Assembly (NCBI GenBank): GCA_023539445.1 | Contig: JAKCEW010000002.1 | Span: forward strand, 62,001 to 126,000 | Direction of reading: 5' to 3' | DNA length: 64,000 bases | Source of the DNA: Candidatus Terraquivivens yellowstonensis | Lineage (GTDB): Archaea > Thermoproteota > Nitrososphaeria_A > Caldarchaeales > Wolframiiraptoraceae | Shown here: piece by piece, positions 1-64,000 of the stretch | How the letters are laid out: each line of letters begins with the position of its first letter | Numbering within the stretch: the first letter of the stretch is position 1 | Made by a program: the position numbers and the translations under genes | The notes under the pieces: generated by a model | What the model was told of the DNA's origin: nothing | The model's input: the letters and a program-made list of their open reading frames with translations, nothing else | Database searches by the model: none

Positions 1-140
1 GTGCCGATAAAAGAATACTTTTCGTGGAGTCTTTTGGATTCTTAGAACCTAAGAGGATGGTGCTTGAGGCCATCAAGATTCTTAACAAGAAAGTAAGCAA
101 CTTAATGCACGTGATTAGGGAGTGTGAGCAACATGCTTAG
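1..140 (+). CDS. rpoD: RNA polymerase subunit D, C-terminal fragment
   Basis: Open reading frame entering from the left edge and ending at TAG 138-140; about 45 residues are visible. The pattern 'ILFVESFGFLEPKRMVLEAI' followed by a lysine-rich helix matches the C-terminal helix of archaeal RpoD, the alpha-like assembly subunit of RNA polymerase. The identification also rests on position, because rpoD normally precedes rpl18e in archaea. Its last 17 nt overlap the L18e gene. Most of the protein lies outside the window. Confidence 0.75.
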   Translation, partial: ADKRILFVESFGFLEPKRMVLEAIKILNKKVSNLMHVIRECEQHA

Positions 141-456
141 CTTACAGGTATATCGCACTCTCAAAAAGTTAGCAAAAGAATCTAGATTTTGGAGAGCAAT
201 ACTCAAGGAGGCTAGTAAGCCCAGAAGGGTGGTAAATGTATATAGGTTGAACAGATATACAAAAGGCGGCGAGGTAGTCTTCGTCCCAGGCAAGTTACTG
301 GGCTTTGGGAACATAGACCACCCTGTTACAGTATCTGCCTTCGCTTTCTCCAAATCTGCGTATGAGAAGGTTATAAGAGCAGGTGGCAACGTCCTCTCCA
401 TGGAAGATTTTATGAAACTTTATCCAAAAGGAAGGGGTGTGAAGATAATTGGTTAA
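124..456 (+). CDS. rpl18e: 50S ribosomal protein L18e
   Basis: 110 residues, usual size for eL18/L18e. The middle carries the family pattern 'VVFVPGKLLGFGNIDHPVTV' and the C-terminus the basic GRGVKIIG tail. GTG 124 overlaps the end of rpoD; an in-frame ATG at 133 is an alternative start. First of the r-protein/RNA polymerase operon (L18e-L13-S9-rpoN), with the next gene overlapping by 8 nt. Confidence 0.95.
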   Translation: MSNMLSLQVYRTLKKLAKESRFWRAILKEASKPRRVVNVYRLNRYTKGGEVVFVPGKLLGFGNIDHPVTVSAFAFSKSAYEKVIRAGGNVLSMEDFMKLYPKGRGVKIIG

Positions 457-934
457 TATTCAAACTTATGCACAGGAAGAAGAAATAGTCGTCGATGCCA
501 CGAACCTAAAGTTAGGCAGAATGGCGTCTTACATAGCAAAGAACCTTATGCAAGGTAAGAGGGTCACCGTTGTAAACGCCGAGAAAGCCATCGTTACTGG
601 GAATAAGAAAGCTATACTCGAAAGGTATCTTATGCTCTTGGGAAGAAGCCAGAAGAGGTCGATACATAGGCCCAGTGTATGGTATCCGAGGACGCCGAAT
701 AAATTGGTGTGGTACACTATAGTAAGAATGTTACCAAGGAAGAAGGCCAAGGGCAAGATGGCGATGCATAGACTCAAGGTGTATGTAGGCGTACCTGAAA
801 AGTATAAGAATGCAACGCTGACGTCTTTTGAAGAAGCCAAGCTAATTAGTACTAGGAATAGGAGTGGTAAGCTTATAAGATACATGACGATTGAACAAAT
901 ATCTAGAGAATTAAAAGGTGGGAGACAAACGTGA
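449..934 (+). CDS. rpl13: 50S ribosomal protein L13
   Basis: 161-residue uL13. The N-terminal half has 'VVDATNLKLGRMASYIAKNL', 'VVNAEKAIVTG' and the RSIHRPSVWYPRTPNKLV region typical of archaeal L13. Start TTG 449 lies inside the L18e end, and the stop overlaps the S9 GTG (GTGA), so translation is probably coupled. Confidence 0.95.
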   Translation: MVNIQTYAQEEEIVVDATNLKLGRMASYIAKNLMQGKRVTVVNAEKAIVTGNKKAILERYLMLLGRSQKRSIHRPSVWYPRTPNKLVWYTIVRMLPRKKAKGKMAMHRLKVYVGVPEKYKNATLTSFEEAKLISTRNRSGKLIRYMTIEQISRELKGGRQT

Positions 935-1332
935 GCAAGGTACTCGAACAAATATTTGTGGGAAAGAGGAAGACGGCTGTTGCAAGGCTTAAGGTGAGAC
1001 ATGGAAACGGTGAAGTGCTAATAAATAACATGCCCGTCGAGATGCTTGGGCACGAAATCGCCATCAAAAAAATTTTAACCCCGCTATATTTCGATGAGAA
1101 ATTTTGGAAAACTCACACGTTTGATGTAAATGTTTCAGGTGGTGGAGTTCTCGCTGCTGCTGATGCTATAGCTATTGCGATAGCGAAGGCTGTTGCAGCT
1201 CACAGCTCGAAGGCAAGAGAGGCTATATTGCAGTTTGACCGTGCATTATTGGTCGACGACCCTCGCAGGACTGAGCCCAAAAAACCAAACAGGAGATCAG
1301 CAAGAAGATTCAAGCAAAAGTCATACAGGTAA
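931..1332 (+). CDS. rps9: 30S ribosomal protein S9
   Basis: 133-residue uS9. Carries the GKRKTAVARL start motif, the 'VSGGGVLAAADAIAIAIAKA' central region and the basic RRSARRFKQKSYR tail that reaches the P-site tRNA. GTG start overlaps the L13 stop. Confidence 0.96.
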   Translation: MSKVLEQIFVGKRKTAVARLKVRHGNGEVLINNMPVEMLGHEIAIKKILTPLYFDEKFWKTHTFDVNVSGGGVLAAADAIAIAIAKAVAAHSSKAREAILQFDRALLVDDPRRTEPKKPNRRSARRFKQKSYR

Positions 1333-1357
1333 ATTATGGGTGGTGTTATCTGGTTTG

Positions 1358-1579
1358 ATGTTTCCTATTAGATGTTTCACATGTGGTGCACTCATAGCCG
1401 ATAAGTGGGAGGAATACAAAGCTAGGGTGGATGCAGGTGAGAGTCCTGCTAAGGTTCTTGACGAGCTAGGTATAAAGAGATATTGTTGCAGGAGGATGTT
1501 CATATCCGCAGAAGATTATTTCGATGAGATTGTTGAGTTTAGGTCAAGGTTTGGTAAGAGGGGAGACATAAAGACGTGA
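1358..1579 (+). CDS. rpoN: RNA polymerase subunit N
   Basis: 73-residue Rpb10/RpoN. FPIRCFTCG near the N-terminus and RYCCRRM near residue 45 give the CFTCG + CC zinc site that defines the family. ATG 1358 gives the canonical N-terminus; the frame is open further upstream but only across the S9 3' end. The stop overlaps the enolase GTG. rpoK, which often follows rpoN in archaeal clusters, is absent here. Confidence 0.95.
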   Translation: MFPIRCFTCGALIADKWEEYKARVDAGESPAKVLDELGIKRYCCRRMFISAEDYFDEIVEFRSRFGKRGDIKT

Positions 1580-2832
1580 ATACATCTTCAAAAATAGTAG
1601 ATGCTTATGCAAGGATAGTGCTCGATAGTAGGGGCGATGAAACAATAGAGGTCGAAATTAGGACTGCTAAAGGTCTTGGAAGGGCCGCGGCCCCCGCTGG
1701 TAAGAGTAGGGGCATAAAGGAAGCCGTTCCCTATCCTCCGGGCGGTGTCAGAGAATCTCTTGAAATCTTCAAAAGAACTATAAGGCAACGCTTGATAGGT
1801 CTCGATGCGTCTGAACAAGAATCAATAGATTATATGCTTAAAGAAATTGATGGCACTGATAGATTCGAAAAGATTGGAGGAAATCTCGCTTATGCCATAT
1901 CCCTCGCGACGGCGCTAGCAGCATCCGCGGCTTTGGAAAAGCCGCTTTATGAGTTTTTGGATCCTGACGCATCATCCATCCCATTGCCGCTTGGTAATGT
2001 ACTGGGCGGAGGCAAGCATGCAGGTAAGGGAGCGCCGGACATACAGGAGATGTTGACAGTCCCGCTTAACCCTAAGACACCTTTTGATGCGATAATGGCA
2101 AACGCCTTAGTCCATAAGGAGCTTGGAAAAATTCTCCAGAAGAAGCTGCCGAACTTTCCGCTTGGAAGGGGCGATGAGGGAGCCTACGCGCCGAACATGC
2201 GCATCCATGAGGCTCTGGAGAGTGTTGTTGAAGCTGCTAACAGGGTTTCAGAGATAACGGGCATAAAGCTTGGTGTCGGTATAGATGTGGCAGCATCAAG
2301 CTTATGGGACGAAAAGAAAAGATGTTACGTTTATGAGAACGAGGGCAAATGTATGACGAGAGATGAACACATAAACTACGTAATATCCCTTATACGAGAA
2401 TTTAATCTGGTTTATGTTGAAGACCCTGTTGAAGAATACGACTTCGAGGGCTTCAAGGAGGTTCTTAAAGCTGTGCCGGACATTTTGATCTGTGCCGATG
2501 ACTTAGTAGTGACTAATGCAACGCTTATCAAAAAAGCTGGCGAGATCGGGGCCGCTAACGCTGTAATTATCAAACCCAATCAAATTGGGACGCTTACCGA
2601 TACGCGGCGTGCATGCAGAGTTGCGCAGGGGTATGGTATGGTAACTGTAGCGTCCCATAGGTCGGGAGAGACACCCGAAGGGCACCTCGCCCATATAGCG
2701 GTCGGACTCGGGTGTAAATTAATTAAGTCGGGCGTAATTGGTGGTGAGAGGGTCGCAAAGGCGAACGAGTTGCTAAGGATTGGAGAAAACTTAGGTAGTA
2801 AACTAAAAATGGCAACGTTAGGGGGTGGGTGA
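1576..2832 (+). CDS. eno: enolase (phosphopyruvate hydratase)
   Basis: 418 residues; converts 2-phosphoglycerate to phosphoenolpyruvate. Recognisable family elements are the SRG...EAVPYPPGG loop, GGGKHAGKGAPDIQEM (His and Glu), GDEGAYAPN, the metal ligands in IDVAAS, VEDPVEEYDFEGF and ADDLVVTN, the lysine in IIKPNQIGTLTDT, SHRSGET, and the lysine in LIKSG. The C-terminal loops (GETPEGHLAHIAV, KSGVIGGERV) differ from the common GETEDxxIADLAV and KTGxxxRSxR versions, but the catalytic residues I can place are kept. GTG start overlaps rpoN. An enolase gene between rpoN and rps2 is the usual archaeal order. Confidence 0.93.
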   Translation: MNTSSKIVDAYARIVLDSRGDETIEVEIRTAKGLGRAAAPAGKSRGIKEAVPYPPGGVRESLEIFKRTIRQRLIGLDASEQESIDYMLKEIDGTDRFEKIGGNLAYAISLATALAASAALEKPLYEFLDPDASSIPLPLGNVLGGGKHAGKGAPDIQEMLTVPLNPKTPFDAIMANALVHKELGKILQKKLPNFPLGRGDEGAYAPNMRIHEALESVVEAANRVSEITGIKLGVGIDVAASSLWDEKKRCYVYENEGKCMTRDEHINYVISLIREFNLVYVEDPVEEYDFEGFKEVLKAVPDILICADDLVVTNATLIKKAGEIGAANAVIIKPNQIGTLTDTRRACRVAQGYGMVTVASHRSGETPEGHLAHIAVGLGCKLIKSGVIGGERVAKANELLRIGENLGSKLKMATLGGG

Positions 2833-3447
2833 ATGGAGTCAACACAATCAGCAGAAGCGGAAATTATAGAGCTGTTCGTGAAGAATGCCATGCATGTGGG
2901 TTCAAAGGTTAAAGTGAAGCATGCCGAGAAGTTCATATTCAAGCTTAGGCAAGATGGCATATATCTAATAGACGTGAAAAAGACAATCGAAAGACTTAAC
3001 ATTGCCGCAAAATTCATTTCATACTTTCCGCCGGAAAAGGTAGCCGTAGTATCTACACACGTTTACGGTATCAGGGCAGTCCAAAGGTTTTGTGAGCTTA
3101 CCGGTTGTATACCCGTCGTTCAAAAGATCCGTTCGGGAATGTTCACGAACAGAGTATTAAAATACTACATAGAGCCACAGCTGGTGCTGGTTTCTGATCC
3201 CCGCTACGATGCCCAAGCTATAAAGGAAGCGGCGATAGCTAGGATACCGGTAATAGCATTTTGCAGCACGGACAACATGCTCAGCAACATAGATTTAGCA
3301 GTTCCGATAAACAACAGGGGAAAATCTTCCTTACCATACGCATTTTGGTACTTGGCGAAACGTGTTCTCATGGAAAGAGGGTTGCTGACACCAGAGAAAG
3401 AAGCAGAGATACTGCCCGAAAGTTTCATGCCGACATCGGTCGCTTAG
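2833..3447 (+). CDS. rps2: 30S ribosomal protein S2
   Basis: 204-residue uS2 of archaeal length. Motifs include HVGSKVKVK, 'IYLIDVKKTIERLNIAAKFI', the FTNRVLKYYIEPQLVLVSDPR segment and PVIAFCSTDN. The ATG follows the enolase stop with no gap. Last of the tightly packed r-protein operon. Confidence 0.96.
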   Translation: MESTQSAEAEIIELFVKNAMHVGSKVKVKHAEKFIFKLRQDGIYLIDVKKTIERLNIAAKFISYFPPEKVAVVSTHVYGIRAVQRFCELTGCIPVVQKIRSGMFTNRVLKYYIEPQLVLVSDPRYDAQAIKEAAIARIPVIAFCSTDNMLSNIDLAVPINNRGKSSLPYAFWYLAKRVLMERGLLTPEKEAEILPESFMPTSVA

Positions 3448-3500
3448 GTTTTATGTGAAGTTTTAATAGCAGGTAATCGACGATTATACGTAGATTAGGA

Positions 3501-4352
3501 ATGGGTATACGTAGACCGATAGTTGCTGGTAGTTTTTATGCTAGTACTCAAAAGCTCTTGAGAGAGCAGATAAAAGAAGCATTTTTACATCCAATTGGGC
3601 CGGGAAGGCTACCAAGGGATGTATGGGGCGATAAAAGAATACCTGCGCTTATATGTCCCCATGCGGGTTACATGTATTCTGGACCTGTAGCAGCCCATTC
3701 TTACATCTCTTTAGAAGGGAGGAAGAAGCCGAAAGTCGTACTCATAGTAGGACCCAACCATTCTGGCATAGGTTCAGAAGTTTCTGTATATCCAGAAGGC
3801 GAATGGTTTACTCCGCTTGGTAGTGTGCCGATCGACTCGGAATTAGCCAAAATTCTCTCGAAGAACTCAGATCTGATAAGCCTTGACGAGTACTCGCACG
3901 ATGAAGAACATTCACTTGAGGTTCAGCTTCCATTTCTTCAGTACGTGTTAGGGTCATTCAGACTTGTACCTATCGTGATGCTAAACCAAGATAAGGACGT
4001 GGCAGAAGAAGTCGGCAGGGCTATAGCAGAATCGGTTAGCGAGCGGGATGTGTTACTTATAGCTTCGTCGGATTTCACTCATTATGAACCGGATGCTGTT
4101 GCTAAGAAAAAAGATATGATGGCCATAGATCGCATAAGTGCTTTGGATGTTGAAGGGTTTTATGACGTGATATTCAGACATAAGATTACGGCGTGCGGCT
4201 ACGGGCCGATCGCTGCCATAATGACAGCGTCGAAGATTTTGGGTGCCAAGAATGCCAATTTATTGAAGTATGCAACTAGCGGGGATGTTACAGGCGATAG
4301 GTCGGCAGTCGTGGGTTATGCTTCTATACTCATTGAGTTAGAGGGTCAGTAA
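3501..4352 (+). CDS. MEMO1 family protein
   Basis: 283 residues, full length for the MEMO family, which has the class III extradiol dioxygenase fold. Seen: RRPIVAGSFYAS at the N-terminus, ICPHAGYMYSGPVAAH (metal-site histidines in dioxygenase relatives), VGPNHSG, DEEHSLEVQLPFLQ, ASSDFTHYEP and CGYGPIAA. The fold family is clear; the biochemical role in archaea is not established. Some genomes link MEMO, AMMECR1 and a radical SAM enzyme, and a COG1180-type radical SAM gene lies at 20473-21588 here. Often found next to rps2 and mevalonate kinase in archaea, as here. Confidence 0.9.
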   Translation: MGIRRPIVAGSFYASTQKLLREQIKEAFLHPIGPGRLPRDVWGDKRIPALICPHAGYMYSGPVAAHSYISLEGRKKPKVVLIVGPNHSGIGSEVSVYPEGEWFTPLGSVPIDSELAKILSKNSDLISLDEYSHDEEHSLEVQLPFLQYVLGSFRLVPIVMLNQDKDVAEEVGRAIAESVSERDVLLIASSDFTHYEPDAVAKKKDMMAIDRISALDVEGFYDVIFRHKITACGYGPIAAIMTASKILGAKNANLLKYATSGDVTGDRSAVVGYASILIELEGQ

Positions 4353-4396
4353 GTGGTTTGTTATGGTTATTGATATAAGTAGGCGCCCATTCTATA

Positions 4397-4780
4397 ATGC
4401 CCATGAAAGCGAGCTTAAAGAGCATCGTTGAAGACATGCTTGCAAAGATTGAGGACAAGCATGTTATAGGCCTAATAACTTACCGTCATTATGCTGAAGA
4501 GCTTGCCCTTTATGAAAAGTTTGGTAGATGTGGCTTTGCTATAACTGTTGTCATGGCGAACGGTGGCAGAATCGCATACCACATGCTGGTAGAGGTCGAA
4601 AAAGATTTCAGACATAAAGAAGCGGGTGGCACCGTCAAATACATGCTGTTAAAGGAGGAAGGGGGTAAAAGGACCCTTAACGTTGTAAAGGCTAGGTACA
4701 GAACCCGAAAAGAACTCCTTAGGAGTGTGGAGAGAGTCAGAAGATCCTTTTACAGACGTGTACTTCAAGGCCAGGCATAA
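4397..4780 (+). CDS. conserved-looking hypothetical protein, 127 aa
   Basis: I do not recognise this family. The protein is soluble, with no signal or membrane segment. It has a short N-terminal helix, a central beta-rich part (GFAITVVMANGGRIAYHMLV), and a strongly basic C-terminal helix (RTRKELLRSVERVRRSFYRR) that could bind nucleic acid. It sits on the same strand between the MEMO gene and mevalonate kinase. ATG 4397 is preceded by no obvious ribosome-binding site. Codon use resembles the neighbours, so it is probably a real gene. Confidence 0.7.
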   Translation: MPMKASLKSIVEDMLAKIEDKHVIGLITYRHYAEELALYEKFGRCGFAITVVMANGGRIAYHMLVEVEKDFRHKEAGGTVKYMLLKEEGGKRTLNVVKARYRTRKELLRSVERVRRSFYRRVLQGQA

Positions 4781-4895
4781 TGCTCAAACTTCTAAGGTTT
4801 AATGGGTTACGAATCTCGAAACATTCCAAGTAAACCTAAAACAGAAATAAGCGAACGTTCAATGTAAAAAGTAGCGGATTAGGTGGATATGATCC

Positions 4896-5879
4896 TTGAG
4901 AGCAGTTGCCGTAGCGCCCGGTAAAGTTATCCTGTACGGTGAACACTTTGTAGTCTACAACGTGCCTGCGATAGTCATGGCTATAGATAGAGTGGTTAAG
5001 GTGTCCGTTTCTCCAAGAGAGGATGGGTCGTTAAGGATATGCTCAGACTTAGGTTTTGCTTGCGAGTACAGTGATGGTGATGTTAAACCAATTATGGGTG
5101 GTAAAAAGGCTGTAACTTTTCTTGAACCCGTAAGAATAGCGGCTAGAACTGTCTTGGAATATTTCAATGAAAAGAAGGGATTATCCATAGATGTGCATTC
5201 TGCGATTCCATCATCTGTTGGTCTAGGTTCCTCGGGAGCAATATCCGTAGCTACTGTAGCGGCTGTTAGCAAAGTTTTAGGCCATGAAATCAGTAAAGAA
5301 CAAGTATGGAGGCTCTCATTACGGGCTGAGAGGTACGTCCACGTAACGCCCTCTGGTATAGACCCCCTCGTTTCGACTTATGGAGGCCTTCTGGTTTGGA
5401 GAATACAGGATGGCACTAAACCGAAGAAAATAAACCGCGACATCGAGATTGTTGTGGGCAATACAGGAATACAGCGCTCAACTGGTAAGTTCGTGTCAAT
5501 GGTAGGGAGAAAGAAAACCAAGAAGATTGAAGGAATAAGTCAGCTTATGGGTGTCATGAGCTGGATATCGAACCTAGCTTTAAAGGCCTTCAAGGAAATG
5601 GATATCGTTACTTTAGGGGCTTTGATGAACATGAACCATGAGCTACTTAGGATCATCGGCGTTTCTAATGAGTCGTTAGATAGGTTGGTAGAAGCTACGA
5701 GGAAGGCTGGTGCTTTGGGGAGCAAGCTGACGGGTGGCGGAGGTGGCGGTTGCATGATAAGCCTCACAACTTTGAGTAAAAGGGCGGCTGTATGTAAAGC
5801 TATAAAGGAGAACGGTGGCCAGCCGATGATCGTTAGGAAGAATAATGCCGGCGTAAAGGCTTGGCTCGTAAAAAACTAA
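4896..5879 (+). CDS. mvk: mevalonate kinase
   Basis: 327 residues, GHMP kinase fold. Phosphorylates mevalonate to 5-phosphomevalonate. Seen: APGKVILYGEHFVV at the N-terminus, the ATP-binding PSSVGLGSSGAISVA loop (near residues 105-120), HVTPSGIDPLVSTYGG with the catalytic Asp, and the GSKLTGGGGGGCM motif near residue 280. TTG 4896 follows AGGTGG by about 10 nt, which supports this start. First of seven isoprenoid genes on this strand. Confidence 0.93.
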   Translation: MRAVAVAPGKVILYGEHFVVYNVPAIVMAIDRVVKVSVSPREDGSLRICSDLGFACEYSDGDVKPIMGGKKAVTFLEPVRIAARTVLEYFNEKKGLSIDVHSAIPSSVGLGSSGAISVATVAAVSKVLGHEISKEQVWRLSLRAERYVHVTPSGIDPLVSTYGGLLVWRIQDGTKPKKINRDIEIVVGNTGIQRSTGKFVSMVGRKKTKKIEGISQLMGVMSWISNLALKAFKEMDIVTLGALMNMNHELLRIIGVSNESLDRLVEATRKAGALGSKLTGGGGGGCMISLTTLSKRAAVCKAIKENGGQPMIVRKNNAGVKAWLVKN

Positions 5880-5983
5880 TACAAATCATGAGTACTCTTA
5901 TCCAAGGCACGATCTCACGAAAAACTTTGCTCAAACGCTTTCTGCGAATAAATATAAGTACGAAATCCGTTATAAAACGTCTT

Positions 5984-6010
5984 TTAACGTTAACGTAAGA
6001 AATTTATCTA
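5984..6010 (+). promoter_or_regulatory. promoter with palindrome upstream of HMG-CoA reductase
   Basis: TTAACGTTAACGT at 5984-5996 contains two overlapping perfect palindromes (TTAACGTTAA 5984-5993; ACGTTAACGT 5987-5996). An AT-rich TATA-like element (AATTTATCTAT, 6001-6011) follows directly and lies about 25 nt upstream of ATG 6032, fitting a leaderless transcript. The palindrome sits where a regulator would block or aid TFB/TBP binding. Regulatory use is inferred. Confidence 0.5.
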
Positions 6011-6031
6011 TCGTTTTCTAAAAAATATGTC

Positions 6032-7303
6032 ATGAAATCGTCCAGAATACCTCGATTTTATCAACTTTCACCTGAAGAGAGGCTGAAGTACGTGGCGGAA
6101 TTTGCTGAACTTACACCCGAAGAGGTCGAGCTTCTGAAGAAGCATGGTGGTCTAGATTTATCCGTGGCAAACAGAATGATAGAGAACGTTATAGGAACTT
6201 TCGGGCTACCGTTAGGTATAGCAACGAACTTCTTGATAAATGGGAAGGAGTACTTGATACCAATGGTGATCGAGGAGCCCTCGGTCGTCGCAGCTGCCTC
6301 CAATGCAGCAAGAATGACGAGGGAAGGTGGTGGAATATTCTCAATAAGCACAGAGCCTGTGATGATAGGTCAGGTACAGGTCGTCGGAATCAAAGACATA
6401 GAAGGTGCAAGGTTTGATGTTCTAAAGGTTAAGGATGAGATACTCAGGATGGCTAACGAGAAAGACCCGGTATTAGTAAGTCTAGGTGGTGGTGCTAAGG
6501 ATTTGGAGGCTAGGGTAGTCAATTCTCCGGAGGGACCGATGCTTATCGTTCATCTTCTGGTAGATGTAAGGGATGCCATGGGAGCGAATGCCGTAAACAC
6601 AATGGCCGAGGCGGTCGCTCCCTATATATCACAGATAACTGGCGGGAAAGTCTATCTCAGAATATTATCCAACTTAGCGGATAGAAGACTTGTAAGGGCG
6701 AAAACCGTCGTACCGAAGGATGCAGTTGGAGGAGAAGAGGTAGCGAAAGGTATAGTTTATGCGTGGGCCTTTGCGGCCGCTGATCCGTATAGGGCTGCAA
6801 CACATAATAAGGGAATAATGAATGGTGTGGATGCGGTAGTTATAGCCACAGGAAACGATTGGAGGGCAGTAGAGGCGGGAGCTCATGCTTACGCCGCGAG
6901 GAACGGAAGATATGAGCCCTTATCAAGATGGGAGCTTGATGAACACGGCAACCTCGTCGGTACCTTAGAGATGCCCCTAGCCCTAGGTATAGTTGGTGGT
7001 GCCACAAAAACCAACCCCCTGGCGAGAATATGTCTTAAGATACTTCGCGTCAAGACAGCATCCGAGTTAGCCGAAGTCGTTGGAGCCGTAGGTCTTGCTC
7101 AGAACCTTGCAGCGTTAAGGGCATTGGCGGCAGAGGGTATTCAGAGGGGTCACATGTCTTTACATGCCAAGAACATTGCTGTAATGGCCGGTGCTGTTGG
7201 CGATGAGGTGGATAAGGTAGCAGAGTTAATGGTAAAGGATGGAGTTATAAGGCTGGACAAGGCAATTGAGATATTACAAAAATTGAGAGGGAGGGCAACC
7301 TAG
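6032..7303 (+). CDS. mvaA: HMG-CoA reductase, class II type
   Basis: 423 residues; reduces HMG-CoA to mevalonate. The sequence follows the class II (Pseudomonas mevalonii) pattern rather than the class I form usual in archaea: MIENVIGTFGLPLGIATNF, EEPSVVAAASNAARM (catalytic Glu), DVRDAMGANAVNTMAEAV (Asp), ATGNDWRAVEAGAHAYAAR, GGATKTNPLA and EGIQRGHMSLHAKN (His). Length also fits class II (about 430). Cofactor preference (NADH or NADPH) cannot be read from sequence with confidence. Separate upstream promoter with a palindrome; HMG-CoA synthase follows 12 nt downstream. Confidence 0.95.
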   Translation: MKSSRIPRFYQLSPEERLKYVAEFAELTPEEVELLKKHGGLDLSVANRMIENVIGTFGLPLGIATNFLINGKEYLIPMVIEEPSVVAAASNAARMTREGGGIFSISTEPVMIGQVQVVGIKDIEGARFDVLKVKDEILRMANEKDPVLVSLGGGAKDLEARVVNSPEGPMLIVHLLVDVRDAMGANAVNTMAEAVAPYISQITGGKVYLRILSNLADRRLVRAKTVVPKDAVGGEEVAKGIVYAWAFAAADPYRAATHNKGIMNGVDAVVIATGNDWRAVEAGAHAYAARNGRYEPLSRWELDEHGNLVGTLEMPLALGIVGGATKTNPLARICLKILRVKTASELAEVVGAVGLAQNLAALRALAAEGIQRGHMSLHAKNIAVMAGAVGDEVDKVAELMVKDGVIRLDKAIEILQKLRGRAT

Positions 7304-7315
7304 GTAGGTGCGTTA

Positions 7316-8383
7316 TTGATGACAGTATTCGGGGACAAAAAGACGGTAATAGTAGGTTATGGCTCCTATATACCGAGATACAGGATTAAGATAGAAAGCA
7401 TAGCGCATGCATGGGGCGAATCATTAGATACGTTAAGGGGGCTAAGGGTCCAGGAAATTTCTGTGAAGGGTCCAGACGAGGACCAAGTTACGATAGCTGT
7501 AGAGGCAGCTAGGAATGCTTTAAGGAGAGCGCCCGAAGTGAGCCCGAAGGACATAGGGGCGATATACTCGGGCTCGGAGTCTAAACCTTATGCTGTTAAA
7601 CCAACATCAACAATAGTCGCGGCCGCGATAGGGGCGTCGATGTCTGTGAGGCTGGCTGATTACGAATTTGCATGCAAAGGTGGTACTGAAGCTATCATAA
7701 GCTGTATATCTCAGGCTAGGTCGGGTATGATTAAGTATGGGCTTGCAATCGCAGCTGACTGCTCCCAATCCCTGCCCGGTGACGTGTTGGAGTACACCGC
7801 ATCGGCGGGCGGCTCCGCATTCGTCATAGGCCACGATTCAGGCGATCCGATAGCCTATTTTGAAGGACAGTATTCGGTAGGTACGGATACACCGGATTTT
7901 TGGAGGAGAGACTTGATTAAGTATCCAAGACACGGTGGAAGGTTTACAGGAGAGCCCGCGTACTTTAGACACGTAATTGCGGCCGCTACCGGTTTAATGA
8001 AGGAACTTGATATGAAGCCGGAGGATTTTGATTATATAGTTCCGCATCAACCCAATGGCTCATTCCCGATCGAGGTTGCTAAAAGATTAGGTTTCAGCGA
8101 GAGTAAAGTATTGCCGGGCTTATTGTCTCCTATCGTAGGGAACTTCTACTCCGGTTCATCACCTACAGGGCTTTGTAAAGTACTTGATCAAGCTAAGCCC
8201 GGCCAGAGAATACTCTTAGTGTCCTTCGGCTCCGGTGCTGGATCCGATGCTTTCAGTATAGTTGTGGCTGAGGGGATAGAAAGGAAGAGAGGCTTGGCAC
8301 CTAAGGTTGAGGATTACATTAATAGAAAGAAGTACGTTGACTATAGCCTCTACGCAAAGTTCTGGGGTAAAATAGCGCGGTGA
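7316..8383 (+). CDS. hydroxymethylglutaryl-CoA synthase
   Basis: 355 residues, archaeal HMG-CoA synthase of the thiolase superfamily; condenses acetoacetyl-CoA with acetyl-CoA. Seen: [12 protein letters not shown] at the N-terminus, the nucleophilic Cys in [12 protein letters not shown] (about residue 118), [10 protein letters not shown] with the catalytic His, and [22 protein letters not shown] start at 7316-7321. Followed after one base by the thiolase and then the DUF35 gene. In methanogens these three products form one complex that channels acetoacetyl-CoA, and the same complex is likely here. Confidence 0.94.
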
Positions 8384-8384
8384 G

Positions 8385-9560
8385 GTGAATGTTTTGCGCG
8401 AGATAGCGGTTGTAGGGGTTGGGATGACAAAGTTCGGTGAGAGATGGGATAAGCAGCTCAGAGACCTTTTTGTTGAAGCTGCAAATGAAGCGCTCAAAGA
8501 CGCAAACATGGAAAGAAATGAAATCCAAGCGCTTTATGTGGGCAATTTCTCTGCTGGCAGTTTTGTAGGGCAGGAACATGTGGGGCCTCTCTTGGCAGAT
8601 TATCTATCATTGAAATATAAGCCTGCCTTCAGAGTTGAGAGCGCATGCGCATCATCTGGTATGGCGTTTAACCTAGCTTGCATGGCGATTGCATCGGGTA
8701 TGTACGACATAGTGATGGTTGGTGGTGTGGAAAAGATGACGGACATATCAGCACCTGAAGTAACAAGCGTGCATGCGAAGGCGATGGATGCGGAGTGGGA
8801 ATCATTTTTTGGACTTACACTCCCAGCAGCGTTTGCTCTGATCGCTAGGAGACACTTCGTTCAATATGGAACAAAGCCAGAACAGCTGGCAATGGTTTCC
8901 GTCAAAAACCACAGGAATGCGACAAAGAACCCGTTAGCACAATTCCAATTCGAAGTCACAGTAGAACGTGTGCTTACGTCCCCTATAGTTTCTGATCCGT
9001 TACATGTATTGGATTGCTCGCCTGTGACAGATGGGGCGGCCGCTGTCATACTATGTTCTGCAGAACTTGCAAAGAAGTATACGGACACCCCTGTATACGT
9101 GCTTGGATTTGGTACAGCATCAGATACAATCGCTTTACATGACAGGTCCGACATAACCACGCTGGGCGCCGTCGTGGAAGCATCAAGACAGGCGTACAAG
9201 ATGGCTGGTATAGAACCTAAGAACATTGACGTCGCCGAGTTACACGATAGCTTCACGATCACAGAAATAATATCATACGAGGATTTAGGTTTCTGCGAAA
9301 AGGGAAAAGGAGGGCTGATGATACAGGAAGGTGAGACAGAAATTGGCGGCAGAATATCCGTTAACCCAAGTGGCGGACTAAAGGCTAGAGGTAACCCTAT
9401 AGGTGCAACCGGCGTTGCACAGGTTGTCGAGATAGTACAGCAGCTAAGGGGTGCGGCTGGAAAGAGACAGGTCTCCGGTGCTGAGATAGGCATGACACAA
9501 AACATCGGAGGTACCGGAAGCACATGTGTAATTCACATATTCGGAAGACAGAGGAGGTGA
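8385..9560 (+). CDS. acetyl-CoA C-acetyltransferase (thiolase)
   Basis: 391 residues, SCP2-type archaeal thiolase. Supplies acetoacetyl-CoA to the synthase upstream. Seen: AVVGVGMTKFGERW, the nucleophile Cys in RVESACASSGMAF (about residue 84), ELHDSFTITE with the active-site His, and NPSGGLKARGNPIGATGVAQ. GTG 8385 lies directly after the HMGS stop. C-terminal GGTGSTCVIHI is typical. Middle gene of the HMGS-thiolase-DUF35 set. Confidence 0.93.
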   Translation: MNVLREIAVVGVGMTKFGERWDKQLRDLFVEAANEALKDANMERNEIQALYVGNFSAGSFVGQEHVGPLLADYLSLKYKPAFRVESACASSGMAFNLACMAIASGMYDIVMVGGVEKMTDISAPEVTSVHAKAMDAEWESFFGLTLPAAFALIARRHFVQYGTKPEQLAMVSVKNHRNATKNPLAQFQFEVTVERVLTSPIVSDPLHVLDCSPVTDGAAAVILCSAELAKKYTDTPVYVLGFGTASDTIALHDRSDITTLGAVVEASRQAYKMAGIEPKNIDVAELHDSFTITEIISYEDLGFCEKGKGGLMIQEGETEIGGRISVNPSGGLKARGNPIGATGVAQVVEIVQQLRGAAGKRQVSGAEIGMTQNIGGTGSTCVIHIFGRQRR

Positions 9561-9567
9561 ATTAAAA

Positions 9568-9975
9568 ATGATGCCAAAGTCACCAAGAATATGGCAGTTG
9601 GCTGAAAGAAGATATAGACTGCTGGGATCAAAGTGCGTGTTATGTGGAAAGACAAGTGTGGGCCCAAGAAGCATCTGCCCCGCTTGCGGCTCTGATAAGG
9701 TTGAAACGGTCCAACTCCCTTCAACTGGTACCATATATTCCTACACGGTTGTCCATTCATTACCAGCCGAGAAGAACGGTTACGGACCATACATAATGGC
9801 TATCGTAGCGCTGGAAGACGGGACCAAACTCACCGCGGAAATAGTGGATTGCGATCCAGAAGACGTTAAAATCGGTATGCCTGTGGAGTTAGCGTTTAGG
9901 TTAATAGGACAAGAATCCGAACATGGCATCATATACTACGGTTACAAATTCAGACCGATTATACCGCGAACATAA
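9568..9975 (+). CDS. DUF35 (OB-fold/zinc ribbon) acyl-CoA scaffold protein
   Basis: 135 residues. The N-terminal zinc ribbon CVLCGKTSVGPRSICPACG carries four cysteines and is followed by an OB-fold (GTIYSYTVVHSLPAEKNGYGPYIMAIVAL). Members next to thiolase/HMGS bridge the two enzymes and help bind CoA in the known archaeal complex. ATG 9568 is 7 nt after the thiolase stop. Confidence 0.9.
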   Translation: MMPKSPRIWQLAERRYRLLGSKCVLCGKTSVGPRSICPACGSDKVETVQLPSTGTIYSYTVVHSLPAEKNGYGPYIMAIVALEDGTKLTAEIVDCDPEDVKIGMPVELAFRLIGQESEHGIIYYGYKFRPIIPRT

Positions 9976-10012
9976 GCGAAACAGGTTTGGCTAGCAAAAC
10001 CAATTAAACCCC

Positions 10013-10026
10013 CTTTTTATAATTTT
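10013..10026 (+). promoter_or_regulatory. TATA-like promoter of isopentenyl phosphate kinase
   Basis: CTTTTTATAATTTT lies about 25 nt upstream of ATG 10044 and is preceded by a C-rich run. Spacing suggests a leaderless or nearly leaderless transcript. It separates the IPK gene from the thiolase complex genes. Confidence 0.5.
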
Positions 10027-10043
10027 CTTTGTGATCAAGAAGC

Positions 10044-10826
10044 ATGGGTAAACTAATTGTCCTAAAGCTCGGGGGCTCTATCATAACGAACAAAAAGGAG
10101 CCGTTCTCTTTCAACCGGGATGTTCTTCTAAGGATAGGCAATGAACTGAAGTCAAGCTGGCCTATGCCTCTCATAATCATTCATGGAGGGGGGTCATTCG
10201 GTCATCCGATAGCCGAGGCATACGAAATAAAGAAAGGCTACCGGAGAGCCGAACAACTCAAGGGTTTCATAGAAACGGTTAACGCTATGAGGAGGCTTAA
10301 CGACCTCGTGGTTTCTGCGCTTAATGACGCTAGCCTTCCAGTAATAGGCATACCACCCTCATGTACCGTCACTACAAACGATGGTGATATAGAGACGTGC
10401 AACTTTGATCCAATATTCTCGGCTATGGAGATAGGTCTTGTGCCGGTTATGTATGGTGATGCTGTGTTTGATAGAAAGTTAAAGTTTACAATACTTTCCG
10501 GTGATGCGTTAGCATCATACATCGCTAGGAGGCTTAAAGCTAAGCAACTCATATTTGCCGTAGATGTAGATGGTGTTTATGGTTTTGATAGAGAGACCTC
10601 TCAGCGCTTTCTTATAGAAGAGTTAACTGAGAAAATTCATATGAACATCAAATATGAGCCAACTGAAGGCGATGTTACGGGTGGTATGTTCTACAAAGTT
10701 GAGGAGGCGCTCGCGGCAGCAAGGCATGGTGTAGATGTTTATATAATAAATGGACTCGTTCCAGGCCGTATAGAGGCGGTAATTAAAGGACAAAAGGTTA
10801 TTGGTACTAGAGTTAAAATTATGTAA
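10044..10826 (+). CDS. ipk: isopentenyl phosphate kinase
   Basis: 260 residues, amino acid kinase fold. Phosphorylates isopentenyl phosphate to IPP, the late step of the archaeal mevalonate routes. Seen: LIVLKLGGSIITNK at the N-terminus, IIHGGGSFGHPIAEAY with the active-site His typical of IPK, the FTILSGDALASYIA segment, FAVDVDGVYGFD and PTEGDVTGGMFYKVEEA. The enzymes that make isopentenyl phosphate from phosphomevalonate are not in this window. Confidence 0.93.
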   Translation: MGKLIVLKLGGSIITNKKEPFSFNRDVLLRIGNELKSSWPMPLIIIHGGGSFGHPIAEAYEIKKGYRRAEQLKGFIETVNAMRRLNDLVVSALNDASLPVIGIPPSCTVTTNDGDIETCNFDPIFSAMEIGLVPVMYGDAVFDRKLKFTILSGDALASYIARRLKAKQLIFAVDVDGVYGFDRETSQRFLIEELTEKIHMNIKYEPTEGDVTGGMFYKVEEALAAARHGVDVYIINGLVPGRIEAVIKGQKVIGTRVKIM

Positions 10827-10871
10827 CCGTCACGTATTTATCAGAGATAGTTCTTAAGCTTTAAGGTCTAC

Positions 10872-11963
10872 ATGGGTGAAAGTAGCACAGAAGTTAGGAA
10901 GCTGGACCACATAAGGATTTGCTTAGAGAAAGACGTTGAGTTTAAACAGAAGACGTCGTGGTTTGAGTTTGTAGAGCTTATACACGTAGCAGCGCCGGAG
11001 TTAAACTATGCTGATGTTGATACCTCGACAGAGTTTCTTGGCAGAAAATTCTCTGCACCTATACTAATAGAGGGTATGACAGGAGGCGCAAAAGGTACGG
11101 AGATGATAAATAGAAACTTGGCAATGGCTGCTTTAGAACTTAACATACCTATGGGGGTAGGAAGTCAAAGGGCCGCTGTGGAGAAACCGGAGCTGGCCGA
11201 AAGTTTTAGGGTTGTAAGAGATGTTGCACCAAACGTCTTCCTCATCGCTAATATAGGTGGTGTGCAGCTTATCGAAGGCGGTGTGAAGTTAGCAGAAGAG
11301 GTCGTTAATATGATCGACGCAAACGCGCTGGCAATACACCTCAACCCGCTTCATGAAATCGTTCAACCTCACGGCACAACCACTTTTAAAGGGGTGCTCG
11401 ATGCGATAAAAAAAGTCGTGGAAAAATTGTCAGTACCTATCATCGTGAAGGAGGTGGGCTGCGGAATATCTGGCGAGCTTTCGAGAAGGCTTGAGGAGAT
11501 AGGCGTGGCCGTGATAGATGTGGGCGGCGCTGGTGGTACGAATTGGGCGTTAATCGAGAGAATAAGGGCCTTAGAGAAAGGTTTCCTCGAAAACGCCGCC
11601 ATAGGGAAGGCCTTTTTAGAGTGGGGGATACCAACGGCCGCGGCCACGATGGAAGCTTATACGTCAACAAAAATTCCGATAATATCGTCAGGTGGTATAA
11701 GAAGTGGTCTGGACGTCGCTAAGGCCCTTGCAATAGGTGCGAGCATGGCTGGTATAGCTCGACCGCTACTTCACCATGCTGTTGTCGGTTCAGAGAGGGT
11801 CATTACAGCACTAAAGCAGATAATTTCGGAGTTAAAGACTGCTATGTTCTTGACGGGCTCTCAGGACATCGCATCTCTCAAAAGAGTAGAAGTCGTGATA
11901 ACGGGTCATTTATTGGAGTGGGTTAAACAAAGAAACATACAGCATCCAAAAGTTAGACTTTGA
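10872..11963 (+). CDS. fni: isopentenyl-diphosphate delta-isomerase, type 2
   Basis: 363 residues, FMN-dependent TIM-barrel isomerase interconverting IPP and DMAPP. Seen: RKLDHIRICLEKDVEFK, APILIEGMTGGAKGTEMINRNLA, GVGSQRAAVEKPE, HLNPLHEIVQPHGTTTFKG, the FMN-phosphate-binding GGAGGTNW, and SSGGIRSGLDVAKALAIGA. ATG 10872 follows a short AT-rich stretch. Ends the isoprenoid cluster, convergent with gltX. Confidence 0.95.
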   Translation: MGESSTEVRKLDHIRICLEKDVEFKQKTSWFEFVELIHVAAPELNYADVDTSTEFLGRKFSAPILIEGMTGGAKGTEMINRNLAMAALELNIPMGVGSQRAAVEKPELAESFRVVRDVAPNVFLIANIGGVQLIEGGVKLAEEVVNMIDANALAIHLNPLHEIVQPHGTTTFKGVLDAIKKVVEKLSVPIIVKEVGCGISGELSRRLEEIGVAVIDVGGAGGTNWALIERIRALEKGFLENAAIGKAFLEWGIPTAAATMEAYTSTKIPIISSGGIRSGLDVAKALAIGASMAGIARPLLHHAVVGSERVITALKQIISELKTAMFLTGSQDIASLKRVEVVITGHLLEWVKQRNIQHPKVRL

Positions 11964-11977
11964 CGATTGCGACTCTG

Positions 11978-13705
11978 TTAAGTATGTATGAATATGAAAT
12001 CTAAGGCGTTTGCGTCATCTCTTATACAGAAACCGAAACGTTCGAATTGAACACGCTCCCCATGTTTAATTTCTATGCATGCTTTCTCCCCAAACCCGTG
12101 GACGATCTTTAAACTATCAGGGTTCAATTCTCCGTTGTCTTGATAGAGAACATCTGGCACAAAAACCCTAACGTTAACGTAATCTTCAGTTACCCATTGA
12201 ACTATAGGCACCCCTTCGATAACCTCCCTACACACAAAGTTTGCGTTTACAAAATCGTTGGCAACATCTTTAATTGAAATGTTATATAGGTACTTGAGCC
12301 TAAGTACATCTCCCTTCTTAAGTCCTTGCAAATCCCTTCTCGGTATGTAGAGTTTGTTACCAACGTGTACCAACCTCTTACCGAGTGGCTCTGATGGATG
12401 AAGTGGTAGCTCAACATGAAGTTCTGGTGCGCCTTCGACTTCTACCAAAATCGGATCTGGAACAAAAAAGTATCTTTTTGCAATCGGATCCAGCATACGC
12501 CTGTTGATGGCATATAAGAGTTCCCATGCATAAACCCTTTTCGTATATGTTAATCCTGTCTGTGATATTGTGAACTCTTTTATCGCCTCTGGAAGTAGTC
12601 CCCTTCTCTTTATCCCATCAACCGTCGCTAACCTTGGATCGTCCCATCTAGATACTATTCCTTGTTCTATTAGGCGTCTTATTTCCCTCTTGGCCAGAGG
12701 TGTGCCCTTAAACTCAAACCTAGAGTACTCTACAAAAACTGGATTTTGTAAACCTAGTAGAGATCTTATGTAGTTCTGTAATTCATCACGCAAAGCAAAC
12801 TCGCTACTTCTCAAGACATGTGTTACACCACAAATAGCGTCTTCTACAGCAGCAGCAATATCATATGTCGGCCAAACTCTGTACTTATCGCCCACAATTG
12901 GATGTGGATGCTCGATTATACGAAACAGTGTGGGATCGCGCATTACTGTATTCTTACTCGTCATATCTCCTTTAAGTCTGAGCACAGCCGCTCCTTCTTC
13001 CAATTCCCCCGATAACATTTCCTTCCATAATGACAAATTTAATTGAACAGGTTGTTCTCTATGCGCGCACCCGACCATCATAAACCTTCCTTTACTCATC
13101 TCTTCCTTGCTACAGAAACATACATAAGCCAAACCTTTTCTTATCAGCTCGTTTGCGTATTCATAGTATAGATTCAAATCTTCAGAATTGCACTTTTCAT
13201 AATCCCATTCTATCCCAAACCATTTGTAGCCCTTCCTAAAGTTTTCATAATATTCGAGCTTAACCTTTCTTGGGTTCGTGTCCTCAAATCTGAGCCAAAG
13301 TTTTCCGTCATACATCTTAGCGTATATGTAGTTTAAAATACCGCTCATTGCATGTCCTATATGCATGTAACCGCTCGGCTCTGGCGGCAATCTCGTGACA
13401 ACTTTACCAAACTCAGCATTTGGTAGTGGTGGTAGTCTCTTTTCTTCTTTTGTTTTATGCTTTACGAGTAACGTTGGTGCTATCTCCTCCAACATCTTTA
13501 TCTGCTGCTCAACTCCCATTTGGTTGACATTCGCCACAACTTCCTCAGCTAACTTCAATACTTCTCCAATAGTGTTTCTAAGTTCAGGTTTCTCACCCAG
13601 CACTTTCGATACGACCGCTTTTACAGTGGCTTTACCGTCATGCTCGATGGCATTCTTCAAGGCCCACTTAAGGATCAGCGCCCGTATTTCCATCGTCATG
13701 CTCAT
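11978..13705 (-). CDS. gltX: glutamyl-tRNA synthetase, archaeal type
   Basis: Class I synthetase of the archaeal/eukaryal GluRS-GlnRS type, 575 residues from ATG 13705. The HIGH signature is in RLPPEPSGYMHIGHAMSG (about residue 110). The KMSKS equivalent lies in FKGTPLAKREIRRLIEQG, where Ala stands where many archaeal GluRS have Ser. The C-terminal beta-barrel anticodon domain is complete. The frame is open to GTG 13717, but the TATA-like GAATTAATACT upstream puts the transcript start near ATG 13705. As usual for archaeal non-discriminating GluRS, it probably also charges tRNA-Gln, which cannot be shown from sequence. Confidence 0.95.
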   Translation of the reverse strand: MSMTMEIRALILKWALKNAIEHDGKATVKAVVSKVLGEKPELRNTIGEVLKLAEEVVANVNQMGVEQQIKMLEEIAPTLLVKHKTKEEKRLPPLPNAEFGKVVTRLPPEPSGYMHIGHAMSGILNYIYAKMYDGKLWLRFEDTNPRKVKLEYYENFRKGYKWFGIEWDYEKCNSEDLNLYYEYANELIRKGLAYVCFCSKEEMSKGRFMMVGCAHREQPVQLNLSLWKEMLSGELEEGAAVLRLKGDMTSKNTVMRDPTLFRIIEHPHPIVGDKYRVWPTYDIAAAVEDAICGVTHVLRSSEFALRDELQNYIRSLLGLQNPVFVEYSRFEFKGTPLAKREIRRLIEQGIVSRWDDPRLATVDGIKRRGLLPEAIKEFTISQTGLTYTKRVYAWELLYAINRRMLDPIAKRYFFVPDPILVEVEGAPELHVELPLHPSEPLGKRLVHVGNKLYIPRRDLQGLKKGDVLRLKYLYNISIKDVANDFVNANFVCREVIEGVPIVQWVTEDYVNVRVFVPDVLYQDNGELNPDSLKIVHGFGEKACIEIKHGERVQFERFGFCIRDDANALDFIFIHT

Positions 13706-13760
13706 CTTATGAGGCACTAAAAAGTATTAATTCACCCTTCACGGAGACGAACCCTAACAG

Positions 13761-13775
13761 CTATATAGATAAATA
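13761..13775 (+). promoter_or_regulatory. TATA-like promoter of the L7Ae operon
   Basis: CTATATAGATAAATA lies in the divergent gap between gltX and rpl7ae, about 60 nt before ATG 13832, leaving a leader of roughly 40 nt. The leader has GGGTGAG 8 nt before the start as ribosome-binding site. Confidence 0.55.
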
Positions 13776-13831
13776 GAGGTCTAATTTCTACAGTTGGGAA
13801 GTGGTGCAAGCGGGCTGAGGGTGAGAAGCTG

Positions 13832-14224
13832 ATGAAGTCTGCTACGGGAGCTTATTATGTGACTTTTAATCCGCCTGAGGAGCTGGTTAAAGCAACTCTA
13901 GAGGCGGTAAAGATCGCGAGACTTACAGGAAAAACTCGTAAGGGTGTTAATGAAGTGATAAAGTCCATCGAAAGAGGGCAAGCCAAATTCGTTGTAATTG
14001 CAATGGACGTTGACCCGCCCGAGATCGTAGCCTTTTTACCCGCACTATGTGATGAGAAAAAAATACCTTATATGTTCGTCCCATCTAAGAAGGAGTTAGG
14101 CGAGGTTGCTGGTATATCGGTTGCCGCAAGCTCAGTTTCTATAATAGATCCAGGCGACGCAAAAGGTTACATCGATGAGATAGCCAAAAAGGTAGCAGAG
14201 ATAAGGTCTGCCAAGTCGAAGTGA
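13832..14224 (+). CDS. rpl7ae: ribosomal protein L7Ae
   Basis: 130 residues. The K-turn RNA-binding protein of the large ribosomal subunit, also part of C/D and H/ACA RNPs and of archaeal RNase P. Seen: [58 protein letters not shown]. The window also encodes its RNP partners Nop5, fibrillarin, Gar1 and Cbf5. The 5' leader was checked for an autoregulatory K-turn and no convincing one was found. Confidence 0.96.
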
Positions 14225-14454
14225 GCAATATGAGCGAGAAAGCACCTCCGCCTGTTGAAGAACCAGTGCCGGCAGTAGTCGAGCAAATTGTAGGAAGGAC
14301 GGGAGTCACAGGAGAGGTAACTCAGGTTAGAGTCCGGATACTCAAGGGCAAATACCAAGGCAGGGTAATATCGAGGAACGTTAAAGGCCCCGTCAGAATT
14401 GGTGATATACTTCTTCTGTTGGATACAGAGCGTGAAGCAGAAAAGATAAAGTAA
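14221..14454 (+). CDS. rps28e: 30S ribosomal protein S28e
   Basis: 77 residues. The core [23 protein letters not shown] and [27 protein letters not shown] match eS28. GTG 14221 overlaps the L7Ae stop; ATG 14230 is an alternative start. The Pro-rich N-terminal tail (PPPVEEPVP) is longer than in many archaea. Confidence 0.95.
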
Positions 14455-14491
14455 AGTAGTAGCGTTTAAGCAATGGTGGGACGAGAGACCC

Positions 14492-14683
14492 ATGCCGACT
14501 ATGCATAGATGCGCTTTCTGCGGAAGAGAGTTTTTACATGGCAGTGGCATGCTATTCGTAAAGAATGACGGTTCTACCTTTTGGTTCTGTTCCCGAAAAT
14601 GTAGAGTCTACATGCTTGAGCATAAGAAAGACCCCAGAAAGGTTAAATGGACAGAATTTCACGGTAAGGAAAGACGTGCTTAG
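14492..14683 (+). CDS. rpl24e: 50S ribosomal protein L24e
   Basis: 63 residues. The zinc site CAFCG...CSRKC and the FVKNDGSTFWFCSRKC-RVYML region are diagnostic for eL24. Usual archaeal order L7Ae-S28e-L24e-NDK is kept. Confidence 0.95.
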   Translation: MPTMHRCAFCGREFLHGSGMLFVKNDGSTFWFCSRKCRVYMLEHKKDPRKVKWTEFHGKERRA

Positions 14684-14713
14684 CAATTCCTAAAGTAATA
14701 AGAGGGAGTAGAA

Positions 14714-15139
14714 ATGAGTGTGGAAAGATCCTTTGTAATACTTAAGCCTAGTTGCTTAAAGAGAGGACTCGTCGGTGAGATAATCTCAAGGTTTGAGAAA
14801 AAGGGTTTGAAGATAATCCAACTAAAAGTCGCAAAGCTTCCAAGGGGAAAAGTTGAGGAACTCTATCGGCAACACTTAGGAAAACCGTTCTACGATGATT
14901 TAGTGACTTGTATGACAAGCGATAGGGTCGTCCTCATGGTGGTTGAGGGTAGGGATGCCATAGGGGTAGTGAGAAGGTTGATAGGTGCCACGGACCCTGC
15001 CGAGGCAAGTCCTGGAACCATAAGGGGCGACTTGGCTTTGGACAAGACTGACAACCTAATACACGCATGTGACAGTCCAGAATCTTACGAAAGGGAAGTT
15101 AGGATATTCTTTGATGAGAAAGAACTCTTAGAATCTTAG
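14714..15139 (+). CDS. ndk: nucleoside diphosphate kinase
   Basis: 141 residues; balances NTP pools by phosphate transfer through a histidine. Seen: ERSFVILKPSCLKRGLVGEI, the GATDPAEASPGTIRGDLAL loop, and NLIHACDSPESYEREV carrying the catalytic His (the usual HGSDS reads HACDS here). GGGAG upstream of ATG is a good ribosome-binding site. infB, which often follows ndk, is not here. Confidence 0.95.
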   Translation: MSVERSFVILKPSCLKRGLVGEIISRFEKKGLKIIQLKVAKLPRGKVEELYRQHLGKPFYDDLVTCMTSDRVVLMVVEGRDAIGVVRRLIGATDPAEASPGTIRGDLALDKTDNLIHACDSPESYEREVRIFFDEKELLES

Positions 15140-15212
15140 CAGGAAATTTACGTAGAAACGTTAAAGTACGAGAAGAGGCATAAAACCCAAAAATAGTGAA
15201 CATGAAATTTAA

Positions 15213-15223
15213 CCTATATAAAC
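15213..15223 (+). promoter_or_regulatory. TATA-like promoter of aIF2-gamma
   Basis: CCTATATAAAC lies about 30 nt upstream of ATG 15249 in an otherwise featureless 110-nt gap. This is one of the clearest archaeal TATA boxes in the window, and the spacing implies a very short leader. Confidence 0.6.
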
Positions 15224-15248
15224 AGCATGGATTAATAAAAACCCTTAG

Positions 15249-16493
15249 ATGATGAGCAAACCTTTACCAAAGCAACCTGAGGTTAACATAGGAACGTTAG
15301 GTCACGTTGACAATGGTAAGACGACGATTGTTCAGAGTATTACTGGTATATGGACCGCAAAACACTCCGAAGAGCTTAAGCGCGGTATCACTATAAGGAT
15401 AGGATATGCAGACGCCCCAATCTATAGATGCCCGTCCTGTGAGGAGCCTTATAATTATACGACGGAGGAGGTTTGTCCCAAATGCGGCTCGAAAACTGAA
15501 TTTGAGAGGGCAATCTCATTCATAGACTGTCCGGGCCATCACTCGTTAATGATTACGATGCTTTCAAGCGCGCCCCTTTTTGATGGGGCATTATTCGTGG
15601 TTGATGCAAGGTTCAAATTCCCTCAACTTCAAGATAGCGAACATTTTCATGCGGTAAAGATATTGGGCATCAATAGGCTGATATTCTCCCAAAACAAGAT
15701 CGATCTAGTAACGAAAGAGAGAGCGTTACAGAATTATGAGGAAATTAGAGAGTTTATTAAGGACTCAAACGTCGCTAATGCGCCTATAGTGCCCGTATCT
15801 GGCCAGCATAACTTAGGCATAGACGTCTTACTCTATACAATCCAGAAGTATATTCCTACACCCAAAAGAAATTTGGACTTGCCCTTTATGATGCCAATAT
15901 TAAGGTCGTTTGATGTGAACCGTCCGGGAATGCGTGCAGACGAGCTTAAGGGAGGAGTCATAGGTGGTTCGATAACTCAGGGAAAAGTACGTGTGGGCGA
16001 TGAGATAGAGATAGCGCCAGGTCTACCAAAGAACCCAGACAAACCCCAAGGAGAATATGAGCCTTTATACACTAGGGTCGTGAATATACGTGCAGGCGGT
16101 AGGGACGTCGAAGAAGCAGTAAGCGGAGGTCTCACGGGCATCGAAACGGAGCTCGACCCTTCACTAACAAAATCAGATGGATTGACTGGGAATATTGCAG
16201 GTAAGCCAGGAACTCTACCACCAACGATGTATCACCTACACTTGGAGTATGAGCTCTTCAACAAAGTCGTCGGTCTTGAAGGTAACGTTGAGGTTAAAGC
16301 ATTGTCAGAAAAAGAACAACTCGTCATAAATGCCTATTCTGCGGTGGCAAAAGGAGTGGTAACGAAAAAGACTGGTACGACGATAGAGTTTGCACTCACA
16401 AGACCAGTATGCGTCAATGTTGGCGACAGAGTGACAATAAGCAGAAAGATAGGGGCAAGCTGGAGATTAATAGGTTACGGTATAGTGAGATAA
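15249..16493 (+). CDS. translation initiation factor aIF2 subunit gamma
   Basis: 414 residues; GTPase that carries initiator Met-tRNA to the ribosome. G1 reads GHVDNGKTT (usually GHVDHGKTT) and G3 reads DCPGH (usually DAPGH); the NKID motif is normal. The zinc knuckle has two CxxC pairs (about residues 58-78). KHSEELKRGITIRIGYADA and the two C-terminal barrels fit aIF2-gamma rather than EF-Tu or SelB. The substitutions suggest a diverged lineage-specific version. The PIN gene starts 9 nt after its stop. Confidence 0.93.
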   Translation: MMSKPLPKQPEVNIGTLGHVDNGKTTIVQSITGIWTAKHSEELKRGITIRIGYADAPIYRCPSCEEPYNYTTEEVCPKCGSKTEFERAISFIDCPGHHSLMITMLSSAPLFDGALFVVDARFKFPQLQDSEHFHAVKILGINRLIFSQNKIDLVTKERALQNYEEIREFIKDSNVANAPIVPVSGQHNLGIDVLLYTIQKYIPTPKRNLDLPFMMPILRSFDVNRPGMRADELKGGVIGGSITQGKVRVGDEIEIAPGLPKNPDKPQGEYEPLYTRVVNIRAGGRDVEEAVSGGLTGIETELDPSLTKSDGLTGNIAGKPGTLPPTMYHLHLEYELFNKVVGLEGNVEVKALSEKEQLVINAYSAVAKGVVTKKTGTTIEFALTRPVCVNVGDRVTISRKIGASWRLIGYGIVR

Positions 16494-16501
16494 CCTGTGC
16501 C

Positions 16502-16891
16502 TTGAGAACGCTTGTTGATACGAGTTTTTTAATAAGGGTGGCAGAATTAGGTGCAGATTTACTTGCAAGGGTTGAAGAAAAGCTGAACACAAAAATCGTC
16601 CCCGTCGTGATACCTAACGTTATCGAAGAACTCAGATCTCTTGCAAAGGGCAGGGGTGTAAAGGCTAAAAGGGCAGGCTTAGCCCTCATCTTTTGCGAGA
16701 CATTAAAGCAACTAGATGTGAACGTAAAGGAGGAAGACGTGGACCTCGCCCTAATCAGAGCTGCTAAAGCGTTAGGGTTGCCTGTATTAACGTCGGATAG
16801 AGGTTTAAGGAAAAGTCTGAGAAATGCCGGCGTCTGCGCAATATATGTTAACAAAAAAGGAGAAGTAAGGGTAGAGGGTTTCATCCCCTGA
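16502..16891 (+). CDS. PIN-domain nuclease (Fcf1-like)
   Basis: 129 residues. The first acidic residue lies in RTLVDTSFL, a conserved Glu in IPNVIEELRSLA, and the C-terminal acidic pair in EEDVDLALIRAAKALGLPVLTSDRGLRK, as in PIN ribonucleases. A PIN gene between aIF2-gamma and rpoE is a conserved archaeal arrangement and is thought to act in rRNA processing. Start chosen at TTG 16502, the first start codon after the aIF2-gamma stop; the frame is open further upstream inside that gene. Confidence 0.88.
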   Translation: MRTLVDTSFLIRVAELGADLLARVEEKLNTKIVPVVIPNVIEELRSLAKGRGVKAKRAGLALIFCETLKQLDVNVKEEDVDLALIRAAKALGLPVLTSDRGLRKSLRNAGVCAIYVNKKGEVRVEGFIP

Positions 16892-16893
16892 AA

Positions 16894-16904
16894 AGTATAT
16901 ATTA
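16894..16904 (+). promoter_or_regulatory. TATA-like promoter of rpoE
   Basis: AGTATATATTA, just after the PIN gene stop and about 70 nt before the rpoE start, leaving a leader of roughly 40 nt. Confidence 0.5.
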
Positions 16905-16964
16905 GGCCAAGTAGAAAATGGCGTAATAAGTTGGTTTAATCAGCGGTAACAGGGTGTCCGAGAG

Positions 16965-17546
16965 TTGTTCATGTTATTTGAGATTGAGGAGGCAATAGGT
17001 ATTCCTCCAAAAGAATTTCACAAACCGTTGAAAGAAGTCGCTATGCAGCAATTGAAGAACGTATACGAAGGCATAATAGACGAGGAGCTTGGATACGTCA
17101 TAGCTATAGTTGACGTTGATGTTGAACCGATTGGCTACCTCCTGCCCCGAGATGGTTCAACGTATCATAAATACAGGCTAAAGCTTCTTACATATCTGCC
17201 TAAGGTCCAAGAAGTCGTTGAGGGGGAAATAGTTGAGCTTACGGATTTTGGTGCTTTCGTAAGGATAGGGCCGGTGGACGCCTTACTGCATATATCTCAA
17301 ATAATGGACGATTACTTAGATTACGATGAAAAACACTCCATACTAACTGGAAAGAAAACTGGAAAAAAGCTGGTCGTGGGAGATAGCGTTAGGGCTAGAA
17401 TAGTCGCAGTTTCCTTAACGAGTGGCGCTTCAGGCAAAATAGGTATAACAACTAGGCAGCCGTTTTTGGGTAAGATTGAATGGATAAAAGAAGAAACAAA
17501 AAAGTTAAAGGGGTCTGAGAGTAAAGTTGAAACAAGCGTCAGTTAA
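16965..17546 (+). CDS. rpoE: RNA polymerase subunit E (Rpb7-like)
   Basis: 193 residues, Rpb7/RpoE' stalk subunit that pairs with RpoF. N-terminal RNP-like domain (IPPKEFHKPLKEVAMQQLKN...), then an S1 RNA-binding domain (VEGEIVELTDFGAFVRIGPVDALLHISQI). TTG 16965 is drawn here; ATG 16971 is an equal candidate. Overlaps Spt4 by 20 nt. Confidence 0.94.
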   Translation: MFMLFEIEEAIGIPPKEFHKPLKEVAMQQLKNVYEGIIDEELGYVIAIVDVDVEPIGYLLPRDGSTYHKYRLKLLTYLPKVQEVVEGEIVELTDFGAFVRIGPVDALLHISQIMDDYLDYDEKHSILTGKKTGKKLVVGDSVRARIVAVSLTSGASGKIGITTRQPFLGKIEWIKEETKKLKGSESKVETSVS

Positions 17547-17727
17547 GGAAAGAGTATGTAGGAACTGTAAAAGAATAGTGGTTGGTGATACATGCGATTT
17601 ATGCGGATCTACAAATCTCGCTTCGACATACCAAGGTCTTCTAATAATCATAAAACCGGAGCTCTCAGAAATAGCAGCGCTCCTAAATATTAAGAAAGAA
17701 GGCTACTATGCAGTTAAAGTCAAGTGA
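17527..17727 (+). CDS. spt4: transcription elongation factor Spt4
   Basis: 66 residues. Zinc ribbon CRNCKRIV...CDLCGSTNL followed by GLLIIIKPELSEIAALLNI and GYYAVKV, matching archaeal Spt4 (RpoE''). Works with Spt5 on elongating RNA polymerase. TTG start sits inside the rpoE 3' end. The genes that often follow (S24e, S27ae) are absent here. Confidence 0.93.
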   Translation: MKQASVKERVCRNCKRIVVGDTCDLCGSTNLASTYQGLLIIIKPELSEIAALLNIKKEGYYAVKVK

Positions 17728-17763
17728 GGTTATAAAACATCAAGTCCTAGCATCCACGTTTCA

Positions 17764-18675
17764 ATGGTGTCTAACACAAAGAAGCACGCAAGGATGTCTG
17801 CCTTGCGACGTACTTCTTTGAGAGAATTCCTAAAATCAAGGCTCACAAACATTGATCCAAGTACGCTTCCAAAAAAAGCGAAGATTATAGGACATGTAGC
17901 ACTCGTAAGATTTCAGGATGAAGGAATAGATCCGAAGGAGTTGGGTAAAGCTATTGTCGAATTCTACCCAACGGTAAGGACAGTTTTAAGGTTACGAGGC
18001 ATCACTGGCAAGCTAAGACAGCCGATTGTAGAATTTATGTACGGTGATCCAAATACCGAGACAATTTACAAAGAATACGGATACAAGTTTATGCTTGATG
18101 TATCGAAGTTAATGCTATGTTTAGGAAATAGTTACGAGCGTCTTAGGACAGCAAAATCCGTTAGGTCCGGAGAGGTGGTAGTTGATATGTTCGCTGGCAT
18201 AGGTCAGTTTTCAATACCATGTGCTGTGATTTCAAGACCTTCTAAAGTTTACGCCATAGAGATTAACGAAGAGGCTTACAGGTATCTTAAAATAAACACA
18301 GTGCTTAACAACGTCGAGTCCATAGTGGAACCTATGCTTGGTGACTGTAAGGAATTGACCCCAACACTTGGCCGTATAGCGGATAGGATTATAATGGGTT
18401 TTTTCGGGGGAACAATAGAAGCCCTACCAGCCGCTCTGAAAGTAGTTAAACCTGAAGGTACTGTGATTCATTTTCATGAACTTGTGAGGAGGGGGGATGG
18501 GAAAGATGAGCTGTGGAAGGAGATAAGTGAGCTGTGTCTGCGTCTAGGTTATACAAGCACACTAATAGGTTTAAGAATTGTAAAGTCTTACTCTGCGACA
18601 AGGGAACACGTGGTTATAGATTTCAAAGTGAGGCCGTGTATTGATTTATCGACAATACCTTCTAACGCTACGTAA
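17764..18675 (+). CDS. taw2: Trm5/TYW2 family tRNA enzyme, probably Taw2
   Basis: 303 residues. Rossmann SAM-binding domain with VVVDMFAGIGQFSIP (about residue 140) and an N-terminal RNA-binding part. Where Trm5 methylases have an N(L/P)P motif, this protein reads DRIIMGFFGGTIEALPAAL, followed by GTVIHFHELV. That is the pattern of TYW2/Taw2, which moves an aminocarboxypropyl group from SAM to 4-demethylwyosine at position 37 of tRNA-Phe. I therefore favour Taw2 over Trm5 m1G37 methylase, but both share the fold. Confidence 0.78.
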   Translation: MVSNTKKHARMSALRRTSLREFLKSRLTNIDPSTLPKKAKIIGHVALVRFQDEGIDPKELGKAIVEFYPTVRTVLRLRGITGKLRQPIVEFMYGDPNTETIYKEYGYKFMLDVSKLMLCLGNSYERLRTAKSVRSGEVVVDMFAGIGQFSIPCAVISRPSKVYAIEINEEAYRYLKINTVLNNVESIVEPMLGDCKELTPTLGRIADRIIMGFFGGTIEALPAALKVVKPEGTVIHFHELVRRGDGKDELWKEISELCLRLGYTSTLIGLRIVKSYSATREHVVIDFKVRPCIDLSTIPSNAT

Positions 18676-18707
18676 AACTTTAATTGAGAATTGATAGGTG
18701 CTTATGT

Positions 18708-19295
18708 ATGGAAATAGCAATCGAGGAACTTGCAAAATCCATTGTCGCGCTCTTTATCATAGTTGATCCTATCGGAAACGTACCAATATTCATGGGTCTA
18801 ACCAGCAATATGAGTCGGGAGGAAAGACGTAAAACATTCGAGACGGCTATAATCATCTCCTTCGTTCTGCTTAATATCTTCGCATTGGCTGGTCAAAGCA
18901 TCCTCTCAATATTTAATATATCCATCCACAGTTTCAAGATAGCGGGAGGTCTTCTATTGTTAATAATCTCAATGAAAATACTCCTTCATGGTATGTGGGA
19001 GGAAAAGTACCTGTCGAGCAGAAGCATAGGCGTCGTGCCTATTGCATTCCCTTTGCTGGTTGGACCTGGTGCTATAACTCTAACGATAGTTAACATTCAG
19101 ACGGCTGGCGTTCTTATAACCGTGATATCTGTTATAGTTGTGTTACTCATAACTTGGCTGATACTCAGGGCTATAGAACCTATAAATAGCTTCTTAGGCG
19201 AGACGGGGTCTGTCGTTATTTCAAGGTTGATGGCAGTCTTTATAGCGGCAATAGCGATCGAGTTCATCGCAAGCGGGATTAGATTTATGCTCTAG
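18708..19295 (+). CDS. MarC family integral membrane protein
   Basis: 195 residues from ATG 18708, six hydrophobic segments. FIIVDPIGNVPIFMGLT and FKIAGGLLLLIISMKILL are the MarC/UPF0056 signatures, and FPLLVGPGAITLTIV lies mid-protein. Transport function is not established for the family. An upstream in-frame TTG (18684) would add eight residues. Confidence 0.9.
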   Translation: MEIAIEELAKSIVALFIIVDPIGNVPIFMGLTSNMSREERRKTFETAIIISFVLLNIFALAGQSILSIFNISIHSFKIAGGLLLLIISMKILLHGMWEEKYLSSRSIGVVPIAFPLLVGPGAITLTIVNIQTAGVLITVISVIVVLLITWLILRAIEPINSFLGETGSVVISRLMAVFIAAIAIEFIASGIRFML

Positions 19296-19346
19296 AAAAA
19301 AGATGTTGTGCCTATAACTTGATTAGTAACCTTAAAGTAAAATTAG

Positions 19347-20468
19347 TTGAGCGCACCCATGAGGCGCCTATTCACAACACCAATATGGCAGAACCGAGAG
19401 GTTAGGGAAAGGCTTAAGTGGTACTATGGCGTTATGAGCGATTTGAAGCCCGCAAAGTTTCTTATCGCAAAAAGGATACCTTGCGAAATAAACATAGAGC
19501 ATAGTTCAGATGAAAGGCTTTGGGAAGAGCATGAAAGGCTCAGCAAAACCTTTAACGAAATATTGAACGAGATAAAGAATGATAGGATGTTATTTGATGA
19601 ATTAAAGCCGGTGACTGTAAGTTACATCGACCTGAAGGTCGAGATTGCCAAGAGGATACTAAAAAGTTGCCATTTCTGCGAGTGGAAGTGTAAAGTGAAT
19701 AGATACGAGAGCAAAAAGCTCGGTGCCTGTAGGGTCGATAGTAAATCCAGGGTCTCCACATGGTTCCACCATTTTGGGGAAGAGCCGCCTTTAGTAGGCT
19801 ATGGTGGCTCGGGAACTATATTCTTCGCAGGCTGCACCTTTAAGTGCGTCTTTTGTCAGAATTGGGACATATCACAAGACCCATTTAACGGTGTAGAGGT
19901 TGATGGGAAAAAATTGGCTCTTATAATGAGGGAACTGAGAAACACTGGTGCTTTAAATATAAACTTCGTAGGTGGCGAGCCTACACCAAATCTTCACACA
20001 ATACTTGAAGGTATGAAACATCTTGGGACAAACGTGCCGATGCTCTGGAACAGTAACATGTATATGTCTTTAGAAAGCATGGCGCTCCTAGTTGATGTCA
20101 TAGATATATGGTTACCGGACTTCAAATATGGAAACGATAACTGTGCAATTAGGCTATCAAAAATTCCGCGTTACTTCGAAGTCGTATCAAGGAACCATAA
20201 AATAGCGCATGATTATGGTGACATGATAATCAGACACCTTGTATTGCCGAACCATCTGGATTGTTGCACTAAACCTGTACTAAAGTGGATATCCGAAAAT
20301 TGTCCTAGGGCCCTAGTAAATATAATGGAGCAGTATAGGCCTGAGTACATAGTCGCCGAGAGATACGAGGAGTATCCAGATATAGCACGTAGGCCAACAC
20401 ATCAGGAGATGGAGGAAGCATACGCATTTGCCGATTCTTTGAACATCGTCTACAAACCTGTATCTTGA
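19347..20468 (+). CDS. radical SAM protein, PflX/COG1313-like
   Basis: 373 residues. The SAM/4Fe-4S motif CTFKCVFC (CxxxCxxC) lies near residue 168, followed by QNWDIS and NFVGGEPTP. An N-terminal cysteine set (CHFCEWKCKVNRYES...GACRV) resembles COG1313 proteins. The C-terminal NIMEQYRPEY is also typical of that group. Substrate unknown. Its 3' end is 4 nt from that of a second radical SAM gene on the opposite strand. TTG 19347 is the drawn start. Confidence 0.88.
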   Translation: MSAPMRRLFTTPIWQNREVRERLKWYYGVMSDLKPAKFLIAKRIPCEINIEHSSDERLWEEHERLSKTFNEILNEIKNDRMLFDELKPVTVSYIDLKVEIAKRILKSCHFCEWKCKVNRYESKKLGACRVDSKSRVSTWFHHFGEEPPLVGYGGSGTIFFAGCTFKCVFCQNWDISQDPFNGVEVDGKKLALIMRELRNTGALNINFVGGEPTPNLHTILEGMKHLGTNVPMLWNSNMYMSLESMALLVDVIDIWLPDFKYGNDNCAIRLSKIPRYFEVVSRNHKIAHDYGDMIIRHLVLPNHLDCCTKPVLKWISENCPRALVNIMEQYRPEYIVAERYEEYPDIARRPTHQEMEEAYAFADSLNIVYKPVS

Positions 20469-20472
20469 ATGG

Positions 20473-21588
20473 CTAGGGCGGTGCTACGCTGAGAAGATGC
20501 GCGTTCCCTAGATTGACGTTTTTTAGATGCTTCTTTGCGGCCGCGACACATTTTCTTACTTGGGAGATTGGGGTTATCGTTAGATCACGCATCATATACT
20601 CTGGGTGAAAGATTAACAGGCTGTATGGTATGTTTTCATCATGTTCTGATATGAACTTAGCAATGTTCTCCACTTCGTTTTCATCAACATAGCCAGGAAC
20701 TAAGAGTGTGGTAGCTGTAAGTACTGGTAACTCTTTCCTTTCTTTATAAAACTCGTTAAACAGCATACTAAAGTTTTTGTAAGCCCTATCGTTTTTAACT
20801 CCGCTTAGTGCCAAGCTAAGTGTAGGGTCAAATGCCTTCAGGTCAAACTTTATGTTTCCGCCGCTAATGAATGCCACCTCACCACATCTTTTAACTAAGT
20901 GTTCATTACCACAACCATTCCACTCGAAGCATATTCTCATAACCCTCCCTTCCTTTATTGATTCCAAAACTTTCCGCGAAGCATTTATTGCAAACGGTAA
21001 GTGCGGTTCTGGAGAACCTCCGAAGAAGCACCAGCATGTTATCTTATCGTTTTTCAACGTGACGCTGAGTAGTTCTTCTACAGTGACTTGTGAGGAAGTG
21101 CTTATCTCTTTATGACTCCAGTTTTGACAAAATAGACAATCGAAGTTGCATCCGTAGAAGAATATCGCCAAGTTGTAGTATCCATACTCAGGACCGCTTT
21201 TGCATGCATACTTTGGATATCCAGAACCTGTACCAGCAGGACAGAACCAGGCGGAGCAACAGTTTGTTACGTGCGGGTCGAGGTAGTAATGTAATGGTGC
21301 TTTTTTAGGTGTGGAGAGTGAAACAAGCCTCCCTCCCACATTACGCCTAATGCCGCAGAAACCCTGTTCACCATCCTCCAACGTACACTCATTAGCACAT
21401 ATTGTGCATTTTAACCCTCTGCCCTTAGGTGGCTTTGGGGGCAAGTTGTATACCGTTCTTGCACTAGCATGTTTCTGCATTATGATTGGTACGACTTCAT
21501 CCGGTTTACTCCTTATGCATTCAATACATACACCAATACTGTTCGATATCGTGTTCGAGATGTTGCCACAAAGTAGACATTTTGCCAT
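20473..21588 (-). CDS. radical SAM protein, COG1180-like with N-terminal zinc ribbon
   Basis: 371 residues. N-terminal CLLCGN...CIECI zinc ribbon, then CTICANECTLEDGEQGFCG as in COG1180 proteins, then the radical SAM motif CNFDCLFC (about residue 150), WCFFGGSPEP and IKFDLKAFDP. Related to the radical SAM partner proposed for MEMO/AMMECR1, but with extra cysteines (TNCCSAWFCPAG), so assignment to that exact family is uncertain. Convergent with the COG1313-like gene. Confidence 0.85.
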   Translation of the reverse strand: MAKCLLCGNISNTISNSIGVCIECIRSKPDEVVPIIMQKHASARTVYNLPPKPPKGRGLKCTICANECTLEDGEQGFCGIRRNVGGRLVSLSTPKKAPLHYYLDPHVTNCCSAWFCPAGTGSGYPKYACKSGPEYGYYNLAIFFYGCNFDCLFCQNWSHKEISTSSQVTVEELLSVTLKNDKITCWCFFGGSPEPHLPFAINASRKVLESIKEGRVMRICFEWNGCGNEHLVKRCGEVAFISGGNIKFDLKAFDPTLSLALSGVKNDRAYKNFSMLFNEFYKERKELPVLTATTLLVPGYVDENEVENIAKFISEHDENIPYSLLIFHPEYMMRDLTITPISQVRKCVAAAKKHLKNVNLGNAHLLSVAPP

Positions 21589-21675
21589 ACTCAGCTCTTA
21601 GAAGTATTGCGTAACCTTTAACTTTTAACCCCAAAAAGCGCGAACTTAGAACTCGAGGTTGTTATTAACTATTCG

Positions 21676-21706
21676 GTAATCAAAGGTTTTTTAGTCGTTT
21701 GATTAC
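21676..21706. promoter_or_regulatory. inverted repeat upstream of MFS exporter
   Basis: GTAATCAAA (21676-21684) and its exact reverse complement TTTGATTAC (21698-21706) are separated by 13 nt. They lie 10 nt upstream of a TATA-like GATAAAATAA (21717-21726). A dimeric regulator site controlling the exporter is the simplest reading; this is inferred from position and symmetry. Confidence 0.5.
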
Positions 21707-21748
21707 GACTTCTTCAGATAAAATAAGCGTGGGGGCTGAGCGTAACGA

Positions 21749-21775
21749 ATGATGATGACAAGAAGAGGATACTGA
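21749..21775 (+). other. possible leader peptide ORF before the MFS exporter
   Basis: ATG ATG ATG begins about 25 nt downstream of the TATA-like element and encodes only eight residues (MMMTRRGY). Its TGA overlaps a CTG (CTGA at 21772-21775) that opens the exporter frame. It could be a leader peptide for coupled initiation or the true start followed by a frameshift. It may also be chance. Confidence 0.3.
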
Positions 21776-23202
21776 ATATCATATCTGTAACAACTATAGC
21801 ATCTTTTATGACTGGGTTGAACGCTAGGCTGGCGGCAGTAGGCTTTCCAGTAATCGTTCATGAATTAAACTGCGGTATCGACAATGTCGTTTGGATAATA
21901 CAGGGTTTCATGGTAGGGTCGACGATAATCCAGTTAATCGTTGGAGGTTTAGCAGATGTTTATGGTAGAGTCAGGCTCTTCAATATTGGTCTAATAGTTT
22001 TTTCATTAGGTGGTCTTGGCTCTGGTTTAGCTACCGATGCGTTACTCTTAACAATCTTCAGAATAGTCCAAGGTATAGGCGCAGCATTCTTAATGACTTT
22101 GAGTATAACAATACTGACGGATAACATTCCTAAGAACATGCTGGGAACGTGGCTCGGAATAAACCAGATTGCTTGGAGAGCTGGTGCGATCATAGGTTTG
22201 ACGTTTAGTGGCATAATCATAGATTACTTGGGGTGGAGATGGATATATCTGATAAACTTCCCGATAGGGATTATATCTTATTTGTGGAGCTTGAAGAGTT
22301 TAAAGGAAACATACAGACCAACCAGCAATCGTTGTTTAGATTGGACTGGCTTTATACTCTTCACACTCTTCGTGATGTTCTTGGCATCCTCGTTAACCAT
22401 GATGATGAACATTAAAAGTTGGGGATATTTGGTGCCCATTTTCTTCCTACTTTCTGCCGTGTCGCTAATATTTTTCATAATTCATGAGAGCAAAAGCGGG
22501 TGTAGGGCTCTTGACTTATCGATTTTTAAAATACAGCAATTTTCGAGCGGAATAACTGCTCAATTTTTGTACGCAATAGGCTTCGGATCTTTTATAACGT
22601 TGTTAGTAGTATTTATCGAGGTTGTAAGGGGTTACTCTGCCTCGTTAACTGGTATCTTATTAACACCATTCGAGTTATCATTTTTAATTTTTGGTGTTGT
22701 GGGTGGAAGGTTGTCAGATAGCTTTGGTTTTGCTCCAGTAGCAACCACGGGACTTTTAATGGCTTCCTCGTCACTTTATATGCTCTCAAGAGTAGGGATG
22801 AATGTAAGCTTAGAACATTTAACGATGTACGTTTTCCTTTTTGGTATGGGTGCAGGTCTTTTCATTGCTCCAAATACGAGCGCTATAATGACTTCAATCC
22901 CTCCCGAGAAAAGGGGCGTAGCATCTGCTATTAGGACGCTTTCTTTTAATATTGGTTTTCTTGTCAGCTTAAACATTGCCATGTTGTCATTGGTAAGTTC
23001 CACATCCTATGAAATTGCAACAAAGTTAATAATATCGGAGGGACATGTGGAAAATTTGAGCGGTGTACCTTTGGAAAAAGTTTACATGGGGATATCGAAC
23101 TCTTTTTTGATAATGGCGATAATTATGATCGTTGCTTTGTTGCTATCCGTCTATCAGCTAAAAATCAAGTATCTGAACAAAAATGATGAAGGGTGTGGAT
23201 AA
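21772..23202 (+). CDS. MFS multidrug-type exporter (DHA2-like)
   Basis: 476 residues from CTG 21772, about 14 hydrophobic segments. GGLADVYGRVR is the inter-helix motif A; RIVQGIGAAFLMTLS and GWRWIYLINFPIG are DHA2 hallmarks. The first ATG (21808) lies inside transmembrane helix 1 (LNIISVTTIASFMTGLNARL), and the frame upstream, open to 21727, has no ATG, GTG or TTG. A CTG start, or a one-base error in the G-run at 21731-21735 that would bring GTG 21729 in frame, would explain this. Inverted repeat and TATA element upstream. More AT-rich than its neighbours, so possibly acquired; substrate unknown. Confidence 0.88.
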   Translation: MNIISVTTIASFMTGLNARLAAVGFPVIVHELNCGIDNVVWIIQGFMVGSTIIQLIVGGLADVYGRVRLFNIGLIVFSLGGLGSGLATDALLLTIFRIVQGIGAAFLMTLSITILTDNIPKNMLGTWLGINQIAWRAGAIIGLTFSGIIIDYLGWRWIYLINFPIGIISYLWSLKSLKETYRPTSNRCLDWTGFILFTLFVMFLASSLTMMMNIKSWGYLVPIFFLLSAVSLIFFIIHESKSGCRALDLSIFKIQQFSSGITAQFLYAIGFGSFITLLVVFIEVVRGYSASLTGILLTPFELSFLIFGVVGGRLSDSFGFAPVATTGLLMASSSLYMLSRVGMNVSLEHLTMYVFLFGMGAGLFIAPNTSAIMTSIPPEKRGVASAIRTLSFNIGFLVSLNIAMLSLVSSTSYEIATKLIISEGHVENLSGVPLEKVYMGISNSFLIMAIIMIVALLLSVYQLKIKYLNKNDEGCG

Positions 23203-23246
23203 GCCCCAGATATTGTATGTTCAAAAACGCTAAACGATGAAAGAGC

Positions 23247-23330
23247 GCCGGGGGTGGGATTCGAACCCACGAGGCCCGAAAGGGCCACAGGCTCTCAAGG
23301 CCTGCGCCTTATCCGCTAGGCTACCCCGGC
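23247..23330 (-). tRNA. tRNA-Ser (anticodon UGA)
   Basis: 84-nt cloverleaf on the minus strand. Acceptor GCCGGGG pairs with CCCCGGC, anticodon stem CAGGC/GCCTG encloses loop CTTGAGA with anticodon TGA, and a long variable arm (GGCCC TTTC GGGCC) marks it as class II serine tRNA. T-arm GTGGGTTCGAATCCCAC is perfect. No intron; CCA is not encoded. It lies downstream of cbf5 on the same strand. Confidence 0.96.
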
Positions 23331-23344
23331 AATAATTTTTCTAA

Positions 23345-23358
23345 AATTATAATTTAAA
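23345..23358 (-). promoter_or_regulatory. TATA-like element upstream of tRNA-Ser
   Basis: Read on the minus strand this is AATTTAAATTATAATTTTAG, overlapping the cbf5 stop and ending about 17 nt before the tRNA 5' end. Spacing suits a separate tRNA promoter. Confidence 0.45.
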
Positions 23359-24405
23359 TCGAATCATTAAATTTTTTGCTGCCCTTTTTCCAGACGGAAG
23401 GGTAGGTGCCCCTGTTCATAATAACTCTATCGGTATCTACTGCTATCCCCTTAGTGGAGTCTAAGATTTCTTCGGTACTCATCTGTGCCCTACCAAGAGC
23501 AACTAGCTCGCCTTTTAGCGTCATGATTGCTATCTCATCACCGCGTTTTATCCCTTCGTCAAGCTTAGATATGCCGGCTACCGCTAGGTCAGCTCCATGA
23601 CATATTGCATCAACGGCTGAATCCAATACATAGACTTTCGGTAAAAATTTGACAGCAGTCTCTACTGGTTGAACGACCCCCCTCAAAGTACGTTCTTCGC
23701 CATTTTCTTTGTAAAGTTTGACAGCTTCGTACACATCCAATAACGTGACCGAACGTCCCTCATCATAGGGTCCAGCCCTTGTCCTTCTAAGTTCCTGCAT
23801 ATGTGCTCCGCATCCTAAGTACAACCCTACGTCGTAGCAATACTTCCTTATGTAAGTTCCACCAGAGCAAGCTATTCTCAGCAGGACATCCCTACCGCTC
23901 CGCTCGATTATCTCTGCCGAATATATTGTTCTTATCCTAGGCTTTCTCGCGACGGACGACCTTACCGGTGGTATCTGATATATCTGCCCAGTAAAGAGCT
24001 TTATTGCATCAAGGAGTTTTTCGTCCGAAACCTCACCATGTAGCCTCATCAGGCAGATGTACTCTTTCCCAGTTTGCATTATTGCCCTGGCGCATTTTGT
24101 AGAATCTTCTAGAAGTATTGGCAATACACCAGAAACGGCCGGATGTCCCCAGGCTTAAAGCCTCCTAGGGTCCCGCCATGACCAGCCCGCTCGACATCTA
24201 ACAAATCTTTTATTTTCGAAGATACCTCATGACTCGTAGGCCCCCTCGGCTTATCGAGGTTAATGACGCCCAACCTTAAGTACATCCTAAGGGGTCTCTC
24301 ATAGGGATTGTATCCATACTTCGGGTCTGTTTCAGCTTCAAGCCTCACTACTGTTTTTCTTTCATGTTGCCAAGGCGGAACGACCCCCTCAATCATGCTA
24401 TTCAA
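23354..24405 (-). CDS. cbf5: tRNA/rRNA pseudouridine synthase Cbf5, interrupted by an intron
   Basis: Read directly, the gene is two frames: exon 1 (24405-24165) and exon 2 (24144-23354). Removing 20 nt (24164-24145) joins them into 343 residues and creates HGGTLDPAVSGVLPI. The Asp codon (residue 81, the catalytic residue of TruB/Cbf5 enzymes) is split by the intron (G|AT). Other motifs: GVINLDKPRGPTSHEV, RLHGEV, GTYIRKYCYDVGLYLGCGAHMQELRRTR and the C-terminal PUA domain (DSAVDAICHGADLAVAGI, GDEIAIMTLKGELVALG). Catalytic subunit of H/ACA RNPs with Gar1, Nop10 and L7Ae. TTG 24405 or ATG 24396 starts it, overlapping or abutting the L14e stop. Confidence 0.93.
24145..24164 (-). other. 20-nt bulge-helix-bulge intron in cbf5
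   Basis: On the RNA, GGCGGGA-CCCU-AGG-AGGCU-UUA-AGCCU-GGGG-ACA-UCCGGCC folds as follows. The outer helix is seven positions with one G-G mismatch, followed by a 4-bp core CCCU/GGGG and two 3-nt bulges (AGG and ACA). The inner hairpin is AGGCU/AGCCU with a UUA loop. Cutting after the second base of each bulge removes exactly 20 nt and restores the frame. This is the archaeal tRNA-endonuclease substrate, and cbf5 is the classic archaeal mRNA with such an intron. Confidence 0.92.
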
Positions 24406-24679
24406 ACTTAACCTTCGCCTCCTCTTTCATGAAATCCACAAGCCCAGATTCTTGTATGGTTTTCAATATTTCTTCATCCGATGCATTCTCCTTTATGTTC
24501 AGTTTATATGGCGTAAAAGCTAGATGTGAAACGTTCACTCTTCTGCGTCTGACACCGGTCAAACTTTTCGGCCCTGTCACCACGACAAAATTTTTATCAA
24601 CGACGCTGACGATCACACATTTTTGTCCGGCCTCCCTGCCCGCCATCTTAAAGCATATCCTTCCAATCTCAGCCTTCAA
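24398..24679 (-). CDS. rpl14e: 50S ribosomal protein L14e
   Basis: 93 residues. IGRICFKMAGREAGQKCVIVSVVDKNFVVVTGP is the KOW-type eL14 core, and RRRRVNVSHL follows. TTG 24679 is preceded by GGTGAG at good spacing. Directly upstream of cbf5, the conserved archaeal pair, with an 8-nt overlap if cbf5 starts at TTG 24405. Confidence 0.94.
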   Translation of the reverse strand: MKAEIGRICFKMAGREAGQKCVIVSVVDKNFVVVTGPKSLTGVRRRRVNVSHLAFTPYKLNIKENASDEEILKTIQESGLVDFMKEEAKVKFE

Positions 24680-24905
24680 GTTCTCTCACCGATTCCTTCA
24701 CGGTAAATGGCTGAGTTAAATACATTATCGTCTATTGGACTTAGTAAATCTTTATCTTGCAATTTGTGGACAATCCTTCCTTATCAAATATCGAACATCT
24801 TAAACTTGTCGGAAATGGAATTTTTAACAAACTCTTTTTACAATAATTTAATAAGCACAATACGGCCTGTGTAGTCATGATTACTTATAGGGTGGGGCTT
24901 TAGGT

Positions 24906-25394
24906 TTGAAGGTGGTAGCAATTCTTGGACATAAAAAATCCGGGAAGACCAGACTTGCAACGATGTTGATAAGAGCTCTAAGAGAAATGAATTATAAGGT
25001 TGCCAGTGCCAAGCACGTTCACCATGCAGACTTCAGCGTTGACCGTCCAGAGAAAGATAGTTGGAAACATAGAGAGGCCGGGGCGAATACTGTCATAATA
25101 GTGTCTCCTAGAGAGGTCGCGATTATGTTAGTGGAGAAAACCATTGAGACGCTATCAGACTTAGTCAAGCTCGCTGGCGATTCTGATGTTCTGGTCTTAG
25201 AAGGGTTCTACGGAATGCTCAAAGAAAGTGATGACGCTATAAAAATAACCTTGGTAAGAAATGCAGAAGAGTTAAACACTATGAAGGGTGAAATAATGGC
25301 CACGTTTGAGGATCTAAATGAGGAAGGTGTTTATAGGCTTCCAGAGGAGTTCCCCCAACTCTTTAAACTAATCCTAGATAAAATATCTTGCTAA
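24906..25394 (+). CDS. mobB: MobB-like molybdopterin-guanine dinucleotide biosynthesis protein
   Basis: 162 residues. P-loop GHKKSGKT at the N-terminus, then ALREMNYKVASAKHVHHADFSVD and DSWKHREAGA, the MobB pattern of a GTP-binding adaptor for molybdenum cofactor guanylation. No other cofactor genes are nearby. TTG 24906 follows a TATA-like ATTACTTATAG by about 20 nt. Confidence 0.85.
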   Translation: MKVVAILGHKKSGKTRLATMLIRALREMNYKVASAKHVHHADFSVDRPEKDSWKHREAGANTVIIVSPREVAIMLVEKTIETLSDLVKLAGDSDVLVLEGFYGMLKESDDAIKITLVRNAEELNTMKGEIMATFEDLNEEGVYRLPEEFPQLFKLILDKISC

Positions 25395-25396
25395 TA

Positions 25397-25441
25397 TGTT
25401 ACGAAAATATGCGAGTGGTGTAACAATTATTCCTCGTAACA
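25397..25441. repeat. inverted repeat in mobB-cmk gap
   Basis: TGTTACGA (25397-25404) and TCGTAACA (25434-25441) are exact reverse complements, 29 nt apart, just after the mobB stop. It could form a weak hairpin in the mRNA 3' end or serve as a protein-binding site; no function can be assigned. The rest of this 155-nt gap holds an AT-rich promoter-like stretch before cmk. Confidence 0.35.
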
Positions 25442-25549
25442 GTTAGGTGTTGATTCCCAGTCTCTGCCGACGCTTAAGTGCTTCCATTGCTATAAAATCT
25501 CCTTAATATAACACCCAAGATTATTAATCAGAACAACAAACTGAAAGGT

Positions 25550-26137
25550 ATGGAAAGTTGCCGCAGAAGAAGGCTAGTAATATGCATTAGCGGTCTTGCA
25601 GCTACGGGGAAGAGTACAGTTGCCAGAAAACTTGCTAAAGCTTTGAACATTAAATATGTTTCTGGTGGTCAGGCATTAAAACAGCTGGCCATTGAGAGAG
25701 GCTATAAGCCAGGGGGCGAAGACTGGTGGGAAAAACCAGAAGGTCTTAAGTTTCTTGAAGAAAGGTCGTCAAACCCTGAGTTTGATAAACTCGTTGATGC
25801 AAAGTTGCTTGAGTTGGCATCCGAAGGGGATGTTGTGATCGATAGCTGGGTTATGCCCTGGTTGCTGAAAGACGGTTACAAGATATGGCTTAAGGCTAGC
25901 GAGGATGAAAGAGCTAGGAGACTTTCGAAGAGAAGCGGGTTACCTGTGGATGTCGCAAAAGAAGTACTAAGGAAACGCGACTCAGAAAGTAAGGACATTT
26001 ACAACAGATTGTATGGAATTTCACTTGAAAGCGATTTAAGCCCATTCGACGTCGTTTTGGACACGACTGGGATGGACGAAGATGAAGTTTACAAAGTTTT
26101 GCTTTCTTTGATCAAGCATCACTATGGGCTAGATTAA
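25550..26137 (+). CDS. cmk: cytidylate kinase, archaeal type
   Basis: 195 residues. P-loop ISGLAATGKST, then KYVSGGQALKQLAIERGY, EFDKLVDAKLLELASEGDVVIDSW (substrate lid and Asp) and RLSKRSGLPVDVAKEVLRKRDSES. Phosphorylates CMP/dCMP. In many archaea it sits in the SecY-L34e-cmk-L14e-cbf5 string; here it stands alone 900 nt from L14e on the other strand. Confidence 0.92.
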   Translation: MESCRRRRLVICISGLAATGKSTVARKLAKALNIKYVSGGQALKQLAIERGYKPGGEDWWEKPEGLKFLEERSSNPEFDKLVDAKLLELASEGDVVIDSWVMPWLLKDGYKIWLKASEDERARRLSKRSGLPVDVAKEVLRKRDSESKDIYNRLYGISLESDLSPFDVVLDTTGMDEDEVYKVLLSLIKHHYGLD

Positions 26138-26173
26138 GCCTGACCTTTCCCGGTTTATTCCTCCAATTTGCTA

Positions 26174-29100
26174 TTATGTTTCGATGAAGCTTTCTAGTGA
26201 AACCTGCTTTGTAGCCGGAGGTGTTTCGCCTTGACCTGTAAACGTGCTTCGAACGTTTTCTATTACTATGATTATCCTTTCTTTGAGGTATGGGGTACGT
26301 ATGTATTTAGATAATATGTATTCCAACAAATCAACGTATTTCTCGATGGCACCGCGGAAAACTGTTTGTATTAAATTAGATCCACATTTATTACATTGAC
26401 CATTTAACGGAAGTCGTCTGAACTTGGCATTGCATTTTTTGCATCTGAAACTTTGAACGAAAAATGCCTTCATGTTGCCGGCAACGTCTGGAAGTATGTG
26501 CGATGATACGATGTTCTCAACAACTTTTTCTATATTTACAGAGGATAATTTTTCTGTTAACCTGATCTGGTCCACAACTTTTTCAAACATTGATCTGCTC
26601 TGCTTGTAAGCGGAAATCACGTTGGCGATGATGTTGCATGTTCGATGCGTAAATCCAAATCCACCGTACTGTTCAGCGGATCCAAGCTTCGACTTTATGG
26701 TCGCGATTAAGTTTGATAACTTAGCAGACGGCTCCTTCTTTTCTGCCAAATCATACAACTCCAACGGATATACGTAAGCGACGTCTAAGTTATGCGCCTG
26801 TTCGTCAACCTCATCCGGATAAACTATTGGGGTTATCAGTAAAGGAGCATCCATCTTCCCACCGATTCTATCAGGAAGGTATAGCCTAGAGAAGTTGATG
26901 AAAACGTCAAGTGGGAGCATTAGGCTATCCTCATCACCATCACAATCGCGTCTTTTGGATGCATGAAAAAGTGGATGCGCAAAGCATACATCACAATCCG
27001 TGAAACCAATAATCCTTCCTATCGTCGCTACGTAAGTATGCGGGGAAAGCGATGCGACTAGTTTGCCAATAAGATCCTCGGGTTTATTGCACATATAGTA
27101 AGGCTGCATACCAGCAAGCTTTTCCAGAAGTTCGTCTACAAACTTGGAGACTTTAATGAGATGTTCAGCAGCCTTTCTGGGTATTATTAAATCTTGGGGT
27201 TTCAGCTCGCATATTTGGTCGGCGTTCACCAATGGTTTCCCTTTGATATCATGCGTGTAGCCCAAGCTTCTTAGAACACTAACATCCGTTGAAATTTGAC
27301 GTGGCGTAAAATGAGTAAGTGGTGCATTCGTCACATCGAACCTGATGGTCCCGTCTTTGTAAACGGATAGACCATATTTGGCCCTAAGAATGCCTTTCGC
27401 AACATCTTCCGGGATTTTAATTCTGCTTGTAAGTGCTCGAACTCCTTTAATCTTTGCAGGCATTTCGGTAGATAATCGCTGACATTCTTGCAGAAATTCT
27501 GTCTTAACATCCAGAGAAAACTTCTCTGTATATGAAATCTTTCCCCCACATTTTTCACAGGTTTTAATTTCGACATTATAATTTTTTTGCGAACATTTTG
27601 TGCATATGCCTAATGGTTTTCTTTTTGTACCGCAATTTTCACAAACTACTTTCCAACCTATGGAACCGCATTTTGGACATTCCAGTCGGGCGGCTTCTAC
27701 GAATACCTTCTCTCCGGATTTAACTATATTTGCTATATCTCTTGAAGCGCCCCCTTTAAGACCTATCGGGAATAGTATGTGTACAGGCGGTTCCATCATC
27801 CTCATGCCTGCCTTCTCCGGCCTGCCCATTCTTGCACCTAGAAAAGTCCCGCTCTTTCTTCTCAGGTTTATGCCCGAAATCGCAGATATTGCCTCTAAAG
27901 TATCACTGACGTTGTTCGGTATTTTCCTTGGTTGTGCCAGAAGTGCTAAGAGTATTCTGTAGGTTGATATATCGAGAACCACGTATGTTCCATCAACTCT
28001 ATACTCAAGCAAAATCTTGATCAATATATTACGTATCGTTTCTGTGAATGGTAACCAAACTTTTCCGTTGCGGATTTTGCATTGTGTCCTAGATTTCTCC
28101 AACCAATCCCTTAATACCATCAACTCTTCTATGTTGATATTCTCCCAAAAACAACAATAAGACGGATGAAGCGGAACTTTGAGCTTGAAGCTTAGCCTTA
28201 AAGCCTCCCTATCCGTTGGCTTGAAGATAAGAGGGTCTTCTATCAAGAGTCTAAGGCGTCCAGGCTCTATATCCAACATTCCCGCGACTTTTTCAATCCC
28301 ACCAACCATCGTTATTTCCTTCTTTAACTCCAGTGCCCACCACTCTTCACAATAACCGACTGGTCTAAGTTCAACGTTGTTCTCTATACAATCTCCGAAC
28401 GATATTAGAATATCACCAAGAAAAAGAATCTTTACGATTTTGTTTCTTACCTCTGCATAAGTTAGATCGTTATCAACTTTTACGACTGATCCATCGTCAA
28501 GTAACACTCTCGGCGGCTCTATTGTGTCAACTGGCATGGCGATGCCACCTTTTCCAGGATAATCAAGCTTTAATTGCGTGCCTGTTGCTATGTATCCCTC
28601 AAGCACTTTCATAGTCATGGGGTGCACACCAACGGCTGCCATGCCGGTGTTGTATGAACGGCCATACCTTAACCTAAATCCGCCAAACAAATCAGGCAAG
28701 GAGAAAACTGGTCTACCTCCTATGACCTCATTTAGATAACTTTCTTCGGCCGAACTCGCCGAGTGTATTTTGCTGAACTCTTCGGCAACCTCCCGTAACC
28801 ATTCCCATCCAGACAAACCGAGCATCTCGACGAGCTTAAGCGCCTTCCTCGCCCTTCCGATTATCCCGTCATTTACAACCCTAAGGGCGCCACCCCTTAA
28901 GTAGTTCGTCTCAACCCTAGGTAGGTTCCTATAGGATGGTGCCAAAATGTTATCCGTAGGAATGCCTGTAATTTCTATTGGTATGTTTCTTAACGCTTTC
29001 TCTACCAAGTGATCAGGAACATTATACTGAAATCTGCTGACCATGCGTACGTAGGTCCTGAGCTCCTCTTTAAACCGCTTGATCTCCTCTTCCGTAGGCT

Positions 29101-29620
29101 TATACCTGTCTAGGTTCAATAACCTTCTGATGTAATCTGCCAATATGACGGTCGCGGTAAGCTCGGTTCCACCAGCTGCCCTTATTGGGCCTGCGAAGTA
29201 AACTGCTAAGTAGCTTGAACCATCCGGGTTCTTTTTAATCTTCACGTCTGCAATACCTTCGCTTGGTGCAGCGGTTATGCAAGGTGGAGTCATGACAGCG
29301 AGTGCAGTACAGAGTGCCTGCTTGATAGCAGCCTCCTCTTTCAGTTTTCCTATCGAACTGTAGATGATGTCCTCTGCCAGCTTAAACGCTAGGCGCTCCC
29401 TTGAAAGCTTATTTTTTAGAAACCTTATCTTCTCAGCGATGCCCTGTGGACCAACAAGTAGCTCAACCCTTTCAGCCATGTCTTCTGCGATTATTGTCTC
29501 GACTTTATCAACAACTGTACCTAGCTTCTCCCTCGCTTCGGATGCTATTCCATACTCTTCCTTGACCTTTTCCACTATCTGAGCATAATATTCAGCGAAC
29601 TCGGGCGGTATTCTGTACAA
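26174..29620 (-). CDS. polC: DNA polymerase D large subunit (DP2)
   Basis: 1148 residues, single frame with no intein. Catalytic subunit of the archaeal replicative polymerase D. Seen: RAAGGTELTATVILADYIR, LRYGRSYNTGMAAVGVHPMTMKVL, zinc sites CPKCGSIGWKVVCENCG / CTKC / CEKCGGK, the catalytic acidic motif RRDCDGDEDS (about residue 890), and a C-terminal zinc finger CKKC...CNKCG. The extreme C-terminus has QVSLESFI, a good PCNA-binding (PIP) box. TTG start 29620. The small subunit DP1 is not in the window. Confidence 0.97.
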   Translation of the reverse strand: MYRIPPEFAEYYAQIVEKVKEEYGIASEAREKLGTVVDKVETIIAEDMAERVELLVGPQGIAEKIRFLKNKLSRERLAFKLAEDIIYSSIGKLKEEAAIKQALCTALAVMTPPCITAAPSEGIADVKIKKNPDGSSYLAVYFAGPIRAAGGTELTATVILADYIRRLLNLDRYKPTEEEIKRFKEELRTYVRMVSRFQYNVPDHLVEKALRNIPIEITGIPTDNILAPSYRNLPRVETNYLRGGALRVVNDGIIGRARKALKLVEMLGLSGWEWLREVAEEFSKIHSASSAEESYLNEVIGGRPVFSLPDLFGGFRLRYGRSYNTGMAAVGVHPMTMKVLEGYIATGTQLKLDYPGKGGIAMPVDTIEPPRVLLDDGSVVKVDNDLTYAEVRNKIVKILFLGDILISFGDCIENNVELRPVGYCEEWWALELKKEITMVGGIEKVAGMLDIEPGRLRLLIEDPLIFKPTDREALRLSFKLKVPLHPSYCCFWENINIEELMVLRDWLEKSRTQCKIRNGKVWLPFTETIRNILIKILLEYRVDGTYVVLDISTYRILLALLAQPRKIPNNVSDTLEAISAISGINLRRKSGTFLGARMGRPEKAGMRMMEPPVHILFPIGLKGGASRDIANIVKSGEKVFVEAARLECPKCGSIGWKVVCENCGTKRKPLGICTKCSQKNYNVEIKTCEKCGGKISYTEKFSLDVKTEFLQECQRLSTEMPAKIKGVRALTSRIKIPEDVAKGILRAKYGLSVYKDGTIRFDVTNAPLTHFTPRQISTDVSVLRSLGYTHDIKGKPLVNADQICELKPQDLIIPRKAAEHLIKVSKFVDELLEKLAGMQPYYMCNKPEDLIGKLVASLSPHTYVATIGRIIGFTDCDVCFAHPLFHASKRRDCDGDEDSLMLPLDVFINFSRLYLPDRIGGKMDAPLLITPIVYPDEVDEQAHNLDVAYVYPLELYDLAEKKEPSAKLSNLIATIKSKLGSAEQYGGFGFTHRTCNIIANVISAYKQSRSMFEKVVDQIRLTEKLSSVNIEKVVENIVSSHILPDVAGNMKAFFVQSFRCKKCNAKFRRLPLNGQCNKCGSNLIQTVFRGAIEKYVDLLEYILSKYIRTPYLKERIIIVIENVRSTFTGQGETPPATKQVSLESFIET

Positions 29621-29682
29621 GCCACGAACTTCTCTAGCTACAGCTAATTATATCTATTCAAAGGACATTAGGGTTTATCACG

Positions 29683-30480
29683 TCAAAAAATTGGGGATAG
29701 TGTCTTCTTTGGCCATGGTCTTGAGGCCGCACCTTCTTTTGCGGCTTGAATTATCTTTGACAACAATTCAGCGTTTTTGCTTTTTTCAACCACCGTTCCC
29801 GTGACTATTACGTCAGCACCTGCCTTAGCCACCACATACGAGTGCTCAGGAGAAGTGATGCCGCCGCCGACTACGATTGTTATATCGACGACATCCCTGA
29901 CAGCTCTTATAGTCTCAGGTGGTATGTGATTTTGTGCACCAGAGCCCGCCTCAAGGTAAACAAACCTCATCCCAAGATACTGAGCGGCTAGAGCGTATCC
30001 AGCAGCAACCTCTCCTTTGTTAAGCGGAAGCGGAAGTGCCCTCCCTACGGCGGAGACCGCTGTATCCGAACCGAAAACCAGATAGCCCATGGGTATGGCC
30101 TCAAGGTCGTACTTCTTAACCAAGAACGACCCTTGCATCTGCGCACCAATGATGTAGTACCAATCAGTCGAATTCAATAATGACATGAACCATATGGCAT
30201 CGGCATATTTGCTGATTGCGTTGACATTATTGGGAAAAAGTATTACGGGTATGGAGACGTTTTCTTTTATCATTCTAACACATTCGTCTAATGTTGTTTG
30301 TGAGTGGAGTATGGAGCCGCCAACCATTATAGCACCCGTGCCTTGTTCTTCGCACATCTTTGCACACTTAGCTATCTCTTGCGGGGAAAAGTTTTCTGGG
30401 TCAAGTAACGTCATATGAATACAGCCATTTTTTCCTATCTCCTCAAGTATGTAGCGTTCAACTCTGCCCAGTTTCAACAT
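29683..30480 (-). CDS. geranylgeranylglyceryl phosphate synthase
   Basis: 265 residues from ATG 30480 (the frame is open to 30525, inside elf1). TIM-barrel prenyltransferase making the first ether bond of archaeal lipids on sn-glycerol-1-phosphate. Seen: HMTLLDPENFSP (Asp for Mg), GAIMVGGSIL, FPNNVNAISKYADAIWFMSLLNS, YLEAGSGA and VVGGGITSPE. Links with the isoprenoid cluster of this window. Overlaps elf1 by 23 nt. Confidence 0.95.
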   Translation of the reverse strand: MLKLGRVERYILEEIGKNGCIHMTLLDPENFSPQEIAKCAKMCEEQGTGAIMVGGSILHSQTTLDECVRMIKENVSIPVILFPNNVNAISKYADAIWFMSLLNSTDWYYIIGAQMQGSFLVKKYDLEAIPMGYLVFGSDTAVSAVGRALPLPLNKGEVAAGYALAAQYLGMRFVYLEAGSGAQNHIPPETIRAVRDVVDITIVVGGGITSPEHSYVVAKAGADVIVTGTVVEKSKNAELLSKIIQAAKEGAASRPWPKKTLSPIF

Positions 30481-30715
30481 TTTCGACCTCTTTGGTAACG
30501 AGATCGTACCATGCCGCATAGGCATCTACAGGGGTATAGGATGGATACCAAGGTACTTCCCTCGATACTTTGCAGAATCCACAGGTAACTCTAGCAACGT
30601 CCGAACCTTTCTCATGCACTACTGATACAGCTTCATGATTACACAATGGACAGACGAAGATTGACGGTGGCGGCTTAACAGTCTTTCGTATTATCTTTCT
30701 TCTCTTCCTTCCCAA
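30458..30715 (-). CDS. elf1: Elf1-like transcription elongation factor
   Basis: 85 residues. Basic N-terminus GRKRRKIIRK, then a zinc ribbon FVCPLCNHEAV...VTCGFCKVS and a C-terminal acidic helix. This is the Elf1 family found in many TACK/Asgard archaea and eukaryotes. Transcribed with GGGP synthase from a promoter with TTTTTATAG upstream. Confidence 0.85.
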   Translation of the reverse strand: MGRKRRKIIRKTVKPPPSIFVCPLCNHEAVSVVHEKGSDVARVTCGFCKVSREVPWYPSYTPVDAYAAWYDLVTKEVENVETGQS

Positions 30716-30859
30716 CTCCCATCCACAATGTCTGACACCATTTTTCTATAAAAACCCTTATCTTCGATTGGCATGGGACAGGCTTACTTTACCTTAGTCT
30801 CTTACTGCGAATAAACGTCAACCAAAGACTAAATATGTGCAAGTAGACGCTTCTATGAA

Positions 30860-31516
30860 TTGAAAAAGGTAAGGAAGCTTAGAAAACACAGGGTAACTAT
30901 CGGCCTTCTTTTATCCGACTTTAGAACAGTCCACAATATAATATCTGAGGCCCGGAGGAGGGGTATAGAGGTGCTGTCTGTAAGTAGCCTCGCCGATTTG
31001 CCCCTTAACGCAAAGGTGATCATAACCAGTAAAAAGGAAGATCCTAAGCTTCCTATCCCCACTCTTTTTATAGAGGAGTTGCCCTCCTATAAGGCCCTCC
31101 TAGACAGGGCATATGAAATAGCCTTTGGGAAGGATCGTCCAAAATTCGTGACGGTCTCTATAGACCCTGGTGAGAAAAGGACCGGTTGTGCCTTCTTTAC
31201 TGAAGACATCCTACTCAGAACCTCGACCTATTCTGACAGAGATCGCCTCTTTGAGGACATTGATGATTTTTTCAACACACATAAAAGTTGTAAGAAGTAT
31301 ATAATAATCGGAAAAGGGGCAAGTGGTCTCTCTCATGCCCTTGAGAAGGACATCTATGATAGGTTTCTGGAGGCTGGACAGGTTGAGATAATGACGGTAT
31401 CAGAAAATAGCTCGAACCGAAGGAACGTTTTTATTCCTGCACATCCATCTGATGAAAGCGCGGCTCTCATGCTCTTCGTCAAAGTTAGAGGAAAGCTGAT
31501 GCTGTCCGGGAGGTGA
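30860..31516 (+). CDS. RuvC/RNase H-fold protein of unknown function
   Basis: 218 residues. Residues 1-90 form an alpha/beta domain. From 96, FVTVSIDPGEKRTGCAFF has the first-strand Asp (102) and glycine pattern of RuvC/YqgF nucleases. KKYIIIGKGASG resembles the central strand, and the C-terminal HPSDESAALMLF (195-204) resembles the closing acidic helix. Nuclease activity is plausible but unproven. TTG 30860 starts it; the polynucleotide kinase gene begins 7 nt after its stop, suggesting joint work on RNA or DNA ends. Confidence 0.65.
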   Translation: MKKVRKLRKHRVTIGLLLSDFRTVHNIISEARRRGIEVLSVSSLADLPLNAKVIITSKKEDPKLPIPTLFIEELPSYKALLDRAYEIAFGKDRPKFVTVSIDPGEKRTGCAFFTEDILLRTSTYSDRDRLFEDIDDFFNTHKSCKKYIIIGKGASGLSHALEKDIYDRFLEAGQVEIMTVSENSSNRRNVFIPAHPSDESAALMLFVKVRGKLMLSGR

Positions 31517-31523
31517 GGACTTT

Positions 31524-32705
31524 ATGAATGTAGGAGCTGGCAAGACTTTGCTCGTTAAAGGTCCCGCATCAGTAAAGTTGTTATCGGGCTCAGGAAAAGT
31601 CTTCGGGTATACATTAATCCAGAAAAAACCGCTATTCGTAAGGGACTCGAGAGCCCTACCGATATTCACGGACGTAGGCATGGAGGTTGAGCTGAGCCTA
31701 GGAGAGGGATCATCCGTTGAGATAATAGACCGAGACACAGTACCAGACGACTGGAAGGTATTGGTATCTCAAACCGTTAAGAATCATAAGAGGATTGTTG
31801 TGATGGGAGGGACGGATTCGGGGAAGACATCCTTGACCACTTTTATCATAAACTCGTTATTGGGTGAGGGTAAAAAAGCATGCTTGGTAGATTTAGACCT
31901 AGGCCAATCAAATATATGCCCTCCCACTACCATAGGGTCTGTTCTAACGACGAAACAAGTCCCAGACATTTACCAACTCAAGGCGGAGTTTATCGTACCC
32001 GTTGGCTTTACATCACCTTCGTTTGCAAAGGAGTATCATCTCAAAAAAACTGGCGAACTCTTGAGCTATGCAGTCAACGAAGAAGGTTATGCAGTTATCG
32101 ATTGTGATGGTTGGGTAGAAGGTAAGGATGCAGAGGAGCACAAGATTAACCTCCTCAACGTAATTAAACCCACCCTCGTGGTATTCCTCGAAAAATCACA
32201 AGAAAAAGTTGAAAGCTATTGCAGGGATGCCGGCATAGAGTGCGTCGTCGTAAGTAAGTCAGAGTACGTACACAAGCGGAACCAAGAGGCACGCAAAAGG
32301 CTTAGAGAAAGCTCGTTCAGGAGGTATCTGAAGGACGGTTCCATAAAGACTATACCGCTTTCTTGGCTTAAGCTTTCAACGATACCGGCTGAAGCGCATA
32401 ACGTAACAATCAATCCTTTACAGTATGTAAAGTCGCTGATAGATGCCTACAACGCACAGTCTATGAATGTGCCGCCGTTAGATAGTGAATCGCTTTCAAA
32501 AAACAAGGCTGGCATCCTTTCGTACATGTATGACGCTGATGGACGGTGCTTGGGTATAGGGTTGGTGAGCGATATAGATGGTAAGAGGAACACCGTTAAA
32601 CTATACTCAAAGGTTGAAACGATTCCCAAGAAGCTCGTCATAGGTTGTATGTTGTTATCCTATCATGGTGACGAACTGTTTGTCTGGACAACGCCGCATA
32701 TCTAA
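31524..32705 (+). CDS. Clp1/Grc3-type polynucleotide 5'-kinase
   Basis: 393 residues. N-terminal beta domain, then P-loop VVMGGTDSGKTSL (about residue 93-105), CLVDLDLGQSNICPP (Walker B-like with the family LGQS) and PVGFTSPSF, all of the Clp1_P family, then a C-terminal beta domain. Archaeal members phosphorylate RNA and DNA 5' hydroxyls. Same operon as the RuvC-like gene; 3' end overlaps GINS by 4 nt, convergent. Confidence 0.9.
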   Translation: MNVGAGKTLLVKGPASVKLLSGSGKVFGYTLIQKKPLFVRDSRALPIFTDVGMEVELSLGEGSSVEIIDRDTVPDDWKVLVSQTVKNHKRIVVMGGTDSGKTSLTTFIINSLLGEGKKACLVDLDLGQSNICPPTTIGSVLTTKQVPDIYQLKAEFIVPVGFTSPSFAKEYHLKKTGELLSYAVNEEGYAVIDCDGWVEGKDAEEHKINLLNVIKPTLVVFLEKSQEKVESYCRDAGIECVVVSKSEYVHKRNQEARKRLRESSFRRYLKDGSIKTIPLSWLKLSTIPAEAHNVTINPLQYVKSLIDAYNAQSMNVPPLDSESLSKNKAGILSYMYDADGRCLGIGLVSDIDGKRNTVKLYSKVETIPKKLVIGCMLLSYHGDELFVWTTPHI

Positions 32706-33268
32706 GCTAATTCCAAAAGCCTTGCTGCTTGTTTCGTTACAAGCAGCCTAGCGCTTTCTGGTGGTAAGGTGGCAATGTCGTATTGTCTAAATGGTCCATA
32801 GTTTTTCATGTCTTCGCATACAATCTTTGGGAACGTCTGTATGAAGCAAACTATTCTGTATTTTGCCGATCTATCTTCGATTTTTGGAATTCTGAGTTCA
32901 TGTGCAATCGAATTTATTCGTTTTCTATATTCGTAAATTAGCTTAGAAAGTTCCTCAACAAAACGTTTCTCCACTCCTAGAAGGTTCTCGGGCTGGTCCC
33001 CTTTGAGTAGGGCTCGGACGATCTTTCTGAACCTTATATCGAATAATGAAGATAACAATTTCTTGACAATATCCAGCTCAGCATGTTTGACCAATGTCGA
33101 TACTGCTTTTTTGTCAGATACTTTCAGCTGTTGTCTTACCGAAGAGGCATAAGTATATAATTTGGTCTCAAAATCCTGTGGTATAGGCACAAGGTTTTCT
33201 TGCTCCTTCTCTTTAAGCCATATATCCACGAGCTCCTCATAAAATCCTTCTGCTGTTACTTCTGACAT
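32702..33268 (-). CDS. GINS complex subunit, Gins51-like
   Basis: 188 residues. N-terminal helical A domain (about 1-135) and a short C-terminal B domain with YGPFRQYDIATLPPESARLLVTKQAA, the A-then-B order of Gins51/Sld5-Psf1. Part of the Cdc45(GAN)-MCM-GINS helicase. Lies 42 nt downstream of primase PriS, a common archaeal replication pair. Confidence 0.88.
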   Translation of the reverse strand: MSEVTAEGFYEELVDIWLKEKEQENLVPIPQDFETKLYTYASSVRQQLKVSDKKAVSTLVKHAELDIVKKLLSSLFDIRFRKIVRALLKGDQPENLLGVEKRFVEELSKLIYEYRKRINSIAHELRIPKIEDRSAKYRIVCFIQTFPKIVCEDMKNYGPFRQYDIATLPPESARLLVTKQAARLLELA

Positions 33269-33310
33269 CCCGCTAAAATTAGGACATCCCGCTCTTAAAC
33301 TGTTGCTCTA

Positions 33311-34549
33311 TTATGCGAGGGTCGCTATGCCTTTACAAAGTAACAGGACGGCTAGGCAAGTCGGTACCTTTACATCCTCATTGTTATAGGGTCCATACCA
33401 TTCCCCACATATGCGGATTTTTGGCATATATATTACGTGCACTTTGCACGCTTCGTCAGGCATTACAACGGCATCCACGAATGGGTTAAACTGCTCCAAA
33501 GTCTCAGGCTCAAGTCTTTTTGCTAGGAAGCCTGTCTTTCCGTTAAGTGTGTTGGCAAGCCTCAGAAGACGGTGGATATCAGTCGTAACAATTGTGTCTA
33601 TCGAACTCCTTACCTCTTCCACGGCCAACGTTATGATCGCTTTTATAACGCTGGGCTTTAGGGTCTCCCATTTAGGCGAGTCAAGCCACGATGTCAACAA
33701 TGAATCCTTAATCTGTAACAACTTATTGTACTCCTTATTCCCGATCAACTTTATCAGCTTCTCAGCGATGCCTGGCTTATGAAGGTCTTTAATGACCTCG
33801 AAAGCTCCCCTCGCCAGCCTACCCCTCCATGAACCATCCGTATACTCAAGCGTAGCTGAAGGGTAACGCCTTTTGCCTGTGGGTAATCCGTAAAGATTAA
33901 GGTCAAGACCGTTTCCGAGGATATAGTCAGTAATCTCCTTTCTCGACACTTGATCTAGCGTAAAAAGTTTTTCATCATTCACTATTACATGGAAACCTCT
34001 ATTCCCCGAGAAATTCACCGAAATCTTCGAATAGGGTATGCCGAAATCCATCTCAAGGAAGTCCAAAAGCTTGTAAACTTCCCCTTTTGCCGCCTCTATA
34101 CAGTTTTCGCAAACCCAGTCGGTACGTTTAACCTTCGTGCTGCCACAATTGTTACACTGCTCTGACCCAGGTGGTAGCATGCTTTTACAATCTTCGCATA
34201 TCGAAAAATCGTGCCTCTCTTTGCATGGAAGGTTCAGGTGATCAGCATCTATGTCAAATATAAGCTCAGCACCTAACCACACTTTTTCTTCCATGGGGGC
34301 CTGAGGGTATTGGTAATGGGCCGCCGAGTGGTACATGTGCAAAGGCGTTACCTTTTTTATTAACTCAAATAGCTCAGATGAGCTTTTTAACGATATGTGC
34401 CTTACCATGACCTTTTGTCCAAAGGTGAAATAACCAAACTCCCTCTTTTCAACCATGTGGGGCACATATACGTTCTCTGCATTTCTTGTATAATATTCGC
34501 TAAACAGAATGTGGACATATTCCGCATCCTTGTTCGTTAGGAAACTCAG
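33311..34549 (-). CDS. priS: DNA primase small (catalytic) subunit PriS
   Basis: 412 residues from CTG 34549. The catalytic Asp pair lies in ELIFDIDADHL (about residue 97-103), followed by a cysteine-rich zinc insert (CEDC...CNNCG...CENC), and FSGNRGFHV and KRLEPETLEQ follow. The nearest ordinary start, GTG 34465, would remove FSEYYTRNAENVYVPHMVEK, which aligns with the conserved N-terminal FFxxYYxxN segment of crenarchaeal PriS. Upstream of that segment the frame has no ATG/GTG/TTG. CTG 34549 has GGTGAG 5 nt before it and overlaps the upstream TGA (CTGA), so I chose it. Confidence 0.93.
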   Translation of the reverse strand: MSFLTNKDAEYVHILFSEYYTRNAENVYVPHMVEKREFGYFTFGQKVMVRHISLKSSSELFELIKKVTPLHMYHSAAHYQYPQAPMEEKVWLGAELIFDIDADHLNLPCKERHDFSICEDCKSMLPPGSEQCNNCGSTKVKRTDWVCENCIEAAKGEVYKLLDFLEMDFGIPYSKISVNFSGNRGFHVIVNDEKLFTLDQVSRKEITDYILGNGLDLNLYGLPTGKRRYPSATLEYTDGSWRGRLARGAFEVIKDLHKPGIAEKLIKLIGNKEYNKLLQIKDSLLTSWLDSPKWETLKPSVIKAIITLAVEEVRSSIDTIVTTDIHRLLRLANTLNGKTGFLAKRLEPETLEQFNPFVDAVVMPDEACKVHVIYMPKIRICGEWYGPYNNEDVKVPTCLAVLLLCKGIATLA

Positions 34550-34659
34550 GTTTTCTCACCGCGAGTCTTTATCGTGTACGTCAGCACCAAAAACAACACG
34601 AACAAAATTAGCCAGTAAATGTTTAGTCTCACTTGATCGAGGAATACTTCCAGCGACAT
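34546..34659 (-). CDS. small single-span membrane protein ORF, 37 aa
   Basis: ATG 34659 gives 37 residues with one hydrophobic helix (IYWLILFVLFLVLTYTI) and a basic C-terminus; a longer 70-residue version would start inside L34e. Its TGA overlaps the proposed CTG start of priS. The family is not recognised. The coupling and the 53-nt spacer after L34e with an AT-rich element hint that it is translated, but it could be chance. Confidence 0.4.
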   Translation of the reverse strand: MSLEVFLDQVRLNIYWLILFVLFLVLTYTIKTRGEKT

Positions 34660-34711
34660 GGTGTTCCCATAAAATGTTGTCCTAACGTAAAAGCTTTTTC
34701 CAAAATAATGG

Positions 34712-35002
34712 CTACTGGCTGACTTGTGCTTCATGTGCAGTCCATAAATCGTACGCAAAGTTCGTTAGAGCGTTCCTTAGGCAAGAGGCACAAACATTGC
34801 CTCCATAAATCCTTGACACGGTCCTCTCACTTTTGGACGTCTTTGAAGGACTTTCGACCCGGATGCCGTGCAACGGCTTGCCACATATGCCGCAACGAGG
34901 CGCCCCGGGTCTTTCATCAAAATAGTGGATAACAAGCCTCCCGCCAGGTGTTCTAACTTTCTTTCTTTTCCTGCTTCTTGTCCTGAGGGCTCTTCTCGGC
35001 AA
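34712..35002 (-). CDS. rpl34e: 50S ribosomal protein L34e
   Basis: 96 residues from TTG 35002, which gives the expected MPRRALRTRSRKRKKVRTPGG N-terminus (GTG 35011 is also in frame). Zinc site CGICGKPLHG...CASCLRNAL. Overlaps the EMC3-like gene by 50 nt, an order conserved in archaea. Confidence 0.94.
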   Translation of the reverse strand: MPRRALRTRSRKRKKVRTPGGRLVIHYFDERPGAPRCGICGKPLHGIRVESPSKTSKSERTVSRIYGGNVCASCLRNALTNFAYDLWTAHEAQVSQ

Positions 35003-35468
35003 GACCACCACCCGTCATACTTAGACCGAATGCTTTGGACAGAGGTAAACTTACTGCAAAGAACGCTAAGATATACCATCCATAAAAAGTTAACGCGCCT
35101 TCTTGACTTATAAAAGGTATAAAAAAGTCACCAGGTAAGGGGATTTCGATATCACCGAAAAACATCGCCGTAGCCCAGTATGCGCCCAGAAAAAGCGCCA
35201 TGCTAATTATTATTACCGTAAAATTCTTCTTCATGATGTCAAACTCTACCTTCTTTATGTAATCCATTCGTTTCTCTAACTTCTGAAGGGTTTTTTGGTC
35301 ACCTCGCCTTTTTGCCTTCATGAGTTCTTGCCTGAATAGGTTTGCCTCCATCATTTTTTCCATGTCTTGTTTTTTGATTATGGTTCTTCTGACAAAATTT
35401 GTTAGAGAAATTGTTGCTAAAGCTATGGCTACTATAAGCAACATAGAAAAAACGCTCGCATCCATCAT
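34953..35468 (-). CDS. EMC3/DUF106 family membrane protein insertase
   Basis: 171 residues with three membrane segments and a cytoplasmic charged helical pair (KKQDMEKMMEANLFRQELMKAKRRGD) after the first. This is the archaeal Oxa1/YidC-superfamily DUF106 layout, thought to help insert membrane proteins alongside SecY. The ATG overlaps the SecY stop by 4 nt. The adk gene usually between them is missing. Confidence 0.9.
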   Translation of the reverse strand: MMDASVFSMLLIVAIALATISLTNFVRRTIIKKQDMEKMMEANLFRQELMKAKRRGDQKTLQKLEKRMDYIKKVEFDIMKKNFTVIIISMALFLGAYWATAMFFGDIEIPLPGDFFIPFISQEGALTFYGWYILAFFAVSLPLSKAFGLSMTGGGLAEKSPQDKKQEKKES

Positions 35469-36898
35469 GTCTCACCGAGTAGCCTACCTAGTGCTGGATA
35501 CATTTCCGCAACCCTTTCCCTAACCAAGATTTGGTAATACTGATACATGATTCCTATCAGTAGGAGGAGACCGCTGCCGGTTCCGAAGGCATTAGTGTAG
35601 TCCGCGACACCTGCTATGAGTCCCACAAGTATTGCACCTAATATCGTAACCGTCGAGATGTACTTTCCTATTATTTTTTCTATAACTTCGGGGGACCTTC
35701 TGAATCCAGGAACTTGCATACCCGCGCTGACTAGTTGTTTTGCGACTTTCGAAGGACTTAGCCCCCCTATGTTTACCCAAAATTTGGCAAATAGTACACA
35801 AAAACCGATGAGCAAACCAGCGTATACGATACCTTTAACGGGGTCTTGCAACAAGCCTTCAATGGAACCGGGTGGTGTCATGTAATAGGCTAATCCACCC
35901 GTAGGCACTATTTGATCGCTTTCGGTCCTCTTGAACGTGCCCAACAAGTTCAAAAAGACATTATTCCCATCTTGGTTGTAGCTATTCCATAAAATTGATG
36001 ACAAATAATAGACGTTGCCGAATATCATGCTAGCAAATATCACAGGTATAACCGAGACGTACAGTAACTTTATTGGATACTTTGCCTTAAATCCTGAAAA
36101 CTTAGCATAGGATAACGGTATCTCGACCTCGACCGCATGGAGGTATATTATCACTAAAATTATGACGATGGTCGTCAGGAGGCCTATAAGATCCGGCATA
36201 TTCTGGGCACGCATGATTACTGGGGATAACCCCGTTCCTGAAAATATTGACTGAAAAGTCGCCAATATGACTCCCTGATAAAGCCCGTCCGAAGATACGA
36301 TCATCGGCGAGAATAACCTGATCATTATATCTTGTGTGACACCAGTTGCTATGAACAAGCTTATGCCGCTACCGAGTCCCCAACCTCTCTGTATCAACTC
36401 GTCGAGCATCATTATGATGAATGTGGCTACGATTAGTTGGATGAATATTAAAATAGCCTGTGCCGTCGTTATTGTACCAAATATTCCGCCTATGCTAAAT
36501 GCGAGTGCCTGAATGGCAGCAACCACGAGTGATAGAATCTTGCTTGCAGACGTGAAAAGTGCCCTATCTTCGGGTTTAGTCAAATCCAATTTTATTATTT
36601 CTGCTCCGACCAGTAACTGGAGAAGTATGCCTGCCGTGACTATAGGCCCAATACCGAGGGTGGTTAGAGTTCCAATTTTTTGGGCGAAGACCACGTGAAG
36701 TATGAATATGCTTTCAGTAACTTGGGTCCTTGGTATGCCGTAAAGGTACACTTCCCCCATAATGAGATATATGAGCATAGCCAGAGCTGTCCATACAAGT
36801 TTTTCAGCTAGGCCGACCCTTCTCTTCGGTTTGGCCACTTCTGGCATAAGCCGGCTTATGTTTTCGATGAGTCTTCTTGCTGCTGACAATCGCTCCAC
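35465..36898 (-). CDS. secY: preprotein translocase subunit SecY
   Basis: 477 residues, ten membrane segments. ITAGILLQLLVGAEIIKLDL, the plug region, GWGLGSGISLFIATGV and PGFRRSPEVIEKII match archaeal SecY/Sec61-alpha. Forms the secretion channel. Starts 7 nt after L15, the canonical operon order. Confidence 0.97.
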   Translation of the reverse strand: MERLSAARRLIENISRLMPEVAKPKRRVGLAEKLVWTALAMLIYLIMGEVYLYGIPRTQVTESIFILHVVFAQKIGTLTTLGIGPIVTAGILLQLLVGAEIIKLDLTKPEDRALFTSASKILSLVVAAIQALAFSIGGIFGTITTAQAILIFIQLIVATFIIMMLDELIQRGWGLGSGISLFIATGVTQDIMIRLFSPMIVSSDGLYQGVILATFQSIFSGTGLSPVIMRAQNMPDLIGLLTTIVIILVIIYLHAVEVEIPLSYAKFSGFKAKYPIKLLYVSVIPVIFASMIFGNVYYLSSILWNSYNQDGNNVFLNLLGTFKRTESDQIVPTGGLAYYMTPPGSIEGLLQDPVKGIVYAGLLIGFCVLFAKFWVNIGGLSPSKVAKQLVSAGMQVPGFRRSPEVIEKIIGKYISTVTILGAILVGLIAGVADYTNAFGTGSGLLLLIGIMYQYYQILVRERVAEMYPALGRLLGET

Positions 36899-36905
36899 GT
36901 CCGCC

Positions 36906-37391
36906 TTATCCTATTAAAGCAGTCAGTTCTTCAGGTTTTATAATTTTGCCCCCGGCATCGGATATTTTTTTACTTGCTTGTTCGGTCCATCTTTCTACGA
37001 CAACCAATAGCGGCTTATAAACGTCGCCGCCACCTAAGAGTTTTTCTATACCTATGGACTTAAGGTTGACGAGCAGCATGCTGTCCACTTTTTGCGCATT
37101 TTCGCTTTTTTCAAGCGTTTCGGCTAATTCAGAGAGCTGTTTTAGGTTGATGGCTCTGTAAACCTTCCTATTCGGTCTGAAGAATCCGTGCTTGCCGAAG
37201 TAGTCGGGCGCATACTTCAAAATCCAAGTCCACTTGTGCTTATGGCCTCCCGCCATGCCTCTCCCTCCTTTGGAGCCCGTCTTCCTATGTTGCCCTATCT
37301 GGCCCCAGCCGCACGTCCTCGAACCCCTCAACTTTCTTATCTTTCTTAATCTCGTTGGCAAAGTTCCCACCCGTTGCTTATGCTTGTTCAC
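36906..37391 (-). CDS. rpl15: 50S ribosomal protein L15
   Basis: 161 residues. RLRKIRKLRGSRTCGWGQIGQHRK and GSKGGRGMAGGHKHKWTW are the archaeal uL15 signature; the C-terminal half holds VNLKSIGIEKLLGGG. First gene of the L15-secY-EMC3-L34e-priS-GINS string. Confidence 0.96.
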   Translation of the reverse strand: MNKHKQRVGTLPTRLRKIRKLRGSRTCGWGQIGQHRKTGSKGGRGMAGGHKHKWTWILKYAPDYFGKHGFFRPNRKVYRAINLKQLSELAETLEKSENAQKVDSMLLVNLKSIGIEKLLGGGDVYKPLLVVVERWTEQASKKISDAGGKIIKPEELTALIG

Positions 37392-37410
37392 GGTCTTCTC
37401 TGACCGGGAA

Positions 37411-37425
37411 GATATATAGTTTATA
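37411..37425 (-). promoter_or_regulatory. TATA-like promoter of the L15-secY operon
   Basis: On the minus strand TATAAACTATATATC precedes ATG 37391 by about 25-30 nt. It drives the whole L15 to GINS run, since no other large gap follows. Confidence 0.55.
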
Positions 37426-37461
37426 CCCTTCGTCTACAAAAAAGGTATAAAGAGTTGGTAC

Positions 37462-39402
37462 TCAGGATGCCTGCGTCTTCTTCTTTATGTAGGGCAGAAG
37501 ACCTCCGGCCAGCAAAATTTCCTTTTGCCTCTCTATGAGGCTATATGTTGTAACGAACTCTATGCCCTTAGTCTTGTTTATGATTTTTACCGGTTCGCCC
37601 TTCCTTACGGCCTCTGCCAATTTTGGTATTTCTAATTCATCACCAACGTCTATCCTATCGTAATCCGATGGGTCCTTGAACGTCAGTGGAATTATTCCAA
37701 AATTGATCAAGTTCTCTTTATGTATTCTAGCCAGAGATTTTGCTATCACTGCTTTAACGCCTAAATATGCGGGCGCGATTGCCGCATGTTCCCTCGAAGA
37801 ACCTTGGCCGTAGTTTTCTCCGCCCACGATCACGCCGACCTTGGCATCCCTTGCCCTCTCATAAAATGTGGGGTCTATCCTGCTAAATGTGTACTTAGAG
37901 ATTTCAGGTATGTTGGATCTGAGTGGCAGAATCTTTGCGCCAGCTGGAAGTATGTCGTCGGTACTTATGTTATCACCGACCTTTATTAAAACCTTGGCAG
38001 TCAAGGATTCTGCTAAAGGTTCCTTCACTGGCACCTCCTTTATGTTCGGACCTTTTATCACCTCGACAGTCTCGGGCTTTTCTGATGGAGGAATTATCAT
38101 GTTGTCGTTTATTAAAAAGTGATCAGGTTCTTCAACATAAGTCACGTTTATGTCTGATTCTCTTGGGTCTGCGAACTCCCCTCTTAGAGCTATGTAGGTT
38201 GCGACTAGCGGGTTAGTCAAGTATACACTTGCCTCAAGTGTTCCCGACCTGCCCTTAAAGTTCCTGTTAAACGACCTGACCGATACGCCGTTATAAGGTG
38301 GTGCCTGACCCATGCCGATGCAAGGACCACACGCCACCTCAAGAATCCTTGCACCAGCCGCTATCATGTCAGCTAGCGCGCCTTCCCTAGCCAGCATCTC
38401 GTAAACCTGTCTAGACCCTGGTGAGATTGTCATGCTCACATTCGGTGCAACCGTTCTCCCCTTAAGTATCTGGGCTACGGTCTTCATCACTTGGTATGAT
38501 GAGTTTGTGCAACTTCCGATACACACTTGGTCCACCTTTATGCCCTTGAGTTCGCTTATTTTCACAACGTTGTCGGGTTGGTGCGGCTTAGCGACGTAAG
38601 GTTCCAACTCGCTTAAATTCACAGTAATTGTATCTGCATATTCTGCATCGGGGTCTGGGCTTAGCTCCCTCCACACATTTCCTCTATTCTGAGCCTCAAG
38701 GTAGTGCTTCGTCCTCATATCTGAGGGAAATATTGAGGTCGTTAAACCTAGTTCGGCTCCAAAGTTGGTGACAGTTGCCCTCTCTGTTACTGTGAGGGTC
38801 TTAACACCCGGGCCGACGTATTCAAATATTTTTCCGACACCACCCTTGACCGTAAACCTTCTCAACAATTCAAACACGATGTCCATGGCCGTAACCCAAG
38901 GTCTCTTCAGCTCGCCCTCAAGGACAACCTTGACGATTTCAGGTACCTTGAACTCGTAAGGCTCTCCTGCCATAGCTGCGGCAACCTCCAGACCGCCGAC
39001 GCCTATTGCAAGCATGCCCATGCCGCCAGCTGTCGGTGTATGGCTATCAGAACCGAGTAGCACTTGTCCAGGGGCTGCGAACCTCTCTAAATGTACTTGA
39101 TGACAGATACCATTCCCTGGCCTAGAATAGTATATACCGTACTTCGCCGCCGCCGTCCTTAGGAATACGTGGTCGTCGGCGTTTAAATTATCGATCTGGA
39201 GTATGTTGTGGTCAACATAAACTACTGCAAGAGGAACCTTTACACGCGGTACACCCATGGCCTCGAACTCTAGCATAGCCATTGTACCTGTTGCATCTTG
39301 CATCAACACTTGGTCCACTTTTATAGAAACAACCTCACCGGGCTCGGGCTTTCCGCTTACAAGATGCTCCTTTATTATCTTCTGGGTCATTGTTAGACCC
39401 AT
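37462..39402 (-). CDS. acn: aconitate hydratase
   Basis: 646 residues from ATG 39402. The three Fe-S cysteines lie in VCIGSCTNSS and VACGPCIGMGQAP; LLGSDSHTPTAGGMGMLAIGVGG and the C-terminal swivel domain GENYGQGSSREHAAIAP are present. Interconverts citrate and isocitrate; the single-chain layout argues against the two-subunit isopropylmalate and homoaconitate isomerases. It is not the aconitase-X phosphomevalonate dehydratase. The frame is open to 39429, but the TATA-like element (39434-39445) favours ATG 39402. Confidence 0.93.
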   Translation of the reverse strand: MGLTMTQKIIKEHLVSGKPEPGEVVSIKVDQVLMQDATGTMAMLEFEAMGVPRVKVPLAVVYVDHNILQIDNLNADDHVFLRTAAAKYGIYYSRPGNGICHQVHLERFAAPGQVLLGSDSHTPTAGGMGMLAIGVGGLEVAAAMAGEPYEFKVPEIVKVVLEGELKRPWVTAMDIVFELLRRFTVKGGVGKIFEYVGPGVKTLTVTERATVTNFGAELGLTTSIFPSDMRTKHYLEAQNRGNVWRELSPDPDAEYADTITVNLSELEPYVAKPHQPDNVVKISELKGIKVDQVCIGSCTNSSYQVMKTVAQILKGRTVAPNVSMTISPGSRQVYEMLAREGALADMIAAGARILEVACGPCIGMGQAPPYNGVSVRSFNRNFKGRSGTLEASVYLTNPLVATYIALRGEFADPRESDINVTYVEEPDHFLINDNMIIPPSEKPETVEVIKGPNIKEVPVKEPLAESLTAKVLIKVGDNISTDDILPAGAKILPLRSNIPEISKYTFSRIDPTFYERARDAKVGVIVGGENYGQGSSREHAAIAPAYLGVKAVIAKSLARIHKENLINFGIIPLTFKDPSDYDRIDVGDELEIPKLAEAVRKGEPVKIINKTKGIEFVTTYSLIERQKEILLAGGLLPYIKKKTQAS

Positions 39403-39433
39403 ATAGATAACCTGTTGTGTTATTTTCAAAATC

Positions 39434-39445
39434 GGATATTTAAGG
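39434..39445 (-). promoter_or_regulatory. TATA-like promoter of aconitase
   Basis: Minus-strand CCTTAAATATCC lies about 35 nt before ATG 39402. The rest of the 220-nt divergent gap to the MscS gene shows a second TATA-like stretch (CATAATTAATATAGG, 39577-39591) for the other direction and nothing else that I recognise. Confidence 0.5.
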
Positions 39446-39624
39446 TTTACCAGAGCTCTCTTGGGCCCATGGTACTAGGGGCGTAGTGTACCACTTCAAT
39501 CAGTTCAGCACCGCGGGAAAAAATTTCTGAGGATGTCAAACTAATTCTTGGCATGCTTGGTGTCCAATACGCCCGTCATAATTAATATAGGATGTGTTAG
39601 CCCGTAGTAGGTGGTTGAGGTAGA

Positions 39625-40536
39625 ATGAGCACAAAAAGCATAGCTCTGAGGATACTCATGGTTGCTATAGTGTTGGGCCTCCTAGCTGCAGTCGTGTGGC
39701 TCCTATTGAATGCTGGTATAATCCCGCCCGTCGTTTCCCTCAGCGTTGTCTACGCACTCCTAGCGGCCGCAGGTATCTTGCTGATAGTTTACAGCATAAG
39801 TGGCCCAATCCTCAAGAGCCTCCTACCTAACTACGGACGTAAAGCTTACGCGATAATGAGCCTCATTAAGATCTTTGCCTATGTAATAGCTGGCATCGTC
39901 CTTCTCACATCATTAGGGTTAAGCCCTGAGGTAGCCCTTGCAGGAGGAACATTTTCCGGACTGATAATCGGTCTGGCCGTACAGCCCGTGCTTAGCAACT
40001 TCTTCTCAGGCCTTCTAGTGTTGCTTACGGGTTATGTGAAGCCCGGAGATGATGTTAGGCTTGTGACGACTGAGATACCATACCAATGGGCATTCTTGCC
40101 CGGTTACAAGTATTTCTCGCCTGACTACGTATTCGTTGGCTATAGGGGCAGAATCATTGAAGTCGGTCTGCTTTACACTTTGATGGTGTCGGATAGCGGC
40201 GTAGAATTGAAAATCCCGAACAGGATAATATTCAATGCAACAATCGTCAATTATACGCCTGAAACTCAGCTAGAAAGGGTATTACAGGTTCGTTACGAAT
40301 TTAAGGTGGAATACGATCCAGATCTGGTTCTTGAACGGATTAGGAATGTACTAAGCGATATGGAGGAAATAGAAGATATAACGATTAATGAGCAAAGCGA
40401 TAAAGAATACTATATCGTTCAGATCCGATTCCTCACACCTGTGGGTAAGGATTGGAGGGCAATAAAGTCCGAGATATTGAAGAGGCTTATAAAAGTTCAC
40501 AGAGAACTCAAGCTTATTGAAAAAACTACAACCTGA
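39625..40536 (+). CDS. MscS-like mechanosensitive ion channel
   Basis: 303 residues, three to four membrane segments, then the pore-lining helix (ALAGGTFSGLIIGLAVQPVLSNFFSGLLVL) and a cytoplasmic beta domain (YVKPGDDVRL, GRIIEVGLLYTLMVSDSGVELKIPNRIIFNATIVNYTP). Releases solutes on osmotic downshock. The ATG has GAGGT upstream. The beta domain contains a 25-residue insert (TTEIPYQWAFLPGYKY...) relative to E. coli MscS. Confidence 0.9.
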   Translation: MSTKSIALRILMVAIVLGLLAAVVWLLLNAGIIPPVVSLSVVYALLAAAGILLIVYSISGPILKSLLPNYGRKAYAIMSLIKIFAYVIAGIVLLTSLGLSPEVALAGGTFSGLIIGLAVQPVLSNFFSGLLVLLTGYVKPGDDVRLVTTEIPYQWAFLPGYKYFSPDYVFVGYRGRIIEVGLLYTLMVSDSGVELKIPNRIIFNATIVNYTPETQLERVLQVRYEFKVEYDPDLVLERIRNVLSDMEEIEDITINEQSDKEYYIVQIRFLTPVGKDWRAIKSEILKRLIKVHRELKLIEKTTT

Positions 40537-40578
40537 TGAACTCGGGTTAAAAGATAAAAAGCACAATCCCATCATAAA

Positions 40579-41970
40579 ATGCTTGTTGGGATAGAAATGC
40601 CCGTACTTCCTATAGATTCCGAAAGATACGGTAGCAAAGAAATGAAGGAGATCTTCGAGGAGAGTAGCAGGCTTAAGTATATACTTGCAGTCGAGGCTGC
40701 AGTCGCGGAAGCTCAGGCAGAGTTAGGGATTATACCGGCAGATGCTGGTAGGGAGATAGCATCAAAGGCCAACATAAAGTACGTAACCCTAGAAAGGTGC
40801 AAAGAGGTCGAGAAGAAAATAGCTCATGAACCCGCAAACATAGTGGAGGTTTTGGTTGACGTATGCGAAGAACATGCAAAGCCGTGGGTTCATTATGGGC
40901 TGACGAGCAACGACCTCCTGGATACTGCCACGTCCTTACAGATAAGAGATGCTATGAGAATAATTGAGAGTAGGATGCGTGAGTTTACAATTTTACTAGC
41001 TGAGATGGCACGACGATATGCTGACCTGCCCGCGGTCGGGAGAACCCATGGGCAACACGCAAGCATAATATCTTTTGGTCTAAAATTTGCCGTCTGGGCC
41101 TCTGAAATGTTGAGACACATTGAGAGGCTCAATCAATTGCTTGAGAGGGTGTTGGTATGCAAAACATTGGGTGTGGTCGGTACAGGTTCTGTCATGGGCG
41201 AGAAGGCACTCGACGTCCAGAGGCGGGTTGCAGAAAAGCTTGCCTTGAAGCCTATTGATGCCGCAACACAGGTCGTTCCTAGGGAGCTTCATGCAGAGGT
41301 TGTTTTCTTCGCCGCGATCCTTGCATCCACTCTAGATAGGATTGCCACGGAGATAAGGAACCTACAAAGGACGGAAATAGGCGAGGTCGAGGAACCATTC
41401 AGGCCAGGGCAGGTTGGGAGTTCAGCAGTTCCCGTGAAAAGAAACCCCATAAGGTCTGAAAAGGTCTCCTCGATAGCACGCTTACTAAGACCTCTAGTTC
41501 AGGTTGCCCTTGACAACATACCGCTGTGGCATGAGAGGGATTTGACCAACTCGGCGAACGAACGATTCATAATACCTATGAGCCTCATCTTACTCGACGA
41601 AGCTCTCAGAACAATGACGGAAGTAATAAAGGGGCTTAAGGTTAATGAGGAATCCATAATGGCTAACATCCAAAAGACTGGCGGAAGGATATTTTCTGAG
41701 TTTATACTCGACTTGATGTTGAAGAAGGGCTTTCCTAGGATTAGCGCTTACAGAATTGTTCAGAAAGCATCGGAGAGGACAGATGTGCCCTTTATTGATG
41801 CCCTGCTCCAGATTCCGGAGGTTGCGCGTATATTATCGAGAAAAGAGATAGAGGGTGTTATGAGACCGGATGCCTGCTTAGCTGCGTCAAAGCTGATAAT
41901 AAATCAGGTCGTCGACGAGGTGAAAAGAAAACTTTCTATTCCTGGAAGCTCCTTTCCTCAGACGGCTTAG
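40579..41970 (+). CDS. purB: adenylosuccinate lyase
   Basis: 463 residues, fumarase/aspartase superfamily; acts twice in purine synthesis. YGLTSNDLLDTATSLQIRDA, VGRTHGQHASI (active His), and the signature loop QVGSSAVPVKRNPIRSE, where the usual Met is Val. The C-terminal lyase domain is complete. The ATG lies close to an AT-rich stretch (AAAGATAAAAAG), so probably a leaderless mRNA. Its last 35 nt overlap S30e on the other strand. Confidence 0.95.
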   Translation: MLVGIEMPVLPIDSERYGSKEMKEIFEESSRLKYILAVEAAVAEAQAELGIIPADAGREIASKANIKYVTLERCKEVEKKIAHEPANIVEVLVDVCEEHAKPWVHYGLTSNDLLDTATSLQIRDAMRIIESRMREFTILLAEMARRYADLPAVGRTHGQHASIISFGLKFAVWASEMLRHIERLNQLLERVLVCKTLGVVGTGSVMGEKALDVQRRVAEKLALKPIDAATQVVPRELHAEVVFFAAILASTLDRIATEIRNLQRTEIGEVEEPFRPGQVGSSAVPVKRNPIRSEKVSSIARLLRPLVQVALDNIPLWHERDLTNSANERFIIPMSLILLDEALRTMTEVIKGLKVNEESIMANIQKTGGRIFSEFILDLMLKKGFPRISAYRIVQKASERTDVPFIDALLQIPEVARILSRKEIEGVMRPDACLAASKLIINQVVDEVKRKLSIPGSSFPQTA

Positions 41971-42103
41971 CTTCCAACACTCTTAACCTATAGTTGTTCC
42001 TGTTCCTGATTCTCGGTACTGGGCTACGTCTTGGCTTGGCCTCCAGTTTCGGCGTTTGGGACCTGACCTTCCCAGCCTTAGTCACGGATCCATGGCTTGG
42101 CAT
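41936..42103 (-). CDS. rps30e: 30S ribosomal protein S30e
   Basis: 55 residues on the minus strand: starts MPSHGSVTKAGKVRSQTPKL and continues with AKPRRSPVPRIRNRNNY. The SHGSxxxAGKVRxQTPK block and the basic tail are diagnostic of eS30. ATG 42103 has GGGAG upstream, and a TATA-like AGGTATAAATGG lies about 37 nt before it. It overlaps the purB 3' end convergently. S30e is present in TACK archaea and eukaryotes and absent from most Euryarchaeota. Confidence 0.93.
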   Translation of the reverse strand: MPSHGSVTKAGKVRSQTPKLEAKPRRSPVPRIRNRNNYRLRVLEAKPSEERSFQE

Positions 42104-42134
42104 CTCAAACTCCCAAGATTCTGTACTCCTTCAT

Positions 42135-42170
42135 CCATTTATACCTTATGAGAACAGCTATATCTTAATA
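42135..42170. promoter_or_regulatory. divergent promoter region of S30e and Nop5
   Basis: Two TATA-like elements: ATTTATACC (42137-42145, serving S30e on the minus strand) and CTATATCTTAATAC (about 42158-42171, serving nop5 on the plus strand). Each lies 25-40 nt from its start codon. Together they explain the gap between the genes. Confidence 0.5.
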
Positions 42171-42194
42171 CATGAGGATTTATCATGAATTAAA

Positions 42195-43388
42195 ATGGCT
42201 GTGGCGCGTATCTTAGCAAGCCCGTTGGGCATAGTGGCCTTAGATGGTGATAAGATTGTAGGCTTTCGCAGTTATGGCAATGACTTGGACGAGATTGCAA
42301 AAGTTTACTTAAATCTACAGAACGGAGTGCTCCCTCCCAACATAAATGAACTACTCAAGGAGCTGTCGGATAAGGGCTACTCCTCGCTGGCCATTGAAGA
42401 CCAGAAGCTCTTCGAGTCGTTGAGTAAACTGGCTGAAGGTGTTACCCTAGCCGTCGAATATGTTGAGCCGGAGCCTATAGACTTAGAGTCTTTGTTCCTG
42501 AAGAACGGACTCGTTGGTAGCCGTGAGGAGTATGAACAAAAGGTAAAGATGGTCTGTGATGCGGTTCTAGCACTCAGCCTCAAGGTCGCTATAAGCAGAA
42601 GGGATGTGCTCATTATACCTGCCGTCCATGCTCATGAGAATATTGAGAAGCAGATAAACATGATCTACATGGGTTGTAGAGAGTGGTACGGTATCCACTT
42701 TCCCGAGCTAAACGACTTGGTCGACGACCCAGAAGATTATCTAAAGATAGTAACAAAAATAGGCTTAAGGGATAGGATGGATGAAGAGAGTCTCTCGAAA
42801 GTCATCCCGGGTCATAAAAGGTTGAAGGATATACTCACAGCGAAGGAAAAATCTGTGGGTGCTAGCTTATTAGAACAGGATGAGGAGTACATAAAAAGAT
42901 TTGCCGAGGAGGGTCTAAGGTTGATACAACTTAGGAAGGATCTGGAAAATTATATCAAGTCACTCATGGGCCTTGAGGCACCAAACCTAACAGCGATAGC
43001 GGGACCGATACTCGGATCCAAGTTGTTGGCAATGGCAGGAGGTTTAGAGAGGCTTGCGAGAATGCCTGCGAGCACGATACAGGTACTCGGTGCCGAAAAG
43101 GCGCTTTTCCGTTTTCTTAAAACTGGTAGGGGTGCACCAAAGCACGGACTGATATTCCAGCACCCATACGTTCATACATCGCCTAAGTGGCAGAGAGGAA
43201 AGATAGCCAGGGTACTGGCGGCTAAAATATCCATAGCCGCACGCATAGACTACTTCTCACGCGAGGATAGGAGTACTGAACTTAGGAAGGCGCTGGAGAA
43301 AAGGATAAAGGAGATAAAAACAAAATATGCAGAACCTCCTAAGCGTGAGAAGAAGGTGAAAAAGATGAAAGGGCCCCGAAAGGGCTAA
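42195..43388 (+). CDS. nop5: C/D RNP protein Nop5 (Nop56/58-like)
   Basis: 397 residues. N-terminal fibrillarin-binding domain, coiled coil, then the Nop domain with APNLTAIAGPILGSKLLAMAGGLERLARMPASTIQVLGAEKALF and GAPKHGLIFQHPYVH, and a Lys-rich tail. Scaffold of box C/D methylation guide RNPs with L7Ae and fibrillarin. Fibrillarin follows after 12 nt. Confidence 0.96.
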   Translation: MAVARILASPLGIVALDGDKIVGFRSYGNDLDEIAKVYLNLQNGVLPPNINELLKELSDKGYSSLAIEDQKLFESLSKLAEGVTLAVEYVEPEPIDLESLFLKNGLVGSREEYEQKVKMVCDAVLALSLKVAISRRDVLIIPAVHAHENIEKQINMIYMGCREWYGIHFPELNDLVDDPEDYLKIVTKIGLRDRMDEESLSKVIPGHKRLKDILTAKEKSVGASLLEQDEEYIKRFAEEGLRLIQLRKDLENYIKSLMGLEAPNLTAIAGPILGSKLLAMAGGLERLARMPASTIQVLGAEKALFRFLKTGRGAPKHGLIFQHPYVHTSPKWQRGKIARVLAAKISIAARIDYFSREDRSTELRKALEKRIKEIKTKYAEPPKREKKVKKMKGPRKG

Positions 43389-43400
43389 AGGATCTTTTGG

Positions 43401-44114
43401 GTGATTATGATGTTGAGTGTTGAGAAGCATGATAGGTTTGACGGCGTGTATTGGGTTTGCTCGGAGGATGAGAAGATACTTGCGACTAAGAGCTTGGATA
43501 GGGGCTTTAGGGTCTATGGTGAAAGGTTATTCAGGATAGGTGATGAGGAGTACCGAGAATGGATCCCCTACAGGAGCAAGCTCGCGGCGGCAATCCTCTC
43601 CGGCATCAAGGAGATAGGCATCAGGTCGGGGTCTAGGGTGCTTTATTTAGGCGTTGCGTCGGGGACGACGGCAAGTCATGTCTCTGACATAATCGGTGAG
43701 AAAGGTATGCTTTATGGTGTTGACTTCGCACCGATGGTATTGGCCCAGTTTAAGCGCAACGTCGCCGATAGAAGGAAGAACGTCGTCGCGATATACGCGG
43801 ACGCTAGGTTCCCTACGACATACAAATCCATCGTCGGTCAAGTAGACTTCGTCTACTGCGACATCGCCCAGCCGGAACAGGCCAAGATACTTGCTGAGAA
43901 TGCTAGGCTCATGCTAAAGGATGAAGGTCTGGCCATGATAGCGATAAAGGCGAGGAGCATCGATAGTGTTGAAGAACCAAGCAAAGTTTACAAGCAAGAG
44001 ATTGCTGTGTTGGAGAGCAAAGGTTTAGCCGTGCTTGAAAAAGTTGACTTAGGAAAGTATGAGCAAGATCACATCATGGTCTTAGCAAGGTACTCATCGA
44101 GAAGGCAAAAATAA
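43401..44114 (+). CDS. flpA: fibrillarin-like rRNA/tRNA 2'-O-methyltransferase
   Basis: 237 residues. REWIPYRSKLAAAIL, VLYLGVASGTTASHVSDIIG (SAM-binding), YADARFP and VDFVYCDIAQPEQ match archaeal fibrillarin. Catalytic subunit of C/D RNPs. GTG 43401 start, with ATG codons shortly after as alternatives. Confidence 0.96.
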   Translation: MIMMLSVEKHDRFDGVYWVCSEDEKILATKSLDRGFRVYGERLFRIGDEEYREWIPYRSKLAAAILSGIKEIGIRSGSRVLYLGVASGTTASHVSDIIGEKGMLYGVDFAPMVLAQFKRNVADRRKNVVAIYADARFPTTYKSIVGQVDFVYCDIAQPEQAKILAENARLMLKDEGLAMIAIKARSIDSVEEPSKVYKQEIAVLESKGLAVLEKVDLGKYEQDHIMVLARYSSRRQK

Positions 44115-44118
44115 AAAA

Positions 44119-44775
44119 ATGATGATCTGCGGTATAGACGAGGCCGGTAGGGGCTCGGTAATCGGGCCTTTGGTGGTCTTAGGCATCTCGATTCATGAGA
44201 AAGACGTCCCCTTACTCAGGGGTATAGGTGTTAGGGATTCAAAAAGTCTGAGTAGGAAAGCGAGGGAGGAACTTTACCAAAAAATACTGAGCTTGAACGT
44301 TAGCGTTTACGAGGTTGTCTTGGACGCTACTGAGGTAGACAAGTACCTAAAAAGGAGGTCCGGACTCAGCATAAACGCGCTGGAGGCGAATGCGGTAGCC
44401 GAAATCATCAAAAACCTCAGGCCAGAGGTGGTGTACATAGACTGTCCGGATATAAAGCCTTCTAGATATGCAGAAAGGATTTTGGCAATGCTAGACTACT
44501 CTCCCCGTATAATATGCGAGCACAAGGCGGACTCCCGTTATGAGGTTGTGTCCGCTGCCTCTATCCTTGCGAAAGTGAAGAGGGACGCCATACTGGCCAA
44601 GCTGTCCGAGATCTATGGTGATCTGGGCTCCGGATATTCTTCAGATAAGAGGACTGTCGATTTCCTAAGCAGGTGCTTAAGGGATAAAGGTGAAGTCCCC
44701 CCATGCGTGAGGAAGGGGTGGAAGACCCTCGATAAACTCCTACAAGCGAGGCTGGATAATTTTGGGGAGGGGTAG
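44119..44775 (+). CDS. rnhB: ribonuclease HII
   Basis: 218 residues. Active-site acids in ICGIDEAGRGSVIGPLV (DEAGRG), an Asp in YIDCPD and one in HKADSRYEVVSAASILAKVKRD. Removes RNA from RNA-DNA hybrids and single ribonucleotides. ATG 4 nt after the fibrillarin stop. Confidence 0.95.
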   Translation: MMICGIDEAGRGSVIGPLVVLGISIHEKDVPLLRGIGVRDSKSLSRKAREELYQKILSLNVSVYEVVLDATEVDKYLKRRSGLSINALEANAVAEIIKNLRPEVVYIDCPDIKPSRYAERILAMLDYSPRIICEHKADSRYEVVSAASILAKVKRDAILAKLSEIYGDLGSGYSSDKRTVDFLSRCLRDKGEVPPCVRKGWKTLDKLLQARLDNFGEG

Positions 44776-44777
44776 TT

Positions 44778-45335
44778 ATGGATGGCGAAAGGTTATTCGT
44801 GCTTACGGGAGCACCAGGAAGCGGTAAGACGACTGTGGTATTGAAGCTTGTTGAGATTTTGAAACAGATGGGGATCAGCGTGGGAGGGATGTACACAAGG
44901 GAGGTTAGGTCTTCTGGAAGTAGGATAGGATTTGAGATAATCGACGTCGCAACGGGCAAGGTTGGCGTGCTGGCCTCGATAGGTCACGGGTCGGGGCCGA
45001 GAGTTGGCAAGTATGTGGTCAACTTAAAGGACTTGGAGGAGGTCGGTGTCAAGGCGATAGAGTCAGCCAGTCAATACGATGTGGTCGTCGTGGACGAGGT
45101 TGGACCGATGGAGCTGAAGAGTCACAAGTTTAAGGAGGCTGTGAAGAAACTTTTGACGAGAGATAAGCCGACAGTTCTTACGATCCACTACAGAGCGAGC
45201 GACGAGTTGCTCGAGGAGATAAGGAAGCTCGTGGGTGGAAAGAGCATAGTGGTAACGTTCGAGAATCGGGATAGGTTACCCATGGAGCTCGCAAAAAGGA
45301 TTGGGAGCATGTTAAGGGGTGTTGGTATTGGATGA
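44778..45335 (+). CDS. THEP1-type nucleoside-triphosphatase
   Basis: 185 residues. P-loop LTGAPGSGKTTVVLKL, GMYTREVRSSGSRIGFEIIDVATG, Walker B VVVVDEVGPMELKS and LTIHYRAS match the COG1618/THEP1 NTPase family. Cellular substrate unknown. Overlaps trm1 by 17 nt. Confidence 0.92.
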   Translation: MDGERLFVLTGAPGSGKTTVVLKLVEILKQMGISVGGMYTREVRSSGSRIGFEIIDVATGKVGVLASIGHGSGPRVGKYVVNLKDLEEVGVKAIESASQYDVVVVDEVGPMELKSHKFKEAVKKLLTRDKPTVLTIHYRASDELLEEIRKLVGGKSIVVTFENRDRLPMELAKRIGSMLRGVGIG

Positions 45336-46518
45336 GAATGCATTAGAATTTCCGACAATGGTTTACGAAGAGGGAAAAGTTAGGTTTTTAGCTCCAGCCC
45401 TTAAAGAAGGTTGGGAAAAAGCCGTCTCGCCGAGCGGCATGCCCGTCTTCTTCAACCCACACTCTAAGTTATCACGCGATATGGCTGTTCTGATGGTTGG
45501 AGCGTATTTCGAAAGGAAGGGTATAAAGGTCTGCGAGCCTTTGGCTGGTTGCGGCGTTAGGGGCATAAGAATCGCCGTCGAGACGGGGATTGTCTCAAAA
45601 CTTGTTCTGAATGACATAAACAGGTTTGCCTACTCTTTGATGAAGAAGAACGTGGAAGCAGCCGGCCTGGCTGAGATAACCGAAGTTTACAACCTCGACG
45701 CAAACGCACTCCTCGCAGCACATTCCACTGGTAAGCTTAGGTTTGACTATGTGGACGTGGACCCTGCAGGCTCGCCTGCACCTTTTCTCGAGAACGCAAT
45801 ACGTGCTTGCCAAAGCGGGGGTTTGCTTGGTGTTACTGCGACGGACTTAGCACCGCTTTGCGGAACGAACCCCCTTGCATGCGTAAGGAAATACGACGCG
45901 ATACCTTATACGTCACCATACTCAAAGGAAACGGCCGCGAGAATCTTGTTGGGCTTTGTGGCAAGGACCGCTGCGAGGGTTGGAATGAGCGTCTCACCGG
46001 TTTTAACATTCTACAGGAGGCATTACATAAGGACATTCGTAAGACTGAATTACGGCAAGACCTTGGCTAAGGAATCGCTCAAGAACGTTGGATGGATGTC
46101 CGAGTGCAAATCATGCGGTAGTGTTCAATGGTCGAGTTACCTCGAAGACTTTAAACTGTGCGAGTTTTGTAACTCCATTCCGCGGTTTTTCGGCCCCTTA
46201 TGGCTTGGGGAGCTAACCTCGAAAGACCTAATCTTAAAGGCGTTGGGAATGGCCTGCGAGGCTGACATGAAAGAGGCCTACAACTTGCTAAGAAAGATTT
46301 CAGAGGAAATCCAGACAATCCCATTCTATTACAGGGTCGATGAAATTGGTAAGAAGCTTAGGTCAAGAGCACCCAAACCTGCCAGCATCGTGGATAGGCT
46401 CCGATCCCTTGGCTTCAACGCATCGTTAACACACTTTGATGGGCAGGGCTTTAAGACAGACGCTCCGCGCGAAATCGTTGAAGAGGTGTTTTCCGAACTT
46501 GCAACCTCAGAAGCTTAA
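45319..46518 (+). CDS. trm1: tRNA (guanine26-N2/N2)-dimethyltransferase Trm1
   Basis: 399 residues. FFNPHSKLSRDMAVLM, EPLAGCGVRGIRIA (SAM), DYVDVDPAGSPAPFLENAI (D-P-F/D-P-A active motif), TATDLAPLCG and a C-terminal zinc site CKSCG...CEFC. Makes m2,2G26 in tRNA. TTG 45319 lies within the NTPase 3' end. Confidence 0.95.
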   Translation: MLVLDENALEFPTMVYEEGKVRFLAPALKEGWEKAVSPSGMPVFFNPHSKLSRDMAVLMVGAYFERKGIKVCEPLAGCGVRGIRIAVETGIVSKLVLNDINRFAYSLMKKNVEAAGLAEITEVYNLDANALLAAHSTGKLRFDYVDVDPAGSPAPFLENAIRACQSGGLLGVTATDLAPLCGTNPLACVRKYDAIPYTSPYSKETAARILLGFVARTAARVGMSVSPVLTFYRRHYIRTFVRLNYGKTLAKESLKNVGWMSECKSCGSVQWSSYLEDFKLCEFCNSIPRFFGPLWLGELTSKDLILKALGMACEADMKEAYNLLRKISEEIQTIPFYYRVDEIGKKLRSRAPKPASIVDRLRSLGFNASLTHFDGQGFKTDAPREIVEEVFSELATSEA

Positions 46519-46541
46519 CCGACAACCTCGTATTGCATACT

Positions 46542-47141
46542 TCACTTCTTATTCAATGCCAATAGAAATATCTCAGAACTATGTTTTCTTGTAGCTGTTG
46601 GTACAATCCGCTTAACCTTTTGAAATATAAGGCGCAACCTGTCTTCAACGTTCTTCACCTCGGGGCTTTCAAAAAGTTTCAGATAAATGCCACCACCCTT
46701 GCGTATTAGCTCGCCTGCTATCCTCAATGCAGCCTCGACAAGTTCAAGTTGCCTCGGTATGTCGACTTCCCTAATTCCTGTCAAATTCGATGCCAAATCT
46801 GATATCAGCTTATCGGCAAGCTCGCCCTTCAAAGCCTCCTTTATCTTCTTTGTTACTTCAGGGTCGAAAACGTCCGAGGTTATGTTTACAACATTATCTG
46901 CGATCTTGAAATTTTGAGGTTTCACATCCACAGCGATGACAAGCCCCTGCGGGCCAACATACTTGGCTGCTAATTGCGCCATACCTCCTGGTGCCGAGCC
47001 TAAGATTATGACCTTATCGCCAGGCTTTAGAAAACCATACCTCCTCTGTACATACTGAAGTTTAAAGGCTGCCCTTGAAAATAGCCCCAACTTTTTTGCT
47101 AACGTAGTGTAGTAATCTCTAGAAGGATGTTTTCTAAGCAT
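46542..47141 (-). CDS. rlmE: 23S rRNA (uridine-2'-O) methyltransferase, RlmE/FtsJ family
   Basis: 199 residues. RDYYTTLAKKLGLFSRAAFKLQ, ILGSAPGGMAQLAAKYVGP (SAM), ISDLASNLTGIREVDIPRQ and GGGIYLKLFESPE carry the K-D-K-E tetrad of FtsJ enzymes. ATG is 4 nt after the TFE-beta stop. Confidence 0.93.
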   Translation of the reverse strand: MLRKHPSRDYYTTLAKKLGLFSRAAFKLQYVQRRYGFLKPGDKVIILGSAPGGMAQLAAKYVGPQGLVIAVDVKPQNFKIADNVVNITSDVFDPEVTKKIKEALKGELADKLISDLASNLTGIREVDIPRQLELVEAALRIAGELIRKGGGIYLKLFESPEVKNVEDRLRLIFQKVKRIVPTATRKHSSEIFLLALNKK

Positions 47142-47144
47142 GCG

Positions 47145-47516
47145 TTAAACCTGGCCGAACGTGTTAGTATATTGTCCCATTATCCATTCCTCTAACTGCA
47201 CGCATGTACAAGGTGTCACCATCTTATCCAAGCCACACGTATTTTCATGTGGACATGATGGACATGGAGCGCCTTTGATGGGCTCAATACTCAGCTGTCT
47301 TATCAGCGGAACTAACCTTCTAGTCCATCTATCGTTTGCGAACTCCTTAACCCGCTTTACTATCCCTTTCTTTTCTAACTTTATAGCTATCCTAGACCCT
47401 TCCCTACTTGTAACGCCTAGCTTATGCCAAAGCTCAGATTGAAGTATGCCCTTATCTTCGTATTTCAGTAGAAGTTTTATCGCCCGCTCCTCAAGCTTTG
47501 TCATTTTCATCTGCAT
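47145..47516 (-). CDS. probable transcription factor TFE-beta (RPC34/39-like)
   Basis: 123 residues. Residues 5-70 form a winged helix (ILQSELWHKLGVTSREGSRIAIKLEKKGIVKR). The C-terminus has a cysteine set at 85, 88, 94, 103 and 105 ending in CVQLEEWI. This resembles the Fe-S cluster end of RPC39/TFE-beta, where the last cysteine is followed by a similar short helix ending in EW(L/I). TFE-beta pairs with TFE-alpha to open promoters. It has its own TATA-like element (GGGATAAAAATAAT) and lies next to TFB. An unrelated MarR-like regulator remains possible. Confidence 0.7.
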   Translation of the reverse strand: MQMKMTKLEERAIKLLLKYEDKGILQSELWHKLGVTSREGSRIAIKLEKKGIVKRVKEFANDRWTRRLVPLIRQLSIEPIKGAPCPSCPHENTCGLDKMVTPCTCVQLEEWIMGQYTNTFGQV

Positions 47517-47606
47517 ATTTACTACACCATGATACAGTGCATCCTCGATTATTTTTATCCCAAGATTACCTTATTTACAGATATTTTTCTTGGCAATATT
47601 TAAACA

Positions 47607-48545
47607 CTATTCTGTCTCCAGCTCAATGCGTATCTTGGTATTCGTTAGCAGCTCTTTATACCTGTTCCTGATAGTTACTTCGGTTACCCTTGCAACCTCA
47701 GCAACTTCTCGTTGCGTTAACTTGTAGCCCATAAGCATCGCTGCTAAGTAGGTTGCAGCCGCCGCCAGACCTACAGGACCTCTACCATCTATCAAGCCGC
47801 ATGCCCTCGCGTGTTCCAGTAGTTCAACCGCTAACCTCTCAACCTCACCCCTCACCCTAAAGTTATTAACAAACCTTGAAACGTACAACTTAGTATCCGA
47901 TGAAGGCGGTGCCATGTTTAATTTACTAATGAGAAATCTGTAGCATTTTGTTATCTCCTTTTTGTTCAAATTCAATGCAGCGGCTATCTCGCTTAACATC
48001 CTCGGTATGCCGCACTGCTTACAGGCTAGATAAACGGCTGCCGCTGCTGTGTTTCTTATAGACCTGCCACGCATAACGCTTGTCCTTACTACTTTTCTGT
48101 ATATGAGGCTCGCAGTTTCCATGATATTTGTGGGCAGACCTAGCTTCAGGCATATCGCTGCAATTTCCGATAGACCTCTAATAGAGCTTCTTGCGTTACC
48201 GTTCATCAACGTCATTTTGTCGCATCTCTTAATAGCAGATAACACTTCGATTTGCATATCCGAAACATTCATGCCTTTTGCATCTTTCCATCCTATCTTA
48301 GTCGAGAGACCCATATCATACATAACTAGAGTTACCGGAGCACCAACCCGTGTCCTTTTTCCATCCTTGTCTTGGTCGAAGCACCTCCATTCAGGCCCTA
48401 GGTCTGCCGTAAGATTAACTATAACGTAACCACAATCCACGCAAACTACTTCGCCGCTGAGCTTATCAAACAACAGGTTTGAACTACCGCACTCGGGACA
48501 TCTCGTTACAGTTTCATCATGAATATTTCGTGACAAAAGTCTCAC
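47607..48545 (-). CDS. tfb: transcription initiation factor TFB
   Basis: 312 residues. N-terminal zinc ribbon TRCPECGSSNLLFD...VCVDCGYVI, B-reader WRCFDQDKDGKRTRVGAP, and two cyclin repeats (GLSEIAAICLKLGLP...; LLEHARACGLIDGRGPVGLAAAATYLAA) with the C-terminal recognition helix TQREVAEVARVTEVTIRNRYKEL. Recruits RNA polymerase to TBP/TATA. GTG overlaps the Gar1 stop. Confidence 0.96.
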   Translation of the reverse strand: MRLLSRNIHDETVTRCPECGSSNLLFDKLSGEVVCVDCGYVIVNLTADLGPEWRCFDQDKDGKRTRVGAPVTLVMYDMGLSTKIGWKDAKGMNVSDMQIEVLSAIKRCDKMTLMNGNARSSIRGLSEIAAICLKLGLPTNIMETASLIYRKVVRTSVMRGRSIRNTAAAAVYLACKQCGIPRMLSEIAAALNLNKKEITKCYRFLISKLNMAPPSSDTKLYVSRFVNNFRVRGEVERLAVELLEHARACGLIDGRGPVGLAAAATYLAAMLMGYKLTQREVAEVARVTEVTIRNRYKELLTNTKIRIELETE

Positions 48546-48781
48546 TCCATGATGTAAAATTTTGAGCTCTGCGGATACTTCTTATCTGTTATAAGTTTTA
48601 TAGCCACAAAATGCGAGTTAATTGGTCCAAAAATGTTGGATACGTAACCAACATAATTAAGCTCTTCATCGTAAGCTTTAACCCCTAGTCTCGGAACAAC
48701 CTTTCCCTTTAATACGGCCTCATTACCTACGTTGTGAAGTAGGATGCCCAAAAGTACGGGCCCATGCTTCAGCCTAGACAT
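48542..48781 (-). CDS. gar1: H/ACA RNP protein Gar1
   Basis: 79 residues. Six-stranded barrel with GKVVPRLGVKAYDEELNYVGYVSNIFGPINSHFVAIKL, the Gar1 core. Binds Cbf5, encoded at 23354-24405. Usual archaeal neighbours SRP19 and TFB are kept. Confidence 0.92.
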   Translation of the reverse strand: MSRLKHGPVLLGILLHNVGNEAVLKGKVVPRLGVKAYDEELNYVGYVSNIFGPINSHFVAIKLITDKKYPQSSKFYIME

Positions 48782-48817
48782 AATTAATATTTATAATCGG
48801 TTACATTTAAGATTTTA

Positions 48818-49123
48818 TTACGCCTTTACCTCTTGCCTCAATAATTCTTGTGCTAAGGCTTTAATGACAGACTGTTTGCTTAATGGTTTATCTGGTTTAA
48901 CTATGAGCCTTCCGGTTTTTTTCCAATGTGTTTTAGGATGAGCAGCAACCTCAACCTTGACGTACCATCCAAGCTTCTGAGCAGCCCTACTCAATTTTTC
49001 AACAGTAGGCAGCCTTGACGAAAGTCGTAATGGTACTCTCCTGCCCTTGCCCCAACTTAACGTCCTATCAAAGTATGTGGGCCATATTATGAACCCTTCA
49101 CGTCTGATCATGCTAAGCACCAC
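48818..49123 (-). CDS. srp19: signal recognition particle protein SRP19
   Basis: 101 residues. IIWPTYFDRTLSWGKGRRVPLRL and 'VEVAAHPKTHWKKTGRLIVK' are the SRP19 RNA-binding motifs. Binds SRP RNA helices 6 and 8. Lies 19 nt downstream of S8e. Confidence 0.94.
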   Translation of the reverse strand: MVLSMIRREGFIIWPTYFDRTLSWGKGRRVPLRLSSRLPTVEKLSRAAQKLGWYVKVEVAAHPKTHWKKTGRLIVKPDKPLSKQSVIKALAQELLRQEVKA

Positions 49124-49142
49124 TTTGTATCTTGTATCAAGG

Positions 49143-49535
49143 CTAGCCAGCAGGTGCGATCAGAACGGCGTTTATGACACCATCTTCACCGGGTCTTGAT
49201 GTAACCTTCGCATCTCCGAGCGGTGTTTCGATTATTGCGCCTTTTGTGATTACGCCCCTCCTTTCATAATCTTTATTGGAGGGGTTAGATTTGACCCGAA
49301 TTATTGTGGTCTTCTCGACTTTTTTCGTGATCGGGTTGTAAACGTTTACCGTATTGTCAGAAACCACTGCTACTTTAATCCCTCCACCGAAAGTCTCTTT
49401 AATGTCTACCTTTCTATCGCCTACTACGGTCAGCCCTGGTTCTCCTCCGCGCTCATATCTTCTCTTCTTCCTGTATGGAATCCTTTTACCGCCAGTCGGT
49501 TTCCGTTTATGTATGTCAGTATGCCACTGTACCAT
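49143..49535 (-). CDS. rps8e: 30S ribosomal protein S8e
   Basis: 130 residues. The archaeal short eS8: WHTDIHKRKPTGGKRIPYRKKRRYERGGEP, IRVKSNPSNKDYERRGVITKGAII, and a C-terminal GEDGVINAVLI. Stands between ScpB and SRP19. Confidence 0.95.
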   Translation of the reverse strand: MVQWHTDIHKRKPTGGKRIPYRKKRRYERGGEPGLTVVGDRKVDIKETFGGGIKVAVVSDNTVNVYNPITKKVEKTTIIRVKSNPSNKDYERRGVITKGAIIETPLGDAKVTSRPGEDGVINAVLIAPAG

Positions 49536-49563
49536 GGCAACTTCTTTAAATGGAGGGAGCTTT

Positions 49564-50100
49564 TTAACTTTTACCGGAGCTTTTTTCTAGCAGCTCCTCT
49601 ATGTATTTCCTTATTTCTTGGGGGTTGTTCTTGAGGTTGAAATAATCCGCAAACAATTGAGTGGTCCTAAGTAGAAGCGTTCTACCGGATTTTTCTGCCT
49701 CAACCAATCCCTTCTCAATTAGCTGTCTAACATGTTTATATGCCTCCTTTCCTCTGGCTGCCGCCAGAACCGCCTGACTTACCGGCTGATGGTATGCGAT
49801 GAACGACAACGTTTTGAGTAGGGCTGTGCTCAAAAGCGGTTTCTTCACGTGCTTCCTAGCTATCTCTGAATATTCAGGCGCTAGATACAAAAAGTACCTA
49901 TCACCCTCCAGTTTTTTAATCCTAAATGGATGGTTGGAGTTTTCGTACTCAGTAGATATTTCATTTATGATCTCTCTTATTGTACTTTTCGACGTTGTGC
50001 CTACAGCATTCATGAGTTTTTGCAACTCGACAGGTTTGTCAGATGCGTAAAGTAGCGACTCGATAACCGCCTTCATCCAGGCCTTTCTTTTTTCATCCAT
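49564..50100 (-). CDS. scpB: segregation and condensation protein ScpB
   Basis: 178 residues from ATG 50100 (GTG 50109 is upstream in frame). Tandem winged helices: AVIESLLYASDKPVELQKLMNAVG and LLSTALLKTLSFIAYHQPVSQAVLAAARGKEAYKHVRQLIEKGLVEAE match ScpB. Partner of SMC and ScpA in condensin; all three are adjacent. The start overlaps the ScpA stop. Confidence 0.92.
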   Translation of the reverse strand: MDEKRKAWMKAVIESLLYASDKPVELQKLMNAVGTTSKSTIREIINEISTEYENSNHPFRIKKLEGDRYFLYLAPEYSEIARKHVKKPLLSTALLKTLSFIAYHQPVSQAVLAAARGKEAYKHVRQLIEKGLVEAEKSGRTLLLRTTQLFADYFNLKNNPQEIRKYIEELLEKSSGKS

Positions 50101-50743
50101 GCACCTCACCCAGAGATATCAAGATCTTTCCATCGTCATTTTCTATTATCGTTACCATGCCCCTTGATGCAATAAATAGGAGGAGTATAAAACGTCTTAC
50201 CGCCTCTAACCTATCAACACCGCTCATGATTTCATCCAAAGTTATGGTTCCTTTGCTTTCCAGCACACCTTTTATAAAATTGTAGAACTCCTCCACCTTC
50301 TCTTCGATCTTTATGATGAAATCCTCGATGTTCAGCTGCTGTTGTTCAATATTATCTTGCTTACGCTGTGGTTGCGGCTCAGAGAGAACGCGTTTTAAGG
50401 CGTCAATCAGCTCAAGTATGGTAGTCGTCATGAACTCACCCCTTAATGGTGGAAATATCGGAGGTGGTATGAAGTATTCTTGCTTTTGTTTTATGACGGG
50501 CACCTCGTCGGCATCGAGTAGCCTCTCCGTTTTCATCCTATGCAAGGTTGCCGCAGAATATACGGCGATCCCTGAGGAAGTAAAATCAAACAATTCCTTT
50601 CCCTTTAGCACAATGGCTAAAGAGCTCAGTAACTCTCTTAAGTTAATCTCCCAAACTCTTAGCTTATCCCAGTTTGTAACGTCGAAGAGTACGCGCCACG
50701 GGGATCTAATCCATTGAATCTTTTCACCCTCTATGTCAGCCAG
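50093..50743 (-). CDS. scpA: segregation and condensation protein ScpA
   Basis: 216 residues from CTG 50743. The kleisin N-terminus (SPWRVLFDVTNWDKLRVWEINLREL...FDFTSSGIAVYSAATLHRMKTERLL) lies largely upstream of the first ordinary start, GTG 50611. The frame above it, back to a stop near 50770, has no ATG/GTG/TTG. CTG 50743 gives MADIEGEKIQWIRSPW, with GGAGG about 9 nt upstream in the SMC 3' end. The C-terminal winged helix (SRGMVTIIENDDGKILI) binds the SMC head. An alternative is +1 frameshifting at the SMC stop (UGA C), which would give an SMC-ScpA fusion. Confidence 0.88.
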   Translation of the reverse strand: MADIEGEKIQWIRSPWRVLFDVTNWDKLRVWEINLRELLSSLAIVLKGKELFDFTSSGIAVYSAATLHRMKTERLLDADEVPVIKQKQEYFIPPPIFPPLRGEFMTTTILELIDALKRVLSEPQPQRKQDNIEQQQLNIEDFIIKIEEKVEEFYNFIKGVLESKGTITLDEIMSGVDRLEAVRRFILLLFIASRGMVTIIENDDGKILISLGEVHG

Positions 50744-53700
50744 CCTCGACCCCCTCCAGTTTTGTCCTAATTATCTTTGATTCACCCTTGTCCATATAAA
50801 CGCCGATGAGCTGATCGGCTTTCTCGGCCAGTACATCTTTAAGGCTTATAATTATTATCTGCGTCTTTTCTGACATCTCCTTCAGCAACTCGGCCAACGC
50901 AACAGTATAGGCTACGTCCATATGGGCATCTATTTCATCAAAAATGTAAAAGTCAGCAGGCGTGAGGCCTTGCAGTGCCATCAGGAGCGATACGGCCGCG
51001 ACAGACCTCTCACCCCCGCTAACGCTTCTCAAGGAACGCTGGGGCTTTCCAGGGAACTGTACTACAACCTCAACACCCGAATCACTCGGTTTTGTTTCAT
51101 CAACAAGCCTAAGCCAAGCCACTCCCTTCGTGAGTCTATTAAAGTATGCCGCAAACTTTTCGGAAACCTTTTCCATCGTTGTGAAGAAAGCTCTTAATTT
51201 TTCTCCTTCGACCATCTTTATAAAGTTGATTATCTCTTGTCTTTCCAACTCCAACTCGCTTATTCTGACGGACCTGAGTTTGTAATTTCCAATCAAAGCC
51301 TCGTATTGCTCCGAAGCCAGCTGATTCACAAATGAGAGCTCATCTCTTTCCGCCTCTAATGCTGCAAGTATCTGCTCTCTAAGCGTGGGCTCGAGTGCCA
51401 ACAACTCTGTCGCATCAACATCGCCAAGCTCAGACAGTTTCTCCATCACCATTTGAAGCTGAGATTCTATCTTTACACTTTCAAGCCTAGCTTCTTGCTG
51501 CTCTGACCACAGTATCTTTAATTTTTCAGATATCTTGTTTTCCTCCTCAGCTTGCATAGATATTGCCCGTCTTAATTCATCCCTGATCTTAATCAGCTCC
51601 TTATGTCTTGTTGAGAGACTTTCAATCTCTTGGTCAAGCTTACGGAGCTCGTTTTCTAATGAAGTTAAACTAGCTTCGAGCTCAGCTCTCAGCTTTTTCT
51701 CCTCCTCCACCTTCAGTTTACTATTCTCCAAAGAGCAGTTAAGTGATTCGACCTCCGACCTGTACCGGTTTATCAGGTTTAGGATTTTCTTTTTCGAATC
51801 CTCTAAACTTTTAAGAAAGATGGATTTCTCCGCCAACTGTACCTTCAACTCAGTGTATTTCGTCTCTAAGATTTTTAGCTTCGACGAAGCCAACTCGAAC
51901 TCTTTCTCTATCTTTAGTTTTAGCTCCTCATCGACCGGCTCGTTGCCAACAATTTCAGGCAGTCTTTCTTTAAGGTTCTCTTCCTCTTTGACGAGGGCCT
52001 CCATACGTTCGTCTATCTTCTTCTCCCTAAACATTAGTTGAGAAAGAGTCTCTTCCAATAATTTACGCTCGGCATTAAGCGATTTAATGTCCGCATTCAG
52101 AGAAGAAAGCTTTGTCTGTTGTTTCTGGATCTCGCTTTTAACAAACTCTACCCTTTTTACTAGTTCATCACGCCTTAACCTTATTTCATTGAACTTAAGT
52201 TTTGCGTTTTCAAGGTAGGATTCTAGGTCTTCCAGCTCAGCACGTAGCGTTTTTGTCCTACCTACCTCATTACCAACAACTTTAACGAAACCGCCGGGAT
52301 AGCAAACTATCCCACTATCCAGAATTACCAGTTTGCCGTTTACTGCCTTTTTGCAAGCTTCCTCGAAATTGTTGGAAAATTCTACGTTATTTCTAACCCA
52401 TGCTTGAAATTTTTCTAAATTATTGCGATTCGTTTCGCCTAGATTACCGTTTAATGTCAACAACTTACACTCAAAATCAAGAGACGCAAAAATTTCAGAT
52501 AGTAACCGGGTCACGGCATGATTGTCCGTTACGATTGCGCTTGCCCATTCATTAAGAGCTATGCCAAGCTTTTCGTTGAGCTCAGGTAAAGATTTGACAA
52601 AACTGCCCAATGTTCCGACAACACCGTCCACAAATTTATCAGCCAATAATTTAGCAAAATCTTCAAACTTCTTTGACTCTTCATCTTCAGGCTGGGTCGC
52701 TAACCGTATCTTTAGCTCTGTTATAAGGGCCTCTGTCTTGCTGATAACGTCATCTGCATGTGTCAATAGCTCGGAGTAACGCCCAATCAGGGACATGTAG
52801 CTGCTTAACTCTTGGTTAAGCTTTGTCACCTCGTCTTCTGTTACGCGCACCTCGGAAAGTAGGTTTTCAAGTTCTTTGTCAATTTCAGCGATTTTATTTT
52901 TAATCGTTGAAATCTCTCCACATATGTCCTCCTTTTCTTTCGTTAGTTGTTCTTTACTGCTCTTGATGTTCTCGAGCCTTAAGTATGCTTCGGACCGTGC
53001 CCTTTCCTCCTTAATCTTTGATAACTTGGCTTCTTCTAACTTCTTCTCAAGCTCTTTAACAACGCTCCTCAGTCCGTTTACTTCATCAGACATTTTTGCA
53101 ACATCTTTCTCTAGCTGTAGCTTATCTCGCAAGCATTCCTCAATCTTCAGCTCAAGCTCAGTAAGCTCTTGTCCAGAAAGCGACATAGCCGACTCGAGCT
53201 CGGCAATCTTTTGTTGCAGATGCACAGATTCCTTCTCCAAAATTCCTACACGGTTTTCAGAATCTCTTATATCGAGTTTTAACTTCATTATCTTCTCAAA
53301 CGTTTCCTGTCGCTTTTTTACGAACTCTGACAATTTCTGTTCTATTTCAGATATTTCGTTTTCCGTTGCTTGCAAATTGGATTTAAGCTCCGCAAGCTTC
53401 GCTGATACTTCCTGTTTTGCCCCTTCTAATGCACGAACCTGCTCGGTTATGCTAGAAATTTTTGATTGTACGGTCTTAAGGGTCTCGGAGATATTTTCCA
53501 TCTCCAGTCTATACTGAAGGGTTTTGAGTTTGGCGATTTCTGCCTCTACAGCCTTCCTCCTGAGATACTGGTTCCTCTCTTTCTCTAGCTGCTTAACCCT
53601 TGTTCTAACTTCAGCTGTGCTAGCCTTAGCAACTTCCAAGTTCTTATCGGCCAGTGCAAGTTGCTCTTCCGCTTCAGCTTTTTTCCTATTGTACTCCGCT

Positions 53701-54200
53701 ATCCCTGCGACCTCCTCTATCAATTTGCGCATATCATCAGGATTCATTTCAGCTAGGTTCAATATCGCACCTTGGGGTAGTATATTGAAACCTGAAGGTC
53801 TTATGTTGGCGGCCGATAGCAACGTTAACAATTCCCCTCTTGATGCCGATTTTCCGTTTATGTAGTATTCGCTCTCGCCGCTTTGGTAGATCTTCCTAGT
53901 AATCGTAACTTCATCCGCTTCTATCGGTAGTGCTTTTTCCGAGTTATCCAAAGTTATTGATACTCTAGCGTATGCTGCTTTTCCTCTACTGTCTTCATGA
54001 ACTAATTCGGAAAGCCTGCCCACCCTTAAAGCATGTGGGCTCAGTTCACCCGTTACAAACCTGATAGCATCAAGCAAGTTAGACTTACCGCCACCATTTG
54101 GTCCGGTAATCACGACCAGACCCTTGGTTAACTCAACCGTAGCCCTTCTTTGACCAAAGGACTTGAAAGCATGGAGCGATAGTTTTTTAATGTAAACCAT
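50736..54200 (-). CDS. smc: chromosome segregation ATPase SMC
   Basis: 1154 residues. Walker A GPNGGGKSN (33-41), long coiled coils, a hinge near 520-650 (GVVGTLGSFVKSLPE...; AVNGKLVILDSGIVCYPGGFVKVVG), the signature VSGGERSV (about 1060) and Walker B FYIFDEIDAHMD (about 1085-1096). Full length, with both head halves intact. Forms the condensin ring with ScpA and ScpB encoded next. Confidence 0.97.
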   Translation of the reverse strand: MVYIKKLSLHAFKSFGQRRATVELTKGLVVITGPNGGGKSNLLDAIRFVTGELSPHALRVGRLSELVHEDSRGKAAYARVSITLDNSEKALPIEADEVTITRKIYQSGESEYYINGKSASRGELLTLLSAANIRPSGFNILPQGAILNLAEMNPDDMRKLIEEVAGIAEYNRKKAEAEEQLALADKNLEVAKASTAEVRTRVKQLEKERNQYLRRKAVEAEIAKLKTLQYRLEMENISETLKTVQSKISSITEQVRALEGAKQEVSAKLAELKSNLQATENEISEIEQKLSEFVKKRQETFEKIMKLKLDIRDSENRVGILEKESVHLQQKIAELESAMSLSGQELTELELKIEECLRDKLQLEKDVAKMSDEVNGLRSVVKELEKKLEEAKLSKIKEERARSEAYLRLENIKSSKEQLTKEKEDICGEISTIKNKIAEIDKELENLLSEVRVTEDEVTKLNQELSSYMSLIGRYSELLTHADDVISKTEALITELKIRLATQPEDEESKKFEDFAKLLADKFVDGVVGTLGSFVKSLPELNEKLGIALNEWASAIVTDNHAVTRLLSEIFASLDFECKLLTLNGNLGETNRNNLEKFQAWVRNNVEFSNNFEEACKKAVNGKLVILDSGIVCYPGGFVKVVGNEVGRTKTLRAELEDLESYLENAKLKFNEIRLRRDELVKRVEFVKSEIQKQQTKLSSLNADIKSLNAERKLLEETLSQLMFREKKIDERMEALVKEEENLKERLPEIVGNEPVDEELKLKIEKEFELASSKLKILETKYTELKVQLAEKSIFLKSLEDSKKKILNLINRYRSEVESLNCSLENSKLKVEEEKKLRAELEASLTSLENELRKLDQEIESLSTRHKELIKIRDELRRAISMQAEEENKISEKLKILWSEQQEARLESVKIESQLQMVMEKLSELGDVDATELLALEPTLREQILAALEAERDELSFVNQLASEQYEALIGNYKLRSVRISELELERQEIINFIKMVEGEKLRAFFTTMEKVSEKFAAYFNRLTKGVAWLRLVDETKPSDSGVEVVVQFPGKPQRSLRSVSGGERSVAAVSLLMALQGLTPADFYIFDEIDAHMDVAYTVALAELLKEMSEKTQIIIISLKDVLAEKADQLIGVYMDKGESKIIRTKLEGVEAG

Positions 54201-54399
54201 CTCGCACGCCCTACGGTTTCTTTAACCTTTTTGATTGAATGGGCAATATTTGTTTATACTGCCAGAGGAGGGGGTGCATATCACAGAACCACAATCACGT
54301 CTTACTAATATAATATGCTGCTCCAGCAAGTCTGAGTTTTAAAGGTTATATTAGCCGTTTTGCTCTTTCCGCCTAGGTTAAAGGGTAGCTGGTGTATAA

Positions 54400-55467
54400 A
54401 TGGAGAGAATAAAGCGTCTCCTAGACCTGATGGAGGGGAAGACCTTCAGCGCGTACTTGTTGACGTTACCTGAAAATCTTTACTATTTTATAGGGTTTAA
54501 GGGAGATGGCGCGGCCGTAATAATGTCCGACGGCTCCGTCAGACTTTATACATTACCTCTTTACTACGAGTCAGCCGTTCAACAGGCTATACAGGGTGTT
54601 GAGGTGATTAAAACAAAGAGCTATGACATGTTCAAAGAAGAGCTCGCGGATGAGTTGGGTAAGTTGGTTGGAGACATCGGGTTCGATTACATGGATGCCG
54701 AATCTTTTTGGAAGCTATCATCAAAGCTGAGGTTTCTACACTTAATTCCATCATCCGATCTTGTTTGGAAGTTAAGGTCCATAAAAGACGAAAAGGAACT
54801 TGAGAAAATAACGAAAGCAGCAACAATATCTGATGTGGGTTTGGAGATAGCTTCGGACTTAATATCTCCGGGTGTTACTGAGCAAGATGTGAAGGCAGAA
54901 CTAACAAAGGAGTTGCTAAGGTGCGGTGCGGACAGAGTCGCATTTGATATAATAGTGGCCTCTGGTGCGAAGTCATCTTTGCCTCATGGCGGTCCGGGCA
55001 ATAGACAGTTTCAGGCCGGCGACGTTGTTGTTATAGATTTGGGCGCATCGGTAGGTGAATATTCGGCAGATGTAACGAGAACGTTTTTTGTAGGGGATAA
55101 AGTGCAGGACAAAATTGAGAAGATTTACAAATTGGTCGAGGAGGCTAAAAATTTAGCTGAAGAACATATGATGGCATGGGTCTCTGCCTCGTCTATTGAT
55201 AGGGTTGCGAGACAGTTTATAGAAAATGCTGGGTTTGCTGAGTATTTTGTCCATAGCTTGGGGCACGGCATAGGGTTAAACGTTCATGAGCCGCCAAGAA
55301 TATCGCCCAATAGCAAAGACTTGCTTGCTGAAAACATGGTCGTGACATGCGAGCCCGGCGTGTATATCCCAGGACAATATGGTATAAGACTTGAAGATAC
55401 TTTGGTAATCAAGAAGGATAGTGCTGTACGATTATCTAAGGCACCGTTCGATCCCTATACGCATTAA
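54400..55467 (+). CDS. pepQ: M24 family metallopeptidase (Xaa-Pro dipeptidase type)
   Basis: 355 residues. N-terminal creatinase-like domain, then the pita-bread fold with metal ligands in VIDLGASVGEYSADVTRTFF, HSLGHGIGLNVHEPP, VTCEPGVYIPGQYGIRLEDT. Cleaves Xaa-Pro dipeptides or N-terminal residues. The 200-nt gap before it holds AT-rich promoter-like stretches for this gene and for smc. Overlaps uppS by 4 nt, convergent. Confidence 0.93.
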   Translation: MERIKRLLDLMEGKTFSAYLLTLPENLYYFIGFKGDGAAVIMSDGSVRLYTLPLYYESAVQQAIQGVEVIKTKSYDMFKEELADELGKLVGDIGFDYMDAESFWKLSSKLRFLHLIPSSDLVWKLRSIKDEKELEKITKAATISDVGLEIASDLISPGVTEQDVKAELTKELLRCGADRVAFDIIVASGAKSSLPHGGPGNRQFQAGDVVVIDLGASVGEYSADVTRTFFVGDKVQDKIEKIYKLVEEAKNLAEEHMMAWVSASSIDRVARQFIENAGFAEYFVHSLGHGIGLNVHEPPRISPNSKDLLAENMVVTCEPGVYIPGQYGIRLEDTLVIKKDSAVRLSKAPFDPYTH

Positions 55468-56258
55468 ACTCCGAATCTACGATTACGTTGTTGATACGTT
55501 CTGATGCTTCGTAGAAAATCTATCTTCCTGAATTCTGGCCAGAATACGTCGAGAAAAATGAGTTCACTGTATGCGGACTGCCATAACAAAAAATTGCTTA
55601 TTCTCTCTTCACCAGACGTCCTGATTATCAAGTCGGGATCAGAGTTTGGTATGCCGGATGTGTACAAATTTGACTCGATGATTTTTTCATCTATTTCATC
55701 GATGGAAATTCTTCCTTCCTTCACCATAAGGGCTATCCTTTTTGCGGCATCAACTATTTCTGCCCTTCCGCCATAGGCTACTGCAATATTCAGAAAATGA
55801 TTGTTGTACTTTTTGGTCACTTCTTCTAATCTCTCAAGTGCCCTTCTGACATCATCTGGTATGAGTTGCCTTCTACCGATTATCGTGACCTTCACACGGT
55901 TGTTGTGTATCCTCGGGTCATTTACAAGCCTTTCCGCACGTTCCTTTATCAACTTGAATATTTCTGATAGCTCGTCTTGACTTCTCTTCAAGTTTTCAGT
56001 AGAAAGAACGTAAAGTGTTACTGTCTGGATCTTTAGTTCAATGCACCACTCAAGAACTTTCTCTGCGACATCTGCTCCAATTTTGTGCCCAAAAGCATAA
56101 TCAAACCCTTTACTTTTAGCCCAGCGCCTATTTCCGTCCAAGATTAGCGCTACGTGCTTTGGCATGGGGCCATTTTTAATACTATTCATCAACCACAATT
56201 CATATAGCCAGTAAGCACCAAACAGCTTCAGCAATCTCCGAATCATACGGCCCCTCAC
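55464..56258 (-). CDS. uppS: cis-prenyltransferase (undecaprenyl/dolichyl diphosphate synthase type)
   Basis: 264 residues. ALILDGNRRWAKSKGFDYAFGHKIGAD (catalytic Asp), TLYVLSTENLKRS, LNIAVAYGGRAEI and PDLIIRTSGEERISNFLLWQSAYSE are the five conserved regions. Makes the long-chain lipid carrier for glycosylation from IPP, linking to the isoprenoid genes. Overlaps DUF373 by 4 nt. Confidence 0.95.
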   Translation of the reverse strand: MRGRMIRRLLKLFGAYWLYELWLMNSIKNGPMPKHVALILDGNRRWAKSKGFDYAFGHKIGADVAEKVLEWCIELKIQTVTLYVLSTENLKRSQDELSEIFKLIKERAERLVNDPRIHNNRVKVTIIGRRQLIPDDVRRALERLEEVTKKYNNHFLNIAVAYGGRAEIVDAAKRIALMVKEGRISIDEIDEKIIESNLYTSGIPNSDPDLIIRTSGEERISNFLLWQSAYSELIFLDVFWPEFRKIDFLRSIRTYQQRNRRFGV

Positions 56259-57433
56259 TTTGTTTTCTTAAAGTATGGCGCATATGCTTTTCTTAAGTAC
56301 CTTGTAACTATGAATGTTATCGTTAGAGCTGGTATGCCTAAAAGTCCTATCGTAAGTAGCATTATTACATGAGGACCAAACGTCATGCCAGAGGTGTCCA
56401 CAAGTACTAATCCGACCCTTTTCAAGAATGCCCATAACCATATAAATGTGACGGTTGCTTGAACAGTTCTCCAGAATTTCATGTTCTTCAAAATTATGTA
56501 ATATATGGCATATGTAAGCACAATGACTAACAGGCTTACAAAAATTAGGTCTATACCCCCAAGCACGAACTGGCCTGCAAGTGTGGGCAACATCCCTAAC
56601 CAGTAATAAAAGTCTTCAGAGAGTGATGGTAGTTGTACATTTTTTGGTAACGCTGAAGACGCGCCAATGTAACCCGAATAAATACCTATGAGTAAAATAA
56701 TCAACGATGAAATTACGCCAAATATTCTCAGCTGTACCAAAGGATGAGAAGATATGAACTTCGACAGCACTCTGAACTTATTTGCTATCGAAGTGTCAAT
56801 CCCAAAACCTCTGATGAATAACGCTATACCTAAAATCACTAAGAGTATTGGTAGGTTCATCAAACCAAGAGCATAGAGGATTCCTATGAGTGTTAGCAAC
56901 ACTCCTGGTATTCCAAGGATAATTTTAGAATATCTGGTATCGAATATCGCCATCTTTAGGTACCTTCCAAGTAGGAGCCATGTATGTTCGATACTTTCGC
57001 TTTGTTTAACTATAACCCTCTTGACAGAAATTATGGGCAACCTTGACGAAATGATTGGAAAGACGAGTTGGTCAGTAACGCCGTCACTAACGAAGATGCA
57101 GGCAGACGATGGAATTTTTTTTAAAACTTCATCCAACTCACGTCTTATCTTTTCATCGGACCAATAACCGCTTTCTTCGCTACCGGCTATGGTTGCAATC
57201 TCGACGTTCTCTTTTCCATACTTGCTGACAAGCTCATCGTATAGTTTAATGGCACCAAACATGGCATTCGCATCGGATTCCTCGGGGTCTGCCAAGGCAA
57301 GGCTCTTTGCTGCCTCTAGATTGCTCTCTTTTCCCACGATGGGCGTTTTTATACCAGTTTTCTTACCAATATCATTGTCCCTATCGACTACAAGAATGAG
57401 GAGCTTCTCTTGCTTTTTTTCCGAATTTTCCAT
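56255..57433 (-). CDS. DUF373 family membrane protein
   Basis: 392 residues. Soluble N-terminal domain LILVVDRDNDIGKKTGIKTPIVG...LALADPEESDANAMFGAIKLYDEL, the DUF373 signature, then about seven hydrophobic segments from residue 170. Function unknown. Precedes uppS with overlapping codons, so a membrane-lipid role is possible but unproven. Confidence 0.9.
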   Translation of the reverse strand: MENSEKKQEKLLILVVDRDNDIGKKTGIKTPIVGKESNLEAAKSLALADPEESDANAMFGAIKLYDELVSKYGKENVEIATIAGSEESGYWSDEKIRRELDEVLKKIPSSACIFVSDGVTDQLVFPIISSRLPIISVKRVIVKQSESIEHTWLLLGRYLKMAIFDTRYSKIILGIPGVLLTLIGILYALGLMNLPILLVILGIALFIRGFGIDTSIANKFRVLSKFISSHPLVQLRIFGVISSLIILLIGIYSGYIGASSALPKNVQLPSLSEDFYYWLGMLPTLAGQFVLGGIDLIFVSLLVIVLTYAIYYIILKNMKFWRTVQATVTFIWLWAFLKRVGLVLVDTSGMTFGPHVIMLLTIGLLGIPALTITFIVTRYLRKAYAPYFKKTK

Positions 57434-57523
57434 GCTATTTTTCCGTTACAATTCTTTCCACTTAGTCTAATATAACGTTAACCATTCTAAAAATATTGGA
57501 ATGCATTATCCGTTCTTTGCATT

Positions 57524-58363
57524 CTAAAGTTTAAACTCCTCATCATTTTCAAGCAAAAGTTTCAATTCTTGGAATGTTACGCTCTTACCCTTTAATAGTT
57601 TCTGCTTCGCCTCAGAAATAACGCGCTTTTTAGCCTCTTCTTCCTTCCGTCTCGCGGTATCGTCCATCGCCGTCTTTAATTGTTCCATCAACAATGTCAA
57701 CTTAGATTGGAATAATATTCGTTCAGCCTCGACCCTGCTAAGTTTCTCCTTTATTTCCATGTAATCTTTGCGCCTTTCCTCGTACTTTTTCCTCAGATCC
57801 TCATATTCTTCTTTCATTTTGCTAATTTCTTCGTTAATATTTTTCAACATGTTTTTTGTTGTGCTCAGTTCGTCTCCTATCGACTTAATTTTCTCATTCT
57901 GAGCATTAATGCTCGCAATGAGGTTTTCTCGTTTTTTAATCAGTATTGCAGCCTCCTCTAACTTTTTGCACTCAAGGAAAAGTCTTTTTTCCTCGCTTGG
58001 TTTTAGTATCGAAGTATGTATTGTCCACTCTATGTTTTTGATTCTCTCATTTATTTCATCTACGCTAACATCGCTCTTTGGATATCTTGCATCGTTTTCG
58101 ATAGCTTTCAACTGTTTGATAAGTTCACCCTTCGAAGCGTAGCATGCATTCAATTCGGACTTCAGCTTCTTATAATCTTCCAAAAGTTTCCTTTTTTCAT
58201 TCACCTTTTCTTGAAGCCTCTGCCTCGCCTCTTTTTTCTGTTCGCGAAGGAAATCCAGTTCTTTTGATACCTCGTTGAGTGTGGCCTCGATTTGCTTTAT
58301 TACACTACTTAACTCCTTGACTTTCTCCTTAAGTTGCTCAACTTCGGTGCTTTCGTATGCCAT
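57524..58363 (-). CDS. coiled-coil protein, COG1340-like
   Basis: 279 residues, almost wholly coiled coil (heptad-rich Lys/Glu/Leu). The central NERIKNIEWTIHTSILKPSEEKRLFLECKKLEE fits the archaeal COG1340 pattern. No enzyme domain seen. Own promoter: TATA-like GGCTTATATAATC at 58391-58403, about 30 nt before the ATG. Confidence 0.75.
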   Translation of the reverse strand: MAYESTEVEQLKEKVKELSSVIKQIEATLNEVSKELDFLREQKKEARQRLQEKVNEKRKLLEDYKKLKSELNACYASKGELIKQLKAIENDARYPKSDVSVDEINERIKNIEWTIHTSILKPSEEKRLFLECKKLEEAAILIKKRENLIASINAQNEKIKSIGDELSTTKNMLKNINEEISKMKEEYEDLRKKYEERRKDYMEIKEKLSRVEAERILFQSKLTLLMEQLKTAMDDTARRKEEEAKKRVISEAKQKLLKGKSVTFQELKLLLENDEEFKL

Positions 58364-58390
58364 CGTTCTCTCCCTTTTGAAAGTTTTTAG

Positions 58391-58403
58391 GATTATATAA
58401 GCC
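58391..58403 (-). promoter_or_regulatory. TATA-like promoter of coiled-coil gene
   Basis: Minus-strand GGCTTATATAATC, centred about 32 nt upstream of ATG 58363. A clear isolated TATA box in the 107-nt gap after the GPN GTPase. Confidence 0.55.
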
Positions 58404-58470
58404 TCTACGTCTTGACATTTATGTGAATATCTAGGACAGTCGTTACAGAGTCTGTTGAATACAAAACCTT

Positions 58471-59232
58471 CTACCTAAGCTCTAACTCACCCTCGCTAAA
58501 TATCCTTGTGAGAGCACCATGAAGTTCAACAAGGCCACTCATATTAAGGGCCGACACAGGTATTATGGGAACAAAACTACTCACGTCAAATACGGCTTTT
58601 GCAACATCCCTTGCGAGTAGCATTTGAGCCCCTTTAAGTCTATTCTCCAAATCTATTAAGAATGCCTCATCCGACTCAGCCCATCTGAGTATCCTGTTTA
58701 TGTATTTCTTTGGTACCGCGTCAATTTTTGATAATGCCATAATGAGAGGCATGCCGAAGCTTAAATATATCGAGACGGAGAGGAATATGCTTGCGGCGAA
58801 GTTTTTCGGGTTGACGCAAAACATTGGGTCTAGAAGGAATAGCATCGCCTTGGAACCGTCAGTAAGGTTCTTAGCGATTATTTTTCCCTCTTTTCTGAAC
58901 GCGAAGAGTTCAAGCTGACCCGGCGTATCGACGAGCACGTAATCAACATTGAATGAATTAACTTCTTCTCTTAGTTCCTCTATATGTCTAGCAACCTCTC
59001 TTACTGATGCTATCAGTGCCGCATTCGGTCCAAGCCTTCGTGTTACCATTATCCTTTCGTAGTCGACCATCTCTCTTACATCCACATCGGGCTCGTAGGG
59101 TAAGACTGTTGCTGCAGGGTCTAGATTAACCGTTATGGTTGACTGCTCTTGGTCACGAAGCCACTCGTTAAATGACCCGGTCAGGGTCGATTTGCCAGAT
59201 CCTGCAGTTCCTGTTATGAATAAAGTGTACAT
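58471..59232 (-). CDS. GPN-loop GTPase
   Basis: 253 residues. P-loop ITGTAGSGKST, NLDPAATVLPYEPDVDVRE, the Gly-Pro-Asn motif in RLGPNAALI, DTPGQLELF and the ALSKIDAV motif. Eukaryotic relatives help assemble RNA polymerase; the archaeal role is open. ATG, own AT-rich promoter upstream. Confidence 0.94.
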   Translation of the reverse strand: MYTLFITGTAGSGKSTLTGSFNEWLRDQEQSTITVNLDPAATVLPYEPDVDVREMVDYERIMVTRRLGPNAALIASVREVARHIEELREEVNSFNVDYVLVDTPGQLELFAFRKEGKIIAKNLTDGSKAMLFLLDPMFCVNPKNFAASIFLSVSIYLSFGMPLIMALSKIDAVPKKYINRILRWAESDEAFLIDLENRLKGAQMLLARDVAKAVFDVSSFVPIIPVSALNMSGLVELHGALTRIFSEGELELR

Positions 59233-59292
59233 GGTTCCACTCTAAATCGTTTATTTTACTTCAACTTATATGCATAACTTGACTCTAGGAGT

Positions 59293-60525
59293 TTATTCGG
59301 CTCTAAGCGCTTGGACTGGATCCAGCCTTGCGGCCCTTAAGGCCGGGTATATGCCGGAGAGAAGGCCTACGACGACAGCAAACAGAAAACTATTGGCTAG
59401 TATCGTCGGCGTTACGTTTGGTTGGTATATCACCGGATTACCGCTCGTTCCAATTAAGAAAGACGAAAACATTCCTCCAAGCGACAGCGCTAACAAGCTT
59501 CCTAAAACCATGCCAAGTAAACCTCCTATCACGCCTATTAATGTTGACTCCATTAGAAAAATCTTTGCAACGTCCTTTTGAGAAAAGCCCAAGGCCCTAA
59601 GGATGCCTATTTCCTTTGTCCTCTCCATAATAGTCATGAACATAGTGTTCATGATACCCACACCAGCGACCACTAGTGCTATGCTGGCTACCACAGAGAG
59701 GAATATCGTGAAGTTATTGAGAATTATCTTCACCTGCTTTACTATCGTTAAGGGGCTAATCAGGTCCGCATCTTTTCCATAAATGTTATTCAAGGCCTCG
59801 AGGGTGGGCTCAACGAAATCCGTGGATTCCACAATCACTACTATGCTCGGATAGCTCGTAGACTTGAAAATACTGCGTGCCTGCGGTATGGTTATCATGA
59901 TGCTTTTATCAACATCGAGATACGGCGTTGAACCAAACTTCTTGTATATCGCTCCGACGGTAAAAGACTTCGTGACACGTTGCCCCTCAACCGTAAGTTC
60001 TAACGTTACGGTGCTGTAGAGAGGTATGCTCTTCCCAGACTCTCCGGGCGGGAATGCGACGTCGTATCCTATGGCTATCATTGCCATATCATTCGGCGAT
60101 AATTCTTCGCCCTGATAGATTTCTAAATCGGGCAATACTTGGTACGTTAGGGTTGGATCCAGACCTATTATGGAGACTGTTTGCTCTAAGCCACCACCTG
60201 TAAGCTTGCCCCGAGAAAGATAGAATGGGCTGACAGCCTTGACCCCCGGTAAGTTTGAGAGCAGCATGACGTCAGTATCGGTCAGCTTTAGGCTCTCTCT
60301 TTGGCCAGCCCGAACAGATAGTGTTCCGGAGGGGGTTATGAATATGTTGTTGACGCCTATTTTCGAGAGAACGTTATCTACCAAGACATTTAGGCCCTCA
60401 GTGTTCGATACTAGGGATATTATTAGTGCAGTTCCTATCATTATGCCTACAACGGTCAGAATAGTCCTTACCCTACGAGTTCTTAAGCCGCCGAAGGCGT
60501 ACCAGACTGTATCGACGATTTTCGT
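59293..60525 (-). CDS. MacB/FtsX-type ABC transporter permease
   Basis: 410 residues from ACG 60525. N-terminal helix, large extracytoplasmic domain, then three C-terminal helices ending in GLLSGIYPALRAARLDPVQALR, the MacB permease signature. The first ATG (60441) falls inside helix 1; upstream in frame KIVDTVWYAFGGLRTRRVRTILTVVG matches the conserved FtsX-family start, yet no ATG/GTG/TTG exists. The ACG has a strong GGGGGGAG six nt upstream, so initiation there is proposed. Overlaps the COG1361 gene by 43 nt. Confidence 0.88.
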   Translation of the reverse strand, partial: TKIVDTVWYAFGGLRTRRVRTILTVVGIMIGTALIISLVSNTEGLNVLVDNVLSKIGVNNIFITPSGTLSVRAGQRESLKLTDTDVMLLSNLPGVKAVSPFYLSRGKLTGGGLEQTVSIIGLDPTLTYQVLPDLEIYQGEELSPNDMAMIAIGYDVAFPPGESGKSIPLYSTVTLELTVEGQRVTKSFTVGAIYKKFGSTPYLDVDKSIMITIPQARSIFKSTSYPSIVVIVESTDFVEPTLEALNNIYGKDADLISPLTIVKQVKIILNNFTIFLSVVASIALVVAGVGIMNTMFMTIMERTKEIGILRALGFSQKDVAKIFLMESTLIGVIGGLLGMVLGSLLALSLGGMFSSFLIGTSGNPVIYQPNVTPTILANSFLFAVVVGLLSGIYPALRAARLDPVQALRAE

Positions 60526-62501
60526 CCCTTTCTCCCCCCTATCTTTATTGCTGATACGACAGAAGCTACGGCGGCTATAACGATTAAGACGGCGGCAATA
60601 TACCAGACAACATTATCGGTCAGATTGATACCTGTTTTTTCTTGAGGTTGCGGCCAGCTGCTCGTAATTACCACGTCATGTACAAACGTCTTCGAAAGGT
60701 TGTTCCTTAGCGTATCTTTGTATTCGATCAAGATTTTTACTGGTATAACACCGGGCGTGAGGTTTCCTACGACAGCTATCGGCAGATTAAACATCAACGG
60801 GGCATTGGGGTTCACATCACCGAGGTAAACGGACCTCAGCGGGCGTATAACATTGTTAGTATCAACCAACAAAATTCTCGTAAAGAATGCCGGTTCGTTT
60901 CCTTCATTTAACAACCTTCCAACAATGTATGGCTGCCTGTGTATGACCTCAAAGCTTAGGTCCTGAAGTTTTAAGTCTATTATGCCCTTAACATAGTATC
61001 CAAGCTTATAACTTTCTGTTTTTGTTACGCCCTGCCAATCCATGTACTCGACATTCACGTTTATGTACGTCGAGTATCCAACGGTGGATAGTTTTTCAAA
61101 AGTCTGCTCTGAGACAAAGATCAGAGCGTTTAGCTCAATTTCCTCGTCTGGACGTATTTCTTTGAAATATTCTCTGGCGCCCTCCAGCAGGGTTAACCAA
61201 CTGGTTGTGGATTCCAAAGTTATCGATACGTCTTTTAGTGTATATGGTTTCAAATTCTTTATGAATATGCTCACGTTGTTTATAGAACCGGAAGTTAAGT
61301 ATGTCTCCGATGTTATTTTGAATGCTTTAGAAAGTGGCTGGTCTGCAACCCTTATACCTATTGTTCTGATCGCCTCGTAGGAGTTATTGTAAGCATCGCG
61401 ATATGACAGTTTCAACGAGAGTAGGAAAGACTTGCCAGAAGCCATTTGGCTGGCGAATAACTCAAACTCAAGCGGTTGTTCCTCTCCGGGGTTTAACTCG
61501 TTCAAGCTCCACCTGCCAGTTTTTCCAACGAATGTGAGAAATGCTGGCTCGCTTTGCGGAAGCACCAGCTCAGTCTCTACAGAGTAAGCAGCCTCTGTCC
61601 CCTCGTTCCGAATGAGCATTCTTAGCTGGTTTACCGTCGTAGGTGATAGTAGATCGTTATCAAGCGCTACCTCGATCCTTATCCTCTCAGTTATCTGTGT
61701 GCCTATGCGGAACATGGCGTTGTATTGAAGCCTCTTTTGTTGTCCATAGGAGTCTAGATATATGATTTCTATCGGTATGCGTAGGGCTTTGTTTGCGGCA
61801 TAGCTTTCTATCTGTAGCAATACGGGTAACGTCACATCGGTGCCCGGTGGTATTCTGCTAAATTGCCAAAAGCGTTTTGTATCAACTAAGGTCACACCGG
61901 GTATGTCGGGGTCTCCTAACGAAATCATTACGTTATACATGTCCGCAGTGCCGTCGTTGGAGATTATGATCTTGGCCTCGTTTGGCATTCCTGGTATCAA
62001 AGATTTGTACTCTGCCTTGACTGAGGCTAGACTCTTTCCAGTGACTCTTATATCAAAGTAAACATATGATGAGGACATGACAAGGTCTTTTTCATCTTCA
62101 TCATAGTACTTATAGTATACGACCGCGTATGCTTTGTAGAGGCCTGGTTTTACCTCATCAGATATATCGATGAGATAGCGGAGTGTGAAGGACCTTCCGC
62201 TTGGCACGGGGTCTGCATAAGTGGCCTCGCGGGTAAGTCTAGACCTCGTTAAAGAATCCATAAACCCTTCAGGAAGGACGAGATAACCCCTTACACCTAT
62301 TATCTGTTCTTTTCTCGCATTAACCATCTGTAAAATCAATGGTACGTTTTTATCGCCTGCGTTAACTTCGATCTTGTTGTTTAGGTCGCCCCAGAACGCA
62401 TCCACGGCTATTATGTTCTCTGAGTGTACGCTTACCAAATTTATAAGTACAAGCACAAATGTTATTGAGAATAACGTTAAAAGGATTCTATGATTTTTCA
62501 T
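60483..62501 (-). CDS. COG1361-like extracytoplasmic protein of ABC exporter
   Basis: 672 residues. N-terminal signal or anchor (LLTLFSITFVLVLINLVSV), about five Ig-like beta repeats (NEAKIIISNDGTADMYNV; INNVSIFIKNLKPYTLKDVSI), and a C-terminal membrane helix (VVWYIAAVLIVIAAVASVVSAI) with a basic tail. Such proteins accompany archaeal MacB-like ABC systems and may replace the periplasmic adaptor MacA. Overlaps the ATPase gene by 14 nt. Confidence 0.82.
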   Translation of the reverse strand: MKNHRILLTLFSITFVLVLINLVSVHSENIIAVDAFWGDLNNKIEVNAGDKNVPLILQMVNARKEQIIGVRGYLVLPEGFMDSLTRSRLTREATYADPVPSGRSFTLRYLIDISDEVKPGLYKAYAVVYYKYYDEDEKDLVMSSSYVYFDIRVTGKSLASVKAEYKSLIPGMPNEAKIIISNDGTADMYNVMISLGDPDIPGVTLVDTKRFWQFSRIPPGTDVTLPVLLQIESYAANKALRIPIEIIYLDSYGQQKRLQYNAMFRIGTQITERIRIEVALDNDLLSPTTVNQLRMLIRNEGTEAAYSVETELVLPQSEPAFLTFVGKTGRWSLNELNPGEEQPLEFELFASQMASGKSFLLSLKLSYRDAYNNSYEAIRTIGIRVADQPLSKAFKITSETYLTSGSINNVSIFIKNLKPYTLKDVSITLESTTSWLTLLEGAREYFKEIRPDEEIELNALIFVSEQTFEKLSTVGYSTYINVNVEYMDWQGVTKTESYKLGYYVKGIIDLKLQDLSFEVIHRQPYIVGRLLNEGNEPAFFTRILLVDTNNVIRPLRSVYLGDVNPNAPLMFNLPIAVVGNLTPGVIPVKILIEYKDTLRNNLSKTFVHDVVITSSWPQPQEKTGINLTDNVVWYIAAVLIVIAAVASVVSAIKIGGRKGRKSSIQSGTPSAA

Positions 62502-63183
62502 AAACCATCCCGTCCCTCAACCTGATTATTCGATCAGCAGACTCTGCTATCTCCATGTTATGGGTTACCACCACAACAGTGGACCCGTATCTTCTATTTA
62601 TATCTTTTATCACATTCACGACACCTTCTGCAGACTTTGAGTCAAGGTTGCCAGTAGGCTCGTCACATAGTAGAATTTTCGGGTTGGTCACTATAGCTCT
62701 TGCTATAGCTACGCGTTGCTGTTCACCTCCGCTCAGCTCCGTGGGCTTGTTGTTATACTTTGATGCTAGCCCAACTAGGTCGAGCGCCCTGATCGCTAAC
62801 TTCTCCCTTTCGTCTGAAGGAACACCCCTTAGCATTAAAGGAAGTTCTACATTTTGTTTGGCGGTTAATCTGGGTATTAGGTTGTACGCTTGAAATACAA
62901 AACCTATGGTTTTGTTCCTTAATTTGCTCAGCTCGGTATCATTTAACTCTGAAATGTCTACTCCGTCTATGAAGACTTTGCCCTTGGTCGGTCTATCTAA
63001 AGCACCGGCTATATGAAGTAAGGTAGATTTTCCGCTACCGCTCGGTCCAACAACCGCGACGAACTCGCCGCTTTCAATATATAGTGTGACACCCCGCAAT
63101 GCTGGAAACTCGATATTCCCCATCCGATAAATTTTCCAGACATCCTCGAACCTGATGGCATACGTCTTCGTATTCATGCCCAT
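62488..63183 (-). CDS. MacB/LolD-type ABC transporter ATPase
   Basis: 231 residues from ATG 63183 (the frame is open to 63204). Walker A VGPSGSGKSTLLH, Q-loop FQAYNLIP, signature LSGGEQQRVAIARAIV, Walker B ILLCDEPTGNLD and H-loop VVTHN. Powers the permease at 59293-60525. First gene of a three-gene operon. Confidence 0.95.
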   Translation of the reverse strand: MGMNTKTYAIRFEDVWKIYRMGNIEFPALRGVTLYIESGEFVAVVGPSGSGKSTLLHIAGALDRPTKGKVFIDGVDISELNDTELSKLRNKTIGFVFQAYNLIPRLTAKQNVELPLMLRGVPSDEREKLAIRALDLVGLASKYNNKPTELSGGEQQRVAIARAIVTNPKILLCDEPTGNLDSKSAEGVVNVIKDINRRYGSTVVVVTHNMEIAESADRIIRLRDGMVYEKS

Positions 63184-63200
63184 GAAAATGCGCAACGATA

Positions 63201-63212
63201 ACAATATAAAGG
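63201..63212. promoter_or_regulatory. shared TATA-like element between ABC operon and htrA
   Basis: ACAATATAAAGG sits between two divergent starts only 54 nt apart (63183 minus, 63237 plus). It lies about 22 nt from the ABC ATG and 30 nt from the htrA ATG, so one AT-rich box may serve both directions with leaderless mRNAs. Confidence 0.5.
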
Positions 63213-63236
63213 TATACAGTTCTACAAAAGAATGGC

Positions 63237-64000
63237 ATGGTTGTAATAGATGAAGATGCTGTAACTTCCGTGGTAGAAAAAGTTATGCCCTCCGTGGTAA
63301 ACGTTAGCACGATCCACTTTCTTCAAGTATCTCCCTTTGAAATTGCGCCTGTAAGCGGTGTGGGCTCGGGAATAGTGTTTGATTCAAACGGGTACATTAT
63401 AACTAATGCGCATGTAGTCGAAGCGGCTCAAAGAATAAACGTTACGCTACACAACGGAGAGGTCCTGACTGGTGAAGTTATCGGCAAAGACATCATGACG
63501 GACATCGCTCTCATAAAGGTTGATAGAAAAGGTCTACAGGCGGCTAGGTTAGGGGATTCTTCGAAACTTAAAGTTGGACAATTCGTCATAGCTATAGGGA
63601 ACCCATTTGGTTTGGCAGGCGGTCCTACAGTAACCGTGGGCGTGATCAGCGCGCTAAACAGAAACATACAGACACGCTTTGGTTTGATGGAAGGCCTTGT
63701 TCAGACGGATGCTGCCATAAATCCGGGCAATAGCGGGGGGCCCCTGATAAACTTAGCGGGCGAAGTTATAGCGATTACAACTGCCATAATACCATTTGCC
63801 CAAGGTATTGGATTCGCAATACCGATAAATACTGTGAAGAGAGTGGCCGAAGATATAGTTACAGTAGGTTACGTTAGAAGACCGTGGCTCGGCATAGTAG
63901 GTGTCTCCCTTAATCCTGCGATATCAACATACTACAACTTCCCGGTTGATGAAGGTGTTATGGTTTATAGAGTTGCGCCGAATAGTCCAGCCCACCTAGC
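63237..64000 (+). CDS. HtrA/DegP-type serine protease, 3' truncated by window end
   Basis: About 254 residues visible. Chymotrypsin-fold triad: His in YIITNAHVVE, Asp in DIMTDIALIKV, Ser in NPGNSGGPLIN. The start of a PDZ domain (RPWLGIVGVSLN...GVMVYRVAPNSPAHL) follows. No signal peptide is seen from ATG 63237, so it is probably cytoplasmic unless it starts elsewhere. Protein quality control. The C-terminus lies beyond the window. Confidence 0.93.
   Translation, partial: MVVIDEDAVTSVVEKVMPSVVNVSTIHFLQVSPFEIAPVSGVGSGIVFDSNGYIITNAHVVEAAQRINVTLHNGEVLTGEVIGKDIMTDIALIKVDRKGLQAARLGDSSKLKVGQFVIAIGNPFGLAGGPTVTVGVISALNRNIQTRFGLMEGLVQTDAAINPGNSGGPLINLAGEVIAITTAIIPFAQGIGFAIPINTVKRVAEDIVTVGYVRRPWLGIVGVSLNPAISTYYNFPVDEGVMVYRVAPNSPAHL

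Follow-up and report, generated by a model that had tools for sequence, protein, structure and literature searches.

The cbf5 gene and its predicted spliced product

In the hot-spring archaeon Candidatus Terraquivivens, a member of Caldarchaeales/Aigarchaeota, the cbf5 gene is interrupted on the minus strand by 20 nt, at 24164..24145 of the window (the whole stretch of 64,000 nucleotides that was analysed). Almost certainly, this insert is a pre-mRNA intron of the kind that Watanabe and Yokobori described for archaeal cbf5, and we predict that it is spliced. The evidence that decides for a bulge-helix-bulge (BHB) intron is comparative. On the minus strand, the junction reads GGC GGG ACC CTA G, then GAGGCTTTAAGCCTGGGGAC, then AT CCG GCC GTT, the exon 1 part being preceded by CAT. 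Without splicing, exon 1 runs on in another frame as a 98-aa ORF, and exon 2 belongs to a second ORF of 256 aa, in which the catalytic Asp is missing. Removal of the 20 nt gives a continuous, full-length Cbf5 in which GHGGTL-D-PAVSGVLPI is restored and which reads GHGGTLDPAVSG across the junction. The codon of the catalytic Asp is split after its first base (CTA G, 20 nt, AT CCG), and the splice site is unique because a shift by one base gives no Asp codon. The features of the gene and of its junction RNA are collected in Table 1.

The spliced protein passes the Cbf5 equivalog model NF003280 with 443.3 bits (cut-off 242) and stays below the TruB cut-off (TIGR00431, 114 bits versus 151). It can be aligned with archaeal Cbf5 structures over almost its entire length; with PDB 2hvy_A the alignment covers residues 14-337 and runs through GHGGTLDP. 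The gene lies directly behind a short minus-strand ORF (24679..24398) which we take, from its sequence, to encode ribosomal protein L14e. A sequence-only reading of the window had proposed that the frame of cbf5 is broken when read directly, that a 20-nt BHB intron lies at 24145-24164 and that its splice sites produce the catalytic Asp as G+AT. These claims were borne out: the two ORFs are in different frames, the coordinates are exact and find comparative support in relatives, and the excision yields the Cbf5 described above.

Table 1. Features of the cbf5 gene and its junction RNA (window coordinates)
Feature	Position	Strand	Basis and remarks
cbf5 exon 1	24165..24396	-	start ATG 24396 (or TTG 24405), ends at G of Asp codon; frame and Cbf5 model
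Predicted intron GAGGCTTTAAGCCTGGGGAC, 20 nt	24145..24164	-	frame break, BHB, introns of various lengths at this phase-1 position in relatives
cbf5 exon 2	23354..24144	-	AT of Asp codon to stop; frame and Cbf5 model match
Outer helix, 5' arm GGCGGGA (exon 1)	24171..24177	-	pairs with 24137-24143, one G-G mismatch; sequence and energy evaluation
Core helix, 5' arm CCCU (exon 1)	24167..24170	-	pairs with GGGG 24147-24150; joint change across relatives
5' bulge AGG	24164..24166	-	putative cut AG/G between 24165 and 24164, from the BHB rule
Inner hairpin AGGCU-UUA-AGCCU (intron), 5 bp, 3-nt loop	24151..24163	-	sequence and energy evaluation
Core helix, 3' arm GGGG (intron)	24147..24150	-	pairs with CCCU; joint change across relatives
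3' bulge ACA	24144..24146	-	putative cut AC/A between 24145 and 24144, from the BHB rule
Outer helix, 3' arm UCCGGCC (exon 2)	24137..24143	-	sequence and energy evaluation

Structure of the junction RNA and joint change of its bases

The flanks and the insert together can form a full BHB motif with 3-nt bulges and a 4-bp core, and all the helices and bulges named in the sequence-only reading are present, including the one mismatch in the outer helix. Evaluated on the isolated stretch, the BHB has an energy of -21.1 kcal/mol and the minimum free energy (MFE) fold -21.5 kcal/mol. The MFE fold retains the 3' bulge but puts a continuous CCCUAGG/CCUGGGG helix where the BHB has its inner hairpin and 5' bulge. 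The same difference of 0.4 kcal/mol, with the 5' bulge paired, was obtained for five of six congeners; L033, the remaining one, has a best fold that retains the inner helix and lies 1.0 kcal/mol below the BHB. Fold energy is unremarkable by itself (z -1.27) and was dropped as uninformative evidence for the intron. With the exons held fixed, 0.07% of shuffles of the insert and 0.015% of random 20-mers produce a 4-bp core together with 4 bp or more of inner helix.

Joint changes of exon and intron bases were counted over 97 distinct junction rows and compared with 2000 shuffles, which ignore relatedness. The third base of the Thr codon and intron position -4 form C-G in 82 rows and T-A in 11; the first base of the Leu codon and intron position -5 form C-G in 90 and T-A in 5. 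Neither count was matched by any of the 2000 shuffles. The core pairing is thus retained when synonymous exon bases change, the intron partners changing along with them. Of the 130 intron-bearing genes, all but one (129) use ACC or ACT for this Thr, compared with 34 of the 75 Thr codons of intronless genes, where ACA or ACG is frequent. A tree-aware version of the test went in the expected direction in 3/5 independent pairs for Thr and in 2-3 of 3 for Leu, with none opposite in either case, these events being too few for significance.

Occurrence of the intron in Terraquivivens and its order

The sequence-only reading had recommended comparing the position and length of the intron in related genomes. 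The comparison placed a 20-nt intron at the same Asp site in 6/6 sampled Terraquivivens genomes, with few base differences, mostly in the loop of the inner hairpin and its last pairs. In the three remaining sampled families of Caldarchaeales, cbf5 contains an intron of 13-23 nt. Uninterrupted frames in related strains had been named as an observation that would speak against the intron. They do occur, in 14/14 sampled genomes from other genera of the family, but every sampled congener carries the intron and the tree described below presents these absences as a nested loss.

Purifying selection on both exons is strong: among congeners dN is 0.03-0.07 and dS 0.8-2.1, and dN/dS is well under 0.1 for exon 1 and under 0.1 for exon 2. 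This bears on whether the interruption might be a sequencing or assembly error, or a 20-nt insertion in a decaying pseudogene, either of which would look like a frame break, in a genome that is a 35-contig draft. Such an origin is hardly credible and was rejected because the insert recurs across genomes: it stands at the same site, with few base changes, in the six genomes of the genus, and 85 genomes of the phylum carry 13-76 nt at that site. A dN/dS ratio far below 1 likewise argues against decay, as does the result that no second cbf5/TruB copy was found in this draft genome, which has a single gene in two pieces.

Two intronless Cbf5 proteins deviate from the near-invariant GHGGTL just before the catalytic Asp, one reading GIGGTL (L013, genome G009) and the other GLGGTL (L018/L043, G016).

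Occurrence across Thermoproteota

At the identical site of cbf5, an intron was called in 85 of 138 sampled Thermoproteota genomes and in 37 of 49 families, figures that are not prevalence estimates because sampling was uneven. The intron-bearing groups include Bathyarchaeia and most Caldarchaeales; among named Bathyarchaeota records the intron is present in 38 and absent from 2. Lengths range from 13 to 39 nt, plus one of 76 nt, and the G/AY site is common to all intron-bearing relatives. The junction caller was checked on two control genomes, probably Ignisphaera aggregans and Staphylothermus hellenicus, where the 39 and 36 nt called equal the published lengths. The intron is absent from all 28 named Archaeoglobi and Methanomicrobia records examined, and every euryarchaeal cbf5 gene encountered (Archaeoglobi, Methanomicrobia and one Altiarchaeales) is uninterrupted.

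Stem-loops are also found near frame breaks at recoding sites, so that the structure at this junction could in principle belong to translational bypassing or frameshifting, with the ribosome skipping the 20 nt in place of RNA splicing. This is extremely improbable and was rejected. The Asp codon consists of one base before and two bases after the gap and therefore cannot be made by skipping of whole codons; moreover, the intron lengths of relatives cover all values modulo 3, and stop codons stand within many of these introns. The structure is also of the type cut by the splicing endonuclease EndA, and spliced cDNA has been sequenced in crenarchaeal relatives (PMC2738675).

Probable inheritance and loss, possible separate gain

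To examine the descent of the intron, 119 Cbf5 proteins were placed in a quickly built maximum-likelihood tree, whose deep branches are weak and in which two very long rows (L238 and L248) are unreliable. The tree groups Caldarchaeales (100), Terraquivivens (100) and its intronless relatives (91). The latter are nested within intron-bearing families, so that absence from the sister genera of Terraquivivens would most simply be explained by loss. Mapped on this tree, presence and absence of the intron require 17 changes, compared with a mean of 38 and a minimum of 30 for shuffled labels. The intron of Terraquivivens was thus most likely inherited vertically from an intron of early Thermoproteota that would later have been lost in many lineages, the sister genera included. 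On balance we favour an intron that dates back to the very early history of Thermoproteota (TACK), long before the split of Desulfurococcales and Sulfolobales, and was then retained in most families, lost many times and, in several lineages, shortened to 13 nt. That it was gained just once, in an ancestor, is inferred and not proven, because the tree has little resolution at depth and does not place all outgroup rows on one side.

A real intron could also have been gained separately in Caldarchaeales, or acquired there by transfer, a history that we regard as possible but distinctly less probable. The weak support of the deep tree leaves room for it, the sisters of Terraquivivens are intronless genera, and the self-complementary exon sequence at the Asp codon (GGCGGGACC..., ATCCCGCC) might serve repeatedly as a landing site. 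However, the phase-1 site is identical everywhere and the ends of the introns are alike (5' AG in 75/130 and AA in 30/130; 3' GGAA, GGAG or AGAA in 95/130), and the number of state changes on the tree is again far from that of shuffled labels. As Caldarchaeales form one group on the Cbf5 tree, no transfer from outside is visible.

Splicing machinery and proposed mechanism

The host genome encodes RtcB and two proteins that each carry both EndA domains. The catalytic His is present in the 189-aa protein, within GIDHAPFIV, and appears by eye to be missing at that place in the 197-aa protein. Two such genes point to a hetero-oligomeric EndA, which would presumably assemble as (alpha-beta)2. With introns allowed, ARAGORN predicted introns of 12-44 nt in host tRNAs, some of the anticodon calls being doubtful; a BHB intron of 20 nt would therefore be ordinary for a Terraquivivens cell. 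The tRNA loci with predicted short introns are L265, L268, L270, L271, L272, L274, L275 and L280-L284.

We propose that the cbf5 pre-mRNA folds into the BHB at the exon junction and that the two-gene EndA of the host would cut each 3-nt bulge between its second and third bases, freeing the 20 nt. The exons would then be joined, most likely by RtcB, and the joined G and AU would make the catalytic Asp codon. We infer that cleavage and ligation take place and that both are necessary, in agreement with the claim of the sequence-only reading that active enzyme depends on splicing; that a functional Cbf5 requires splicing had already been stated by Yokobori et al. (PMC2738675).

Relation to known introns

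Introns of archaeal cbf5 genes were, as the sequence-only reading recognized, already known: Yokobori et al. 2009 described them in Desulfurococcales and Sulfolobales, where they split the same codon at the same point and measure 16-44 nt, and placed their origin in the common ancestor of these two crenarchaeal orders (PMC2738675). The predicted intron of Terraquivivens shares with them (Watanabe 2002; Yoshinari 2006; Yokobori 2009, PMC2738675) the gene, the position in the Asp codon and the BHB cuts between the second and third bulge bases, as well as a length within the published range and a probable two-subunit EndA in the host. Its BHB is canonical, with 5 bp in the inner hairpin and 3 nt in the loop, and its splicing is predicted here; unlike them, the Terraquivivens intron belongs to a host from Caldarchaeales, outside both published orders. 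Because the published host range reflects the genomes available in 2009, Terraquivivens widens this range without being excluded from membership. Introns of archaeal tRNA and rRNA precursors have the same motif and presumably the same enzymes, but the present one is located in an mRNA, within a catalytic codon. The BHB in the 5' UTR of the HVO_1309 mRNA of Haloferax volcanii (PMC7714728) is also an EndA substrate that lies in an mRNA; it differs in its gene, its untranslated location and its euryarchaeal host.

The suggestion that 20 nt is near a lower limit did not stand and was rejected: introns of 16 nt are published, those of Acidianus ambivalens and A. infernus measure 20 nt (PMC2738675), and the sampled Caldarchaeales include 13- and 14-nt introns. 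What appears to be new here is the spread over the phylum and the 13-nt cases, the kind of intron and its 20-nt size being already known. A 2020 paper names Crenarchaeota only for the cbf5 intron (PMC7714728), and a search that covered the open-access literature found no paper on such an intron in Aigarchaeota, Thaumarchaeota or Bathyarchaeota, so that any claim to have seen the wider distribution first is provisional.

Taken alone, the Terraquivivens intron adds one more lineage to a known intron, and the survey matters more. Its occurrence at an identical codon position in three quarters of the sampled families suggests a far older protein-gene intron with many losses, whose age becomes testable with species trees. 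There is also an annotation problem, as gene callers will split or truncate a conserved cbf5 in many Thermoproteota genomes.

Extremes of length and a combined intein

Introns of 13 nt were called at L014, L023, L029, L224, L235 and L243, and of 14 nt at L019, L020, L021, L024, L212, L240 and L248. Both sizes are below the published minimum, and those that were folded resemble a bulge-helix-loop and not a full BHB. If spliced, the 13-nt introns would be shorter than the spliceosomal introns of Stentor, which measure 15-16 nt (PMC9505925). At the other end, the cbf5 site of L220 (G083) holds an insert of 76 nt, which exceeds the longest published intron (44 nt) and can still be folded as a BHB. 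In one cbf5 gene (L279, G041:C11:291700-295000, family f5), the Asp codon is split by a BHB intron of 22 nt, and an intein of about 520 aa, which keeps the reading frame, adjoins the Cys of TYIRKLC and matches Pfam Intein_splicing and LAGLIDADG_3; this gene would require both RNA splicing and protein splicing.

Follow-up and report, generated by a model that had tools for sequence, protein, structure and literature searches.

CTG and ACG as probable start codons of a conserved set of genes in Candidatus Terraquivivens and part of its archaeal family

The window, i.e., the whole stretch of 64,000 nucleotides that was analysed, comes from a metagenome-assembled genome of the hot-spring archaeon Candidatus Terraquivivens (Caldarchaeales, Aigarchaeota), which comprises 1.16 Mb in 35 contigs and was assigned to the genus by the relatives of its PriS protein, with 77-85% identity to the named Candidatus Terraquivivens genomes. 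Four genes of the window, which encode the DNA primase small subunit (priS), a condensin subunit (scpA), a MacB-type permease and an MFS exporter, were examined on both strands, with stop-to-stop frames, and the comparison covered the window genome, five further Terraquivivens species and 16 other genomes of the family (n = 22). A previous sequence-only reading of this DNA had noted that the conserved N-termini of these four proteins are not preceded by any ATG, GTG or TTG, and the re-examination of the frames confirmed this observation, given that the first ordinary start codons are all found downstream.

The priS gene (33311-34549, minus strand) has a frame that opens directly after a TGA with the sequence GAA AAC CTG AGT TTC, in which the CTG at 34549-34547 is the candidate start, and its first ordinary codon is a GTG at protein codon 29, beyond the conserved first helix. 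The context TGA xxx xxx CTG AGY TTY is found in all six members of the genus, each of which thus has CTG in this column and an in-frame TGA two codons upstream, and the same column reads ATG AGC TTC in most other genera. The NCBIfam PriS models match the product from residue 7. A Shine-Dalgarno-like GGTGA (34556-34560, minus strand) lies 6 nt before the CTG, and its pairing with the 3' end of the 16S rRNA (GGATCACCTCCTA), against which all of the Shine-Dalgarno (SD) duplex energies were computed, ranges from -7.4 to -10.9 kcal/mol in the six species. A 37-codon open reading frame, resembling a small membrane protein (34546-34659, minus strand), ends in a TGA that overlaps the priS start as CTGA, and this stop-start context is kept across the genus.

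In the scpA-like gene (50093-50743, minus strand), the candidate start is the CTG at 50743-50741, which overlaps the end of the SMC gene (stop TGA at 50738-50736), and the first ordinary codon is the GTG at 50611. The start column holds CTG in five of the six Terraquivivens genomes and TTG in the sixth, and outside the genus it holds CTG in two genomes of another genus (G008 and G011) and TTG or ATG in two others (G007 and G006). Upstream of it there is a GGAGGGG (50751-50757, minus strand), with duplex energies of -9.3 to -11.4 kcal/mol. The CTGA overlap that had been proposed for two genes stands for priS only, with its recognisable upstream frame; in scpA, the overlap is CTGGCTGA rather than the four-base form. 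An ATA was also considered as the scpA start, as the T. ruidianensis genome (G003) has ATG in that column, and was rejected because the other members of the genus have GTA.

The gene of the MacB/FtsX-type ABC permease (59293-60525, minus strand) has an ACG at 60525-60523, which is conserved in all six members of the genus, and its first ordinary codon is the ATG at 60441. In other genera, this column holds GTG (G007, G008 and G022) or TTG (G006 and G010), and three of the six Terraquivivens genomes (G001, G004 and G005) present an in-frame stop 6-7 codons upstream of the ACG. The Shine-Dalgarno-like sequence AGGGGGGAGA (60531-60540, minus strand) gives duplex energies of -10.5 to -11.8 kcal/mol. 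Sites of this kind, which had been reported for three genes, are present upstream of priS, scpA and the permease in all six species.

The MFS exporter (21736-23202, plus strand) is the weakest of the four cases in the window. Its best start is the CTG at 21736-21738, where the orthologue of another genome (G005), which is 87% identical, has TTG; the MFS_1 domain begins at residue 20, the first ordinary codon is an ATG at 21808, within the first membrane helix, and the SD pairing is weak (-3.5 kcal/mol). The gene had been included in the set with its start at 21772 (21772-23202), and a CTG start is indeed likely, but the TTG of the orthologue indicates that it is probably the CTG at 21736, from which 21772 falls 12 codons inside the frame.

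Outside the window, the strongest case of a near-cognate start is the ribosomal protein eS31 (S27ae), identified by matches to PF01599 and NF001669, whose start column holds CTG in 12 of the 22 family genomes (all six Terraquivivens and six genomes of two further genera) and GTG or TTG in seven, with a GGAGG-type site upstream of the start codon. All six Terraquivivens genomes also have CTG at the start of the FBP aldolase/phosphatase and of a sugar nucleotidyltransferase, in which it coincides precisely with the Met of MKAIILAGG and residue 2 corresponds to position 1 of the NTP_transferase profile. In MoaA, the CTG coincides with profile position 1, and a CTG is conserved in two genomes in the RIO1 kinase, an asparagine-synthase-like protein and a PP-loop protein, and in two species in a homologue of the E2 ubiquitin-conjugating enzyme (UQ_con; L075, 7411-7914, minus strand).

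In other genes, the start column differs between the window genome and T. ruidianensis, with ACG and ATG, respectively, in NAC, and, between two species, ATG/ACG in TatC and TTG/CTG in eS27, which are single T-C transitions. The trpA gene, with ACG in the window genome and CTG in T. ruidianensis, does not differ by such a transition, and may represent two separate departures from ordinary starts. Near trpA, a trpE-like gene (L091, 8385-9781, plus strand) has no ATG, GTG or TTG until codon 93 and no evident CTG or ACG, and its counterpart in T. ruidianensis has a TTG near codon 24. The homologue of methionyl-tRNA synthetase (L093, 3408-5090, minus strand) is also without any ordinary start: in both species, its frame continues after GGAGGGTGT as GCC CTA AGG ATT CTG, and no evident start stands where one would be expected. 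The presence of GTG in the +1 frame points to frameshifting or to an unusual start.

Altogether, priS, scpA, the MacB permease, eS31, the FBP aldolase/phosphatase and the nucleotidyltransferase have no ordinary start in a usable frame, and their candidate codons are one mismatch away from AUG. One explanation would be the loss of ordinary start codons through sequencing or assembly errors, given that the genomes are metagenome-assembled and that of the window is divided into contigs. The identical odd codon is found, however, at the identical column in each of six genomes that were assembled separately, and the flanking codons show synonymous changes, which refutes such errors for these six genes, as the earlier argument against four independent errors had anticipated, and leaves the explanation as a whole with a negligible probability, although errors may still account for the MFS exporter.

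Another possibility is that the proteins begin at the downstream ATG, GTG or TTG codons, which are present in most genomes, and that the homology upstream of them is untranslated. Such starts would nevertheless cut conserved N-termini, removing the first helix of PriS, some 30 residues of eS31 or more, approximately 28 residues of the MacB permease, including most of its first membrane helix, and the CX3CX2C motif of MoaA in T. ruidianensis. In addition, constraint at the level of the codons extends up to the CTG or ACG and then ends, and initiation downstream is thus very unlikely.

The open frames could also be joined to an upstream exon or reading frame with a normal start through introns, frameshifts or stop read-through, and two protein genes, EF-2 and Cbf5, do look split by short introns in the Terraquivivens genomes that were compared. 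On the other hand, the relatives of priS, eS31, scpA and the MacB permease have their ATG, GTG or TTG in the exact column of the CTG or ACG, and this shared start column means that the genes lack no part of their N-terminus. In most Terraquivivens orthologues, in-frame stops occur 1 to 8 codons upstream of the CTG or ACG, and these vary between species (TAA, TAG and TGA), which also argues against this explanation and makes it extremely improbable. In the two genomes compared, an in-frame stop occurs at a conserved motif of Cbf5 (window 23354-24405, minus strand) and of EF-2 (L078, around 17320-17356), flanked by short inverted repeats (CCTAAGG...CCTTAGG in EF-2), and these stops probably mark short bulge-helix-bulge introns.

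The conservation of the CTG starts was set against that of ordinary leucine codons in priS, the MacB permease, scpA and eS31 of the six genomes, where 100 invariant Leu columns were found, 52 of which use CTG in one or more genomes. A single one of these 52 has CTG in all six genomes, against four of the five CTG starts, so that the CTG starts are held, whereas ordinary Leu codons are not. The equivalent control for the ACG of the permease is weaker, as ACG is kept throughout the six genomes in 3 of the 29 ordinary Thr columns that contain it, and this case therefore leans more on the GTG/TTG in the matching column and on the upstream stops. The SD pairing at 14 near-cognate starts has a median of -9.5 kcal/mol, compared with -4.7 at ATG (p = 3e-5), -6.5 at TTG (p = 0.002) and -3.5 at interior CTG (p = 1e-7). 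Some of the candidates outside the window were recognised with the SD in view, and for these the comparison is partly circular and serves as supporting rather than independent evidence.

Editing of the mRNA from C to U would turn CUG into UUG and ACG into AUG, and initiation would then take place at ordinary codons, as in plant plastids, where ACG starts are edited. CTG and ACG are exactly the two odd starts that a single change of this type makes canonical. Against this, an excess of odd C is not observed at otherwise constant positions outside the start codons in four genes of the six genomes, where non-synonymous cases with an odd C and with an odd T are equally numerous (8 and 8), and editing is not needed to account for the choice of CUG and ACG, which are among the strongest near-cognate codons elsewhere. 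Editing can thus be given little credence.

The well-supported near-cognate starts of the window genome number about 14 genes, in the order of 1-2%, which is not an unbiased census, and the window is rich in them (4 of 68 orthologous genes). For a wider count, 959 orthologous frames were compared between the window genome (G000) and T. ruidianensis (G003, 1.22 Mb). In this pair, 717 genes share ordinary starts, with ATG/ATG in 403, TTG/TTG in 179 and GTG/GTG in 72, TTG being a common start codon in both genomes. A start-codon count by expectation-maximisation on the 959 pairs was dropped, as it overfitted rare codon pairs. When one extra start codon was allowed at a time, the gains were 16 for ACG, 15 for TGG, 14 for ATA, 11 each for AAA and AGG, and 10 for CTG, and the automatic census of the two genomes thus did not cleanly separate CTG and ACG from other codons; given the similar gains of TGG, ATA, AAA and AGG, an unbiased count requires more than two genomes. 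Several high-scoring frames were set aside as antisense frames, rRNA frames or split genes (EF-2 and Cbf5).

The codons that are kept in Terraquivivens, CTG in priS and scpA and ACG in the permease, stand in the column in which the relatives of other genera have ATG, GTG or TTG, as eS31 also shows, and the interpretation of these starts as near-cognate initiation is thus supported by the sequences. In all likelihood, Terraquivivens and some other members of its family begin the translation of a minority of their genes at CUG or ACG, with the assistance of the SD and an ordinary initiator tRNA. The SD would position the 30S subunit at the near-cognate codon, where the initiator tRNA, with its CAU anticodon, would pair in the P site with a single mismatch at the first or second position, and the protein would still begin with Met. 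Actual initiation at these codons and Met as the first residue are what we infer from the sequences, as we do any effect of the CTG and ACG starts on the level of expression. The CUG starts seem to have arisen from UUG, and ACG from AUG, through T-to-C transitions, and such codons may be tolerated where the SD pairing is strong.

As regards the initiator tRNA and the initiation factors, which had been indicated as points to inspect, the tRNA is ordinary, with the CAU anticodon, A1-U72 and three G-C pairs in the anticodon stem, and aIF1, aIF1A and aIF2-gamma were found in the genome. In aIF1, a factor known to destabilise complexes formed on codons other than AUG (PMC6237735), the QGDHR motif is preserved, whereas GGA/GGG replaces the GGT in front of it. 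The aIF2-gamma of the window (15249-16493, plus strand) has the P-loop VDNGKTT instead of the usual VDHGKTT.

It is also probable, with less certainty, that CUG and ACG are stable and selectively kept starts for a defined set of genes in this archaeal family, including eS31 and DNA primase, in which a strong SD offsets the mismatch. If this is true, the lineage would have a durably relaxed choice of start codons, perhaps tuning the output of these genes. As Prodigal considers ATG, GTG and TTG only (PMC2848648), genes with near-cognate starts would be truncated or missed. Gene finders limited to these codons would struggle even to detect the eS31 gene. The combination of natural CUG/ACG starts with the eukaryote-like initiation apparatus of archaea would provide a direct test of the role of aIF1 and aIF2 in start-codon fidelity, and the conserved set would also test whether poor start codons persist for the tuning of expression.

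Near-cognate initiation at CUG and ACG is known in eukaryotes, and rare non-AUG starts, such as the AUU of infC, are known in bacteria. The starts described here are similar in that they are single-mismatch codons, with CUG and ACG favoured, and differ in that they occur in an archaeal family, are accompanied by an SD and serve conserved, probably essential genes that have no other possible start. In archaea, the start codons named in a review are AUG, GUG and UUG only (PMC7531240); the Terraquivivens genes share with this ordinary initiation the lead of the SD, the standard initiator tRNA, aIF1, aIF1A and aIF2, and the GTG or TTG in the columns of their relatives, but their own start column holds a conserved CTG or ACG. 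No report of CTG or ACG starts in the Terraquivivens group was found in the part of the literature that was covered. The closest archaeal parallel in the comparison is HVO_1510 of Haloferax volcanii, for which peptides were detected upstream of the first ordinary start and an in-frame CTG was proposed (PMC8305020). There too, the conserved N-terminus begins before the first ordinary start, but the case concerns one gene only and is ambiguous, an out-of-frame ATG being the alternative, whereas the Terraquivivens case comprises several genes, with exact orthologous columns, close in-frame upstream stops and conservation in six of six genomes. Near-cognate starts as such are known, and what appears to be new, within the literature that was covered, is a conserved set of CTG and ACG starts, ACG included, across an archaeal family.
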